Position numbers and translations under genes: made by a program. A stretch of DNA of 64,000 bases, from contig NC_071331.1 in assembly GCF_010183535.1 (NCBI RefSeq), positions 4,774,001 through 4,838,000 on the forward strand. The letters are read 5' to 3'. The DNA comes from Caenorhabditis remanei. Lineage: Eukaryota; Nematoda; Chromadorea; Rhabditida; Rhabditidae. Shown in pieces: positions 1-64,000 of the stretch (its first letter is position 1; every line of letters starts with the position of its first letter). The notes below the pieces were generated by a model. The model ran no database searches and was not told where the DNA came from. It was given only the letters and a program-made list of their open reading frames with translations.

Positions 1-532
1 AATTACTTTTTTAAAATTTTATTTTTAACTTAAAAGTCCTTCAAATTTTGAGCGTAATCCGATGATACTGCTTACAAGAAACTTCTAAGGTCAACGAAGC
101 TGTATATCACTGTCACAAGTAGATTTTAGAGTTGTAATGCAATTTGTTTTCATGCTTATAATGACTTATAAATTTGAAAAGTGTCATGAAATTTATTGCG
201 ACCTGCAGTGTATAGAATTCCAACGAGAAGAGCCTGAACGAACTATTATTTTACAGATATTTGAAACATAAATTATTTTCCTGTGAATTCAATTTTTTAA
301 ATTTTATAGCTATAGCTCATCAATTTGAAGTAAAAGCTTTCAAACTACACATTTATTTTGTAACTTGTTGCAAACCTTACATAAATGTATATGCGAATAA
401 AAACAGTTTCGTGACTATTTTCAAATGAACCGAAAATTAAGTAATCCAATTACTACAGTCAAATCGGGTGGAAAATTTGCTGAGTTGATAAAAAGTGGAG
501 ATGAGACTACTGTGGTATCAATGAAGTTAAGG

Positions 533-650
533 CAAGGCTGTCGCACGGCCGGCCGCGGCTTTTCTTGCAAATCTCAAACAGACGCGATCGGCCCAAAAAA
601 ATTTTTGGCACCAGTGGGGGCACCCTGATTGTCAAGCTGTTCACGTTTTT
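533..650 (+). repeat. Truncated copy of the CAAGGCTGTC MITE family
   Basis: Begins with CAAGGCTGTC and the G/C-rich block ACGGCCGGCCGCGG. It then runs through the same GGCACCAGTGGGGG segment as the complete element at 6796-7019. The right terminus is not recognisable. Confidence 0.6.
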
Positions 651-801
651 TCTGCCTCAACTTGACAAAAAACTTTTCAAATTTATTTTTAGTTACTAAG
701 CGGCATTTTTTAGGTTCATGATTACAGGATAAATGAAAGTTTCTAGCAGTGAAAGTTTTTGTCTTGCATTTCCTCCACAAAAAGTGATTTTAAAATAAGT
801 C

Positions 802-868
802 CTGTTTCAATAATAGCATTTTTTGAAAATTTTCCTTTATTCTTCAGTAATTTATTTTTCGAAACCCA
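802..868 (+). ncRNA. Predicted 21U-RNA locus (core 802-809)
   Basis: CTGTTTCA core in A/T-rich flanks. The downstream CAGT at 845-848 supplies the 5' U at 848, 46 bases from the core start, so the predicted 21-mer is 848-868. Confidence 0.55.
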
Positions 869-1637
869 CTTTTTCAATCAAATTTGGAAAAAAAAGTGTT
901 TTGATTCATTTTTAGTCGTTGCATTATCAACCGTTCCTCAATTCCTTATCAAATTTGTATAACTTATTTTGATGTTGAATAAAGTGTGAAACTGAAAGTC
1001 GTTGTTTCTTCTCACAATACTTATCTAACATTTCATTCTCACCCTCGAGCCCAAAATACAACCCGTTCAGTAGAATCAGAATTTCTGACAGAAGGAGAAT
1101 TGTAGCGTCTGTGGTATAGTAAATTGAATGACCCTCTAATTATGGAATTCTTCTATTCTACCTGACTAGAATAATGTGGAAAGATTCCTAGCGTATGGAC
1201 AATATGTTAACTGAGTTCACCTCCCCCCATGCACATCAATCCAGAACAGAAGAATGCCTTAAATTCGCCACGGCCATCATCAAATTAGCAGAAATCTACA
1301 GTTTCAATATGGTGGTTAAGTTTCAGAACCATTATTCCATCTACTAGAAGATTGTATTTCCCTGGTTTTTTTTATTGAAAAAGAAATATGGCGCATCTTT
1401 TAGACACAGTTCCGATTTACACAACAGAAAAGATATTCCAAAAATCAACATCCATCTTTCAAATCGTTTTTTTTTTAAATTTTCTCTGCTTCGTTTAGAT
1501 GTGATTAAATTAATTCTGAGGGTAATGACAATTTATATAAATAATATTCAACATTTGTTCAGAACTTCAAAATTCAAACGAAATCTTCTGATACTGCGTA
1601 TTAAAAGTTATTAGTTCAACAACAAAAGTGTGTATCA

Positions 1638-1705
1638 CTGTTTCAAGTAGTTTTTAGAGATGTTTAACGATTTTTGATATTTGATGATACAAACCCTGAT
1701 TTTCG
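1638..1705 (+). ncRNA. Predicted 21U-RNA locus (core 1638-1645)
   Basis: CTGTTTCA core followed by TGAT at 1682-1685. The 5' U at 1685 is 47 bases from the core start; predicted 21-mer 1685-1705. Confidence 0.5.
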
Positions 1706-1777
1706 ATGATTCTAATAATTTCTAAAACTTTAAAATGCACCAAAACTCATTGACATTTTCTAAATGCAGAGTTAAAC

Positions 1778-1845
1778 AGTCAAAGTAAATTGATTATAAC
1801 GAGATATGAATAAATAACATTTCGTATTACAACACCTTGAAACAG
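1778..1845 (-). ncRNA. Predicted 21U-RNA locus (core 1838-1845, minus)
   Basis: TGAAACAG on the plus strand is the core on the minus strand. The minus-strand YRNT is CGTT, with its U at 1798; predicted 21-mer 1798 down to 1778. Confidence 0.5.
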
Positions 1846-2420
1846 AATCCATTTTTCTGTGATTTTTTTCCATATGGCTTTTCAAAGTGTAGTATTTTGT
1901 TCAGAACACTAAAACACCAGAAGTTCTAATACAAAATTTTGAAAATGGGTCATGTTTCAATAATAACATTTTACGTATTTCTACTCGGAATTTATAATCA
2001 TAAAGTGCGTTAGATAATAACAATTTGCAAATTTATCGGTATAAACCAATTACACCATATGTCTTGCTATTTCTTCCGTAAAAATTAGGCGTTCGTTTCT
2101 TTTTTAGTTGCACTTCCTGTTTATCAAATTTGTAGAACCTATTTTGATTTTTTCTTGATCTTTCTTTTTTTGATCGTTTCTTTTCTGTACTGCTCCGAAG
2201 TTACTAGGAGATCACTTTTTTTCTGTTTTCTTACTTTTTTTGTTAATATTTCAAAGGGTCTTCAAAAATGTTCTCTTTTGGAATTTCTAAATTTCCCTCT
2301 TTAATTTTTTTTACTTATTTTGATAATAAGATTAAGACGAATTAGTTCAAAATTTCATTCTGGTTACTTAACATTTTGTCTTGAATTTTCTTGGATCCAA
2401 AAGTAACAGCCGCAAAATAC

Positions 2421-2435
2421 TTGGCACGCTGCCAG
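2421..2435. promoter_or_regulatory. NFI-like palindrome TTGGC-N5-GCCAG
   Basis: Matches the nuclear factor I consensus TTGGC-N5-GCCAA with one mismatch. Duplicated module copies carry it at 8330-8344 and, inverted, at 9773-9787. Function is not shown. Confidence 0.35.
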
Positions 2436-3423
2436 GTTTTTTTTTCGCACGGCTACACACACAGACCCAGAGAGAACCGAGGTCTTGGAGAAGGGGGACT
2501 TTCCACGGGTTTCCCTCACTGTTTTAGGGAAAATGAATGAGACAGAGGGAGAAAAATTGCTAACAAAACATTCTAACCTTTAGTGGAGAAACCTGGAATT
2601 TGAAACTGAAATTAATTAGAAGTAGAAAATGTTAAGAGTATGTTAGAAACGTTGGCCAATTTAACAGGAAAATCACATTGTTACTTTTTTCAAAACTATA
2701 ATATTCCACTAGTAACCCCATTTTAAAAATCTCGAAGCTATAATTCTATTTCTGCTGGTAGCATCCTATTTTGACAGTCTAGTATAGCACAAACAACGGA
2801 ATCCCATGGTCATTAGAAATCTTGGAAACGTGCCAGATAGGTCTGTTGGCCGATAGGAAGGACCAATGTGTGTATTGGGAACAGCAAAAAAGAGAGATCA
2901 GGGACGGTCGAAAGTTTTTTTACTTCAATGTTTCAAGTTTTACAGATATTTGAGTGGAGTCGTTGTAAGAACGATCAGATGAAACAACGCACAAAAAAAA
3001 GTCGAACTTGGTAGAGAAGCACTTTTCACATTACAGAGTAAGTTGAATAGAAATAACTATGTAGCCACTCAATATTGTTATACACAGTCAAAGCTTACCG
3101 ATAGGGCTGGCTGGGAGTGGAGTCTATGATTCAAATTTTGCAATTGGTGGGAAGAACGTCATTGGAGAGAAGGTTATGGAATTGGAGCTCACAGTACGGA
3201 TTTGTTTTTCAAAATGAAATTGAGAACAAGATGAAGCAGGAGAAAAACTCTAGACAGCAAGTAGAAATTTTACGAAAACCCCACGAGAAGTTCTTTCTCC
3301 GAATAGTGACTTCAATCAAAGCAAACCACGTTCCAAACCTTACCAGCTACAAAAACTGTGTTTCAGCTTCTCAAGATATAAGAGACCATCAGCATACTTG
3401 CAAAATATCGGCCAGGTAGAGAA

Positions 3424-3470
3424 AGTTGCCGGCCCGGCCCGGCCCGGTCGGCCCGGAGTCAAAAAATGAG
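3424..3470. repeat. GGCCCGG-repeat end of a hAT-type MITE
   Basis: Contains tandem GGCCC units followed by GTCAAAAAATGAGCAC. This is almost the same as the left interior of the complete element at 54468-54756. The other terminus is not evident. Confidence 0.5.
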
Positions 3471-3517
3471 CACAATTTTTTCACAAAATTTTTCGAAATT
3501 TTTTGAAATTTTCATCA

Positions 3518-4290
3518 AAAATAGTTTTGTATCTTCAGCTTTAAATTGGGACATAAACCAACTTAATGTGGATTGTTTTGGCTGAGTTATCATAGCTTGA
3601 ATTGTGAATAGATTTTAAAAATTAACACTGGTAACATCCAGCTTCCGGCCACGACTTTCTAAAATTTTTTATAATTTTATTTAATAATTCGAGTATATCT
3701 GGTTTCCAGCTTTGAGAAAATATTTGCATTTCTGCTGTACGTCACGATTGAAGACAGTTACCATGATGTTAATAAGGTCAGGTGTGAACAGGTAATTACA
3801 AGGTGGCTATTCAGTATTGTGACTTGTGTTTCACTCCATATCCGAAATTGGATGCTTACAACTAGAGTTCATTTTGTTATCTAACACAATACAATTTTGA
3901 TAGTAGGTTTTTGACCAAAATATTCTATGCTTGGTTGCGTGGAGCGTCCTCTACTTTTGATGACATTACACCAGACCACGGAATCAAACATAGATTTTTT
4001 TGTAAAAAAACATTTTTTGTAAAAAAAACCTATTCACAGTGTTGTATAGTGTTAGATAACAAAATTAATTTGTATGTATGCATCTAATTTTTGGATATGG
4101 AGTGAAACACAAGTCCCAATACTGAATAGCCACCTTGTCCTTTTCTCACCTGACCTTATTAACATCATGGTAACTGTCTTCAATCGTGACGTACAGCAGA
4201 AATGCAAATATTTTCTGAAAGCTAGACAATCCACATTAAGTTGGTTTATGTCCCAATTTAAAGCTGAAGATACAAAAAATTCAATTTTGA
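3518..4290. repeat. Inverted repeat (foldback), arms about 240 bp
   Basis: Left-arm segments at about 3518-3581 and 3712-3890 are the reverse complement of about 4045-4290. The left arm is interrupted by roughly 130 bp at 3582-3712 that the right arm lacks, which looks like a secondary insertion. The open frame across 4074-4616 is a by-product of the arm and is not annotated as a gene. Confidence 0.75.
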
Positions 4291-5161
4291 GACAAAACTA
4301 CATTACTTCCATAGATATTTTGCAGGAAAAATTCAATTTTCAATTTTTTTCAAATTTTTCTCTTCAAATTTTTTTCTATATTTTTTCTGCTTTTGGAGTG
4401 CCCCGGGGTTTTATGAGTGTTTTCAACATATTTATGCATTCGCTACTTTATGACACTATTTTCAATCGATTTCTACGGTTAGAATTTTTTATACGGTTTT
4501 TACGCACTGAAGAAAAAATGTTATTTCGTTTCCAATTTCATATTATTAAAGTTTGTAGCATTTTTATCTTATTGTTTTCTAAAACTAGAAGAGTTAAGCT
4601 TTCTTTCATTTTTTAGATCTTCTATTTTGAGTTAGATTGAAGCAAGTTATGAAGGTTTGAAGTTTGCGAAAAACGTTTTTCATCATTTTTTCAAAAATTC
4701 AATTTTCTCAAAAACTATGATAGCACAAAACACAATATTTTCAGGAACATTTTACTTTTGCATGGGTGTTCGTTTGAAAATATAATGAGCCAAAACCATG
4801 CATATCAATTCGCAATCATTCCATGTGAAACATTTATTTCAGTTTCAGGAGGTGTAATTAACATATTTGCAGAAAGCTTTCAATGGTACATGTTAAGAAT
4901 GTAATTAAAATGGAAAAGAGCATTTTTACAGAATTGTCACGGCCCGATTTTTGACAAGTTTAATTTTTTTAAAGACAACGTAAATCGACAATTGTTCGAT
5001 TAAAGTTTTGATTGTAATGATAAGAAGGTGAAACTGTAAAATTAACTTTTCACTGTTCCGTGCGGGGAAAAAATCAAATAAGACCTGCATTTTTATTAGT
5101 CATCGGGAAACATTTTGGCTTTTTCTATTTGTGAAATGGTCAGTATCGTTTTCCATCAATT

Positions 5162-5228
5162 CTGTTTCAAATTGTAATATCTGAAACTCGTTTTCTGTTT
5201 TTGCTAGTCTGAGGAGGAGTTCACAATT
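5162..5228 (+). ncRNA. Predicted 21U-RNA locus (core 5162-5169)
   Basis: CTGTTTCA, then TAGT at 5205-5208, exactly 46 bases from the core start. The duplicated module carries the same arrangement at 14049, so the motif pair has survived divergence of the copies. Confidence 0.6.
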
Positions 5229-5392
5229 TAGAACTGTGATTCACTTTTGAGTAATTACAATTTTGAATGGGCCAAACAGAAAAAAAGACGAAAAACAAGA
5301 AAATATTTTGTTTTAGTTGATTGCAGTATCAAAGTGAATCCTTCCAGTAAAAAAAGTTTGCAATCCGAAATCATGTTCACTTTTTTATCCCC

Positions 5393-5459
5393 GGACCAAA
5401 TCACCATTGTAAACCATTACAACATTCCAAAACCAACAAAAAAATTCATAGTGAAACAG
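5393..5459 (-). ncRNA. Predicted 21U-RNA locus (core 5452-5459, minus)
   Basis: Minus-strand core with YRNT TGGT and U at 5413, offset 46. The paralogous module has a core at 14376-14383 with U at 14339. Confidence 0.6.
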
Positions 5460-5523
5460 CAATCGAATGTTGTCCGCGACGTCCTAATCGGCGTTTTATT
5501 CCAAATTGAGTTTCTCGAAATTT

Positions 5524-5589
5524 TATCATCGAAATGAATAAAGACTGTTAGAACAGAAGATTCTCAAACTTACAACAATAATGAAACAG
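5524..5589 (-). ncRNA. Predicted 21U-RNA locus (core 5582-5589, minus)
   Basis: Minus-strand core with YRNT CAGT and U at 5544, offset 45. Confidence 0.5.
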
Positions 5590-5652
5590 TGTTATCTGTG
5601 TATTTACTTTCAGAAAAATCTAGTTATATGGCGTTTCGAAATCTAATCTACA

Positions 5653-5735
5653 GCAAGGCTGTCAGAAATCGCGTCCGGTTTTTTCTTGAAAATCTCAAAA
5701 AGCCGCGGCTTTCTAGAGTACTGCTAGTATTATAG
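5653..5735 (+). repeat. Fragment of the CAAGGCTGTC MITE family
   Basis: Starts CAAGGCTGTCAGAAATCGCG, matching the right terminus of the 6796-7019 element read inverted, then TCTTGAAAATCTCAAA. Truncated. Confidence 0.55.
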
Positions 5736-6795
5736 TACAAAAACTTCACAGACTTTGCTTCATTTGTTCCCATGGATTAGAACATATTGAATGTATATTC
5801 GGAACGAGTGTTTTTTTTGCTTTCCAATAATATAGGTCAGGTCCCATAACTCCACTGTGACTAAGCGATTTTCCCCAGTAAAATATTGCTCGAAACTTAT
5901 CGGAAAATCCACCCGTTGATTTTCAATTTAAATGACAACTTTTGACAGAAGGACAATTGTAGCCTTTGTGGTACAGTAAAGTGAAGGATCCGATATTCAT
6001 GGATTTCTTCTATTCTACCTTAATAGAATGGTGTTGAAATCTTCCTAGCAAATTGGCTGATAAGACTTTTCAGTCTCCTGATCATCTCTGCGACACAGTT
6101 TGATATTCATGATAATTACACAACAAAAAAGATTTTCATACATGAATTTGAATGAACATCAACAGGAATTTTTCAAATTTTCACTGTTTTGTTTAGGTAT
6201 GATATTTTTAAATCAGATAAAAATCACAATGGATGATTTGTCGGACGTTTTTGAAAAAAATATACTGATAGATCAACAAGAAAAATAAAAAAATGTTTCA
6301 TGACAAAAATGCGAAGCATTCGTGTTTCAATAAAAACGTTTCTTTTCTGTACTTCTACTCAGAAGTTACAAGGATATCACTCTTTTTCGTACTTTTATTG
6401 TTGATCTATCAAGCTTTTGTCTTCAAAAACGCCCGGCACATCATAAATCGAAAAATCGTGCCTAGGGAAACATTTGCTGAAAGTGAAAATCAGACTACAG
6501 TAGAATAAAAAATTTTTTAAGTAACATGCTTCGCTTTATCCCGTTTTTCTGCTTCACCTTGACAAGGAATGTTCAAACGTTCGTTTTTAGTGACTCAGCA
6601 TCATTTTCAGTGATGATTATAAAAGAAAGTGTCCAAAAAATAAGAAAATCATTGATTTTCTTCCAATAAAAAGTCATGTGATAAACTGTGTAAAAGTGAA
6701 TGCCTTAAAACGGCAAACAATTACCAACATCTAGGAAGTGTAAAGTTGGCACAGAGACTTTTTTGGTAATCTTGGTTTCGACATTAACTCCAGTT

Positions 6796-7019
6796 CAAGG
6801 CTGTCGTACGGCCGGCCGCGGATTTTTCTTGAAAATCTCAAACAGTCGCAGTCGGCCCAAAAAAGTTCTGGCACCAGTGGGGGTCGAACCCTGGGTGTCA
6901 AATTGGTTCAAAAGTCAAAAGTATATCAAGTCATGTTTTGCCTTGAAAGTCTAGAAAGCCGCAGCTGTTTGAAAATTTCAAGAAAAAGCCGCGGCCGGCC
7001 GCGATTTCTGACAGCCTTG
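6796..7019. mobile_element. Complete 224-bp hAT-type MITE with 8-bp target duplication
   Basis: Termini are CAAGGCTGTC and GACAGCCTTG. The direct repeat CTCCAGTT flanks it at 6788-6795 and 7020-7027, the 8-bp duplication typical of hAT insertion. Subterminal blocks are G/C-rich (GGCCGGCCGCGG). The interior contains, on the minus strand, CAGGGTTCGACCCCC, which fits a tRNA B box. There is no coding capacity. Confidence 0.85.
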
Positions 7020-7689
7020 CTCCAGTTGATTGATAATAAACAGCAGTGAATTGCCAAATGCGCTTCAACCAAAAAGAAATATGTTTGTAGAAAAAATTGT
7101 TACGAGAAACGGTAAAAACCACAATTGAAGATCTTTAGAAACTCATACGTTCATTTTAATTTTGAAAAACCAATTATACCAGTTTTCTCCGTAAAAATTA
7201 GGTTTTCATTTCTTTTTCAGTGGATCTATCAAACGACACCCATCAAATCTGTAGAATATATTTTGATGTTAAAGAAAGTGTGAAACTGAAAGTCTTTATT
7301 TCTTCATGTCCAAATTGACCCGAAATTCAAATGACAACTTCTGCGCAGAAGGGCAATTGTAGCGTTTGAGATACAGTAAAGTGAAGGACCTTCTAATAAT
7401 TAAATTTTTCTACATAACTAGAATTGAAAGTGATAAACAGATGAAAATGGGATTTTTTTTTCAATTTTTGTGCAAGAACTTCCAAATTCAAACGATATCT
7501 CTTGATACTGCGTATAAAAACTTTTTAGTTCAACAACAAAAAGGTTCATCACTGTTTCAATTAGTTTTTAGAGATGTTTAACGATTCTCTAATATTTGAT
7601 GGAGCGTTGTCCCATTTTCCAATGATTATAATTTTTTAATTTAAAAATCTCAAAAATGCTACGAAACTTATTGACAATACGAAGTTAAA

Positions 7690-7757
7690 CGGGCAGTAAA
7701 TGGAATGCTAACGAGAAATGAATAAATAACATTTTTTATTACAACAATTTGAAACAG
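7690..7757 (-). ncRNA. Predicted 21U-RNA locus (core 7750-7757, minus)
   Basis: Minus-strand core with YRNT CGTT and U at 7710, offset 47. The context resembles the locus at 1838, suggesting the two are duplicates. Confidence 0.5.
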
Positions 7758-8329
7758 AAACCACTTTAGGTATGATATATTTAAATCAGAGATCTGTGAT
7801 TTTTTTACATCTAGCTTCTCAAAGCTTAATATTTTTTTCAGAACACTTCCAGATGTTCTAAATCTTTATTTTTTCAACAACTTGGAAATAGGTCCTGTCT
7901 TGCAATTTTTTCATGAAAGTCAGGTTTTTATTTATTTTTCAGTAGTTTTATTATCAACACTTTCATCAAAAAATCATCGAAATTGTAGATTTTTTTTGAT
8001 TTGTGTGAAAGTCTTCATTTCATCCCAGTACTCATTCAAAATTTCATTTATGGTTCGCAATAAATTGGCTATATATTAGATTTCTTCAGTTTCTTTTTCA
8101 AAATAGAGGGATTTCACAACAAAAAAAAAAGAATTTGGTACCCAATGGTTAAAAATAGGTAAAATCACAGTAACATGTTATGTTTTTGAGAGTCAAAATA
8201 TCCAATTTTCATATTTTTTAACTGATTTTGATGATGATTTTACGACGAATCAATTCAAAAGTTCATTACAGCTGGTTTAGTTCTTTTTTTTTAAATTTCT
8301 TAGATCTATAAGTAACGTCCGCAAAATAC

Positions 8330-8344
8330 TTGGCACGCTGCCAG
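8330..8344. promoter_or_regulatory. NFI-like palindrome, duplicate of 2421
   Basis: TTGGC-ACGCT-GCCAG in the second copy of the 2395-2650 module. The same palindrome appears inverted at 9773-9787. Confidence 0.35.
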
Positions 8345-9280
8345 GTTTTTTGCGCGCACGGCTACGCACACACAGATCGACGGAGGGGAAAGAGAACAGA
8401 AAAGAAGAGGGATTTTCCGCGCGGGGTTTCCCTCACCTTTTTGAATAGAATCGGTGAGTGGATGAGCCAAAACTTTGAGACTAGCAAAACTTTCTAACCT
8501 TTAGTGGAGAAACCTGGAATTTGAAACTGAAATTAATTAGAAGTAGAAAATTTTAAGAGTATGTTAGAAACCTTGGCCGATTTAACAGGAAAAGGGTGTT
8601 ACTACTTTCAAAACAATTCTACTAGTAACTCCATCATGCCAAGTAGGTCAGCTGGTCGATAAGAAGGACCAATGTGTGAATAGGAGCAAAAAAAGAGAGA
8701 GAGGAGGGGACGGCCCGCAGTTTTTTACCTAAATTTATTGTTTCCCAAGTTTTTTGAAAATTACAATGATATCCGAGATGATGAGAAGGTGAAACTTAGT
8801 AGAGAGACACTTACTGAAAACAAGGTAAGTTGAGAAAACTGCGTAGCCACCTAAACAGTCGGATGGACTGCTTACTAATGGGGCTGGATGGGAGTTAAGT
8901 CTATTATTCAAATACTGCAAGTGATGAAGTCACGGTATAAATTTTACGTGAACTGTATAAATTTTAGTATAAGTATAAATTTTACGTGAACTCTACAAGA
9001 AGTTATTTTCCTGAACAGTAACTTTCAATAAAAGCGAAAAGCGTTCCAAACCTTGCCAGGTACAAAAATGAAACTGTGTTTCAGGTACTCTACAAGAGAC
9101 CATCAGTAATATCGTATTTCGATACTGAAACTGCAAAAATGAATGAATCCAAACAACATAATCAAAGTTTTGCTAGTTCTAACTCATTCGAGCTTATTTT
9201 TGAAAACTTCATTCTTTTTTTATCAAAATTAAATCTCTGACGCAAAAAAAATCGTTTCTCCGAAAATTTCAAAATTGGTC

Positions 9281-9347
9281 CTGTTTCAATAATAACATTT
9301 TTCGTACTTCTACTCAGAAGTTATAATAATAAGTAGGTACAAAAAAT
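9281..9347 (+). ncRNA. Predicted 21U-RNA locus (core 9281-9288)
   Basis: CTGTTTCA followed by TAAT at 9324-9327, offset 46; predicted 21-mer 9327-9347. Flanking sequence resembles the cores at 802 and 14923. Confidence 0.6.
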
Positions 9348-9474
9348 TTCCTCACGCAGACTTCTTCTCACTTTTGTTATGAAAATAAATTTGTAACAAA
9401 AGTAACAAAATCATAGACTTTTGAGAACTCGTTGGAAAAGAAATACAAAAATGAAGTTCATTGAAAAATAGTTT

Positions 9475-9542
9475 CTGTTTCAAATAACTGTAAAATAGTA
9501 TTTCATTCATGTCCTTCTCGTTAGAAGGCAAGAAATCGGAGA
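9475..9542 (+). ncRNA. Predicted 21U-RNA locus (core 9475-9482)
   Basis: CTGTTTCA followed by CGTT at 9519-9522, offset 47. Confidence 0.5.
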
Positions 9543-10301
9543 TCGTAATTTCCTAACATACTCTCAAAATTTACTACGCTTAATTTATTTCAGTTTCGAA
9601 TTCCGGTTTTCTCCACTAAAAATTAGAATGTTTTGTTTGCAACTTTTCTCTCATCTACTCCCTGATTCTATTCAAAACAGTGAGGGAAACCTCCGCGGTC
9701 AGTCCCCCCATCTCCAAGACCTCTCTTCTCTCCCTCTGTCGGTCTGTGTGTGTAGCCATGCGCGCAAAAAATCTGGCAGCGTGCCAAGTATTTCGCAGAC
9801 GTTAATTGTGGATCCAAGAAAATTCAAAAAATGTGACTAGAAGAATTAGAATGAAATTTCGAACTGATCCGTCATATACTTATCATCAAAAGCAACCGTG
9901 ATGAACACTTTTGCAGTTGACCTAAAAATGGTTTATAAAGTCGATTCTTAGTGACAGAATTTTAAAAGTTCAGATGTTCTCGAAAACCGAAAACAGTAAG
10001 CATGCAATCATATCAAAATATTGTCATAAATATTTAAAAAATTCAAATCTAAAAGTTAGATTTTTCGAATTTTTGGGACTAACGTTTTCTGAAAACGAAA
10101 TTTGTGAAAACATTTAACGACACTCAAAGTTTGTTTTTGACACTATTTCTTGCCTAACTACTGATTGAGAAAAAAAATTACATAAAAAAATTGAATAGCT
10201 GAAACTGAACATTTTCATTCCTGAATGAAGAATGAAAATACTGTCACTATTTTCAAATAAGATGTACATAGTTGAAAAAGAAAATTTTCTGTTCCGATTG
10301 T

Positions 10302-12262
10302 TTAAGACGCACTCTCTGACTCGTTCGATCACCCATGTTCACCCGAAAAAAGTTGACCATCTCCGATTTGTCAATCCTTTTGATCAAAGACACTATCAAG
10401 TGTCCTCAGTAAATTGGGGTACTTTTTGGCCAGGTCCGTCACCTGGGTACCTAGAAAAATCAAAAAATCGATATTTTTCGAAAATTTTTCCTGAAGTAGT
10501 TAGCTATGAAATCTCAACGGGAAATTAATGTAGACACTATTTTAAGCATTTTTTGTGTTTAGAACAAAATTCCAGCTCAACACCTTCATAGTGAAAATTT
10601 TCAAAATATATGAAATTTTCGGGTTTTTTTCATGAAATCGTTTTTATCTCGGCAGTGACACGACAAGACAGCGTTTTTTATTTGAAAATCTAAATCTACA
10701 TGAAATTTGGTATCGGAAACATCTTGTCCCTACTCGTAACTCGGGGACCAAAGAACGGTTTTTGGGGGAAGTATGAGAAAAACTTGGATTTTAATTTTCG
10801 AGGTCCTCCGGTAAATCATTTTTGATGTTCCAAAACAAAGGTTTTTTAAGTTTTTTTATTCAATTATGTCATTTTATTTTATTCCCAACACGATTTTCGA
10901 TCATACCATAAAATTTTTTTCGAAAAAATTGAATTTTTTGAATTTTTGAAATTTTTTCCTGAAATGAATCATTTGAACTGAAATATGAAGGATAACAATA
11001 TAAAACTAAAAGGATATGATTGAAACATAATTTAGGTTTATGAAAAAATTAATTTCCATCATCGGGTCATCTGCAACGTACAATTTCATGATGAAATTTA
11101 GAGAAATGTTCAACTACGGTAGTTGATGCATAGGAACTTTGTACTTGCAACGTTATTTGGCAAAGGACTGTGTTGAAAATGACAGAAAACATAAGAAAAC
11201 TGCAAAAATTGATTAATATAGCGAGAATTTCGAAAAAAAATTGAAAAAAAGAGACTCATACATGTTCAATGGTCTGACCTTTTTTGGAAGTCAGAAAAGG
11301 TTTTTTTTTCAATTTTTTTTCGAAATTCTCGCTATATTAATCAATTTTTGCAGTTTTCTTATGTTTTCTGTCATTTTCAACACAGTCCTTTGCCAAATAA
11401 CGTTGCAAGTACAAAGTTCCTATGCATCAACTACCGTAGTTGAACATTTCTCTAAATTTCATCATGAAATTGTACGTTGCAGATGACCCGATGATGGAAA
11501 TTAATTTTTTCATAAACCTAAATTATGTTTCAATCATATCCTTTTAGTTTTATATTGTTATCCTTCATATTTCAGTTCAAATGATTCATTTCAGGAAAAA
11601 ATTTCAAAAATTCAAAAAATTCAATTTTTTCGAAAAAAATTTTATGGTATGATCGAAAATCGTGTTGGGAATAAAATAAAATGACATAATTGAATAAAAA
11701 AACTTAAAAAACCTTTGTTTTGGAACATCAAAAATGATTTACCGGAGGACCTCGAAAATTAAAATCCAAGTTTTTCTCATACTTCCCCCAAAAACCGTTC
11801 TTTGGTCCCCGAGTTACGAGTAGGGACAAGATGTTTCCGATACCAAATTTTATGTAGATTCCGAATATTAAATAAAAAACGCTGTCTTCTTGTGTCACTG
11901 TCGAGATAAAAACGATTTCATGAAAAAAACCCAAAAATTTCATGAATTTTCAAAATTTTCACTATGAAGGTGTTGAGCTGGAATTTTGTTTTAAACACAA
12001 AAAATGCTTAAAATAGTGTCCACATTAATTTCCCGTTGAGATTTCATAGCTAACTACTTCAGGAAAAATTTTCGAAAAATATCGATTTTTTGATTTTTCT
12101 AGGTACCCAGGTGACGGACCTGGCCAAAAAGTACCCCAATTTACTGAGGACACTTGATAGTGTCTTTGATCAAAAGGATTGACAAATCGGAGATGGTCAA
12201 CTTTTTTCGGGTGAACATGGTCTGTTGATCGATGCTCGATCGACTCGGAGAGTGCGTCTTAA
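10302..12262. repeat. About 1.96-kb near-perfect palindrome bounded by TTAA
   Basis: Left arm 10302 to about 11250 and right arm about 11298-12262 are reverse complements with few mismatches; the loop is only about 50 bases. The ends read TTAAGACGCACTCTC and its complement, so TTAA is at both boundaries. It could be a foldback element with a TTAA target duplication or an inverted duplication. There is no transposase. Short open frames inside the arms are not credible genes. Transcription across it would give a hairpin with an arm of over 900 bp. Confidence 0.85.
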
Positions 12263-12497
12263 CTTTTTGTCAGTCTTTGTGAAATTCCTCAATCCAGAAA
12301 CACTGTTTTGAATAGAATCAGGGAGTGGATGAGAGAAAAGTTGCTAACAAAAAACATTCTAATTTTTAGTAACTGGGTAGCCACTTAATATTGATATACA
12401 GTCGGATGGAGAGCTTACCTAGGGGAACTGGCTGGAAGTGGAGTCTATGATTCAAATATTGCAAGTGATGGAGTCAACGTCATTGGAAAGAGAAGGT

Positions 12498-12564
12498 TAT
12501 GTAAATGGTTTTCACTCAACACGAATTTGGTTTTTGAGATAGAATTGAGAGCAAGATGAAACAG
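12498..12564 (-). ncRNA. Predicted 21U-RNA locus (core 12557-12564, minus)
   Basis: Minus-strand core with YRNT TGTT and U at 12518, offset 46. Confidence 0.55.
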
Positions 12565-12660
12565 TAGAAATATTCCAGACTTAACCTCTGAAACTGGAAC
12601 AGTGAGTAGAAATTTTTATGAAAAACCTCACGAGAAGTTTTTTTCTCTGAACAGTGACAT

Positions 12661-13208
12661 TAAAGGAGGACTGAAGTCATATTTTTTATTTCAGATTCTG
12701 ATACTTCAGAAAATTCTGAACAACTTTCATTGTTGGAGCATGTGCTAAAAATCGCTCTAAATGCCCTAAATTTACGTTTTCCCGGCTCAAATTGAGCTTT
12801 CGTGGAAGAGTTTTCCCACGCGAATTTTTGCCCCCGTGTAGTCCTCTCGGACAAAATTATTTCTTTTTATTTCTCAATTTTTCGTTTTCTTGCATTTTTC
12901 AACAAAATTTCGTGTTTTTTTTTCAATTTATATCGTGAAAAAATGAAGAAGAAACACGAAATTTTTGTTGAAAAAAGCAAGAAAACTAAAAATCGAGAAA
13001 TAAAAAGAAATAATTTTGTCCGAGAGGACTACACGGGCCAAAAATTCGTGTGGGAAAACTCTTCCACGAAAGCTCAATTTGAGCCGGGAAAACGTGAATT
13101 TAGGGCGTTTAGAGCGATTTTTAGCACATGCTCCAACGATGAAAGTTGTTCAGAATTTTCTGAAGTATCAGAATCTGAAATAAAAAATATGACTTCAGTC
13201 CTCCTTTA
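12661..13208. mobile_element. 548-bp foldback MITE, termini AAAGGAGGACTGA
   Basis: Two arms of about 265 bp in inverted orientation around a short centre near 12935. Termini are AAAGGAGGACTGAAGTCAT and its complement, flanked by TA, which suggests a Tc1/mariner-type target. A diverged relative lies at 61976-62357, sharing the GGAAGAGTTTTCC and GTCCTCTCGGACAA blocks. Confidence 0.8.
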
Positions 13209-13790
13209 AATCGAAGCAAGACGCGTTCCAAAACTTTTCAGCTACAAAAATGTAACTGTGTTTCAAATACTCTACAAGAGACTATCAGTAATATTGTTTT
13301 TCGATAGAAAAGTTTAATTTCCAGCGAAACTGCAAAAATGAATGACTTTTTAAACAGCATGATCAATTTTTTCTAGTTCTAACTCATTTGAGCTTATTTT
13401 TCAAAACTGCATTCATTTTTGTTTTAAAGCTTTGACAAAAAAAAAATTCATTCTCCTGTGACCTGTGGGTAAATTGCACTATTATTTATTGAGAAACACC
13501 TAACTCATAATTTAACTGCAATTTCTCAATGTAGTTTTAGCTTTTATGAAACATTTATTTCAGTTTCAAGAGGTGAAATTAACAACAACAGTGCAAATAA
13601 TGTAAATGTATTTGCTTTCATTAATTCAAGTTAAGAATGTAATAATTAGAATTTAGAAATGCATTTTTTCTCAGAATTGTACCGACCCGATTTGTCACAA
13701 GTCTAATTTTTTAAAATCTAATTTAAAGTGACAATTGTTTGATCCAAGTTTTTATTTTAGAAATAAGAAGGTGAAACTGTAATCTTCCCC

Positions 13791-13931
13791 ATGAAGTACA
13801 AACGCCAGAAGGGATATTTCGACAGCAACACTGAAAAATGCTTTTACTGGAAGTCGGAGAGATTCGGAAGTGTAGTAGTTGTCTCCTGTCGGAAAAGGTT
13901 CCGTGAAACAGCATTCCAAAAATTAGTTTAA
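13791..13931 (+). other. 46-codon coding-like segment inserted in a duplicated module
   Basis: A small open frame starting MKYKRQKGYFDSNTEKCFYW and ending with a stop at 13929-13931. Its composition is richer in G/C than the surroundings. The sister module at about 5025-5095 has the same flanks (AAGGTGAAACTGT and the following TTTTTCACTGTT) but lacks this segment. It may be a captured exon fragment or retrocopied piece. I do not recognise the peptide, and expression is unlikely to be independent. Confidence 0.35.
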
Positions 13932-14048
13932 TTTTTCACTGTTGCAGGCGGTGAAAAAATTCAAAGAAGACATGCATTTTTATTCTATTTGAATTCAAAT
14001 TTGGTTCGGACTTTTTCTATTATGTTCCGTTTAGTTTTTCATCGATTC

Positions 14049-14116
14049 TGTTTCAAAAATTCAATATCTGAAACTTGTTTTCTGTTTTTACCAGTTCGAG
14101 GAGTGCAAAGTTAGAA
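14049..14116 (+). ncRNA. Predicted 21U-RNA locus (core 14049-14056)
   Basis: CTGTTTCA followed by CAGT at 14093-14096, offset 47. It is the duplicate of the 5162 locus. Confidence 0.55.
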
Positions 14117-14723
14117 AAGTGGTTTATATTTAATTAATTACAATTTGGAGCCAATTTTGAATGAATGAGACAGAAAAAAAAACAAGAAAAGTTTTGAGTT
14201 AATTGTACTATCAACATGAATCTTCCAGTAAAAAAGTTTACATTCTGAATCCGAAACCATCACATTTTTATTCTCGGCCTAAATCACAGTTAATAGCATT
14301 GGTCTACTGAAATACCATTTACGACTTCATTCAAATAAACCGTTACAACAGTGAAAAACCAAAAAAAAATTAAGGTGAAACAGCATTCGAAGGTTGTCCC
14401 CTTTCCCCATTTTTAATGATGTTTTCACTTAAAATATTCTGTTTCTAAACATCAGTAAATGTTTTGGTTAGGTTAATTTTCATACTGAATCTAACTTTTG
14501 GTTGTTTTAAATTTTTGTATAAAATTATAAAATGACACTGTTCGAACAAAAGATTTTCAAATTTACACTAGTTATCTCCTCATTGAGTAGGAAAATACAG
14601 TTCGATATTTATGACAATTACATAACAGAGATGATTTTAGAGTTGTAAAGCGATTTGATTTTATGTTTTTAGAATTAATAAATTTCAAGAACGCAATGAT
14701 ATTTATTGATCACCTTCATGAAA

Positions 14724-14790
14724 TAACGAAAAGACCATGAATGAATGAAAGACCACGAATGAAATACTATTTTACAGCAACTTGAAACAG
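14724..14790 (-). ncRNA. Predicted 21U-RNA locus (core 14783-14790, minus)
   Basis: Minus-strand core with YRNT CATT and U at 14744, offset 46. Confidence 0.55.
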
Positions 14791-16337
14791 AAACTATTTT
14801 TTCTGTGTATTTCATTTTTCAATTTATTTTTCAACGATTTTTCCAAAGTCTATTATTGTGTTATGAATACTGCCAAAATAAGCTGAACAAATATCTTTAC
14901 ATGACAAAAATGAGGAAAAGTCCTGTTTCAATATAAACATTTCTGTTCTGTACTTCTACTCTGAAGTTACTACGAGATCATTTCCAAAGTAAGATCAATA
15001 AACGCTGCAAATTTTCACACAGTAATGGTTAATTGCCGGTTATTAGTAAGGATAAATCAATCAAGTTTATTTTGAATCACAAGTTTTCTGTTTCCATCTT
15101 ATCAGAAATGTTTCAAGCTTTTCGGTTTGCCGATAGTAATGGCATTCTTACTTTTCTTTTTGATCTTTTAAAGTTCTTTCTTCGAGACTGCCCGAGTCTA
15201 AACACACTTTGAAAAAAAACTCCTGTTATAGCTGATCAATATGAAGTGAAGTTTTTCAAACTTCACATTTTTGTAGTTTTACTATTCGCTAACCTTTGCA
15301 TAAATTTAAAAACTAATAAAAAACCGTTTCATGACTATTTTCAAACGAACCGAAATTTAAGCAATTCATTCCCAAAATCGTGTATGTATTGTTGAAAATT
15401 TGATGAGCTGATAAAAAAGGAAGATGGCACTATTGTAGTATCAATAAAGTTCAGGTAAAATTTTTACTTTTTCGGAAAGCTTTTCACATTTTTTCTGCTT
15501 CAACTTGCCAAGAAATGTTCAGACATTTGTTTTTAGTTACTAAAGTATAACTGTTCCTTTTAGGTCCGATAAATTAAATCAGATGAAAATGGCAATTTAT
15601 AAAATTTTTCAGTTCAACAACGAAAGTGTTCATCACTGTTGCAAGTAGTTTTTATAGCTGTTTAACGATTTTCAGAGCGGTATCGTATTCTTATTATTCT
15701 TATAATTTTAAAATTTTAAAAACGCTACGATAGTCATTGACAGTTTCTAAATGCAAAGTTAAACAGTCAAAAAATACCACAGTGTTAACGATAAAGGAAT
15801 GAATAACGTTTTGCGATACCAAAAACAGGCAATGTTAATTTTTTACTGTTTTTCAATTGAAACATACTTATAAAGTAATTGAAGGATTCAATTACAGCCT
15901 GTATTTCTGTCATCGAAACCTAGTACAACACTTTTACCTTAAAAATTAAAAATGGAAAAGTAAGAAAATGAAAACGTGTTGGAATTTCGACTCCATTTTT
16001 CTCTAGTATCAGTGTTTACAGGCTATAACTGAGTACATATTTGAAATCAGCGCTTTCTAACCCGAAAAACCCTCTATTGTATGCTGAAAAACTAAAAATT
16101 TTACGTCAAACTTCTGAAACTGTGAAAATCGGATATCACCACCCAAAAAACTCGATATGAAACTTATTACTGATACGAAACTGTATGTAACATCACTTTT
16201 AAAACCTACTTCACTGTTTCTCAATCATGAAGAATTTAAAAGTTATTTCAGGAATACAATGACATATTCAGTCCATATGAATTCAAGTTATTTTCCGCGG
16301 GAAACCCGATGTCCAGTGAAGCGCGTTTGCACACCAT

Positions 16338-16352
16338 TTGGCAGGCTGCCAA
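16338..16352. promoter_or_regulatory. Perfect NFI-type palindrome upstream of the Rho gene
   Basis: TTGGC-AGGCT-GCCAA, about 450 bases upstream of the first recognised Rho-like exon, in a local patch of higher G/C that could be its promoter or 5' exon region. Confidence 0.4.
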
Positions 16353-16801
16353 TTGGGTCGCCGCTCAGCCAAATCTCGTGTTTATAACAAAGCTCACTTT
16401 TTCTCATTTTTCTTGCTATTTTCAATTAAACTTCGTACGAAAAAAAAAATTGAATTTATTTAAAAAAAAAGAAAAATACACTTACAGCCCTCAAATACAG
16501 TGGTGGACACGATTTTTGGCAAACAAGAATGCTGCGTCTCTTATCTCTAACTCAACATTCCAATTTCAATAGAGAAAAAAGATAACAAGGTATAAGTTGA
16601 CAACTACCACTTATGATTTCACAATAATTCAAATTCTCTTATCAGTTGCCAAACATTCCATTCCGGACACACCCATCCTGTTTGACTCATTCCTCATTCT
16701 AAAATTTGTTTCGTTTTTTCTTTCTTTTATTCTGTTCTTAATTTCGTTAGCAAACAAAACAAACAATTAAATTATTTTTCTGGTAACTTTGAAACTTTCA
16801 G

Positions 16802-19500
16802 CTCGTGGTGGTTGGTGATGGTGCATGTGGGAAGACCTCTCTTCTGATTGTCTTCAGCAAGAACCAGTTTCCAGAAGCATATGTGCCGACGGTATTTGAC
16901 ACGGACTCGATTGATATAGAGGTGGATGGGAAATATGTGAGTAACTTGTACAGCCGTGAAAAGAAAGCAGAGTAATGTTGAAATCGGTGGTAACTGTTAT
17001 GGACATTTAGAAACAGCATTAAAAGTTTTTGTTTTCAAATTTTCCATACTTGCAACAAAAAATGTCCGTTTTAACAGCCCTATATTTTAGTAGTTTTTTG
17101 AAGAATCTGTTGTTTGAGTCCCTGAAAATCGTTAAACACCAGAGAAAAACTCAATTTTTGGTAAATTTCAGAAAAAAAAAAACCGATTTTTCAATTTTTC
17201 GCCTCAAGTTTTGCCGTTTTTGAATTTTTTACAAACTTGTCGGCCGGGCCGTCAACCCGGTGTTTGAAATTCAAAAATTACTCTGAACTAAATTTTGAAC
17301 GAATATTTGAAATTTTAGATTTTTTTCCCGAAAACGTCGAACTTTTTAATATACGACAGATTTCAATCAGAAGCAAGTTGAGCGTCAAGAATTGGATTTT
17401 TTAATGTAATATTTTTTTTTAATTCCAAAATTGGTAAAAAATAGGTATCTTTTTTGAAGTCTGGCCTCCGGACCTTGCCGGGCCAGGCTGAAAATTTGGA
17501 AGTATGAAAATTTTAAACATGGCAAAGCAATTTTTTGAGCATTTCCGTTTTTTCATTTATGGTCTCCCAAAAATATTGATATTACAACATACAACTCATT
17601 TTGCAAACTTTCTAAAACAGTACATTCTCAACAGTGCGTCTAACTTTTTTCTTATCATCCCAAAATTTTGTGTTTCACAATATCAGTTTATTTTAATTAG
17701 TTTTAATTAGTAATTAGTCAGCTACATATAATTGTTTTATAACGGCAAGAATCCAAATTCCATTCTTTAGGTCCAATTAGACCTTTGGGACACTGCTGGA
17801 CAAGAGGATTACGAGAGGCTCCGCCCACTTTCCTACCCGGAAACCCATATCATTCTCATCTGTTTCTCGATCGACTTCCCAGATTCCTTGGAAAATGTTA
17901 TCGAAAAATGGACACCTGAGATCAAACACTTCTGCCCGAAAGTGCCGTTCTTACTGGTTGGAAATAAGAAAGATTTGAGGGACGATGAAGAGACACTGAG
18001 AGAATTAGAGAAAAAGAGACAGGTACCAGTGAAGTATGAACAAGGAGTGGAAGTTGCTCAAAGGATCGGAGCAGTTGGGTATTTTGAGTGCTCTGCGAAG
18101 CGTAACGAGGGAGTGAAGGAGGTGAGAGTTTTTTGGGGACAAGTTTTGAGGGAAATGTACTGTTTTATTTAATTGTTTAATTGATATAAGATCTGGAAAT
18201 TTAGTTTGAAAACTATCAGAAACCGTGTTTACACATACTAATTTTGATACATCAACGAAACTCAAATATGCAATTTCTTGAGTTTTCGAGAATTTCGAAA
18301 ATCGTGTAAATTTTTTGCAGAACACTTCACTGAACTTATCTGAGATATATGCATTTAAAATGATTTCTGGGGCAAAATGGCTTTTTCGAGACTGAAAACC
18401 TGTTTCAAACCAGATCTTTTAATTTTTTTCTGTGAAATAGAAACACTGAAGATTGTAAAAGCACATTTTCTATTAATAGAAAAAGTTTTATCACAACTGT
18501 ATAATTGTCAAAAATGAAAGGGATACAATCTTTTTTTCTGAAAACTTTTTATCAGATAACGCTGTTAATGCACTTTTTGGATCTTTATTTATGCGCATTC
18601 CACAGAAAAATACAATTTTTCCCAAGAAATGACTTAAAATGCATATATCTCAGTTCAGTGGCGTGTTCTGCAAAATTGAATCAAATACGTTTGATGGTTG
18701 CAGCATTCCCTAATAAATTTGTTGCAAATATAAACAAAACATAACAGTAAATGTTTTTCCCAAAGTTACCGCTAAAGTTAATTTTTTTAAAATTTCTGAC
18801 CAAACTGTGAATATTGTAGATCTTACTGCAAAATATTGAAAACGATCCAGTGAAACAGATAACTTTGTCTGGAAAAGCATACTTGCAAACCGGGCCGGTG
18901 CGTAACTGGCCTCAAACTCAATATTATAATCTGAAAAATATACCAAACTGAAGATCTCGGCGAGTTCTATGTCCGTGTCCTACTACGGGCCGGATGGCTA
19001 TTCGTTGATGTGCCGCGGGCCGGGAAAAAGTGCGAAAAAGCGCGAAAATGGCCAAAAAAGCCACTCTAGCCCGGCCCGCGGCACATTAACGAATAGCCAT
19101 CCGGCCCGTAGTAGGTCACGGACATAGAACTCGCCGAGATCTACATTTTGGTTTATTTTTCAGATCATAATATTGCGTTTTGAGACAGTTACGCGCTGGC
19201 CCGTGTCGGCCCGGTATGGGAAAAAATGAGCATTCTGAAACAGTTATCAGACGACATTTGAAAATCCAGATTGAATTTTTTTTCTGTTTCAAATTGCTTA
19301 CATATGTAGTCATAAAGATCATTTTGATAATTGATTCTCAAAAAGTTTTCTTATTTTCAAAAATTTTCAAGAGCATCCAGAAAATCTCAAAACGGTTCTT
19401 TTTTAAACTATGTTTAACTTTACAGATCTTCGATGTAGCGGTTCAAGAGACACTCCGAAAGCAGAAAAAGCCAAAACCACAATTTTGTAGAATTTTGTGA
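16802..19500 (+). CDS. Divergent Rho-family small GTPase, first exon not found
   Basis: Three exons, 16802-16936, 17771-18121 and 19426-19500, encode 186 residues homologous to RhoA/RHO-1 from about residue 8 onward. Residues numbered from the first visible one show the P-loop GDGACGKT (5-12), DTAGQ (52-56), NKKD (110-113), ECSAK (151-155), the Rho insert helix, a basic tail RKQKKPKP and a C-terminal CRIL box, which predicts geranylgeranylation and membrane attachment. The effector loop is unusual: [13 protein letters not shown], where Rho proteins have PTVFENYVADIEV, so Glu40 and Tyr42 equivalents are changed. The initiating exon is not identified. One option is ATG at 16157 with donor GTAACA at 16187, but its peptide does not resemble Rho, so the gene may be 5'-truncated. 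The second intron holds a MITE and 21U-type motifs. Confidence 0.85.
17221..17490. repeat. Degenerate GGGCC-type element in Rho intron
   Basis: ACTTGTCGGCCGGGCC at the left and GCCGGGCCAGGC at the right resemble the subterminal blocks of the hAT element at 24998-27916. The termini are decayed and no target duplication is visible. Confidence 0.35.
18793..18858 (-). ncRNA. Predicted 21U-RNA locus in Rho gene intron (core 18851-18858, minus)
   Basis: Core in the second visible intron of the Rho-like gene, on the opposite strand. YRNT CAAT with U at 18813, offset 45. C. elegans piRNA genes also commonly sit in introns. Confidence 0.5.
18886..19222. mobile_element. G/C-rich palindromic MITE in Rho intron 2
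   Basis: Arms of about 80 bp (GATCTCGGCGAGTTC to GCCGCGGGCCGGG) face each other around a short centre at about 19028-19070. Outer parts share GCGTAACTG near both ends. A second copy is at 59155-59470. The duplicated Rho segment at 32455-32560 has the flanking sequence without the element, an approximate empty site. Confidence 0.75.
19284..19351 (+). ncRNA. Predicted 21U-RNA locus in Rho gene intron (core 19284-19291)
   Basis: CTGTTTCA followed by TAAT at 19328-19331, offset 47. In the duplicated segment at about 32570 the core has decayed to CTGTTTCG. Confidence 0.5.
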
Positions 19501-20600
19501 ATATTGAACTAAGCAAGTCATGAAATGAAAAATAAATATGAAAAAATTTATTTTGTTATATTATTACCAAAATTTAAACATTTTCAGATTGGAAAACTTG
19601 TTAGTGAAGCAGAAAAGTTTTCAATCTTTAGTATTCATTCAACTTTGAGGTTTCTTTGCACAAATTCAGATTTTTTCATGAAAAAGAGAGCGAGATAGAA
19701 AATCAATGCAAGACGTGATACTGGCTCCGGTTTATCAAAATTCTGCTTGAGCAGTTACAGTAATTTAGAAAAAACAACTATGGTCACAATGAGATCTATG
19801 TATTTTACTAGTTTTGAAAAATGATGAGCGTAACAGTAAACCCAAACTATATAATTGATATTTTTCCTAGTAACCTTAAAATCAATAATTTTTTTGCTGT
19901 TTCATATTGCCTATTACCAGATCATTGCATTTTTTCTCAGATTCATTTGGGGTAGTTCTTTCTTGCTCGTAAGGCTACTGGGAAGTAGGCAATGACCTAG
20001 TATTATTTGGTTCAAGTTGACAATACATTCAAAATTTTTGACTGATTCAGCGCTATCATTTATTTTTTATTTTTCCACATTTTGTAATAGGATCGACATA
20101 AGAGCAATATTCTAAGACGGGCAGGTTCTTTTAACTGTATTGTGAAACCAAAAAGTTTTTTTGAGTGGGTGGTTAATGTAATCGCTATCAATTGCGCATA
20201 TTCCTAGAATCTCAGATAATTCGCAACATGATTCATCTGGAAGAAGAATATTGGAGAGTCCAATATAAATAGTTGTCAAAATGTTTCAATTATTTATGTT
20301 GGCACAAAAACACCAATCATTGTAATTGTAAAGATTGTCATTTAAATAGAGAATTGCTTTAAAAATTAATGGCAAAGTACTGAAAAAAATGTTTTTTTTA
20401 ATCTTAGAGCTTTTTCTGATACCTGAAACAGGAAATTTAAAAATCGCGCATATGAATTCGGTCGGTCTAATGGAACAGAAAAAACTCATAAAATTGAAGT
20501 GTTATTTCGGAATCTGAACATTTCGATCAGGAAATCAAGAATAATTTCATTTCAATTTTTCATTAATATCAGCAAAATGAAACAAGTAAATAATTTTTCT
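19501..20600. other. Region 3' of the Rho gene, no gene seen
   Basis: A/T-rich. About 19501-20110 is duplicated at 32787-33440. It contains CTGTTTCA cores at 19897 (+) and 20424 (-) without an ideally spaced YRNT. Confidence 0.6.
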
Positions 20601-20616
20601 TATATGTATATATATC

Positions 20617-21174
20617 AGGGCTGTGCGAAAAAAGGCTTCCGAAAAATTTTCGAAAAACTTTTTTTTCGAAATCTTGGTACCGAAAAAACCGAAAAACTTA
20701 TTTTTTTCGAAAACTTCGGACCGAAAAAAATCGAAAAACTTTTTTTTTCGAAAAATTTTGACCGAAAAAACCGAAAAACTCGAAAAAAAAGTTTCCAGAA
20801 AACTGCCTGAAAAATGTGTTTTTCGGGGGCAAAAATCTTGAATTTGTGTGAAAACTGTAAGTATTTCGAAGAAAGACTGATAGAAACCTGTTTTTGAGTA
20901 GAGGATTTCAGGAAAAATCGAAAAATCACTATTTTTGTAACTTAAATTTTGAATTTTCAGGCGAAATTTCCAAAATTTTTCGAACGGTTTTTTCGAAAAT
21001 TATCCGAAAATTTTTCGTCCGAAAAACTTTTTCGAAAAGTTTAGACCGAAAAATTTTTCGCCCTAAAATTTTTTCGGAAAATTTGGCCCGAAAATTTTTC
21101 GCCTCAAAATTTTTCGAAAACCACCGAAAAAACCGAAAAAATTTTTCGTCCGAAAAATTTTTCGCACAGCCCTG
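20617..21174. mobile_element. hAT-type MITE filled with CGAAAAA-like repeats
   Basis: Termini CAGGGCTGTGCGAAAAA and TTTTTCGCACAGCCCTG. The 8-bp direct repeat ATATATAT flanks it at 20609-20616 and 21175-21182. The interior is a degenerate array of TTTTTCGAAAA and CCGAAAAA units. Open frames in it are low-complexity artefacts. Confidence 0.85.
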
Positions 21175-21182
21175 ATATATAT

Positions 21183-21768
21183 GCTTCACATGTGCCAATT
21201 TGACGTGCTGAAATAGAATGCTCCAAGATTTTTTGAAGTTTATTCGATTTCCATAATAATGACGTTATGAAGCTATCATTTTTCCATTTTGTTTGACACA
21301 GCAAGTTTTCACAAATAATCACCAGTATTCCAACTATTGAACTATTGAACACCAAATGATACTAACTTATCTTTGGAATATGGACATGAAGAAACAGAAA
21401 ATCATGCAATTTCGATTTTTCCTTTTTTTGTTTTCGAGAAAGTGGTCATTTTGATCAAGGAACTTTACGTTGTCAGTTAAGCGCATTCAAGAAGAGGAGA
21501 GCAGTGGAAAAAAGAGACAGAAAGAAGGTCCGATTATACTGGATACATCTAGTGGTACCATCAAATTTGTAGGAAAAATATGTTCTTTTAATAGATGACT
21601 GAAACCGATAATGTATTCAAAAAAGTTTCGGTCTGAAAAAACTATAAAGATATTTTTACAACTTATTTATTTAGAATTAAAAGCGCTGAGAAAACAAATT
21701 AAAAAAAATCAAAATAACAAAAAGAATTAGAACAGCGATTCAATCGAAAATTTAAATTAAAAAAACAA
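21183..21768. other. Intergenic between MITE and SET gene 1
   Basis: A/T-rich with no gene seen. About 21360-21760 is paralogous to about 36420-37150, the 3' flank of the broken SET gene, with shared stretches such as CAACTTATTTATTTAGAA. Confidence 0.5.
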
Positions 21769-23888
21769 TTATTTCTTGCCATCTCCGCCTCTTTTTACTT
21801 GTTGTAGTCTTGCAGTCTTTCTTGGTTTCTTGACGGCCGGTGCTCCAGAAGTCCATCCCTGTCCAGCTTGACCTTCGTTTGGGTTTTTGCCCTGAAAAAT
21901 TGGATTTCAATATTAGTTTTGACCTAAAAAAGAAAGAATTCACCCTTAGCTGTTTGACAGCAGCTCGTGTTGGATGCATTGATTGTCCGATGAGAGCAAT
22001 CGCATCCTGATCGCCCATAGAAATTAATTTTTAATGTTTCAATTTTGCAAAATTCCGGGTCGAAAAAGTTGCGACCCGGCCCGTTTTGGAATTTTTTGGA
22101 CTTTTCCCTAAAATTTTTAAAACTGCAAAAGCTCACTTCTTCATTTTCACGACGGTTCTCATTTTCTAGATTTGAAATTTCCTGGATTTCAGAGTCCCGT
22201 AGAACCGCTGGAGCTTTCGGCACTTCTGGAGATGGCCGAGCTGAGGCATCGGATGACGACGATCCTGGAGATTCCACCGATTCTGGCTGACGTGGGACGA
22301 TGATTTCGATCTCCTCATCGGAATCCGTGAGAGTGACGACAGTTGAGTAAGCAGTCTGGAAGGATAACAAATCAATTCATAACCACAAGAAGGAATACTC
22401 TTACCGGATTCTCTTTCTGCGCCTTTCTCAATAATCGCTCCTTTTCAATGGGCAGTCCTCCGGGTTCGCTTGATGGTGAAGACATTTCAATTGGTCTTTG
22501 AAGCCCTGGCAGTCCGCCTCGAGAGGCAATGTTATTTCATCGCCACTCTTCATTGGTCTCATAGCTACGACCATCAGATGAAGCTCTGTTCCATAGAAAT
22601 GGACGAGCTTGCAGGACGGCTGGCAGGACCGTCGGATGTATCTTCCGACGGTCTCCTGTTTCCACACTGCCATGCAGATCGGCTCGTTTCCTGCTCCCAA
22701 TTTGATGTCTTTGTAGAGGTAGTGGGAGTTTTCTCCCTGCATTATCGATCTATCCTTGACTTGGGACTCCAGATAAATTTCACCCGTAATCTCTAAAATC
22801 CACTCGCCCTTTCCAATATCTTCCTTGACCATGACTCCTTGGGTCTTATCGATTTTGAATCTGGTCTTTTGCTGTTTTCGAAAATCTAAAACTCTCTCCA
22901 GATCGCCAGCTGGGCGTTCAGCGACAAGTTGGGGTTGGAGGAGTCCTTTGACAATGGGGGTGTACACGTTGACGGCATTTTTGAGAACGTTATACAAATC
23001 ACTCTTCTCATTACTGTTCGGCATCTGAAATTGGGAAATGATTGAACGGAAACTTAATATCATGGAGTCAGTTTGGAGTTATAGGACGTGGCCTATATCA
23101 TTGGAACGCCGAGAAAACGCTGATTCCAAATATATTCTCAATTTTTTCCCTCGAGGTCTGGTATTCGAGAAAAATAAGGTTAATTCTTAACGTACTTTAA
23201 AGGGGACTGCGGGATTCCAAAAATCGAGATTTTTGATATGAATCGACTCAGAATTTTGTGGAAAAAAGAAAAGTTTCTTGGAGCCAGGTCCGAAAATTCG
23301 TCTGAAAAGAGTTGTGAGACCTTAAAGTGTCAAAAAAGGGCCTCTCGCAGTGAAGATTTGCCTTATATTTCAAAATGTTTCATGTTCACGGCGAGAGAAT
23401 TTTACTTTACGACATTTTGGCAAATCTTCACGGCGAGAGGGCCTTTTATGTCACTTTAAGGGCTCATAACTCGTTTCAGACGAATTTTCGGACCTCCAAG
23501 AGACGTTTCTCTTTTTTACAAAATTCTGAGTCGATCCATATAAAAAATCTCGATTTTTGGAATACCACAGCCCCCCTTGAAGATTTGGTTGAGTTTTCAG
23601 TGTTTTTGTTCGAAAAGTTTGTTGAAAAATTCTACTTTTGAGTCAAAGGCTGACCACGAAAAACAAACTTTGTTTCCATCTGTGTGTCAGTGTGTCCGAA
23701 TGTCCAAAAACCCCAAAACAGTGTCAGAAAGTTGCAAAGATTTGAAAATTATCAACAACAAAAAAGTTGCACAAAATTTTTCGCGTGTCACAAAACTTTT
23801 CCTAATATTTAAATATAAATTAACTTACCGTGCGAACTCTTACTTTGCCGCTTTTCGTAGTGTATTGCATCATCTTGTTACCTGACAT
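21769..23888 (-). CDS. SET-domain protein 1 (MLL5/SETD5-like), frameshifted
   Basis: Minus-strand exons are 23829-23888 (start, MSGNKMMQYTTKSGK), 22405-23024, 22137-22355, 21944-22006 and 21769-21891. The second holds a SET domain with GVMVKEDIGKGEW, the YIRRSCQPSC motif, MKSGDEITLPLE and a C-terminal CLHH..CP cluster. The YIRRSC sequence replaces the catalytic NHS of active methyltransferases, as in MLL5/SETD5 and C. elegans SET-9/26, so it may read or scaffold chromatin instead of methylating it. Compared with the paralogue at 41472-43578 one base is missing beside a run of four T at 22442-22445. This gives a stop at 22428-22430 and a product of about 218 residues. The remaining exons stay open in the original frame (TVVTLTDSDEEIEIIV, a SUMO-interaction-like motif; SMHPTRAAVKQLR; a basic tail). 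A sequencing error cannot be excluded. Confidence 0.8.
22022..22136. other. SET gene 1 intron 3 with G/C-rich insert
   Basis: The intron between exons ending ENEE and starting DAIALIG contains CGGGTCG...CGACCCGGCCCG. Similar G/C-rich sequence sits in the equivalent intron of SET gene 2 at about 41760-41810. The acceptor GGCGATCAG is weak for a nematode, so the exon 4 boundary is tentative. Confidence 0.45.
23060..23640. repeat. MITE-derived intron 1 of SET gene 1
   Basis: 23060-23180 matches one arm of the palindrome at 30177-30556 (GGCCTATATCATTGGAA, CCTCGAGGTCTGGTATTC). 23210-23580 is itself an inverted repeat around 23400, with CGGCGAGAG and TCACTTTAA blocks in both arms. No coding. Confidence 0.6.
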
Positions 23889-24059
23889 CCTTTTTCAATT
23901 AGCTCGTGGAAACACGTAAGTTCTGAAAAAAAGTTCTTGGAAAAAGGATCAATTAGAAAGAAAAAAACATAGGAGAGAAATAGACGGCAGAACATACATT
24001 CAAAAAAAAGAGAAACTAATTGTAAGATAAGAATCGGGTTGGCGGGAGAGACGGACACC

Positions 24060-24300
24060 CATACCTCTTTTTTCTCTAACCGTCTCTATTACATCACACA
24101 CTGTCTAACCGCCCAAGGCACCACCGATCTGTCGCGGAAACAGTTTTATGTGAGGGGTGTCTTGCGCCCAGCGCGTCGAGGAGGAGGGGGGCAGTGACTT
24201 TTTCGACCACACACGAAGGTTGGCATCGTGCCAAGATGAGGGGACAAGAGAGAGCATCGTGGGTTCCGCATAGGATCAAGGTTTCAGCGGCGGCTAATCA
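24060..24300. promoter_or_regulatory. Conserved upstream region of SET gene 1
   Basis: Starts about 170 bases before the SET gene 1 start codon and matches 43740-43980, upstream of SET gene 2. The shared G/C-rich blocks include CTCTATTACATCACACACTG and GTTGGCATCGTGCCAAG. It is the best candidate for the conserved promoter of the pair. Confidence 0.5.
24220..24234. promoter_or_regulatory. Perfect NFI-type palindrome upstream of SET gene 1
   Basis: TTGGC-ATCGT-GCCAA, conserved exactly at 43899-43913 upstream of SET gene 2. Confidence 0.45.
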
Positions 24301-24795
24301 AAAAGGGTTATAAGGATTTCGAAAAATCTCTGAATACTTGTTAAGACTGGGCCTTGTCAAAAATGTTCACATTTTCATTGAAAAAGTGAAACAATGTCAA
24401 AAAAACGCCTCTTTCTCTGCTCTGCAAAAATACATATACTGTGCTAAAGACTTAATAAGTTCTAATGGAATAATTCAAATCTTAATTGTAAATATCCTAG
24501 TTGGATCGTTTAATTAAAATTTCAAAATTATTCGTTTCTTTAAAATTTCAGCGATACAGTAGAAAAAGTTACGTTTAAATTTTAGAGCATAATTAAGAAA
24601 AAATCGACTCAGCTAATCGATTTTAGGCGAGCGGTTGGGAAGATGATGGTGTGAAGGAGCATGAGGGGTAAGGACACCGTTCATTATCTCTGTGTCTTAC
24701 ACTCTCCCTCTCTCTCTCAATCTGTCTTTTACCAGAGAATATGTGTGTGTGTGTACACATGTACATAAATTTTCTTAGGACGACCAATACACCTC

Positions 24796-24810
24796 TTGGC
24801 ACTTTGCCAA
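24796..24810. promoter_or_regulatory. Perfect NFI-type palindrome in duplicated module
   Basis: TTGGC-ACTTT-GCCAA, just before the hAT insertion. The copies are 44735-44749 (perfect) and 52351-52365 (one mismatch). Confidence 0.4.
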
Positions 24811-24997
24811 GATCGTGTTGTGAGAACTAAAAAAGTTATCGGAAGTTTGATGCGTAAATGGAACTATGACTTATCACTATGAAAAAATTGTGAGTTTGTG
24901 TTAGAAAACTGGGTGAAACGGAAATGTGTTCAAATTTTAAGAGTTAAATTAATACATTTTTCGAAAACATGGTGACGTAAAAAATAAACATCGGGAC

Positions 24998-27916
24998 CAG
25001 ACTTGTCACGGGCCGGGCCGGGCCGGGCCGGGCCGGGCCGAAATCAGAAAAAAATCTCGGCCCGGCCCGCTCGGCCCGTTTTGAAACATGTTTTGAACAA
25101 ATTTTGAAATTTTGAAAAATTTTTGAATTTTTTTTTGAAAAGTTGTAGTATTCGAATCAAATTGTGAAATACAACCAAAAAAAGGATGTAGGGTAATGTT
25201 AATCATTTTTAGCTGTATAGATTGTATGGAATATACTATTTATATTTATTAAAAATGAATAGTATTCAGTGCTTCAAAAAGCATCCCGTTCAAACAGAAC
25301 AACGCAAAAACACAACAAAAGAGAACAAAAAACAAAAACAAAAAACGGAAAATCTATTGTGAAAGTTCGTCGACCCATTCGGGAAACTTGCTCGCCAATT
25401 GGCATCCCATGACGACGAGCTCCGCTTTGGAGTACTGCAGTCGCGTGCGGCGCTTATCCAAAAGGTGAGCAGCAGTTGAAAAGCAACTTTCACAAACGGC
25501 TTCACTTGCCACGACACTGAACAGTCTTGAAGCCACTTCATGGAGCGTAGGAAATTCGCTCTTTTTCCGACGCCAGTAAGATTCGAGAGTTTCGTTAGCA
25601 GTTGAGTCGACGTGTTCGTTTAAATATCTGCAATACAAATTTAAATGTCATTGTGATAGAAATTTCAATTACCTCTCTAGTTCATCGTTATTATGAACAC
25701 TGGATGAGGGTGTGTCACGGAAGAGAGCATATAATACGTCGATGCCGTCTGTTTGTGTGGGAGCAGGAGAAATCGGCATAGGTGACGGGTCCTTTGGAAG
25801 CTGGTTCATGATAAAGTGTTTAGCTCTGGATTTCTCGGTTGCATCGAAATTTGACATTTTCTTAGTATAAGGGGATAATAAAACAGCGCCATAGTGTAAA
25901 TCGGTGAACTCAGCATAATAATGCTTGATGGCCAATCGACCGGATTCTGACATAGCTTGAACATATTCTTTGTCAATCGTATCGATATCAACTCCAGAAA
26001 AATCATTATCGAGAAACTGTTTGAATCGGTTGTCTAAATGCTTATAGGCTGGTAGGACCAGATTCAACGTAATTTTCTTTTGGTTTTGAAAGACCTCGTT
26101 GTACTGCATGAGAGGGGAAAACACAAGCAAAATTGAATGAGCCAGTTTTTCGTCTTCCATACCGAGGCGCCTGACTCGTTCTCTCCCTTTAGGAGAAAAT
26201 AGTTGAATATTCTTCTCAATGAAATCCATCAACTCCATAACATCTTTTAGACAGTGAACACCGTTGAGCCATCTAGTATCACACGGAAGTGTTGGAAGAC
26301 GTGGAAGGGAATGACACAGTGTCGAGTTTCCTCTGACGTATCCGGCAATCTTCTTTGAAATAGTGATAACGTCTTCCAATCGAGCAAGCATATCAATCAC
26401 TTCCGGCGGCAACTGCTACCTATGCATCAACATCGGTGAAATAATTTTTGAGCCAAGCAAGCTCACGCTATGCGACACACACCGTACGTCTGAAGAACAT
26501 TTCTATGCTTATTGAGCGGCAAAAACGCACTCACAGCTATGAAAATAATTTCCGATATTTGATAGTCCGCCGTCTGCTGTCACATAGCAAGCTTCAATCT
26601 GTTCTTGTGTCCATCCGTACTCTTCCAGCCGGTGTTTAATCAATTTCGCCGTCTAAATTTGATCGAATTTTTTGAATTTCTGATAAAATCAACGTACATC
26701 ATAACCACTTTTTCCTTCGAACGAGGGAATGAATGACAAAGGCACAACGTGGAGAGTGAAATTTTCGTCAACAAAAGATCCGTATACACTCAGATAATGG
26801 GTAACCAATTTGCCATAATCGATTATGAGATGGAGTTTGTTCCCGACATAACGTGTCAAATAATTGAAAAGTTTCGAAATCAGGCTCTGAGCCATATTCT
26901 CCGAAATTTTTTGAATAGTGTTTCGACAAGGAAGTTGATTTAAGGCCGCTTCACCGTACCCTCCACTTCTGAAATATTAATTAGTTTCAATCGCTTACAT
27001 AACAAGCTGAGCTACTCACAACGAATTGCTTACGTCCAGTACTAGTTTTCGCATTGCCATGGAGCTGAGGTGATTAAAAGAACGTCCTGAGCGGACTCCA
27101 TATTTAGCCAGAGAATTTGAAATTTTATTTAATTCGATTTGGCGGTATCTTTTGGTTGTATATTCTGTAAACAGCTATTTTTCTCTGAAACTTTTCGCAA
27201 CCCATCAGATTACTATATTTTTGTCATTAGTTTTGCTTATTTTTACGAAAAATCTCTGAAAAAACGGATACCGTCGATTTTACGAGTTTTCACTTCCAGA
27301 ACATTCGTATCCATGTTTTCCATTCCTTCATCAACCATTTTTCTTTTCTTTTTGCACCACGTTTTGGAGTGCCGCCGTAGATGACTTCCGTCTCTACCAC
27401 TGAGCAGCTTCTTACAATCGAAGCACATAACACGTCCCGTATCCTGATAATCGCTCTCTCCTTCACTACGATACATGACAATACGGAAATTCTCATCACG
27501 AAATACCTCATCCTGCAATATTTTCAAAATAAAATTGAGAAAGCTGAATTGACACTTACAGTTTTCACTTTATCATCTCCCTTTTCAATATAACCTTGCA
27601 GTAACTTGGTGAGCTTGACCTCCTTTTCAGTATCCGTCATATTATTTTATGAAATTATCAATACCGGGAAGGAATATTCAACGAAACGGGGAAAACTGGG
27701 AAAAGAAATGGGAAAAATACTTGTAACCGCACGATAAACAACAGGCGCTTGCGTAATTTCGGAGTGTCGTTGTCTTCCGTAATTTCGGAGTGTCGTTGTT
27801 TTGTAAAAGCGCGCGAAATCAAATAAAATAAAAAATTGCAAAAAATACTTTCCGGGCCGACCGGGCCGGGCCGGGCCGCGAGAAATTTCGGGCCGGCCCG
27901 ATTTTTGACAAGTCTG
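24998..27916 (-). mobile_element. Full-length hAT transposon, about 2.9 kb
   Basis: Termini CAGACTTGTCA and TGACAAGTCTG form the TIRs. CATCGGGAC occurs directly on both sides (24989-24997 and 27917-27925), consistent with the 8-bp duplication of hAT plus one ambiguous base. Both ends carry tandem GGGCC units just inside the TIR. The element encodes a BED finger and transposase on the minus strand. The intact termini and identical target duplication point to a recent insertion. It lies in the non-coding module upstream of SET gene 1. Confidence 0.92.
25354..27640 (-). pseudogene. hAT transposase with BED zinc finger, one in-frame stop
   Basis: Exons on the minus strand: 27560-27640 (start MTDTEKEVKLTKLLQGY), 27272-27512, 27020-27164, 26698-26968, 26535-26652, 25673-26489 and 25354-25627. 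All six junctions keep phase with GT-AG introns of 44-107 bases. Exon 2 has a BED-type finger, CFDCKKLLSGRDGSHLRRH...C. Exons 3-6 form the RNase H-like core. Exon 7 carries the hAT C-terminal dimerisation region (FPTLHEVASRLFSVVASEA followed by LLDKRRTRL). The only defect I find is TAG at 26416-26418 between PMLMHR and QLPPEVIDML. It catalyses element excision and integration in the nucleus. Loss appears very recent unless the stop is a read error. Confidence 0.85.
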
Positions 27917-27939
27917 CATCGGGACTGATTGCCGGAAGT

Positions 27940-28310
27940 CAGAACCCTAAATGGTCAACTTTATGAGTGTGGCACGGCCTCTCAGATTGTCTCACAATAT
28001 CGATTGTTTATGGAGCGTACAGATCACAAGTACAGCTTCATTTTTGAAGTTGACAACTTTTTTGTTCTGACACATCCTAAGAAGTTATTAATGGTCAAAA
28101 AAAAATTGTTGCCCTTTTTCAGTGCTAAAATGAGAAATTTTTGAGCTGTATACATAGACTGCCTGTAACTTCTTAGGATGTGTCCGTACAAAATAGTTGT
28201 CAACTACAAAAATGAAGCTCTATTTGTGATCTATACACTTCATAAACAATCGATTCTGTGAGACAATCAATGAGGCCGTCTTACACTCACAAAGTTAACC
28301 ATTTTCAGCT
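27940..28310. repeat. Palindromic MITE with GTTGACAACTTTTTTGT core
   Basis: Arms 27945-28110 and 28145-28305 are inverted copies (GGTCAACTTTATGAGTGT against ACTCACAAAGTTAACC). The inner GAAGTTGACAACTTTTTTGT is shared with elements at 29171, 39380, 42840 and 56329. Confidence 0.7.
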
Positions 28311-28319
28311 AAAAACTGC

Positions 28320-29170
28320 AAGTGTCGCATTACTGTACATTGTATTGTGGTTTTTGCAGAAATTTTAACTGTAATCCAAAAAGAAACCTATTTCATAAAC
28401 CTCATTAAAAATAATCAAATAGTCGTTATTTAATTTTCGAACCTTAGCTATTTCAAACTAAAAACTTTAATTCACCACAAATTCAATTTTCCATGAGACG
28501 ACCAACACGTTTACTTAGCGCCCACAGAAAGTTCCTTATCAGTGATGACCTCTTTTCTGTTACAAGACATACATGTAGGTAATTGCTGGTAACAAACAAT
28601 GATTAACACGGACGAGTACACAAATAAGATATAACAGAGACTTTCGCAAACCTTATTGAAATTCCGAAACCTGAAAAAAGTGTAAATTTGTAAGTTTTAA
28701 GAATTTATTGAAAAACGCATTCTCAGTCGTTTTTATGTCTGGAAAAGGAATATTTGATGAGTTTTCATCTTTTTCTCTGTTCCCAGTCTTTATGAATTAT
28801 GTACTTACGGCTATTTTCCATTACTGATTTACCATTTAGCACCGAAACGCGTTGTTTTTGCCAAAAAAACTGTTTCAGATCCACATTATCTGTGAATACA
28901 TATTGAACGATTTTTGCAATTCATTGGTTTCCAACTTACGAAACTTAAAATTATGTGGCAAACAAAATTTGGCTCCGCCAACATCATGACTACAAACTGG
29001 CTCGGTGTCATGGATTATCTTGACTTACAGACTACTTATTACTAAAGCGCATCTGACTTTCACATTAACACTTTGTTGTAACAGTGGAGAAAGAAAATAA
29101 TTAGTTGCTATCTGACTATAATTTTCTGCTTTTTTGGTTTATTGCACTAGTATTCAAATTTAATGTCGTA
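28320..29170. other. Non-coding duplicated module, copy A
   Basis: No gene seen. It matches 44990-45560 and about 45740-46124 (copy B), for example the ACACGTTTACTTAGCG and CTTATCAGTGATGACCTC stretches. It carries a 21U-type core at 28870 (+) with CAAT 50 bases away. 28893-28915 is the uninterrupted form of the site where the element at 46125 inserted. Confidence 0.6.
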
Positions 29171-29593
29171 TACAGTACCAGCGAAAAATCTATCATATTT
29201 TGCCTTACCCAGTGGAAAATGTAGAATTTTGAGAGTCAAACAACTTTTTATGGGATTGAACAGATCAAGAGTAGAACTTCATTTTTGTAGTTGACAACTT
29301 TTTTGTACAGACGCTCCCTAGAAAGGTATGGCCATTTTAAAGGGACATCTCCAAAATCGCTCAATTTTGCACTGAAATGGGTCAATTTAGGGAGAAATTA
29401 CTTTGTCGATATGTAACTTTCTAGGGAGCGTCTGTACAAAAAAGTTGTCAACTAGAAAAAGTTATATCCTTGGTCTGTTCGATTCCATAAAAAGTCATTT
29501 TGTGGGAAAGATAGCTTTATCATGACACACTCTCAAAGTGGGGCATTTTCAACAGAAAAAGGCTAAAATGATAGATTTTTGGCCGGTACTGTA
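29171..29593. mobile_element. Mariner-like palindromic MITE
   Basis: Termini ACAGTACCAGCGAAAAATC and its inverted partner ending GGCCGGTACTGT, flanked by TA. The interior has the conserved GTTGACAACTTTTTTGTAC block in both arms. Confidence 0.75.
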
Positions 29594-29645
29594 ACTACAA
29601 GTTTTTCAAAAAACTAAAAATAGGTTTTTGCAAAGCCTAAACATT

Positions 29646-29713
29646 CTGTTTCATAGTGCATTTACTTTCGCTGGTAGGACAGTCAAATTTAATTGGCTTG
29701 GATTAATGACGAT
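29646..29713 (+). ncRNA. Predicted 21U-RNA locus (core 29646-29653)
   Basis: CTGTTTCA followed by TAAT at 29690-29693, offset 47. Confidence 0.5.
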
Positions 29714-30176
29714 CTGGCGGATATGTGTAGACACTTTCATGCACCTGTTTTTCTTGTAGTCTCTCTACGATTAAGATGATCATCACGTAACAAATAGAGA
29801 GGGAAACGGAGGGGACCGTGGGAATCTTATATGGTAATGGAGGGAGATAGTATCGCGTTGGAAAGGAGAGAAGTGTAAACATTACAAAATTGGGAGGATA
29901 TCTAGAGGGAAAAAGGTACTGCAGTATGTAGCTATAAGACATAAAATACTGTTAATGAACCACGTATTGGAGAATTTGTGCCAGCCATATCAATATTCTA
30001 CCAAGATAGATTATATTTTACTACTTTTAAAAACGGAAAATTGTTTCTTTCATGGTTTACTGATTTGGATTTTTTTTCTGTTTTGATAATTGTATAAACT
30101 TCAAATCATTAAAATGATGACGTTTCGCAAATTCTTCAAATATCTTTGATAGATACTGCTTCTGACAGCCTTTCTT
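29700..30176. other. Non-coding duplicated module, copy A continued
   Basis: No gene seen. 29790-30060 matches 46855-47170 (GGGGACCGTG, GGAGGGAGATA). Confidence 0.5.
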
Positions 30177-30556
30177 ACTAGGGAAGGTCATGGACTCGGT
30201 CTGGAGTTATGTGTCGTGACCTATATCATTTGAAAGCTGAGAAAACGATGTTTCCAAATATGTATTCAGTTTTTGCCCTCGAGGCCTGGTAGTCTAGAAA
30301 AACAAGGTCAAAGCTAGAAAAATGACAAAATTATTGCCTTTTTAAAACGCGAAAATTGCAAAAAATTTCAAAAAATTTTTTCCCGTGTTAAAAAGGCAAT
30401 AATTTGTCATTTTTTCTAACTTTGACCCCGTGTTTCTCAAATACCAGGCCTCGAGGGCAAAAACTGAATATATATTTGGAAACAGCGTTTTCTCAGCTTT
30501 CGAATGATATAGGTCACGACACATATCTCCAGACCGAGTCGAGGACCTTCCCTAGT
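30177..30556. mobile_element. Palindromic MITE, CTAGGGAAGGTC termini
   Basis: Inverted arms of about 180 bp (CTCGGTCTGGAGTTATG; CCCTCGAGGCCTGG) around a G/C-poor centre. Arm fragments recur at 23060-23180, 33690-33810 and 43140-43220. Confidence 0.75.
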
Positions 30557-31865
30557 TAGATAGTAGTTGACTCTCATGTTAAAAATGTAATCAGACAATT
30601 ATGAACTGAAAACTTTTCCGTGTTTTTTTTAATTAAAAAAATATTCTTATAATTTTCTATGAATAAACTTTGAATTTGTTTGAGCTAGTTTCAAGACTTT
30701 ATCTTTGCTAATTGCTACCCGAAAATACAGTTTCAGAGGTCCCATAATTATGCTGGAGTGAGTGTCCAGGTAATTCATGCATATTTAAGGGAATAGAATA
30801 ATATACTGTTTTGAAGAAAAGATAAATTTTAACTCATTTTCTGGCAGTTTAATGGAATTTCCACTGTGTACATTATCAATGAAACTCGATTTTTTATTGG
30901 GAAGATTTATTGTTCTTGGCTCAGCGGGGCGTACACACTTTCTCTGCCGACCGAGGTGCATTTTCCTCTTTTTATTTTTTTCTACCGGGAAATATATTAC
31001 TGCAATCTAAACTAAATGTAACTAAAACAGACAGAAATAATAAAAGACGGAGCAGGCACCTTTACACATGCTTGAAATACAACTGTTTTGTTTGATTCAA
31101 GAAGAAAATGGCTGAAGATCGGGAAAAACGACACTGAAAAGAATGCGGAATTATATATGTGTCCCTATCCGGTGAACATGCCTTTTTTCCGATTTTAAGA
31201 GATTCGCCATTGACGATTATTATAGTACTAGACCTCTGCTCATTATCATACAAAACACCCTTTTTGAAACATAATTATATTTATTCTGACTTGTTAATTA
31301 ATAATTATGAACAGACAATTTCGATAGGTTACAATGATGCAGTTTAAAATTATTATCAAAAATTATTCATGAAAAAATAAGTAGACCCTGAACGATCCTA
31401 GTTTTTTAGGTTTTGTTACAGAGATTTTTTTTGAGAATTCAGGTTGTTGTAAGATTTTTCCAATCTTTGGTAGAAGAAAAAGAGTCAATCGGTTTAAGAA
31501 TAACTGTTAGATTTTTGTTAGATCTTTACTGTTATAGAAAAATAGTGATGTAATATTGAACATTTTACTGTAACTTCATAGTCTTTTTCATTTTTGGTGG
31601 GTTTTGATAGTAAATCATTAGTACCGAAGAAACCGATATTGATCTCACATCAGGTTCCTGAAAATCTAGTTTTCTGAAAAGCAGACATTCTTATCATGGA
31701 TTTTTAATTTCTAATTCCTATTTTTTATAGTAAAGTTGTTAAAAAGGTGGAAGGTTGCATTAAAAACCTGAAACTCAATACATCTTCTTAAACAACAGTT
31801 GTGAAATAATGTTGTGAATTTGTTCCCCAATGTTACGGTTTGATAAAATATTTTTAAAGGTTATG
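30557..31865. other. Non-coding, copy A of duplicated segment
   Basis: No gene seen. 30590-30770 matches 47260-47490 and in part 53120-53270. 31470-31800 matches 50090-50470, including GAAACCGATATTGATCTCA. Confidence 0.55.
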
Positions 31866-31873
31866 CTCAGAAT

Positions 31874-32444
31874 CAGAGTTGAGCGGAATTCCGCCTTCCG
31901 CCTTCCGCCTTCCGCTTTCCGCCACTTTTTTCTTTCCGCCTTCCGCTTTCCGCTCTCCGCCGAAAAATGTTTTGTTCCGCCTTCCGCTTTCCGCTTTCCG
32001 CCAAACATTTTCCTATTTCCGCTTTCCGCCTTCCGCCTTCCGCTGTTCAAAGATTTTTTCCTCAGCTTGAAGAATTTGATCACCTATTCCAATTTACTGA
32101 TATTTTTGTGGTTTTTTGCAGCAAAGCTATCAGTTTTTATCAAAAAAACAAAATTTAACTCAAATTTAACCATTTTAGTGTTTTTTACTACAAAATAAGG
32201 CCAAAATCGTATTTTTGAAAGCGACATTGTGTTCCGCCTTCCGCCTTTTGGCATTTTTTTCCATTCCGCTTTCCGCCTTCCGCCTTCCGCCAAAAAATTT
32301 TCGCTTCCGCCTTCCGCTCTCCGCTTTCCGCCGATATTTTTTAAATTCCGCCTTCCGCCTTCCGCTTTCCGCCCAAAAAATGTTCATTCCGCTTTCCGCC
32401 TTCCGCCTTCCGCCATTTCAAAAACCGCATTCCGCTCAACTCTG
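31874..32444. mobile_element. hAT-type MITE filled with TTCCGCC repeats
   Basis: Termini CAGAGTTGAGCGGAATTCCGCC and its partner CCGCTCAACTCTG. The 8-bp direct repeat CTCAGAAT is present at 31866-31873 and 32445-32452. Much of the interior is degenerate tandem TTCCGCC and TTCCGCT on one strand, around unique A/T-rich sequence at 32050-32210. Long frames through it are repeat artefacts. Confidence 0.9.
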
Positions 32445-32711
32445 CTCAGAATAGTGAAATTGAAGATCTCACAGCAAGATAACGACGCAGTGAAACATGT
32501 AACTTTATCGGGAGAAAATGATCATTCTGAAACATAAAGTAGAAGTAATTTTGATAATCTAGATTGAGTTTTTTTCTGTTTCGAATTGCTTTAGTAGTTA
32601 TAAAGATCATTTTGAAAATCGATCGTGGCAATTCACTTTATCCGCCCAAAATAGGCAGGACCATCCAGAAACTCTTAAAAACGTCCCCTTTAACCTTGTT
32701 TTACTTTACAG

Positions 32712-32786
32712 ATCTTCGACGTAGCGGTTCGAGAGACACTCCGAAAACAGAAAAAGCCAAAACCACAATATTGTAGAATTTTGTGA
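32712..32786 (+). pseudogene. Orphan copy of the last exon of the Rho GTPase
   Basis: An acceptor (TTTACAG) followed by a 75-base exon encoding [20 protein letters not shown] then CRIL and stop. It differs from the 19426-19500 exon by two residues (Q to R, F to Y). The duplicated segment runs about 32455-33440, matching 18815-20110, but no GTPase core exon lies upstream. It is a partial duplication, either inert or a donor for exon exchange. Confidence 0.85.
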
Positions 32787-33917
32787 ATTTTGTGAACTGC
32801 AAGCAAGTCATGAAATATACAACTTGTTTTGCTACTAATGCTGCCTAAATTCACAAATGGTCTCATTGGAAAACTTTGAAACTTCAGTGAATCGGAACAA
32901 TTTTCAATTTTCAAGGGAATGTTCATTCAACTTTGAGGTTTGCTTCTTCACTCAAATTTCGATTTTTTCATTTTTAAAAAGTGAGATACTAATCAAGTTA
33001 CTGGCTCAGGTTTTATCAAGATGCTGCTCGAGCAGTGATTTGAAAAAATCGAGCCTGATCACGATGAGATCTATATACTTCACTAATTCTGAAATACAAT
33101 CAGCATAACAGTAAACCCAAACTTTACATTTGACTTTTTCCAAATATAACCTTAAATGCAATGCTTTTTTTCGCTGTTTCATATCCCCCATTTGTAGACC
33201 ATTACATTTTCTCTCAGATTCTTGTAAACATTCATTTGGCGTTAGTTCTTTCTTTCTGGTACGATTACTGGGAGTTCGCGACGGCGTAGTATTAGTTGCT
33301 TAAACCTACAAATAGCAAAAAATATAAATACCAAATTTATTGACTGATTCAGCAAAATCATTTACTATTTTTAATTTTCCAGGTCTTGTTACCGGATCGA
33401 CAAAATAAACACCAACAAGAAAAAATGTATCCTATTTGTTTCAAAAAATAGTCGGAATTGTTATACTTTTTTTGTATTTAGAAGCCTTTTACGTCTGCTT
33501 TCGCAAATGGATAGTACTTAAAAATAATTATATTTATTATTGCGTAGGATGTCGATGCTCGTTGTTTTATTCAACCTTAATTTCATAGTTTGCGAAAAAA
33601 CCGAGTTTTATTACCTGTACTTGGTTAGACAAACGATAATTCTGGATTGGTTTCTTAAAACGTTGTGTTTTGGAACTTTTTTATTCTTACTAGGGAATGA
33701 CTTACACATAGGTTGGAGATACACAACATGACCTATATTGCTGGAAAGCTGACATTTCCCTGATTCCGAATCTATATTCAGTTTTTGCAGTAGCCCTCCC
33801 AGTTTTGAGAAATTCGGCTCCAAAGTTAGGGTAAATTTTAGTGCTCAAACTCAAGTTGTCAACCCGCGTGTTGCCCTAACGCGTAAATCCATTTGGAGGA
33901 TAGTTAAATCAGCGGTT

Positions 33918-33975
33918 GAATGGTCGAGGGGGTTACAGGTGTGGTAGTAGGTGCACACTCTGTGGTTCGACTCCT
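33918..33975 (+). other. tRNA-like sequence with A and B boxes
   Basis: TGGTCGAGGGGGTTACAG fits a tRNA A box and GTGGTTCGACTCC a B box, about 30 bases apart, followed by T runs. The cloverleaf is not convincing, so this is a degenerate tRNA or a Pol III SINE head. Confidence 0.4.
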
Positions 33976-35688
33976 TGCTTTTTTCCTTCCTTTTTACTTA
34001 TTTGTAATCCTCGTTTTTGGGTCCCAGGGTCATTACAATTTCCAGAATTCGGTTTTTGAAGCTGTTCGAGTCTATATTGACTTCCGGCGACGTTTTAAGA
34101 AAAAAAAATTTTTCAAGAAATTCAACTTTTCTGTGACCAAGTCCATGGTGGGCTATCGGAATTTTTTTTGAAAAATGTTTGTTAAAAGTTAGAAAAACAG
34201 TAGAAAATGCGTTTTAATATTAGATTCCATCATGTTTACATGATTGAGATCTTCACTACGATTTTAACTTCGAATCACCACATAAAAAGCAGAGTAATTG
34301 CTTCAAAAAAGTATATACCAGAGTAACAAGACAGGTAAACTTTGGAAAAAAATGTTATGCCTTGCTATAACATTTTCTATTTAGCAATATTGAGCAATAT
34401 TGAAGTTAGCAATATTGAAAGACATGCAGCTTCTTTTATCTCTTTTTTGTGAAACCGCATAGTTTATTTTGAATGAATGTTTCATGTAATCGCTATCAGA
34501 TCCCACGGTGATTTTTTCGCTACATTTCCCGTTGACAATTTTTTGCCCCATGGTGCGCAGAAAAATGGGCGGGGCTAAGGATGTAACCCCGCGGCACAGA
34601 AAAATGAGGTTAATAAATTGCAGTGAAGTGCAGAGAAAGTATAATGAAATGTGTTCGTTTGAAAACAAAAACATGGTAGATAAGTCAAAAATTGCTCGAA
34701 AAACGTATTAATGTTATCAAACCAGAAAGTTTCAAGTGGAAAACATCTAAAATTTGACGTTTCAACTGTATTCATCCGTTTTTCGGCGAAGAGAAGCGTA
34801 AAAAGTGCAATCCAGTGATCAATCTCCCTCGTTTCTAACTTTTTCAAGGCATCTAGGAGAAAATCTGATAAATGAAATGTTGTAAACTCCTATTTGAAAC
34901 ATTTACAATCACACAAGAGACACCGTACAAATCGGAAAGAATGTTGGATCGGGAAGAAACAAATTGGGAAGTGACGAATCGCGAATAACACTTTTTCGCA
35001 AGTTCCAGTGTTTGAAAGGAACGAAAAGTTGATAATTTTTTGTGTAGTTTAGTTATTTAGCTTATCACAAATGGTGTGTTTTCATGTTATTGAACTGATT
35101 TTATGAAAATTTGCTTCGCGACGATGATATTTCGAGTGAAGTTCAAAGTTGTCATCAAAGACAGGTAAAAACACGATTAAAAGTGACAATAAATACACAA
35201 TACACTTTCAAATGACAGTTTTTTTTTCATTTCCGACACTGAAATTTAGAAAAAAAAAACGTTATTCTCGACTCGTCACTTCCCGATTTGCTTCTTCCAG
35301 ATCTTGTTTCTTGCCGATTGAAAATCTCCTTAATTCTCTATAAAACGACTGAAAATGTTCCCTCGTCGTTTGAAACATACTATGGTTCATTTCAATATCG
35401 CTGATTCCACTCTCTGGACGACTTACATGACTTCAAAGTTTCCATTTTTAGTACCGAAATCTCACTAAAATCTGAATAACTTTTTTCACAGAATCGTTCT
35501 GCAAAATTCGAATAAAATTTTGAAATCAGTACAAAATTTCCATTCTTGTGATACATGTCTTGACCCATAACTCCATCTCGATTCGTGATATTTCCCTAAT
35601 TAAATTAGAAGATGTGCTTCTTCGTGAGCTTTCTCAAATCTAGGCCATCGTCATTTTAAAAACTAGGCCATCAGGAATTTTTAATTTC

Positions 35689-36036
35689 AACAAACTCCCG
35701 TTTTCTATAAGAAAACGAATCGGAAACTATCCCAATTTTTTTCTACAAAAACTAGATCGAAAAAAAAAATTTTCATGAAAGCGTTTTTTTTAATTCATGG
35801 ATTCAGTTTTTTTAAAAACCTCTTCAAAGTTTGTGGAAGAGAAAATAACACTGACGAAAATCACTTCAACAAACTCCCGTTTTCTATACGAAGGAGGCCT
35901 TAAAACGGCAGGAATTTTTTTCTACAAAAACTAGATCGAAAAAAATTAATCTCATGAGGCCGTTTTTTTTCAATTTCGATTTCTATTTTTTTATATAGCT
36001 GATTAAAAATTATGGCAGAGAAAATTACACTGCGTT
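35689..36036. repeat. Tandem direct duplication, unit about 175 bp
   Basis: 35689-35855 and 35866-36036 share TTCAACAAACTCCCGTTTTC, TTCTACAAAAACTAGATCGA and the end GAGAAAATAACACTG. They are diverged in the middle. Confidence 0.65.
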
Positions 36037-36291
36037 GTCTGGCGGAGCGCATTTCCCTCACGGGGTCGTGACCTAGCGAGAAGCAGAAATATGGAAGAGA
36101 AACCCAAATTTAATGTAGCGAAAAAATCACCGTGGATCCGAATATTCTTAGGATCTCCAATTATTCAAAACATTTGTCTGATTTGTCTGGAAATAAAATA
36201 TCAAAAATCAACTATTTATTTGGTTCAAAAATACCATTTTTATTGAAAGAAAAGGAAATTTATTGAAAAAATGAAGAAAAAAAAACATAGC

Positions 36292-36357
36292 AAAGAAAAA
36301 ATTGATTTCCAATTGTTATTTTTTGTAAAATTCACACATATCAGGAAAGTGAAACAG
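36292..36357 (-). ncRNA. Predicted 21U-RNA locus (core 36350-36357, minus)
   Basis: Minus-strand core with YRNT CAAT and U at 36312, offset 45. Confidence 0.5.
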
Positions 36358-36483
36358 GTAAATAATTTTTTTAATATAAAGTGAAAAATAATCGCGCAAT
36401 AATAATACTACCATCTTTTTGGAATGTGGGCATGAAAGGTCGCGGATTATTAGTTTTCGAGAAATTGGAAATTTTGGTCAAGG

Positions 36484-36770
36484 GCAAGGCTGTCGCACAG
36501 CCGGCCGCGGCTTTTTTTCAAAGTTGCAAAACTTTGTTGTTTTTGAAAAAAGTTTTGCTGGTTTTTTGTTTTCTGGTACCAATCTGACAACCAGGGTTCG
36601 ACCCCACCTCGTGGCAAAACTTTTTTGTTTTTTGTTTTTGACTGTTTGGTACCAATCTGACAACCGGGGTTCGATCCCCACTCGTGCCAAAACTTTTTTG
36701 CTTTTTGTTTTTGACATTTTGGTACCAACCTGACAATCATGGTTCGACCCTACTGGTGTCAAAGCTGTTT
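36484..36770 (+). repeat. Three tandem B-box-bearing units behind a MITE terminus
   Basis: Starts with the CAAGGCTGTC family terminus and GCCGGCCGCGG. About three repeats of roughly 70 bases follow, each with GGTACCAA.CTGACAA, then a B-box-like GGTTCGA..CC, then a T-rich stretch. One such unit is inside the complete element at 6796-7019, so this copy has expanded its interior. Confidence 0.65.
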
Positions 36771-37153
36771 TTCATTTCATGTTGCTTTTTCGATGTCAGT
36801 TATGCGGTTTCTTGAAGAGAAGAGCAGCGAAAAGAGGGGACAACGATGAGCCCGAGTGGAATATACTAGATACACCAAATATGCGTAGATGAGCTGGCGG
36901 TCTCAATAACGATTGCACAAAAAATGGAGGAGTTTACTTATATTTCAATTCTAATTAATCAACTCTGTAGAAAAAAAGTGTTATTTTAATAGCTGACTGA
37001 AACCGGTGATGATTAAAAAAAACTTTCTGAAAAACCAAAAGATACTTTTTACAACGCAACTTATTTATTTAGAAAAAACGTTGAGGAAACTAAGAAATAA
37101 TTAAAGTTAAACATCGGAACAAGGATTCAATAAAATATTTAAATTAAAAAAAA

Positions 37154-39216
37154 TCATTTCTTGCCATGACCTTGATTTGAATTTTTGTCCTGAAAAATTG
37201 GATTTTAATACTAGTTTGACCCAAAAAAGAAAGAATTTACCCTTAGCTGTTTGACAGCTGCTCGTGTTGGATGCATTGATTGATGAGTGCAATTAGCTCC
37301 TGTCGGGCCACAGAGACTTCTCTTGCTCTTGGAGCAGGAACTGGAGCAGGGGCTGCAGGAGGAGCGGATGGACCTGGAGCCGATTGTCGCGGAACAGCTG
37401 GACGAGCAGAGCAAGGAGTTGCCGGAGCCGAAGGTGATGCCGCACGGCGACGCGTCGAAACTGGAGCCACCGGGGACAACGCTTGACTCGCACGTCTCCG
37501 TCGAGTAGTCGAGGGATCGACGACTACTGGAGCCATGGGAGATCCTGGAGGCGCAGGAGCAGCTGGAGGCGCAGGAGCTGGATCCACATTGACGGCTGCT
37601 CCAGCATCATTATTCCCTCGTTTGCAACTATGTGCATACGTTGCTTGTTCCAGACGTTGGGCTCTTCTATTCCTCCTTCCTGCTGGTGTGGCAACAGGAG
37701 CATTGTGGATAGTTGGAGGAACAGGTGCACTTCTGGCAGTCGGACGGGAGTGACGGGTGTGACGATCGGTTATTGGCGACGTGACAGAGTTTCCAGATCG
37801 TGTGTTCTGAAAATAGGGATATGGGTTAATTATTATTAAAATTTTCGGTTTCGACATCATGGTAGAAGTCAACCTCTAGGGACATCACTGATGGTCCGGT
37901 AATTGTTGGCATAAAGTGCATAAAAACTTACTTGGACTCTAACTACTGTGGCTCCTCTTAACTTCTTGGAAGCTCGATGGTGCCTTCTGGTTTGTGGAGG
38001 AGGTGCAACATTCACTGGAACGGCAACCTGCTCTGGCTCGGTGTGATCGAGTGCTGCTGACCGACCGATTCTCATATCAGGTTGACCATTTGAAGCAGAT
38101 TGAAGGCGTCTTCTAGTTGATGGAGTTGGTGTAGCTACGTCTACTGGAGTTGCCGCATCCTGTGGTTCTTGAGCTGCTGCTTCTGGAGCACCCATCGGTT
38201 CTGGCGCTGGCTCTGGATCGACATTCTGAAAATTGAAATGAGGAAATTTCGGAAACTTTCAGGACTGAAATTTTTCTTGTTATATTTTAAAACTTTCTGT
38301 TTTAACAGCATAGTAAAAGACAACTTCTTTTTGTCTCAGATAGTGCGATTGCCATAATTTTTGAAGTTCACAAATACTTACCTGGAGTCGTCCATTTCCT
38401 GCTCGTCCATTTCCAGCAAATCGCAGACGTCTTCTAGTTGGTGGAGCAATGACTGTGGAACCAGTAGATGATGAGGAGGCGACATCATTCACGGCTCTTG
38501 GCGATCTGGCTCCTTGTGGGGCATCATCTAAATGAACTACTTTTTTGTATTAAATTTTTGTACAAATTTTATTTGCCATTACCATTTTCAACGGGATCAT
38601 CGATCTCAGCTTGATCACTTTCTTCAGAATCCGGCTTATCAAGCGTAGCTTTTTCCAGTGGCATCTCCGTGACTGGTGCTACTGACGTCATCCTCTGCAT
38701 CCATTGATCCTCGACGGAACACTTCTTCTTCTGGAACACATGTTCGGGGCAGAATTTCTCATCCGACTCCCAAAAGTCCGGCTCCACTGGGAGAGTGACC
38801 ATGCTGTTCTTCCCGATGGCTGGTGACAAAGATGTGGAGCTCCTCTCCATAAAATTATGTAAGACGGCAATTTGGTTGGCACGATCTCTTCATATTTTTG
38901 CGAGAGTGTCCTGTTGCCGTGTCTCCAGACTGAGAGGCATTCCATCGATTACGATATGATGTCGTTTACTCCTTTCGGCGTTCTCTTCACTCCGTTTTTT
39001 GAAATAACCAGTCATCTCGAACAGCAACTCATCCTTCCCAACATCCTCTTTCAATAAGAGATTACATGAAAATGGTTGTTTAGTGACTCTCGGATTGTTT
39101 TTGATATTCGAGATGATCTCCTGATGATGGGCTGGTGGGATGGTGAAGTGCGGACGGAGGATGGCTTCCGCTTGCTCCGAGTACGTATTGCGGGTTACGG
39201 TAGGTGGTGAGGGATT
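37154..39216 (-). pseudogene. Broken SET-domain paralogue with intact Pro/Ala/Arg tail
   Basis: Minus strand. An exon from 39216 encodes LLLKEDVGKDELLFEMTGYF, related to the SET N-terminus of the other two genes. The core is then out of frame: KRSCQPNC and FYGEELHI lie in a second frame interrupted by a stop near 38860, and MVTLPVEPDFW in a third. The downstream exons are open and in phase: about 38583 upward to the second break, 38382-38527, 37932-38225 and 37241-37806. They give a tail rich in Pro, Ala and Arg, with repeats such as TRRRLRFAGNGRAG and TRRRLQSASNG. The last of these has a 4-base deletion relative to SET gene 1, so SMHPTRAAVKQLR falls out of frame. The final exon 37154-37189 (DKNSNQGHGKK) remains. 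No start exon was found. Likely a pseudogene, though the tail may still be expressed. Confidence 0.7.
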
Positions 39217-39379
39217 CTGAAAAAAAACACGGTTTGAGTTTTCACTGGTTTGAAAAAATTTCATTTTCATTGCATCGGAATGTTGTACTTGCAGTATGTG
39301 AGTGTACCACGGTCTCACTAATCATTTCACAATAACAGATTTACATGCTTTGTGATGATCAAAGAGTAAAACTTACTGT

Positions 39380-39800
39380 TTCTAGTTGACAACTTTTTTG
39401 TACAAAGCCTGTCTGAAGAGTTACATCATGAACTTCTTCGAGCCCATACAAAAAGTTGGTAAGCTACAAAAATGTAACTATACAGTAAAAAAAGTTCCGA
39501 AAAGGAATTTGCAAAAAAAATTCGCGGGCTGAATCGCAAGTGCGGCAAGGAGTTAACTGCAAGCGGATGAAATTCCTCCCAATTTTTTAACGAGGAACAT
39601 TGAATTTCAACCTAAACCCGTGTTTTAATCGATGTTTTCAACGCTTTTAAACGAGTTTATCTTGAAATTCAATGTTCCTCGTTAAAAAATCAGCTGGAAA
39701 TTACATCGTTTCGAGTTTAAGCTCCGCCCACAACTCCCTGCCGCACTCACATTTCAGCCCGCGAATTATTTTTTCGAAAATCCTCACAAAAGTTGACCAT
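39380..39800. repeat. Palindromic repeat upstream of the broken SET gene
   Basis: 39515-39640 and 39650-39775 are inverted copies (AATTCGCGGGCTGAA, CGAGGAACATTGAATTTCAA). Outside this is a partial GTTGACAACTTTTTTGTAC element, so one MITE may be nested in another. Confidence 0.65.
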
Positions 39801-40837
39801 TTTCAACTAATAACTGCTGTTTCTAAAATACCAGTCGGTTGACGCAGCCTACGGCTGCTCAACCTCCTTCCCTACACCACCCTTCTCAGTTTTACAGCGC
39901 CTGCGGCGCTTCCTAATTGATTAAGACAGTCGGGCCAAAATTATTTTCTACTTCTGGGTCGTTTAAAACTTTTCTTCACTTATTGGTAGTTTTTGTTAAC
40001 TGAGCAGTCCGTTCCGACAGGAAACAATTGAAACATCTATCCTTTCCTGACTACCTTTTACAAAATTTCTCAATGACTTTTTCTATCTCGATGGAAAGGA
40101 ATTTAGAATGAGACGTTTTTAAGTTTACCAATCTGAACTTTCTTCTTATGTTTTCCTTGTTTCAAAATAATCTCAATGAAGAACTGGAACATAATAACTC
40201 TTCGTTTTTCCCTCCTCAAAAAGCGAGAAATCATTTCAGATATCAATTGTTGACTTTTCTTACTGTTCGGCGGCGATGCCGCCTTCCTCCTCTAAGTATG
40301 GCAAGATAAAGCAATGAGTTTTAACACGATCGAATGGAAATCCCGAATCTTAGGATACGTAACAGAGAAAAGTCTTCCTCAGTTCTTCTTTCTTTTACTG
40401 GCTTTTTATTTTACCTTTACTGAATCTATCTTTACCCGAACTATTTTAAAATACAGAAAAAATGAAATTTGGTAACTTTTCTTTTTTCCATTCTTGAAAG
40501 TTTTTTTTTTGAAATTTTGACTGATCGGCGGCGATGCCGCCTCCCTCTAAAAAATGCGCGAAACTCGGAGCAAAAAAATCCAACTTTTCGGGAGTTTTGT
40601 ACTTTTTGGCTATTATCATTCAAAAGAGCAAATTCGAAACGATCAGGGTGCAAACTTATAGAGAATTCTAAACGCATACGGAAAGTCAATACCCTTGTTA
40701 GAAATTTGAATTTTCTATTTACATTATTATAACAATGCACGTGAAGTATGTTTTTTTAAGTTTTGATTTCCTCATGACGTTGCGGACAAAAATCATTCTG
40801 TAAACTGCCATCAGTTTCTGACTCGGTGTTTGTGAGA

Positions 40838-40921
40838 TTCCGCCTTCCGCCTTCGGCTTTTGGCCCAAAGTTTTTTTATTCCGCTTTCCGCCATTTCAAA
40901 AACCGCATTTCGCTCAACTCC
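40838..40921. repeat. Truncated TTCCGCC-type MITE
   Basis: TTCCGCCTTCCGCC followed by ATTTCAAAAACCGCATTTCG, matching the right end of the element at 31874-32444. The left terminus is lost. Confidence 0.65.
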
Positions 40922-41065
40922 GGTAGCGGTGTGGACAGTGTCAAATTAATATAACCCCTGTAACTTTTTTGTCCCACTAAATCTCGACAATAACAAAGAT
41001 ATTTTAACTTTCGTATACTGGCTGTCCATGTTCTTATCAAAACAAAAAACCAAAAACATTTCTGA

Positions 41066-41137
41066 CCTGGCGGGAACGAACTCACTACTCCATGCGTAAA
41101 AGTCATCTGCGTAGACCGCTACACCATACACGGCGCG
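41066..41137 (-). other. tRNA-like sequence with A and B boxes (minus)
   Basis: On the minus strand TGGTGTAGCGGTCTACGC fits an A box and GAGTTCGTTCCCGCC a B box at tRNA-like spacing, followed by T runs. The acceptor stem is not well formed. Confidence 0.4.
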
Positions 41138-41471
41138 GCTCGCCGCTTTCGAGAATGCAGTCAAGAAACAGCGAGACAGTAGTATTAGCTTGATGTTTTG
41201 AGCTTTCTACCACCCTGTCGGGACACACCCTAATCAACGCTATTTACTGTTGAAATCGTCATTGTCTCCAGAAGACGTCAAAATCAACTTTTTCGAAAAA
41301 CGAAAAGTTCGGGCATCAACTAAGACACATTTTCAATACATCTATCCAGGTTTCATAAAACTCGGCCCACTACGAAGGGAGTTATGGCTGGCAACAAACA
41401 AATACACAAACGGATCTGTTGAATATTATTAGTAAAGATCATAAAAGCAGGTGCTATGAGTTCAACTTTGA

Positions 41472-43578
41472 TCATTTGGTTCCCCCAATGATTTTTTCAT
41501 CATTCAAAAAAAAACTCACTGCAAATGTGGATGGCAATGGGTTGAAGTTGAATGATGGCAGGGGAAAATTCAGACGTGGCGCTCGCGGTGACGTGGCAAT
41601 TGGATCACGGAGAGGGAGAGGATGGATGCAAATTATTGGAGGATCGACAAGTTTAGGAGAAGTCGTTGGTACTTGAGCGACGGGAAGATTCTGAAAAAAA
41701 TTTAATTAAAACATTTTTCGATTCTCTGAAAATTTTCATTTTCTACGGGTCCCCAGAAACCAGAATTCCGGTCCAAAAACGTTACGACCCGGCCCGGATT
41801 CGAATTTTTGGACTTTTTCACTAAAATTATTTAAACAGCAAAAAAATTTTTAAACAGCTAAAAGTTTTAAAACTACTCACTTCCTCATTTTCACGAAGTC
41901 CTTGGAGAATCACTCCAGGAGCCGCCAATACTGGAAATGGACGAGTAGAAGCATCGGATGACGACGGTCTTGCAAATCCAGCCAACCTAGGGGCGATCGG
42001 TTCGATGTTTTCGATCTCATCTCCCGAGTCCGTTAAGGTGACGACAGTTGTGTAAGCAGCCTGGAAGGAAAATCAGTAATAACAACAACAAAATTGATTA
42101 ATTCTCACCGGACTCTCTTTCTGCGCCTTTCTCAATAATCTCTGCTTCTCCAATGGGCAGTCTTCCGGGTTCCATCTATGGTGAATACATTTCAATTGCT
42201 CCTTGAAATCCACACAATCGGATTCCAATGCCAGCGTCACCTCGTCCCCTCTCTTCATTGGTTTCCGAGCTATGACTATCAAATGAAGCTCGGATCCGAA
42301 TAGGTGACGGAGCTCGCATGTCGGCTGGCAAGACCGACGGATGTATTTTCCGACGGTCTCCGTTCTCCAGACCGACATGCAAATCTGCTCTTTGTCACCT
42401 CCCAACTTGATTCCATCATATAGGTGGTGACAATTTTCGCCTTCCATTTCTGATCTCTCCTTAGCTTCTGATTCCAGATAAATCCTTCCCGTCATCTCAA
42501 GGATCCATCCTCCGGTGCCGATGTCCTCCCTTACGATGACTCCTTGTTTTTTGTCGTCCTCATCAATCAGTCTTGCCTTCTGCTTTTTGCGGAAAGTGAA
42601 AACTTTTTCTCGAACTCCAGCTGGTCGCTCTCCGACGAGTTTGGGGTGGATGAATCCTTTCACAATGGGGGTGTATTCGTTGACGGCACCTTTGAGTACC
42701 GTGGACAAGGTGCTCTTCTCATTACAGTTTGGGATCTGAAATTGGGAAATGATTGAATGGAACTTTGAGAGTATCTCATGGTAATATTGATTGTCCTATC
42801 AAGTAGATTTTTAATGGATCGTACAGATCAAAAGTAGAGCTTCATTTTTGTAGTTGACAACTTTTTCTACGGACACTCCCAAGAGAGTTATGGTCATTTT
42901 AAGACGACAACACTATTTTACACTGAAATGGGCCGATTTGAGATTTCGAAGATATGTAACTTGCTAGGGAACGTCCGTACAAAAAAGTTTTCAACTACAA
43001 AAACAGAGTTCTACTATTGGTCTGTTCGATCCCATAAAATGTATTTTGTGGGACAGCTAGTTTTACTATGACACACTCACAAAGTTGGGCGTTTTCAACT
43101 GAAAAAAGCAAAACCTAACATACTTTTGAGTGGTACTGTATATCGTTGGAAAGCAAAGAAAACACGGATTCTAAATATCTATTCAATTTTTGCCCTCGAG
43201 GTCTGGCATTCAATAAAAATAAGGTCAAAGTTTGAAAATATAGCCTTTTTGGCCTAAAAAGCCTAAATCCTAATGCCTAAGGCTCCAAGTACCTTAAAAC
43301 GTAGTTTATATGAAAAACCAAGTCGAGACCTTGAATTTTCAGAGACTGAAAAGGATTTGAAAAAAAAAAGCAGAAATGTTTTTTTGGTCAAAAAATTTTG
43401 GACCAAAAACGCGAATTTTGTGTCTATTTATTTGTCTGTGTGTCCGAATGTCCAAAAATCCCAAAACTTAGTTATGTTTCACAGAAAGTTACAAAGATTT
43501 GAAAATTTTCAAACAACTTACTGTGCGAATTCTCAATTTTCCGCTTTTCGAGAAGTACTGCATCTTGTTTTGCGACAT
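41472..43578 (-). CDS. SET-domain protein 2 (MLL5/SETD5-like), intact
   Basis: Minus-strand exons 43522-43578 (start MSQNKMQYFSKSGK), 42109-42735, 41881-42060 and 41472-41690 give 360 residues with all junctions in phase. The SET domain lies at about 84-215, with GVIVREDIGTGGW, YIRRSCQPTC (150-159), MKRGDEVTLALE and the CIHH..CP cluster. YIRRSC in place of the catalytic Asn-His motif places it with MLL5, SETD5 and SET-9/26, proteins thought to act in HDAC-linked repression with weak or no methyltransferase activity. The linker has TVVTLTDSGDE, a SUMO-interaction-like motif. The last exon is Pro-rich and unrelated to the SMHPTRAAVKQLR tail of SET gene 1. A donor-like GTGAGT at 41514-41519 leaves open another, unseen 3' exon. 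Upstream, 43740-43980 is conserved with SET gene 1. Confidence 0.85.
42800..43225. repeat. MITE remnants in intron 1 of SET gene 2
   Basis: 42830-43080 carries the two-armed GTTGACAACTTTTT core (GTAGTTGACAACTTTTTCTA, and AAAAAAGTTTTCAACTAC). 43140-43220 is an arm of the 30177-type MITE. SET gene 1 intron 1 contains the second repeat type but not the first. Confidence 0.6.
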
Positions 43579-43739
43579 CCTTTCTCAATGAGCTCGTGGA
43601 GAAACGGAAGTTCTGAAAAAAGGGATCGATTAGAAAGAAACAAATATATAGGAGAGAAATAGACGGCAGAACATACATTCAAAAAAGAAGAGAAACTAAT
43701 TGTAAGATAACAATCGGGTTGGCGGGAGAGACGGACACC

Positions 43740-43980
43740 CATTCTCCCTTTTATCTCTGCCGGTCTCTATTACATCACACACTGTCTAACCGTCCAAGGC
43801 GCCACGGTCTGTCAAACAGTTTTATATGAGGGTATGTTGCGCCCAGCGGGTCGCACCCCTCATGAGGGGGCAGTGACTTTTTAGAACACACACGAAGGTT
43901 GGCATCGTGCCAAGATGAGGGAACAAGAGAGAGCGTCGGGGGTTCCGCATAGGATCAATGTTTCAGCGGCGGGTAATCAA
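43740..43980. promoter_or_regulatory. Conserved upstream region of SET gene 2
   Basis: Duplicate of 24060-24300, with the palindrome TTGGCATCGTGCCAA at 43899-43913. It starts about 160 bases upstream of the start codon. Confidence 0.5.
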
Positions 43981-44734
43981 AAAGGGTTATAATGATTTCG
44001 AAAAATCTCTGAATACTTGTTAAGATCGGAAATGTTCACATTTTCAATGAAAAAGTGAAACAATGTCAAAAAACGCCTCTTTCTCCGCGCCACAAAAATA
44101 TACTTGACAAGTATGCATCTTTGTGAAGACTCTTCTTAAGCTCCTCCCACTTTGGCAACAGTGCGGCATGGTTTTGTCGCGCCTTCCCTTCAAATCATTT
44201 TCAGCTGGATTTTTCAGAAAAATAGTGGGTTTTGAACTATTTTTGTAAAAAACACAGAAAATTGCACATAATTCGTTTTGCCAAAAAGGACAATCGAAAA
44301 TGAAATTTCAACAGCGGATCGGAAGAGAGTGCTGCAAGCAAAAAGATACTTTTTGAAAGGCATGATAAAAACGAATAGTATTTCTCAAATCTTAATCATG
44401 TACAAAAATATTTTTGAATTTTTGGTTTTTCTTTAAAACTTCAGCGATACAGTAGAAAAATTTATGCACAATTTCAGAAAACTTCTGATAACTTTAGAAC
44501 TACGCAGGAGGAAAACCAGATAAGAAATTTTAAAAAAGACTCATAGTCAGCTAATCGATTTTAGGTGAGAGGTTGGTAAGAAGACAGTGTGAAGGAGCAG
44601 AAGGAGAGGACACCGTTCACTGTCTCTTTCTCTTTCTCTTGCACCCTCTCTCTCTCTCTCAATCTGTCTTTTACCAGACAGTGTGTGTGTAAACATGTAC
44701 ATAAATTTTCTTACTAGGACGACCAAAACACCTC

Positions 44735-44749
44735 TTGGCACTTTGCCAA
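44735..44749. promoter_or_regulatory. Perfect NFI-type palindrome, copy B
   Basis: TTGGC-ACTTT-GCCAA, identical to 24796-24810, followed by GATCGTGTTG in both. Confidence 0.4.
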
Positions 44750-45488
44750 GATCGTGTTGGGGTAATTCTCCTGGTTTAATGTTCTGAACCTATTTACTGT
44801 TTCAAACGGTTATAATGAATCAAAGAAAGTTGTCTGAAAATCATTACGTAGCTAAACTCTAATGAGCGATGAGAAGTTAGAAGGGAGACACAGAATAATA
44901 AACTGTGGGAAAAATTATGTAATGTCTTATTTTAATTAACATATAAAATATTGTCATTTTTGAAATGTAAAAACTGAAACTGTGACTTTTTTTTAAACAA
45001 CCATAACCAAAAAGAAATCAGTTTCGTAAACCCCATAAAACAATAATCCAATGACTGTTATTTTGTTTTCGAACCTCAGCTATTTCAAACTAAAAGCTTG
45101 AATTCACCACCAATTCAATTTTCCACGACACGACAAACACGTTTACTTAGCGTGCACAGAAAGTTTCTTATCAGTGATGACCTCTTTTCTGTTGGTAACA
45201 AGCAATGGGTAATACAAAATAGTTATTTCAATGAAAATTGAAAAAATCGGATTCCTCAACGAAAACAAATTATAACAGAGACTCGATACAAATCTTATTG
45301 AAATTCTGAAACATGAAAAGTGTGAATTTGCAAATGTTTACAATTACTATTTCCTTTCCAAAAACGAATTTTTTGATGAATTTTCTTTTTTTCTCTGTTT
45401 CCAGTCTTTATGAATTATGTACTCCCGGCTATTTTCCATCATTATTAGTCTGTAAACACAGTATTATGTTTGTTTTAGTCAAAAAATA

Positions 45489-45555
45489 CTGTTTCAAAAC
45501 AACATTATCTGTGAATACTGGACGATTTTTGCAATGGTTCGCTGTAAAAACGTGA
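45489..45555 (+). ncRNA. Predicted 21U-RNA locus (core 45489-45496)
   Basis: CTGTTTCA followed by CAAT at 45532-45535, offset 46. The paralogous core at 28870 keeps the octamer, but its CAAT is four bases further away. Confidence 0.55.
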
Positions 45556-45779
45556 ATTTATTCAAATTTTGTAAGATAACCTAATGAAATTATTGAAAAT
45601 GTCGGAGTGGACTTTTAAAGGCAATAAGGTACAAATGTAAAAAATAAAGCAAACTGCTTATGTGAGCGGTGAGAAGGTAGAAACAGATTAATAGACCTCA
45701 TGGGAAAAATTATGAACGGTTTTATGGTTTGTGTGTTTATTTTTTTAAATAAGGAAAATTCTTACTGTAACCAAAAAAC

Positions 45780-45845
45780 CTGTTTCATGAACCTCTTAAA
45801 AATAATCCAATGGCCGTCATTTAGTTCTCGAATTGTCTTTTGAAA
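45780..45845 (+). ncRNA. Predicted 21U-RNA locus (core 45780-45787)
   Basis: CTGTTTCA followed by TAGT at 45822-45825, offset 45. Confidence 0.5.
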
Positions 45846-46124
45846 CTAAAAACTTCAATATTGAAATTCTGAAACATGAAAAGTGTGAATTTGCAAGTTT
45901 TTAGACAAAAATGTTTATAAAATTGCATTTTCAGATTTTTTATGTCTGGAAAAGGAATATTAGATGAGTTTTCATCATTTTTCCGTTGTTTCCAGTTTTT
46001 ATGAGAACTATTTACTTACGGCTATTTTCCATTATCACATTCAGTATTTTTGAACACAGTATTGTGTTTTTTTGTGAAAAAATAATGTTTCAAATCCACA
46101 TTATCTGTGAATATTGAACGATTT

Positions 46125-46771
46125 GGCTCTATTACAGTTTAGATGTCCTTTGAAAACTTGAACGTCCCAAAAAACACTTAGACGTCCCTTAAAACACTTA
46201 GACGTCCCTTGAAACACTTAGACGTCCTTTGAAACATTTAAACGTCCTTTCGGATCCCAAATATGTTTAAAAATGTTTAAAAGTCCCAAAAAACATTTAG
46301 ACGTCCCAAAAAACGTTTAGACGTCCCATTAAATATTGAGACGTCCCTTGAAGTCCGAAAATTTGGTTTTAAATACTTAGACGTCCCAAAAAACAATTAA
46401 ACGTCCCAAAAAACATTTAAACGTCCCAAAAAATGTTTAGACGTCCCTTCAACACTAAAAGCCACTGAAAGTGTTCAAGGGACGTCTAAATATTTTTTGG
46501 GACGTTTAAATGTTTTTTGGGACGTTTAAATGTTTTGTGGGACGTTTAAATGTTTTTTGGGACGTTTAAATCTTCAGAACTATATTTTGGGATTACAAGG
46601 GACGTCTAAACATTTTATGGGGCGTTTAAACGTTTTTTGGGACGTCTAAACTTTTGAAAGGACGTTTTAAAAAAATTAGAGTTTGAAAGGACGTTTAAGT
46701 GTTTCAAGGGACGTCTAAGTGTTTTAAGGGACGTTTTAGTTTTTAAAGGACATCTAAACTGTAATAGAGCC
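46125..46771. mobile_element. 647-bp repeat-filled MITE with 8-bp target duplication
   Basis: Termini GGCTCTATTACAGTTTAGA and its inverted partner. AACGATTT is duplicated at 46117-46124 and 46772-46779. The interior is an array of units such as GACGTCCCAAAAAACATTTA, switching strand near 46470 so that the two halves mirror each other. The paralogous site at 28893-28915 is empty and has one AACGATTT. Confidence 0.92.
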
Positions 46772-46982
46772 AACGATTTTTGCAATAAAATGATCAGGAT
46801 TATCCAATTGTTTTTCAACTAGGACTTAAAATTATGGGACTTAAAAAAAATTATATAGAGAGGGACACTGAGGGGACCGTGTAAATCTTATGTGGTAGTG
46901 GAGGGAGATAATATCGGGTTTAAAAGTGTAAACATTGCAAAATTGGGAAAATATCTAGAGGGAAAAAGGTACAGTATGAACA

Positions 46983-47050
46983 TATATAATCTGACGGGAA
47001 TTACTGTTAATGAACCACAAAATAAATGTTTTGGTGAAAGTGTGAAACAG
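46983..47050 (-). ncRNA. Predicted 21U-RNA locus (core 47043-47050, minus)
   Basis: Minus-strand core with YRNT CAGT and U at 47003, offset 47. Confidence 0.5.
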
Positions 47051-47874
47051 GTTAGAAAATTAAGTTGGTTGGTCCAAAAGTCTTCTTATCAGTATTCTAC
47101 CAAGATAGATAATATTTCATAACTTTTTAAAACGGATAATGTTTTTCTTTTACTGTGTAATGATTTGGATCTTTTTTCTGTTTTGATAAGTGAACAAGTT
47201 TCTAATCATAAAATTTTTGACTTTTAACGATGAAAACTCTCTATGAGATAATAGTTGATTCTTAAGTTAAGAAGTAATCAGAAATTTATAAACTGAAAAC
47301 TTTTCCGTTTCTTTTTAAAATTGAAATAAGTATCATTTCAATTTTTCGATGAATAAACTCCCAATTTGTTTGGGCTAGCTTCAAGACTTTACCTTTGCGG
47401 ATTTCTATTTTAATCCAAAAGCGTAATCAGCAGTTAAAAAACCCCAAAAATGCAGTTTCAGAGATTCCATAATTTTGTTGGAGTGAGTGTACAGCGTTGA
47501 ATAGCTAAAAACAAATAGTAATACGTGTATGAGTAGAAACCGATTTAAACCAAAACGTTTCCTGTTTTGAATAAGCAATAAATCGCTACTCATTTTTCGA
47601 AATTTCAATGTTTTATCTGCTGTGCAAAATATCCATGAAACTCCTCTAAAAAAGTCAACCGAAAAAAGCCAAAAAGTAGCAATTTATTTGGAAGCGAAAA
47701 GAAATTAGAAACGGGTGGGCATTTAAATTTATTTACGTAGAATAAAAGTTGTTACTGATAAGATAGCAAATTACCGGTTTGTGCAGGCAACACGTTAGTG
47801 TTACCACTGGCTTTCAAGTTAAACTCATTCAACTATTAATATGTGGTTATTGGGGTAAACTTTGAGAACATGTT

Positions 47875-47941
47875 CTGTTTCATCTTGGGAAAATTACATC
47901 TGCAATTTGAAGTCTAGCATTAAACGCAGCACAATCTTCGG
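47875..47941 (+). ncRNA. Predicted 21U-RNA locus (core 47875-47882)
   Basis: CTGTTTCA followed by CATT at 47918-47921, offset 46. Confidence 0.55.
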
Positions 47942-48273
47942 CTCATTTTCTGAAAGAGGTCATACATCAAATTCTCTAATAGAGTATACTTTCACGTGCA
48001 CCATGGAGGTGCGATTTGACAGCTTTGATACACAGCTCATAACAGTTTTAAATCAAATTTCCTAACCTACCTTCAAGAGAACTTTATTGTAAATCTGCGT
48101 CAATTCATGTAAAAAATATTTTTTAACTAAAATAGCGCAGCCCCTTCAAAGTTGTAAGAAATGTAACTTAACTATTAACATACGGTCGATATGTAGACTA
48201 CATTGGTACAGTTAGATTCTAATAACAGCAATTTATTCACCAAAGAAAACCAGAACCTAGGATCAGAAACCAT

Positions 48274-49904
48274 TTAAGAGACAATGTCTCGCTCAAGCCA
48301 CCAGGCCATGTTACACAAAAACGAAGTTGATCCGTTTTGGCTGATTTTTTGATATGTTACTACCCTTGAAATTCTAAGAATTTTGTACCATACCAGATTA
48401 GGCTCCGCCCCCTTCAACCTACCGAAACGATCGATTGAAGTTGAAAAATGAAAATTTTTCTTTCGAAAGATAGGATGAAAATCTCTTCAGAAATGAATTG
48501 CCAGCCTCATTTTGTGCATTTTACAAGATAACTACTTTTTTCTAGCTTGCCTGCATCATAGAGAAAAAATCACTTATTTGAAAAAATTGTCTATTTTTTC
48601 ATGTTTTTTGGATTTTTCGGGTGGTCGAAGTACTGTGGTCCAAAATGAATTTAGGATGGTAAGGTACATATTTGTGTTGGCTATCTGAAAATACAAAGAC
48701 TTTCCCCAGATTCCACTGTCTAGCTGAGTTATGATCAAAAAAGTGACGGAATTTGATGCTTTTTAACGTACCCCCCTCCATGGTAAAAAATGGCTGGGTG
48801 ACAAAAATCAAATAATTTTCTGATTTTAGTCAAACAGGGCAAGAATAGTACTCACACAACTTTTCAGACGTTTTTGGCCATGTTCCAGTGAGTTACAGAC
48901 TCCTCCTCCATTTTTTCGACTCAAAAAGTTTGAGCTCTTGTAACTTTCCAGATTATTGCTCAAAATCTAAAAAACTTCTGAGCAACATTGGAATATACTT
49001 CAAAAACACAAATAATCATTTAAAAGTTGATTATAAATAAGAATTCTGGTTTTTCATGCGCCAGAATACCTCACTATCGTAGACCCATGAAGCTATCAGA
49101 TATGAAATGAAACGAAAGTTGAACAAAACGACAAAATTTGACAGTTATATACTTATTTGTGTTTTTGAAGTATATTCCAATGTTGCTCAGAAGTTTTTTA
49201 GATTTTGAGCAATAATCTGGAAAGTTACAAGAGCTCAAACTTTTTGAGTCGAAAAAATGGAGGAGGAGTCTATAACTCACTGGAACATGGCCAAAAACGT
49301 CTGAAAAGTTGTGTGAGTACTATTCTTGCTCTGTTTGACTAAAATCAGAAAATTATTTGATTTTTGTCACCCAGCCATTTTTTACCATGGAGGGGGGTAC
49401 GTTAAAAAGCATCAAATTCCGTCACTTTTTTGATCATAACTCAGCTAGACAGTGGAATCTGGGGAAAGTCTTTGTATTTTCAGATAGCCAACACAAATAT
49501 GTACCTTACCATCTTAAATTCATTTTGGACCACAGTACTTCGACCACCCGAAAAATCCAAAAAACATGAAAAAATAGACAATTTTTTCAAATAAGTGATT
49601 TTTTCTCTATGATGCAGGCAAGCTAGAAAAAAGTAGTTATCTTGTAAAATGCACAAAATGAGGCTGGCAATTCATTTCTGAAGAGATTTTCATCCTATCT
49701 TTCGAAAGAAAAATTTTCATTTTTCAACTTCAATCGATCGTTTCGGTAGGTCGAAGAGGGCGGAGCCTAATCTGGTATGGTACAAAATTCTTAGAATTTC
49801 AAGGGTAATAACATATCAAAAAATCAGCCAAAACGGATCAACTTGGTTTTTGTGTAACATGGCCTGGTGGCCTATGCTCGAGCCAGTCAGAGATTGTCTC
49901 TTAA
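48274..49904. repeat. 1.63-kb palindrome bounded by TTAA
   Basis: Arms 48274 to about 49012 and about 49150-49904 are reverse complements with few differences. The same 70-residue open frame appears once on each strand, which shows it is a repeat artefact. The boundaries read TTAAGAGACAAT and ATTGTCTCTTAA, so TTAA lies at both ends as in the 10302-12262 palindrome, but the sequences are otherwise unrelated. Confidence 0.85.
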
Positions 49905-50510
49905 CTATTTTCTAGGTTTTGTAACTGTGGAAAAATTAAAGTTGCAAAATTTTTTGAATAATTGTCTAGATAAAAATTTGAAAAAAAGGAAAATGACAGT
50001 AGCAGTTCCTAGAATATGAACCCATCATGTTAGTTCATTCGTTGCACACGTGGAACAGCAAAAACTTGGAATCTGAGAGACAACAGTCTGAGAGACAATA
50101 ATAATGCAATCGGTTTGAGAGTAACGGTTACATTTTTGTTTGATCTTTACTGTTACATATATAAAACAGTTATTTATTATTGAAAATTTTGCTGTTTCTT
50201 CACAATTTTTTTAATTTTTGGTTTTACCGTAAAATGATTGTTCTGACGGATAAATTCAAGTAATTTTTAATTTTGTAATCAAGAAACCGATATTGATCTC
50301 AGGTTCCCGAAAATGTAGTTTTCTAAAAAGCAGACATTCTCATAATATATTTTTTAATTTCTAACCCCTATTTTTTATAGTAAAGTTGTTAAACGGTGGA
50401 AAGGTGCATTGAAAACCCGAAACTCAATACATCTTCAGGCGTTCAAAGAAACAGTAGAATCTTAAACAACAGTAATGATATGAAATAACATATTTTACAT
50501 ATATATTGCA
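49905..50510. other. Non-coding, copy B of 31470-31800
   Basis: No gene seen. 50090-50470 parallels copy A. Confidence 0.5.
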
Positions 50511-50518
50511 GAGCTGTG

Positions 50519-51036
50519 CGGAATTCCTTCTTCCTTCTTCCTTCTTCCTTTTTCCGGGCATTTTTTCACTTCCTTCTTCCTTCTTCCTTCTTCCTTTTTT
50601 GAAATTTTATTCCTTCTTCCTTCTTCCTTCTTCCGTTGAAATTGTTCGACTTCCGTGTTAAAAGTTCACAAAAATTTTGTAATTTTCGACTGAATATCAG
50701 CGGAGTTTTGGTGATTTTTAATGGAATTTTGTATGCAAAACAACGCCAAAATTCGTTTTCAGAGATGACTAGAAAAAAGTTTCCTCAAATTTGTCATTTT
50801 CAAAATTAACTTCCGATTTCCCGGTTTGGAACCCAACTTCCTTCTTCCTTCCTTCTTCCTTCCTTCTTCCTTCCTTCTTCCTTCTTCCGGGCTTTTTTCA
50901 CTTCCTTCTTCCTTCTTCCTTCTTCCGGGCTTTTTTCACTTCCTTCTTCCTTCTTCCTTCTTCCTTTTTGAAAATGTTATTCCTTCTTCCTTCTTCCTTC
51001 TTCCTTTTTTGAAAATTTTACTTCCGCACAGCTCTG
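50519..51036. mobile_element. hAT-type MITE filled with TTCCTTC repeats
   Basis: Termini CAGAGCTGTGCGGAA and TTCCGCACAGCTCTG. The 8-bp direct repeat ATATATTG is at 50511-50518 and 51037-51044. The interior is mostly degenerate TTCCTTC on one strand around a unique A/T-rich section (50640-50820). Confidence 0.9.
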
Positions 51037-51044
51037 ATATATTG

Positions 51045-51960
51045 TTGAAAAACAGATTTGCTTTTACGAAATCTTTTTTAACACATCGTGTACCGATATC
51101 ACAGTAATGGTTTGGTAGTGAAAGAAGAAGTGTTTTCAAAACAGTAAAACAGAAATTCACGGAAACAAGTTATCAATAAGTTTTTGATAATCATTGTGAA
51201 GAAAAAGAACCAACAAAGCGTTAATTTGTGTTTTGAAAAAAAGTATTGTATGACTAAATGCACTGAAATAAAATTCCGTCCGTCATTCATGTCCCTGGAA
51301 CACCTTCTGTTTTCCGTATATTCAAAAATAGATTCTTCTGCAATAAAAATGCTTATTAAAATAGTTCATGCTGCTAAAACCCTGAAAAACTCTATCTTTC
51401 TAATATTTGCGGTTACAGATGTATGTTAGCTAGACGAGGTTAGTCGAGAAGGCATTGAACGAAAGAGACACAAAAAAACCGGGACAGAAATTCATGAGAA
51501 CAACGGTCGACCATTTTGCCCTTTCCCAATTTTTTATGTTTCTGATTTTTGTTGAATATAAGATGTTTTAATGACCCAATATTGTTCATGGTTCTGTATT
51601 CGCCTCGAATATGCTCATTATTCGGTTTTGAAGACGTGAACGAATTATTTTAAGTTGCTTTCCAGTGTTCAACTGTTTCCCAACAACAAGGCGACCCTTT
51701 AGCACACACTTGAAACATATTCCTTGTAAAAAATAATGCGGATGGCATTTTTATAAATACTAAATCTCTGTTTCAACAAATTAATTTGTCCTATAACATT
51801 TTTTCAATAAGATAACCAAATTATTCAACAAATTATTCTTTTCGTGACTCCGGTAAATCACTTCTGTTTCAGCATCTTCACTTCTCGACTTTTACAGTGT
51901 CAGTTTCTAGTTTTGATGTATTTTCAAGCTAATCAAAGCAAAAAAATCCTGGTTTCATAT
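51045..51960. other. Intergenic, no gene seen
   Basis: A/T-rich. CTGTTTCA cores at 51768 and 51864. Confidence 0.5.
51864..51931 (+). ncRNA. Predicted 21U-RNA locus (core 51864-51871)
   Basis: CTGTTTCA followed by TAGT at 51908-51911, offset 47. Another core at 51768 has no YRNT at the right distance. Confidence 0.5.
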
Positions 51961-52165
51961 TACCCATCCGCCGGTGGCTGACGACTCGCTCAAAGTTCGG
52001 CCCGGGGACGCGGAGTGGATCTCGACCCGTAATTTCGATGTACGGCGGCTCTTGACCGTACTTTCTCAATGAAAAAAGTTTTATACTACGGTAGTCGCGT
52101 CGAGACCCACTCCGTGTCCCCGGGCCGAACTTTGAGCGAGTGGTCAGCCACCGGCAAATGGGTAA
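51961..52165. repeat. About 200-bp G/C-rich palindrome
   Basis: Left TTACCCAT, GCCGGTGGCTG and CTCGCTCAAAGTTCGGCCCG face their complements on the right, around a centre near 52070. A foldback MITE. Confidence 0.75.
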
Positions 52166-52169
52166 TAGA

Positions 52170-53850
52170 AAATGACAAAAATCAAAACATTTTCGAAATT
52201 TGAGGTGAGAGGTCGGAAAGACGACTGTGTGAAGGAGCAGGACGGGAGGGCAGTTTTTCTTTTTTTTGGACCCTCTCTCTCTCGTCTACCAGAAAATATG
52301 TGTGTGTGTACACATGTACATAAATTTTCTTAGGACGACCAACGCACCTCTTGGCATTGTCCCAAGATCATGTTGTTTGAATTGAATCTGCGTTGGTTTG
52401 AACCTGTTCAGTGTTTCAAACGGTTTTGATAAATCAAAAACAATGCCAGAGAATTGTTACGTAGACCTGTAGAACACCATTGCTTTTGCTGTAGAACACG
52501 TGAATTTATTCAAATTTTGTAAGCTAACCGAAAGAAATTTTTGAAATCGTTGGGGTGAACTTTCGAAGGCAATACAACATGAAAAATGGGAGAAAGATGA
52601 CGGTGAGAAGTGAGAGAGAAAGCAGAGAACTATGTACCATGGTAAAAAAAATGATGGACGGTTTCATGGTTTCTTTGTTTACATTACGATACACCGGGTG
52701 TTTTTAATCGGAGACGTTCCAATGGTTCCATTGGTATCCAACTGTTCCATTGTAGAAATACATACGTTTAGAACTGGGATTCTTCTAAAATCCCACCCGC
52801 TTTCTGCGTTTCAGAGGAAAGTTATCCGATGGAAATAACGGGTAAATATTGAAGAATTTATATTTACAAAAAAATATCAGTGTAAAACAAAACAGATTAA
52901 AAAATTAAGTAGGAAGCTGAAAATTTAGTTACTCATAGTTTTTTTTTCCAATTCGAAGTTCAGTTTTATCAATTTATCGATCAATTAACCCTGTTTTTTT
53001 ACTACTTGAAACATAATTTTTTCTGATATTAATTTTGTTATCAAAATAATCACTGTTTTGATGATTCGATAAACCACAAATCATCAAACTTTTGACGTTT
53101 AATCGATAACGATTATGAAAGTTTAGTCTGATAATTATGAACTGAAAACGTTTCTGTCCGAGGAATTCAAACTTTTCTTAAAATCATATAAAGTTTCTGT
53201 TACAGTTAGCTTATAAATCGATTCTCAATTTGTTTGCGTTAGTGTCCATCATGGAGCAAAAGAAAACACTTTTTTTGAAAGAATGAAATAGTGTTGCAAC
53301 AAAAAACTTGTTGGTTCAATTGCGGAGAAAAATGGCTGGAAATCGAACAAAACGTCTGGAAGTGTTATGGATTGAATTCTTCTCCGCTAAAGTTCGCTGT
53401 ACATTTCTGTCGATTGTCGATCCAATTTGTATCTCAAAATATTTTTTGTTTGCACCATCATTGGGCCATGTTTTTTGAGAATACTAAAAACATTCGCTAT
53501 CCGAATTCAATTTTTTTTAAACATAAATCGACGCAGATTTAGGGGTTGAGATTAAAATTCTCTTGAAGGTAGGTTCGGAAATTTGATTCAAGAAAGTTTG
53601 CTTTTTTCAATGTTTCTTAATTTCTTTAAATATGAAATGGTTTAATGATCCATGTTGTGTTAACAATGTAGCGTAGACCTCACTCAAACTTTTTTTCAAT
53701 TCCAGTTACTCAGTGCCACTTTTGGTACATCCATTTTTTTGTGATTCAATTTTGTATATGTTCATTCTTTTCAAGACACGAATAAATTGTTTTTAGTTGC
53801 TTTCCTGTGTTCAACTGTTACCTAATAATCTCTGTTTTGACAAGGCTATG
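52170..53850. other. Third, partial copy of the duplicated segment
   Basis: 52190-52430 matches 24620-24840 and 44560-44830, including the palindrome at 52351-52365. 53120-53270 matches 30590-30700 and 47260-47370. No gene seen. Confidence 0.55.
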
Positions 53851-54001
53851 AACTTCTGAGCAAACTGTTGAGATTGATATGGATAAAATTCCAAATCCTG
53901 CGCAAATTACCCTCAAAATATCAATTTGACAGGCCGATTTTTTGCGATGTATGGTTTAACAATTCCCTGAAGGAGGGTTTTTTGTAGAACAATAACGATT
54001 C

Positions 54002-54068
54002 CTGTTTCAGGCACTCGCTTTTTAACATAATTCAGTCCAGTACATAGTTGTCGTTTCAATATCTATTT
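54002..54068 (+). ncRNA. Predicted 21U-RNA locus (core 54002-54009)
   Basis: CTGTTTCA followed by TAGT at 54045-54048, offset 46. Confidence 0.55.
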
Positions 54069-54467
54069 ATCATAAATCTTACATCATTTTTTGAGATTTG
54101 GGGAGCCCCGCGTCCCGAATGATCATAAAGCTGCTAAAAATCCTCCAGTTCTAATGAAATTTTGGAAATCGAGTTCTCACATGTATCTGTTAGTTTTGAG
54201 AAAGTTTCACTGTAATCCAATCAAAGCTCACTGGTTTGAAAATTAAACTGGAAAACTGTAGACCACCGTTTTATCACTCCGCTACGTTTTGTATATGTTA
54301 AAGGCGCATCTATTAGCTCGGCACAGTTCTAACAACTGCGCTCCCCCGAAATCCCCTTGAAAACTGTCTCTTTCTCTCTGAGTCTCTCAATTTGGCACAC
54401 AATTTTTCTCGGTTTCGGTAGAGTGCGGTTGTAAGAAGCTCACCGTGCTAATAATTTCAGGGTTGGG

Positions 54468-54756
54468 AAATTCCGGGCTGGCCCGGCCCGGCCCGGTCGG
54501 CCCGGATTCAAAAAATGTGCACCATTTTTTCACAAATTTCTGCAAAATTTTCATTTAAAAAAAGTCAAAATTCTCAAAATTTCTCGTACGCTAATGTTTT
54601 TACCGATATTCTAAAACACAGTTAAAAAATCCACTTTTTTGCAAAAAAAGTCAAAAAAAATTCAAGATCTTTTCAAAAAGTTTCAAATTTCTACAGGAGC
54701 CGGGCCGAGGAAAATTTCTCAGTCGGCCCGGCCCGGCCCGGAATTTCCCAACCCTG
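54468..54756. mobile_element. 289-bp hAT-type MITE with GGCCC repeats
   Basis: Termini CAGGGTTGGGAAATTCCGGGC and GGAATTTCCCAACCCTG. AATAATTT is duplicated at 54460-54467 and 54757-54764. Tandem GGCCCGG units lie inside both ends, like the autonomous hAT element at 24998-27916, but the extreme termini differ. Confidence 0.9.
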
Positions 54757-54807
54757 AATAATTTGTTCGAAATGTGTCGCGGAATTAATAGGTCTTAATT
54801 CACGACC

Positions 54808-55958
54808 TACAGTAGCGGTCAAAGGTGAGTATACCTCGATACTTTCCTATGTATCTCAGCTGAAACTTGTCCGTTTTGCATAAACTTTTTTTTCAAAGAT
54901 AGCTGAAACATCCAGTAAAACTGTCATAAGTTTTTTGTTAGTAGTGATTAGCTGATTTTTTTGATTATCAATTTTTCCTGATCTAGATTTGAAAATCCGG
55001 AAAAAAACTTTTTATTTTTGAACTGGATCATATGATTTTTTGAGTTCAAAATGATGAGTTACGTTCATAAGAACAAAATCTGATGTTAAAATGCTTCTGT
55101 GAATCTTCATCGTCGTGCTACAGCTCCAGAAGTCCAAACTGGTATGCATGGCTAAAACGTTATAACTCATCGTAAAAACGTCCAAATCGGTTCAAAATTG
55201 CGGAAAAAGATGCGTATTATATTTATCAACACTATTACAACAAAAAATCTTGATTTTGAGAAAAAAATTTTTCCAATTTTTTTCACTCAAAAATCTCGAG
55301 TTTCGAAATTTTACCCAATTTTTCGTGTTTTTTGATTATAACACAGTGACAACTCGCGAGTACAAATTGAATTTTACAAGAAAAACAAAGTTTAGGCTTT
55401 CTTCTAGCTAATTACAGTTGTTTCAAAATTAAAAAACATGAAAAATTGGGTAAAATTTCGAAACTCGAGATTTTTGAGTGAAAAAAATTGCAAAATTTTT
55501 TTTTCTCAAAATCAAGATTTTTTGTTGTAATAGTGTTGATAAATATTATACGCATCTTTTCCCGCAATTTTCAACCAATTTGGACGTTTTTACGATGAGT
55601 TATAACGTTTTAGCCATGCATACCGGTTTGGACTTCTGGAGCTGTAGCACGACGATGAAGATTCACACAAGCATTTTAACATCAGATTTTGTTTTTATGA
55701 ACGTAACTCATTATTTTGAACTCAAAAAATCATATGGTCCAGTTCAAAAATAAAAAGTTTTTTTCCGGATTTTCAAATCTAGATCAGGAAAAATCGATAA
55801 TCAAAAAAATCAGCCAATCACTACAAACAAAAAACTTATGACAGTTTTACTGAATGTTTCAGCTATCTTTGAAAAAAAAAGTTTATGCAAAACGGACAAG
55901 TTTCAGCTGAGATACATAGGAAAGTATCGAGGTATACTCACCTATGACCGCTACTGTA
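54808..55958. mobile_element. 1.15-kb mariner-like palindrome
   Basis: Termini ACAGTAGCGGTCAAAGGTGA and the complementary TCACCTATGACCGCTACTGT, flanked by TA. Arms of about 560 bp and a short centre near 55385. No transposase. Confidence 0.85.
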
Positions 55959-56249
55959 GCTAAATCACCAAAGCCACACGGGCTCTTACAAATAACAGTC
56001 GTCTCCACTAGACTACAACTTTACACGAACTATTCATTAACCAATTCTACGTAACCTTCCAACCTCTCCTACGGTCAACTCCAACTACAATCAGTCTACC
56101 GAATAAACGTGACCTTGGCCTATGACGATCTGACCTTTCGATAACCATCTGCCCCACATCATTCTGCATATAAGGAAATGGAATTAACCGGAAACTTCAC
56201 TCTTGCTTCAAGAAGCTGTCACCACTTCCCTGCCAACCCGCCGTCTGAG

Positions 56250-59200
56250 ATGTCCTCCCTGTCAATGTCGTCTATGGACAAGAAGAAGGAATCGTTGAAG
56301 GGTAAAAGGAAAAACTATTTTGGTTAGTTACAGTACCGCCCAAAAGGTTATCAACTTTGGCTGTTTTCAGTTGAAAATGGCCAACTTTGAGTGTGTGTCA
56401 TGATAATACAGATTCTCCCACAAGGAAAATTTTGTATAAACCATACAGAACAAAGATAGATCTTCATTTTTGTAATCGACAACTTTTTTGTACGAGCACT
56501 CTCTGGCAAGTTACGTATCAACAAAGTAATTTCTCCCTCAAATCGACCAATTTCAGTGCAGAATGGCGTGATTTTTGAGCTGTCGTCTTAAAATGACCAT
56601 AACTCTCTAGAGAGTGCTCGTACAAAAAAATTGTCGACTACAAAAATAAAGATCTATCTTTGTTCTGTATGGTTTATACAAAATTTTCTTTGTGAGAGAA
56701 TTAGTATTATCATGACACACACTCAAAGTTGGCCATTTTCAACTGAAAATAGCCAAACTTGATAAATAACCTTTTGGGGGTACTGTAAGTCTAATAAAGT
56801 TGTTCATAATTTCTCTCTCCCTCTTTCCTGTTCTCACCAAACTCATCTGACTTGGGGTCCGCGCCCTATAAGTCAGAACAGAATTGTCTCGAAACGAAAA
56901 CATGATTTGCAGTTTTTTCAGACCTGCAAAGCTCGAAAATACGAAATTTGATCTTTTCAACTACGAGACCATTCCGCGAAATTCCCAATAAATTAGATGC
57001 GCCTTTAACACCATCTGGCAACTGTTTGTGTGTTGTGTGTCCTTACACACACCAACGCTCATCGACGCGCAGGGTGTACTCACACTCTCTCTTTCGTTCA
57101 CTCGTTCTCCCCAATGACCTTTTTTCCTATTTTTTCGCTAAACGCGCATTTTCTTCTTTTTCTCTGTTGCTGTTTATACATTTTTCACTGTCAGTAATTT
57201 TACAATAATGATTCGATATAAAAAGCGGTTGAAGTGATTTTTTGAAACTCTTCAAATTGGCGTGAAACAGGAAAAAGTGTATTGCGCAGTTATTGATTTT
57301 TCGGTGTCTTGTTGTGTCATTGTCACGCTCTAAAGTTTTTTCGTTTTTTTCTTGGTTGTTATACATTTTCAAAGTCCTTCGGGTCCGGATCTTACAAATT
57401 TTCAAGGCCCGTTCCGGTCCGAAAATTTACCGATTTTTGATTTTTTTTTTTGCAAAAAAAGAAATTTCGTTAAACAAATTTTGGTTTTAATCAGAACGAT
57501 GCTCGAAAATTCGGCCTAAAATCACTGAAAAACTAAAAAAACTGAATATTTAAGTTTTGGCGCCAAAATGTCTGACAGCTCTATCAATTTTTCGATCCGC
57601 ATTCAAAATTTAAGCCTTGGGGAACATTAGTTGCCCTTTTTTCTGAATATCTGACCCCCCCCCCCCCCCTTATTATTGAGGTCCAGTTGAGCGCGTTTTC
57701 TCGTCCTCTCTTATTTACTTTGGCACACTTTCTGACAACTGCGCTCCACCGGAATCCTCTTGAGAAATGCCTTGCGTGTTTGCAAAAAACGTGTCGTGCT
57801 TATATTTCACCCACTTCGTTATCCCCTTTGTTGCTGTACTAATTTTACTGTTTCGCAGAGTTAATTATTTCTTATTCACATTTTACATGTACTGAATAGT
57901 GCTGTCTTTGAAAAAATGTACCGAAATTCAATTTTGACGCCTGATAGCACCCTCACGAGAAACGCACCAAGACTACGCTTGGCGCTTTTCTCAATACATT
58001 TCTCCTCTTGTGACCGTCAATATTCCATGTCTAGCCTTCTCCCCCTTTCCCTGTCAGCCTAACCATCAATCAATTTTTTTCAGTTTTGCCAATGCAACCG
58101 AACCGTCCCCCTGCAATGCCGCATTATCGCCAGGGACTACGACGAGCCGTTCCAATGAACACCGCTCCACCGAGACCTGGATACGACATATCGATTCTAA
58201 ATGCCGCCAGTGCAAGACCAAATGAACTCATCTATCAAAGATTTCATGCTCCCGCAAGACCCCCAGGACCACCTCTGTGTATCACGTTGGATTCGGATGG
58301 AGAGGAAGTGGAGCCCGTAGCCAAGAAAGCACGACAAAGCACGGATGAAGTGATTTGCCTGGACTCCGACACGGATCAAGCCGACTCGGATTCAGATGAC
58401 GTGATTTGTTTGTATTCGGACTCTGATGCTGGCTTGGAGTCAGATTCGGACGATGTGATACATGTTCAGACAATTACCTATTCGAGAGTGGGTGACAAGT
58501 CACGTGAAGGTAAGCGATATTAAGAAGCGTGGAAAGTTAACGTGTGGTTTTTAGACTTGAAAGTTGGAACCGATGCAGTCAAAGCTGAGCCAAAGCCAGA
58601 GCCCGCTGAAAATTCTGGAACAAGTCATCCCACAACACCACTGGCGTACAAATTTGAGACGGCTCAATCTGGGTTAGTGCAGGTAGCCGCAGTAATTGAG
58701 GATGAGAGCACCGATGTGCTGGAAGGTATACCAGAGTCTGAGCCGGAGCCCGAACCAGTGCCGGAATCAGAGCCCGTCGAGCATCCGGAATCTAGTCAAG
58801 AGGACACTCAAGACGATGCTCAAGCTATGCCAGTGCAGGTGGCAGCGGAAAATCCATCAGAAATGCTGGAGGTCGTGTTGGAGCAAGAGCCAGAGACCGT
58901 TGAGGAATCAGAATCTGAAGATCGACCAATCTTACCATCCCCGCAATCACCGGAGACTGGAGCACAGCAAGACAAGCCTACAACACTATCCACAGATGGG
59001 TCTAAGCCAGCAGATGAGTCGGAATCAGCACTATCTGGAAGCTTCTCAGAACATGGACGTCAGGACGATGAACTTGCTACACCAACTCCAGACGTATCCG
59101 CGAGGACAGATGATGAGCCAGACAGAGGTGAGATCACAAATACACGTACTAGCAAAACTTGCCGGCCCGTAAATCCCTTAAAACGCAATATTATGGGCTG

Positions 59201-61112
59201 AAAAATATACGAAAATATAGATCTCGGCGAGTTCACATCCGCCGTGACCTACTTCGTGCCGGATCGCTATCCGTTAACGTTCCGCGGACCAGGAAAAGTG
59301 TCAAAAACGCTAAAATGACCAAAAAAGCCATTCTAGCCTGCCCGCGGCACATTAACGACTAGCCATCCGGCCCGTAGCAGGTCACGGACATAGAACTCGT
59401 CGAGATCTACGTTTTGATATATTTTTCAGCTTGTGTTCTCAGTTACGCGCCGGCCTGTTTTGGCGCGGTTTGAAAAAACGCAAATACAGATTCATCTTCA
59501 ATATACTATTTTCCAGATGTGTTAGTCGAAATTCACCATGAAATTTCATCACCAAATGCGTCAGCAATCTCCGAACTCGGACCAGCAGAGCAATCTGAAT
59601 CTGAAAACAAGGAGAATCAAGGCGCCGACACATCTGACACTACTCCTCAGAGAATTCTACGCTCCCAAATATCAAAGACTTCTCCAAGCCAACCAGAGGT
59701 GAAAGAGAGCATTTATGCGAACAAGAAAATTCGAGAGGGCGCGGATTATCAAACCGTTATGCAACCACTCTTAGAAGATCATGAACCCCCAAGTGTTCAC
59801 TACGACAAGGAGTGCGAGGAGAGGATTTGGTCTCCAAGAATCTTGGAGCCTCCCGAGATGGAGGATCTCTTCATCGAGCAGACTCGAGTTGTCTACTGGA
59901 AAGCCATCTGGCGTCAATTCAAGGGGCGGATTTTGTTCGAAGACGCTCTTCAGCACCTGATGGAGAATGACTATGATTTTGCGGCAAGCTTGGAAACTAT
60001 TGATAGGTGTCTGGAGAAACGACCTAATTTGATGAAGCATCCGTGTATGGCGCAGGCGGCACGACTGGTGACGCATGGACTGAAGGAGACGGTATCGATG
60101 AGAAGGCTCCGGAAATTAGCGGTAAGTATCTGGGAGCTAGGAATCAGGGTTGAGCGGAAGGAGGAACGCGGAACGGAAAATTCTCAAAAATTCGGGCCTT
60201 TCTGAGGTTTTCCGGGCCTTTTGTCCTTTCCGGGCCTCTCCGGGCCTTCCCGGACTTTTTCGGGCTATCGATCCTTTTGGGGCTTTTCCTGGCCTTTGGG
60301 CTTTTCCGTGCCTTTGGGCTTTTCCGGGCCTTCTCAAGCTTTTCCGGCCCATCAGGCTTTTTGGGGCTTTTCCGGGAATTCCGCTTATCCCTGCTATGAA
60401 ATCAAACTTAATTTTTTTCAGCTTTCCAACTTCCAACTCCCCGAAGTCCACGACTACAGCTTCAAGTTCCTCAATCTCTGCTTGTTCTCAAAGTTTTATG
60501 AATCCAAGTGTCTATGCGACGAAGCTCTCTGCAAACCAATGGACTTTGAGCCTCGATATGGATGCTCGAATTGCACCAAGCGACCGATTGAAGGCAATCC
60601 GTTGTGTCTGATCTGTCAGACTTATCAAGAACTTACTGGAGAGAAACGTCCCGCCAGAAACGTTTACTTTACGGATGAGGAGAAGGAGTTGATTGAGAAG
60701 TGGGGGCAGATGGAGGAGCAACGTCTCGGAAGGAATTTGACAAGAGAGGAGTTCGAGAAGCTTCTGGAGAAGGAGAAAGTTAAGAAATGGATGAAACTGG
60801 AGATCACAGAAGAGGAGAAGCTCATGCTGAACTTCCAGCATCCGAAAACTGCTGAGAGTTATTTGAGAATGAGCAACAAGGTGAAAGCAAAACATTTCGT
60901 GAAGTACTTGAAGCCATTCGTCCTTCCGTTGTTCCCGGCGTGCAAGTGTGACCAGTCGAAGGAGAGACAACTGATGATTGAGAAAGATCATCTCTTTGTT
61001 CCGGAGGTACGGGAGAAATTTTCTTAAAACTAAACGAAAATAATAATTTCAGATACCCAATGAGCCCGAATACATTCGTGAGGAGGAATTCAATCCGTGG
61101 GTCGATGGATAA
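56250..61112 (+). CDS. ELM2-domain protein with SIM array and short GATA-like finger
   Basis: Proposed exons 56250-56301, 58084-58509, 58555-59127, 59517-60121, 60422-61006 and 61053-61112 stay in phase and give 766 residues. Exon 1 (MSSLSMSSMDKKKESLK) is the least certain. Residues 84-145 hold four hydrophobic-acidic motifs (CITLDSD, VICLDSD, VICLYSD, VIHV) resembling SUMO-interaction motifs, with KKAR as a possible nuclear signal. Exon 3 is acidic and low in complexity. About 411-511 is an ELM2 domain (KIREGADYQTVMQPLL, RIWSP, FEDALQHLMENDYDFAASLE), which in MTA, MIER, CoREST and EGL-27 recruits class I HDACs. Cysteines 600, 603, 614 and 617 lie in CSNCTKRPIEGNPLCLICQT, like a GATA finger whose loop has 10 instead of 17 residues. 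This suggests an EGL-27/MTA-type repressor. Introns 1, 3 and 4 each contain a MITE. Confidence 0.8.
56329..56787. mobile_element. Mariner-like palindromic MITE in ELM2 gene intron 1
   Basis: Termini CAGTACCGCCCAAAAGGTTA and the complementary TAACCTTTTGGGGGTACTG, flanked by TA. The centre carries CAACTTTTTTGTACGAGCAC in both arms. Confidence 0.85.
57204..57270 (-). ncRNA. Predicted 21U-RNA locus in ELM2 gene intron 1 (core 57263-57270, minus)
   Basis: Minus-strand core with YRNT CGCT and U at 57224, offset 46. It lies in the long proposed first intron of the ELM2 gene, on the opposite strand. Confidence 0.5.
57655..57669 (+). repeat. Run of 15 cytosines
   Basis: An uninterrupted C15 tract in an otherwise A/T-rich intron. 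The length may be unreliable in the assembly. A G-quadruplex or i-motif is possible. Confidence 0.8.
59155..59470. mobile_element. G/C-rich palindromic MITE in ELM2 gene intron 3
   Basis: Second copy of the 18886-19222 element: GATCTCGGCGAGTTC, TGGCCAAAAAAGCCA-like centre, GCCCGCGGCACATTAACGA and a terminal GTTACGCGC. It sits between exon 3 (ends 59127) and exon 4 (starts 59517). Confidence 0.75.
60145..60393. mobile_element. hAT-type MITE with GGGCCTTTTCC repeats in ELM2 gene intron 4
   Basis: Termini CAGGGTTGAGCGGAA and TTCCGCTTATCCCTG. Imperfect flanks CTAGGAAT and CTATGAAA may be a decayed 8-bp duplication. The interior is repeats of GGGCCTTTTCC type on one strand. Confidence 0.75.
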
Positions 61113-61975
61113 ATGTGCCAATCATCTCTCCATTATAATAGCTGTTGTGACTGGGTGTAATAATTGAAAGTTTCATATTTTTTATTTATACTGGTATTGA
61201 TGTTTTATAAAAGTTACTGTGTTTAGCTGTTTCAGTTTGTTTATTTTGCAAGTTCCATAAATGATATTGCAATAGTCGTATCGCAGTGTCCGCTGAAATA
61301 AGTCAAAAAGTCAGATGTCACGGCTAGAAATTTGTGGAGACGTGGATTCTATAAAGATTAGGGAAAAACTGTCCTGGAAAGGGTTTGATGGACTTTGACC
61401 GGAGAAGAATTGACTAGCTGGAATTAGGGTGACGTCACTACTGGGTTAGGCTATCACATACTTGCAAATTTACGGCAAGGCCCGGCTTCAAAAAAAAAGG
61501 TACCTATTTTTTACCAAATTTTTTGAAATTTTACATTAAAAATTTCAATTTTTTGACGCATAACTATCTTTTGATTGAATTCTGAACTATAGTCAAAAAT
61601 TCGACATTTTTGGTAAAAAATTCAAATTTTCGTTCAAATTTTTAGTTCAAATTTTTCAGCCGGGCCTCGGGCCGGGCCAGGCCGGCTTTGGAAATTCTCG
61701 TCACGGCCCGGCAGTTTTCAATTACAGCCCACTGTTTCAGAATTTCATGAAAAGTGCTAATAAATTTATCGACCTTTAGTAAATATTCAGTCTTGGACAC
61801 TCTTATAATTTTTTCAGATGGCTTGAGGCTTCATACTATAATTTCGAAAAGTAAGACAGACTATGGTGCATTGTTCATATACCTATATTAACCTGAAATA
61901 TCAGCGCAAAACGGTTTCTACAACCCACCGAAACTGGGAAAAAATTGTTTTGAAATCGAGAGACTTTTCTTAAAG
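61113..61975. other. Region 3' of the ELM2 gene
   Basis: No gene. 61470-61730 resembles a GGCCCGG-type hAT MITE (GGCAAGGCCCGGC left; GGGCCGGGCCAGGCC right) without clear target duplication. 21U-type cores at 61227 and 61732. Confidence 0.5.
61227..61293 (+). ncRNA. Predicted 21U-RNA locus 3' of the ELM2 gene (core 61227-61234)
   Basis: CTGTTTCA followed by CAAT at 61270-61273, offset 46. It begins only 115 bases after the ELM2 gene stop codon. Confidence 0.55.
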
Positions 61976-62357
61976 AAGGACTCACATTAATTATTGCTCC
62001 AAACGCTACAATTCCCGTTCTCTCCTGACCCAAAAGGAGCTTTGGTGGAAGAGTTTTCCGCGCGGCCGTGAAGTCCTCTCGGACAAGATTTCTGTTCAAT
62101 TCCTCGTTTTCTCACAATTTGGAAAATGAATATTTATTGGAAAAAATCGAGGAATCGAGAATTATATTTGCCCAAGGGCCACTTGGAAAAACTCTTCCAC
62201 CTAGGCTCCTTTTGTGTCAGGAGAACAAGAATTGTAGCGTTAAAAACGATTTTTAGCAGATGCTCCAATAATGAAAGTTTCTAACATTTCTAGTTGTAAG
62301 AATTGTCTAAAGGATCGGAATTTGAAATAAAAAAATGACATCAGTCCTTCTTTAAGA
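61976..62357. mobile_element. Foldback MITE related to 12661-13208
   Basis: Starts AAAGAAGGACTCAC and ends TCAGTCCTTCTTT. It shares GGAAGAGTTTTCC and GTCCTCTCGGACAA blocks and the internal ATTTTTAGCA near a terminus with the element at 12661. It is shorter and more diverged between arms. Confidence 0.7.
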
Positions 62358-63185
62358 GGATTGCGGTAGAGCGCACTTGTAATAATCGTGTTGCTCTAAT
62401 GAAGGGGATTACTTCATTTTTCTAAATTTTACCATTTCACCAATTTTGTATAAAATTTACTATTTTCTTCATTTTATTGGACGTCCATTCTTCGAATTCA
62501 TGAATATGATTATCCCGATATTTTTTCTTGGTGTTGATGAGAAGCAGCGTGATTAGTAAACTTAGATCAGCAAATAGAACATCCGAAAATTTTTTTTCCG
62601 TTCAATTTGAATGAGTTTCTGAAACCAAAAATACTTCTCTGGCAGGCAGTTGAAAATTATACCGGCATATAGTTTTTACGGTAATTTCTTTTCCTAGACC
62701 CACCAACTTCTAAATATGCGCGGCGCGACCGCCAACGCACAACGACGCTCATCGACGCAAACGTCTCACGCACAACACGCTTTTCTTCAGTCTCTGCACA
62801 CTTTTTTATTTTTGTTTTTCGCTGTTTCATCTTCCGCTTTTCTACCTTTCGATTTTTTGTTTTCAGTAGTCTCAAATCATTTTTTTCTGTAAAACACGAA
62901 GAAATTTGGACGAAAATTGGAAATTATCGATTTTTCGCTGTTTTGTCTTCTTGATAAATTTTTGATTTTGATAGCAAATTTTAGTTGATCCCTTCAAGAA
63001 GATAAATTTTAATCTCTCTAATTTTTTTTTCAAATATCTCCGCCTGATAAATCGCTAGCGCCATTTTTCGTTCCGTTTTTTCTCGTTTTATTTCTCTGTT
63101 CGCCTTTGATGTCGCCGATACCTCCACCCGCGCGCTCCACCTTTCCACCACCTTTATCACCGCCCTCCACCTGAGATACTTTTGT
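62358..63185. other. Intergenic upstream of the second ELM2-type gene
   Basis: No coding exon recognised. The promoter of the downstream gene probably lies here, in a patch of higher G/C at 62700-62780 and 63100-63180. Confidence 0.45.
62822..62887 (+). ncRNA. Predicted 21U-RNA locus (core 62822-62829)
   Basis: CTGTTTCA followed by CAGT at 62864-62867, offset 45. It lies upstream of the second ELM2-type gene. The flanks are less A/T-rich than usual, so this is a weaker case. Confidence 0.4.
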
Positions 63186-63186
63186 A

Positions 63187-63257
63187 ATGGTGTGGCCTAG
63201 TGGTTAAAGTTCCAGCTTTTGGTTCTGAGGGTCACGGGTTCGATTCTTTTTGGAGTG
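63187..63257 (+). other. tRNA-like sequence upstream of second ELM2-type gene
   Basis: TGGCCTAGTGGTTAAAG (A box) and CACGGGTTCGATTC (B box) at tRNA spacing. The T stem is weak and the acceptor stem does not pair, so a degenerate tRNA or SINE head is more likely than a working gene. It lies about 55 bases before the first coding exon seen. Confidence 0.45.
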
Positions 63258-63311
63258 AAACTTTTTTTTCTTTTTTGTTTTCGATTAATAATTCTAATTT
63301 TCAGTATCAGA

Positions 63312-64000
63312 ATGTCGCCAACCACCCCCCATCGACCCAGACGTCATGTTCAAATGTCAGATTTCGGTTCCGGGAAACCAAAACTACAATCGTCTCGAGG
63401 AAAGACACAATGTGAATACATCTCAGTGTCTTCGGATGAGGAGACAACGGAACCGCCACCGAAGAAGCATCGAATCGGCACTCCGCCCGTCGTTTGTCTA
63501 TCGGATTCAGATGTGGATTCAGATGTGGAATCGATCATTATTCTGGATGATTCTGATGTGAATTCCGATGCGTCGATCATCTGTTTGGGCACAGATGACG
63601 GCTCAGATTCAGATGTGGAAGTCCGGCAAGTAATTTGGAATATCGATTTGACAGCGGATGACATGCCGGAAATTGTTGATTTAGAAGGTTCATTTTTATC
63701 TTGTTTTTCAATTCTAGGTTTTTTCTTTCAGATTCCGATGACGACGTTCAGCAGATGCCGATCGACGTCACGCCGGCACCGATTGAGAATTTAGAAAATT
63801 TAAAAGTGCGACCTGGAACACCGGAATCGGAATCGAGCAATAAGGAAAATTCTGAAATGATTGTGGAGCAGGTCTCAGAAACTAGGAAGACTTCAAAATC
63901 TGGTCCATCTCAAGGTGTCTATAGAAATCTCCGCGCCCGTCCATCCATCTCCATCTCTTCTGCAACAAAACCAAAAGCGCAATGTTCAAAGCGTAAATCC
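63312..64000 (+). CDS. Second SIM-rich gene, paralogue of the ELM2 gene (5' part only)
   Basis: Exons 63312-63687 and 63732 to the window end are in phase (junction EG to DSDDDVQQ). The start at 63312 (MSPTTPHRPRRHV) follows an acceptor-like TTTTCAG, so an upstream exon is possible. Hydrophobic-acidic motifs recur: YISVSSDEE, PPVVCLSDSDVDSD, SIIILDDSD and SIICLGTDDGSD, with PPKKHR as a possible nuclear signal. The order of motifs, the intron phase and the following Ser/Glu-rich part (PESESSNKENSE) match the N-terminal half of the gene at 56250-61112. An ELM2 domain is expected beyond the window but not seen. The donor GTTCAT at 63688 is unusual. Confidence 0.7.

Follow-up and report, generated by a model that had tools for sequence, protein, structure and literature searches.

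The 64,000 nucleotides analysed here (the window), corresponding to 4.774-4.838 Mb of chromosome IV of Caenorhabditis remanei PX506, are very probably part of the chromosome IV cluster of type I piRNA (21U-RNA) genes of this species, a reading to which the sequence gives a probability of about 0.93 and under which the loci are predicted to be expressed. piRNAs are short RNAs that act as guides in the germ line. Each locus of the window would be a mini-gene in three parts: a Ruby-motif core (CTGTTTCA or a near variant), a spacer rich in A/T and a YRNT start. The T of this start, about 46 bases past the first base of the core, would become the 5' U of a guide 21 nt long. If the loci work as in C. 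elegans, the Ruby motif would recruit USTC, made up of PRDE-1, SNPC-4 and TOFU-4/5 (PMC6468775), together with RNA polymerase II, and the polymerase would produce a short capped precursor to be trimmed to the 21U-RNA and loaded onto PRG-1.

The large excess of CTGTTTCA expected of Caenorhabditis type I 21U-RNA genes is found in the window. A recount gave the same 38 exact octamers (24 plus, 14 minus) as the first-pass annotation, although they are not independent sites, since many of those at 1-15 kb lie within diverged duplicated segments. Second-order Markov resampling of the window (60 draws) yielded 6.2 ± 2.4 octamers with a maximum of 12; the chance estimate of two to three given earlier was thus too low, but the excess is still real. 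The window contains 674 octamers with the base composition of CTGTTTCA, which is the most frequent of them; the runner-up occurs 15 times. Samples of other chromosomes, 70 kb in all, hold 4 cores, and across the genome there are 19,000, while the reversed octamer occurs 6,781 times. A base-composition artefact is ruled out by the resampling, the same-composition octamers and the other chromosomes.

The position of the start is as distinctive as the abundance of the core. Taking the C of the core as 0 and the T of YRNT as the predicted 5' U, a YRNT with its T at offset 45-47 accompanies 26 of the 38 exact cores (25 had been claimed earlier) and is missing from the other 12, whereas each of 25 other three-base bins between offsets 12 and 89 is occupied at 2-16 cores. 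The same holds for 20 samples of 10 kb from chromosome IV, in which 85 of 115 cores have the start at 45-47 and other bins contain 21-41. Pooling both sets places 111 of 153 cores at the expected spacing against 39.7 expected (P = 3e-33, the sites not all being independent). Type I 21U-RNA genes start with a U that follows the core C by about 46 bases, and the likeness to C. elegans noted at first is upheld by the published offset: the core G is commonest there at -44, equivalent to a C-to-U offset of 46 (PMC3597512). Variant cores show the expected geometry as well, CAGTTTCA in 49 of 86 cases, ATGTTTCA in 41 of 77 and CCGTTTCA in 24 of 32. CAGTTTCA and ATGTTTCA share this geometry and the predicted loci number about 90, so that 38 probably underestimates the total. 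GC content after the predicted U is about 0.30-0.36 with no step at 5-nt resolution; at this resolution, GC gave no clear downstream composition signal for polymerase pausing at the predicted loci.

A position matrix whose training set consisted of chromosome IV samples from outside the window finds 91 loci in the window at threshold 16, a number to be read knowing that hits of the matrix were fed back into its training, that the threshold was set after the counts were seen and that blast finds some repeats common to the training samples and the window. By chance 3-4 loci would be expected: 70 kb of other chromosomes gave 4, and 10 resampled windows a mean of 2.9. Part of the 91 are 26 loci with an exact core, predicted to be expressed and given here from the core to the end of the 21U, with the score in brackets. 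Those on the plus strand lie at 802-868 (22.4), 1638-1705 (18.6), 7552-7620 (17.4, offset 48), 9281-9347 (21.7), 9475-9542 (22.2), 14048-14115 (21.6), 14923-14991 (16.3, offset 48), 19284-19351 (26.5, the top score), 19897-19962 (16.9), 29646-29713 (16.5), 44797-44865 (18.7, offset 48), 45489-45555 (24.9), 45780-45845 (20.9), 51768-51833 (18.5), 51864-51931 (18.0), 61227-61293 (17.8) and 62822-62887 (20.5). Those on the minus strand lie at 1778-1845 (17.4), 5393-5459 (19.0), 5524-5589 (19.9), 7690-7757 (19.3), 12498-12564 (20.4), 14724-14790 (24.4), 18793-18858 (17.4), 36292-36357 (22.6) and 57204-57270 (21.4). Two high-scoring predicted loci, 19897-19962 and 51768-51833, start with AGAT instead of YRNT.

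Along chromosome IV, 12 of the 20 samples contain at least 4 cores and the remaining 8 contain 0-2, and the loci are clustered on this chromosome and use both strands, as type I 21U-RNA genes do. The 21U-RNA gene cluster on both strands proposed at first is well supported by density, spacing, concentration on chromosome IV in the samples taken, the matrix scan and the paralogue divergence described below. The epithet "undescribed" does not hold for the kind of locus, since C. remanei 21U-RNAs have already been sequenced (PMC6468775) and chromosome IV clusters with the motif have been described in both C. elegans and C. briggsae (PMC9683057). In the C. elegans clusters, located on chromosome IV at 4.75-7.5 and 13.5-17.5 Mb (PMC9683057), the CTGTTTCA core, the core-C-to-U distance of about 46 bases (PMC3597512), the YR before the U, the use of both strands and the chromosome are all alike; the species is another one, and the tested C. 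remanei units come from a region at 3.3-4.9 Mb that has undergone local duplication. C. briggsae, with clusters on chromosome IV at 0.02-7.1 and 13.0-15.0 Mb and on chromosome I at 9.8-12.0 Mb (PMC9683057), shares the Ruby motif, the left part of chromosome IV and both strands. Its chromosome I cluster has no sign in C. remanei, where 1 core was found in 20 kb sampled at 9.5-12.5 Mb, a sample too thin to exclude one. A fly-type transposon-trap cluster, in which a long precursor comes from a transposon-rich array, is argued against by the core and start that each predicted locus has of its own. The small RNAs of C. remanei were profiled earlier, and its 21U-RNAs are given as 2-3 times more numerous than those of C. 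elegans (review PMC6468775). The window cluster itself is expected in the genus, and the added value lies in its paralogues. The 21U-RNAs sequenced earlier, reportedly by Shi et al. 2013, are from the same species and may include reads from the loci of the window.

Many of the cores at 1-15 kb are carried by duplicated blocks of about 70-80% identity. Unit 1 (1547-1929, plus), which carries a predicted piRNA gene on each strand, has 13 matches including itself, all on chromosome IV, among them a 73% identical paralogue at 7460-7861 (plus). Unit 2 (19218-20101, plus) has 17 matches including itself, again all on chromosome IV, and a 72% identical paralogue at 32510-33405 (plus). Unit 3 (28600-28960, plus), a promoter block, has 11 including itself, likewise all on chromosome IV, and a paralogue at 45007-45535 (plus); the similarity of most of its copies ends at the predicted 21U start. 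Of 66 paralogue alignments that cover a core, 20 stop between -2 and +7 relative to the U. The main copies of all six core-bearing units tested lie on chromosome IV at 3.3-4.9 Mb, which suggests, from sequence comparison, that local duplication multiplied the loci and so enlarged the cluster. Some copies in that region are near-identical and about 475 kb apart, for which assembly duplication could be an alternative.

Duplication of this extent raises the question of whether the octamer is simply carried by a repeat family or transposon-like DNA, its count being inflated by copying, as the blocks at 1-15 kb and the several copies of all six units would allow. Nevertheless, the main copies are local rather than dispersed, the 45-47 spacing recurs across pooled chromosome IV samples up to 23.9 Mb, the body diverges while the DNA on either side stays alike, and five unit 1 copies with an altered core also lack the stretch containing the start. 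A repeat-family artefact was therefore rejected, by the recurrent spacing and by variation sited where piRNA genes predict it, and is extremely improbable. It is also very improbable that the promoters are real type I promoters mostly silent or decayed in the window. Degenerate cores are frequent and some paralogues have lost the core or the start, but 91 loci exceed a threshold that controls seldom reach, and divergence of the body is raised when the partner promoter scores at least 14 (body contrast -0.215, 25 chains) and hardly so when it scores below 10 (-0.080, 11 chains; P = 0.01). Middling partners give -0.207 (12 chains); the bands for live, middling and dead partners are our own choice. 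The contrast between live and dead partners implies that a functional distinction persists.

The divergence of the body was measured in a paralogue test that left out alignments more than 92% identical and demanded 0.65 identity on both sides of real and pseudo-sites alike. Body identity was 0.667 at real sites and 0.798 at pseudo-sites chosen by the same flank rule, and the DNA adjoining the body had 0.79-0.85; in steps of 5 bases, the 20-base segment of lowest identity is the predicted body. The body fell below pseudo-sites of its own chains in 22 of 29 cases, a contrast that weakens to 14 of 21 (P = 0.037) without the dense sample L010. By family, the body is above the next 20 bases in 3 of 23 and ties in 3 of 23, and gaps are more frequent in the body (0.137) than in those 20 bases (0.062). 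With gaps excluded, excess divergence is significant at seed positions 2-8 (0.713 against 0.830, P = 4e-7) and not at positions 9-15 (0.795 against 0.827) or 16-21 (0.790 against 0.842). The Y and R before the U have paralogue identities of 0.77 and 0.83, no better than the spacer, and core and U owe part of their conservation to the choice of loci, which were selected for both. In the initial comparison, of 25 pairs with at least one entered twice, the body was below +21-40 in 16 of 25 (P = 0.015) and below +41-79 in 19 of 25 (P = 0.0009); its shortfall against +80-149 (12 of 18, P = 0.053) and against the upstream DNA (10 of 18, P = 0.18) did not reach significance. The fast-changing body supports the predicted 5' ends and suggests either diversifying selection or a mutation hotspot linked to transcription.

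Selection would make the loci a birth-and-death family of guides, in which promoter-guide cassettes multiply by local segmental duplication, promoter and 5' U stay unchanged, and the guide is pushed beyond neutral divergence, most of all in its seed at 2-8, with the copies watching different targets. We put this forward tentatively, at somewhat short of an even chance. That the fast body reflects instead a mutation hotspot tied to transcription or to polymerase pausing at the start is a real possibility, likewise a little below even odds: the dip spans roughly the short transcribed stretch, has more gaps, and appears with live and middling partners and hardly with dead ones, as a process linked to transcription also predicts. 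The gap-free excess at 2-8 alone is a better fit to seed selection. Young duplicates, used to separate selection from mutation, gave 1 difference in 120 body sites, too few to decide. A body that simply evolves neutrally, beside flanks slowed by constraint, is an unlikely explanation. Positions +41 to +80 are indeed more conserved at real sites than at pseudo-sites (0.871 against 0.836 with gaps excluded, P = 0.002), and part of the contrast between the body and the DNA to its right is hence due to the flank; the body is nonetheless below pseudo-bodies selected by the same rule and below those of its own chains. Among the matches listed in the open-licence literature, the passages available contain no statement on piRNA duplication in C. 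remanei or on guides diverging faster than their flanks. The duplicated loci show one source of piRNA genes, local segmental duplication, together with a fast body, both testable from genome sequence. A birth-and-death family of guides, if true, would account for the origin of new piRNA genes in worms, and it would run counter to the idea that selection acts only weakly on the sequences of single worm piRNAs.

Within the window the predicted loci form sub-clusters broken by piRNA-poor domains. A dense sub-cluster at 1-20500 (47 matrix-predicted loci, 22 exact cores) is followed by a depleted interval at 20501-28800 (4 and 0), a second sub-cluster at 28801-36999 (10 and 4), another depleted interval at 37000-44700 (2 and 0), a dense third sub-cluster at 44701-54100 (22 and 8) and a sparser end at 54101-64000 (6 and 4). 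Predicted loci number 2.3 per kb in the dense parts and fall to 0.48 and 0.26 per kb in the two depleted intervals, each of which has a SET-domain ORF. In C. elegans the piRNA-poor interruptions between sub-clusters are H3K36me3 domains, and in Pristionchus pacificus the piRNAs, with a Ruby motif upstream of the 21U-RNA, lie in introns of active genes and form no clusters (PMC6436959 for both); loci are dispersed there, whereas the window has its loci in clusters, with few of them in the intervals that contain genes. The absence of exact cores from 20.5-28.8 and 37-44.7 kb noted in the first-pass annotation was confirmed, yet the matrix places 4 and 2 degenerate loci there. The SET genes reported in these intervals were recovered as Pfam SET domains at 22428-23078 and 42073-42795, both on the minus strand, while the supposed hAT element, an ORF at 25669-26415, found no Pfam match at E ≤ 1. 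The DNA of this ORF has two relatives, on chromosome V.

The window, positions 4,774,001-4,838,000 of contig C4, lies on chromosome IV of a genome of 130.5 Mb, and within the left arm of that chromosome, since the arm is reported to end at about 8.6 Mb in C. remanei PX506 (PMC10461856). An exact recount confirmed the 38 copies (24 plus, 14 minus) of the core, the Ruby-motif octamer CTGTTTCA, that the first-pass annotation had given; the excess is real, although Markov resampling of the window put the chance level at 6.2 ± 2.4 and not at the 2-3 expected there. The octamer ranks first among the 674 of the same composition present in the window. The T of a YRNT, the predicted 5' U of the guide, stands at offset 45-47 from the first base of the core in 26 of the 38 (25 had been claimed), each of 25 other three-base bins holding 2-16. 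This spacing is the same as in C. elegans, where the core G is reported as commonest at -44 relative to the 21U-RNA (PMC3597512). Genome-wide the core occurs 19,000 times versus 6,781 for a reversed-octamer control, and its density is 594 per Mb in the window against about 146 per Mb for the genome. The doubt that shuffled or distant DNA might be equally dense was not borne out: resampling gave 6.2 cores, and the 70 kb sampled elsewhere, in nine pieces (10 kb from each of I, II, III, V and X, and four times 5 kb from I), contained 4. On chromosome IV itself, twenty 10-kb samples, placed non-randomly with six within 0.5 Mb of the window, contained 115 cores, at least four in 12 of the samples and none in those at 0.5, 5.7, 16.1 and 21.3 Mb; 85 of the 115 have a YRNT at 45-47. 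The densest sample (C4:23900001-23910000), well to the right of the window, has 29 exact cores in its 10 kb, which suggests a further dense cluster towards the chromosome's right end.

The start geometry is kept by the one-base variants CAGTTTCA (49/86 vs 18.7 expected), ATGTTTCA (41/77 vs 18.0) and CCGTTTCA (24/32 vs 8.1); none was seen with TTGTTTCA (17/59 vs 13.2) or CTTTTTCA (9/55 vs 10.1). For a matrix of core and start, the first training set was 85 loci from elsewhere on chromosome IV, followed by three rounds of retraining on matches from that chromosome. The window yielded 91 loci at threshold 16 and 121 at threshold 14; the 70 kb from the other chromosomes yielded 4 and 10, and 10 resampled windows averaged 2.9 and 9.5. 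The 91 predicted loci (58 plus, 33 minus; 26 with an exact core) would yield 90 different 21-mers. There are 2.3 of them per kb in the stretches 1-20.5 kb and 44.7-54.1 kb, against 0.3-0.5 per kb in the two intervals (20.5-28.8 and 37-44.7 kb) where SET-domain open reading frames lie on the minus strand at 22428-23078 and 42073-42795, inside duplicated stretches (22048-23051 and 41761-42762) that are 72% identical. C. elegans piRNA sub-clusters are likewise described as broken up by piRNA-depleted domains (PMC6436959). The first base of the C. elegans core is reported to influence expression in the male or female germline, CTGTTTCA going with male and ATGTTTCA with female expression among the examples tested (PMC3597512); both cores are present here, and certain paralogues differ at that base, such as those at 28870 and 46085. 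The spacer of core 28870 (28870-28940) carries a 4-base insertion relative to its copies, which puts its conserved CAAT start near offset 50 and makes it a natural variant in spacing.

Comparing the window with itself brought out duplicated blocks that have diverged, in most cases to 70-80% identity; some of them bear cores. Six core-bearing units were searched genome-wide. For five, all matches listed are on chromosome IV; for the sixth, the 40 candidates scored out of 150 comprise five long matches on chromosome IV, itself included, the remainder being mostly a repeat of ~40-60 bases at the unit end, dispersed over several chromosomes. A coding stretch taken for contrast has two relatives, both on chromosome V. 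The local copies group at about 3.31-3.48, 3.78-3.99, 4.33-4.52 and 4.77-4.83 Mb. Units at 1.5-9.7 kb, towards the left of the window, recur near 3.31, 3.79 and 4.33-4.39 Mb; those at 19-52 kb, towards its right, recur near 3.45-3.48, 3.95-3.99 and 4.48-4.52 Mb. These coordinates suggest a block of a few hundred kb to half a Mb in about four copies. Pieces of unit 1 (1547-1929) from near 3.31 and 3.79 Mb are identical (L045 and L046) or nearly so (L042 and L043) over 281-286 bases, so that for these both recent duplication and assembly duplication are possible; copies at 72-80% identity are too diverged to be assembly doubles.

Among 13 sequences of unit 1 the region of the plus-strand core and its spacer is conserved and the body, the predicted 21-nt guide, differs; five share an altered core and lack about 13 alignment columns containing the start. 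In the 10 sequences of unit 3 (28600-28960) similarity mostly ends at the CAAT start, and 20 of 66 alignments over an exact core, pairs being counted from both sides, end at -2 to +7 of the predicted U. In a first comparison of 25 pairs, body identity was below that of nearby downstream DNA; upstream DNA and DNA farther downstream showed no significant difference from the body. A larger test drew on the window together with the 20 samples of chromosome IV: in their 220 aligned chains, alignments above 92% identity being left out, it compared 96 site observations (40 chains) with 3,816 pseudo-sites, control positions under the same flank rule (199 chains). Identity at real sites was 0.667 in the body, 0.794 in the next 20 bases, 0.833 to the left and 0.850 to the right, versus 0.798 in pseudo-bodies of like GC (0.362; bodies 0.366). 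Within chains, real sites were below pseudo-sites in 22 of 29 (P=8e-4), in 14 of 21 without sample L010 (P=0.037) and in 10 of 13 in the window alone (P=0.012). Because chains share members, these P values and those given below for base positions, flanks and promoters are optimistic. The safer figure is the count by family, the body lying below the next 20 bases in 17 of 23, with three ties and three above (P=7e-4).

The sliding-window minimum of identity coincides with the predicted body. By base, identity is 0.94-0.96 at the first three core bases and 0.87 at the U, both partly from locus selection, 0.77 at Y and 0.83 at R, and drops to 0.51-0.63 at positions 2-6. With gaps excluded, positions 2-8 stand at 0.713 versus 0.830 at pseudo-sites (P=4e-7), and no significant difference was found at 9-15 (0.795, 0.827) or 16-21 (0.790, 0.842). 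Judged from the alignments, the fast-diverging part is the predicted guide, from the predicted U to some 20-25 bases on, between flanks that stay alike, which supports the predicted starts independently of reads.

Since the body diverges faster than control DNA, more than absent constraint would be involved: either diversifying selection, favoured by the focus of divergence on the seed, or a transcription-linked process of mutation. The body deficit varies with the partner's promoter, being -0.215 with intact (25 chains), -0.207 with middling (12) and -0.080 with dead promoters (11; intact versus dead, P=0.01); the last does not differ significantly from pseudo-sites (-0.040, P=0.46). Constraint on the flanks may explain part of the body-flank contrast; at +41-80, gaps excluded, real sites are better conserved than pseudo-sites (0.871, 0.836, P=0.002).

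Loading on PRG-1 is an established step of the piRNA pathway, and C. remanei 21U-RNAs were reportedly sequenced by Shi et al. 2013. Motif excess and geometry uphold a cluster of piRNA type, but its description as undescribed has to be qualified, as 21U-RNAs of this species are mentioned as already sequenced (PMC6468775). Chromosome IV clusters with the Ruby motif are reported for C. elegans and C. briggsae (PMC9683057), and USTC and a capped short precursor for the piRNA pathway (PMC6468775, PMC6436959). Among the literature matches listed, all open-licence papers, no published statement was found on duplication of the cluster or on fast-diverging guides.

A long palindrome at 10333-11250 and 11303-12220 (918-base arms, 98% complementary, 52 bases between) holds the same piRNA-like locus in both arms (ATGTTTCA, score 18.7), so that two loci would make one identical guide. 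A second, at 48297-49023 and 49145-49871 (727-base arms, 99% complementary), is possibly a fold-back transposable element. A tandem array of 20-base and 40-base repeats at 46139-46751 has opposite orientations on its two sides.
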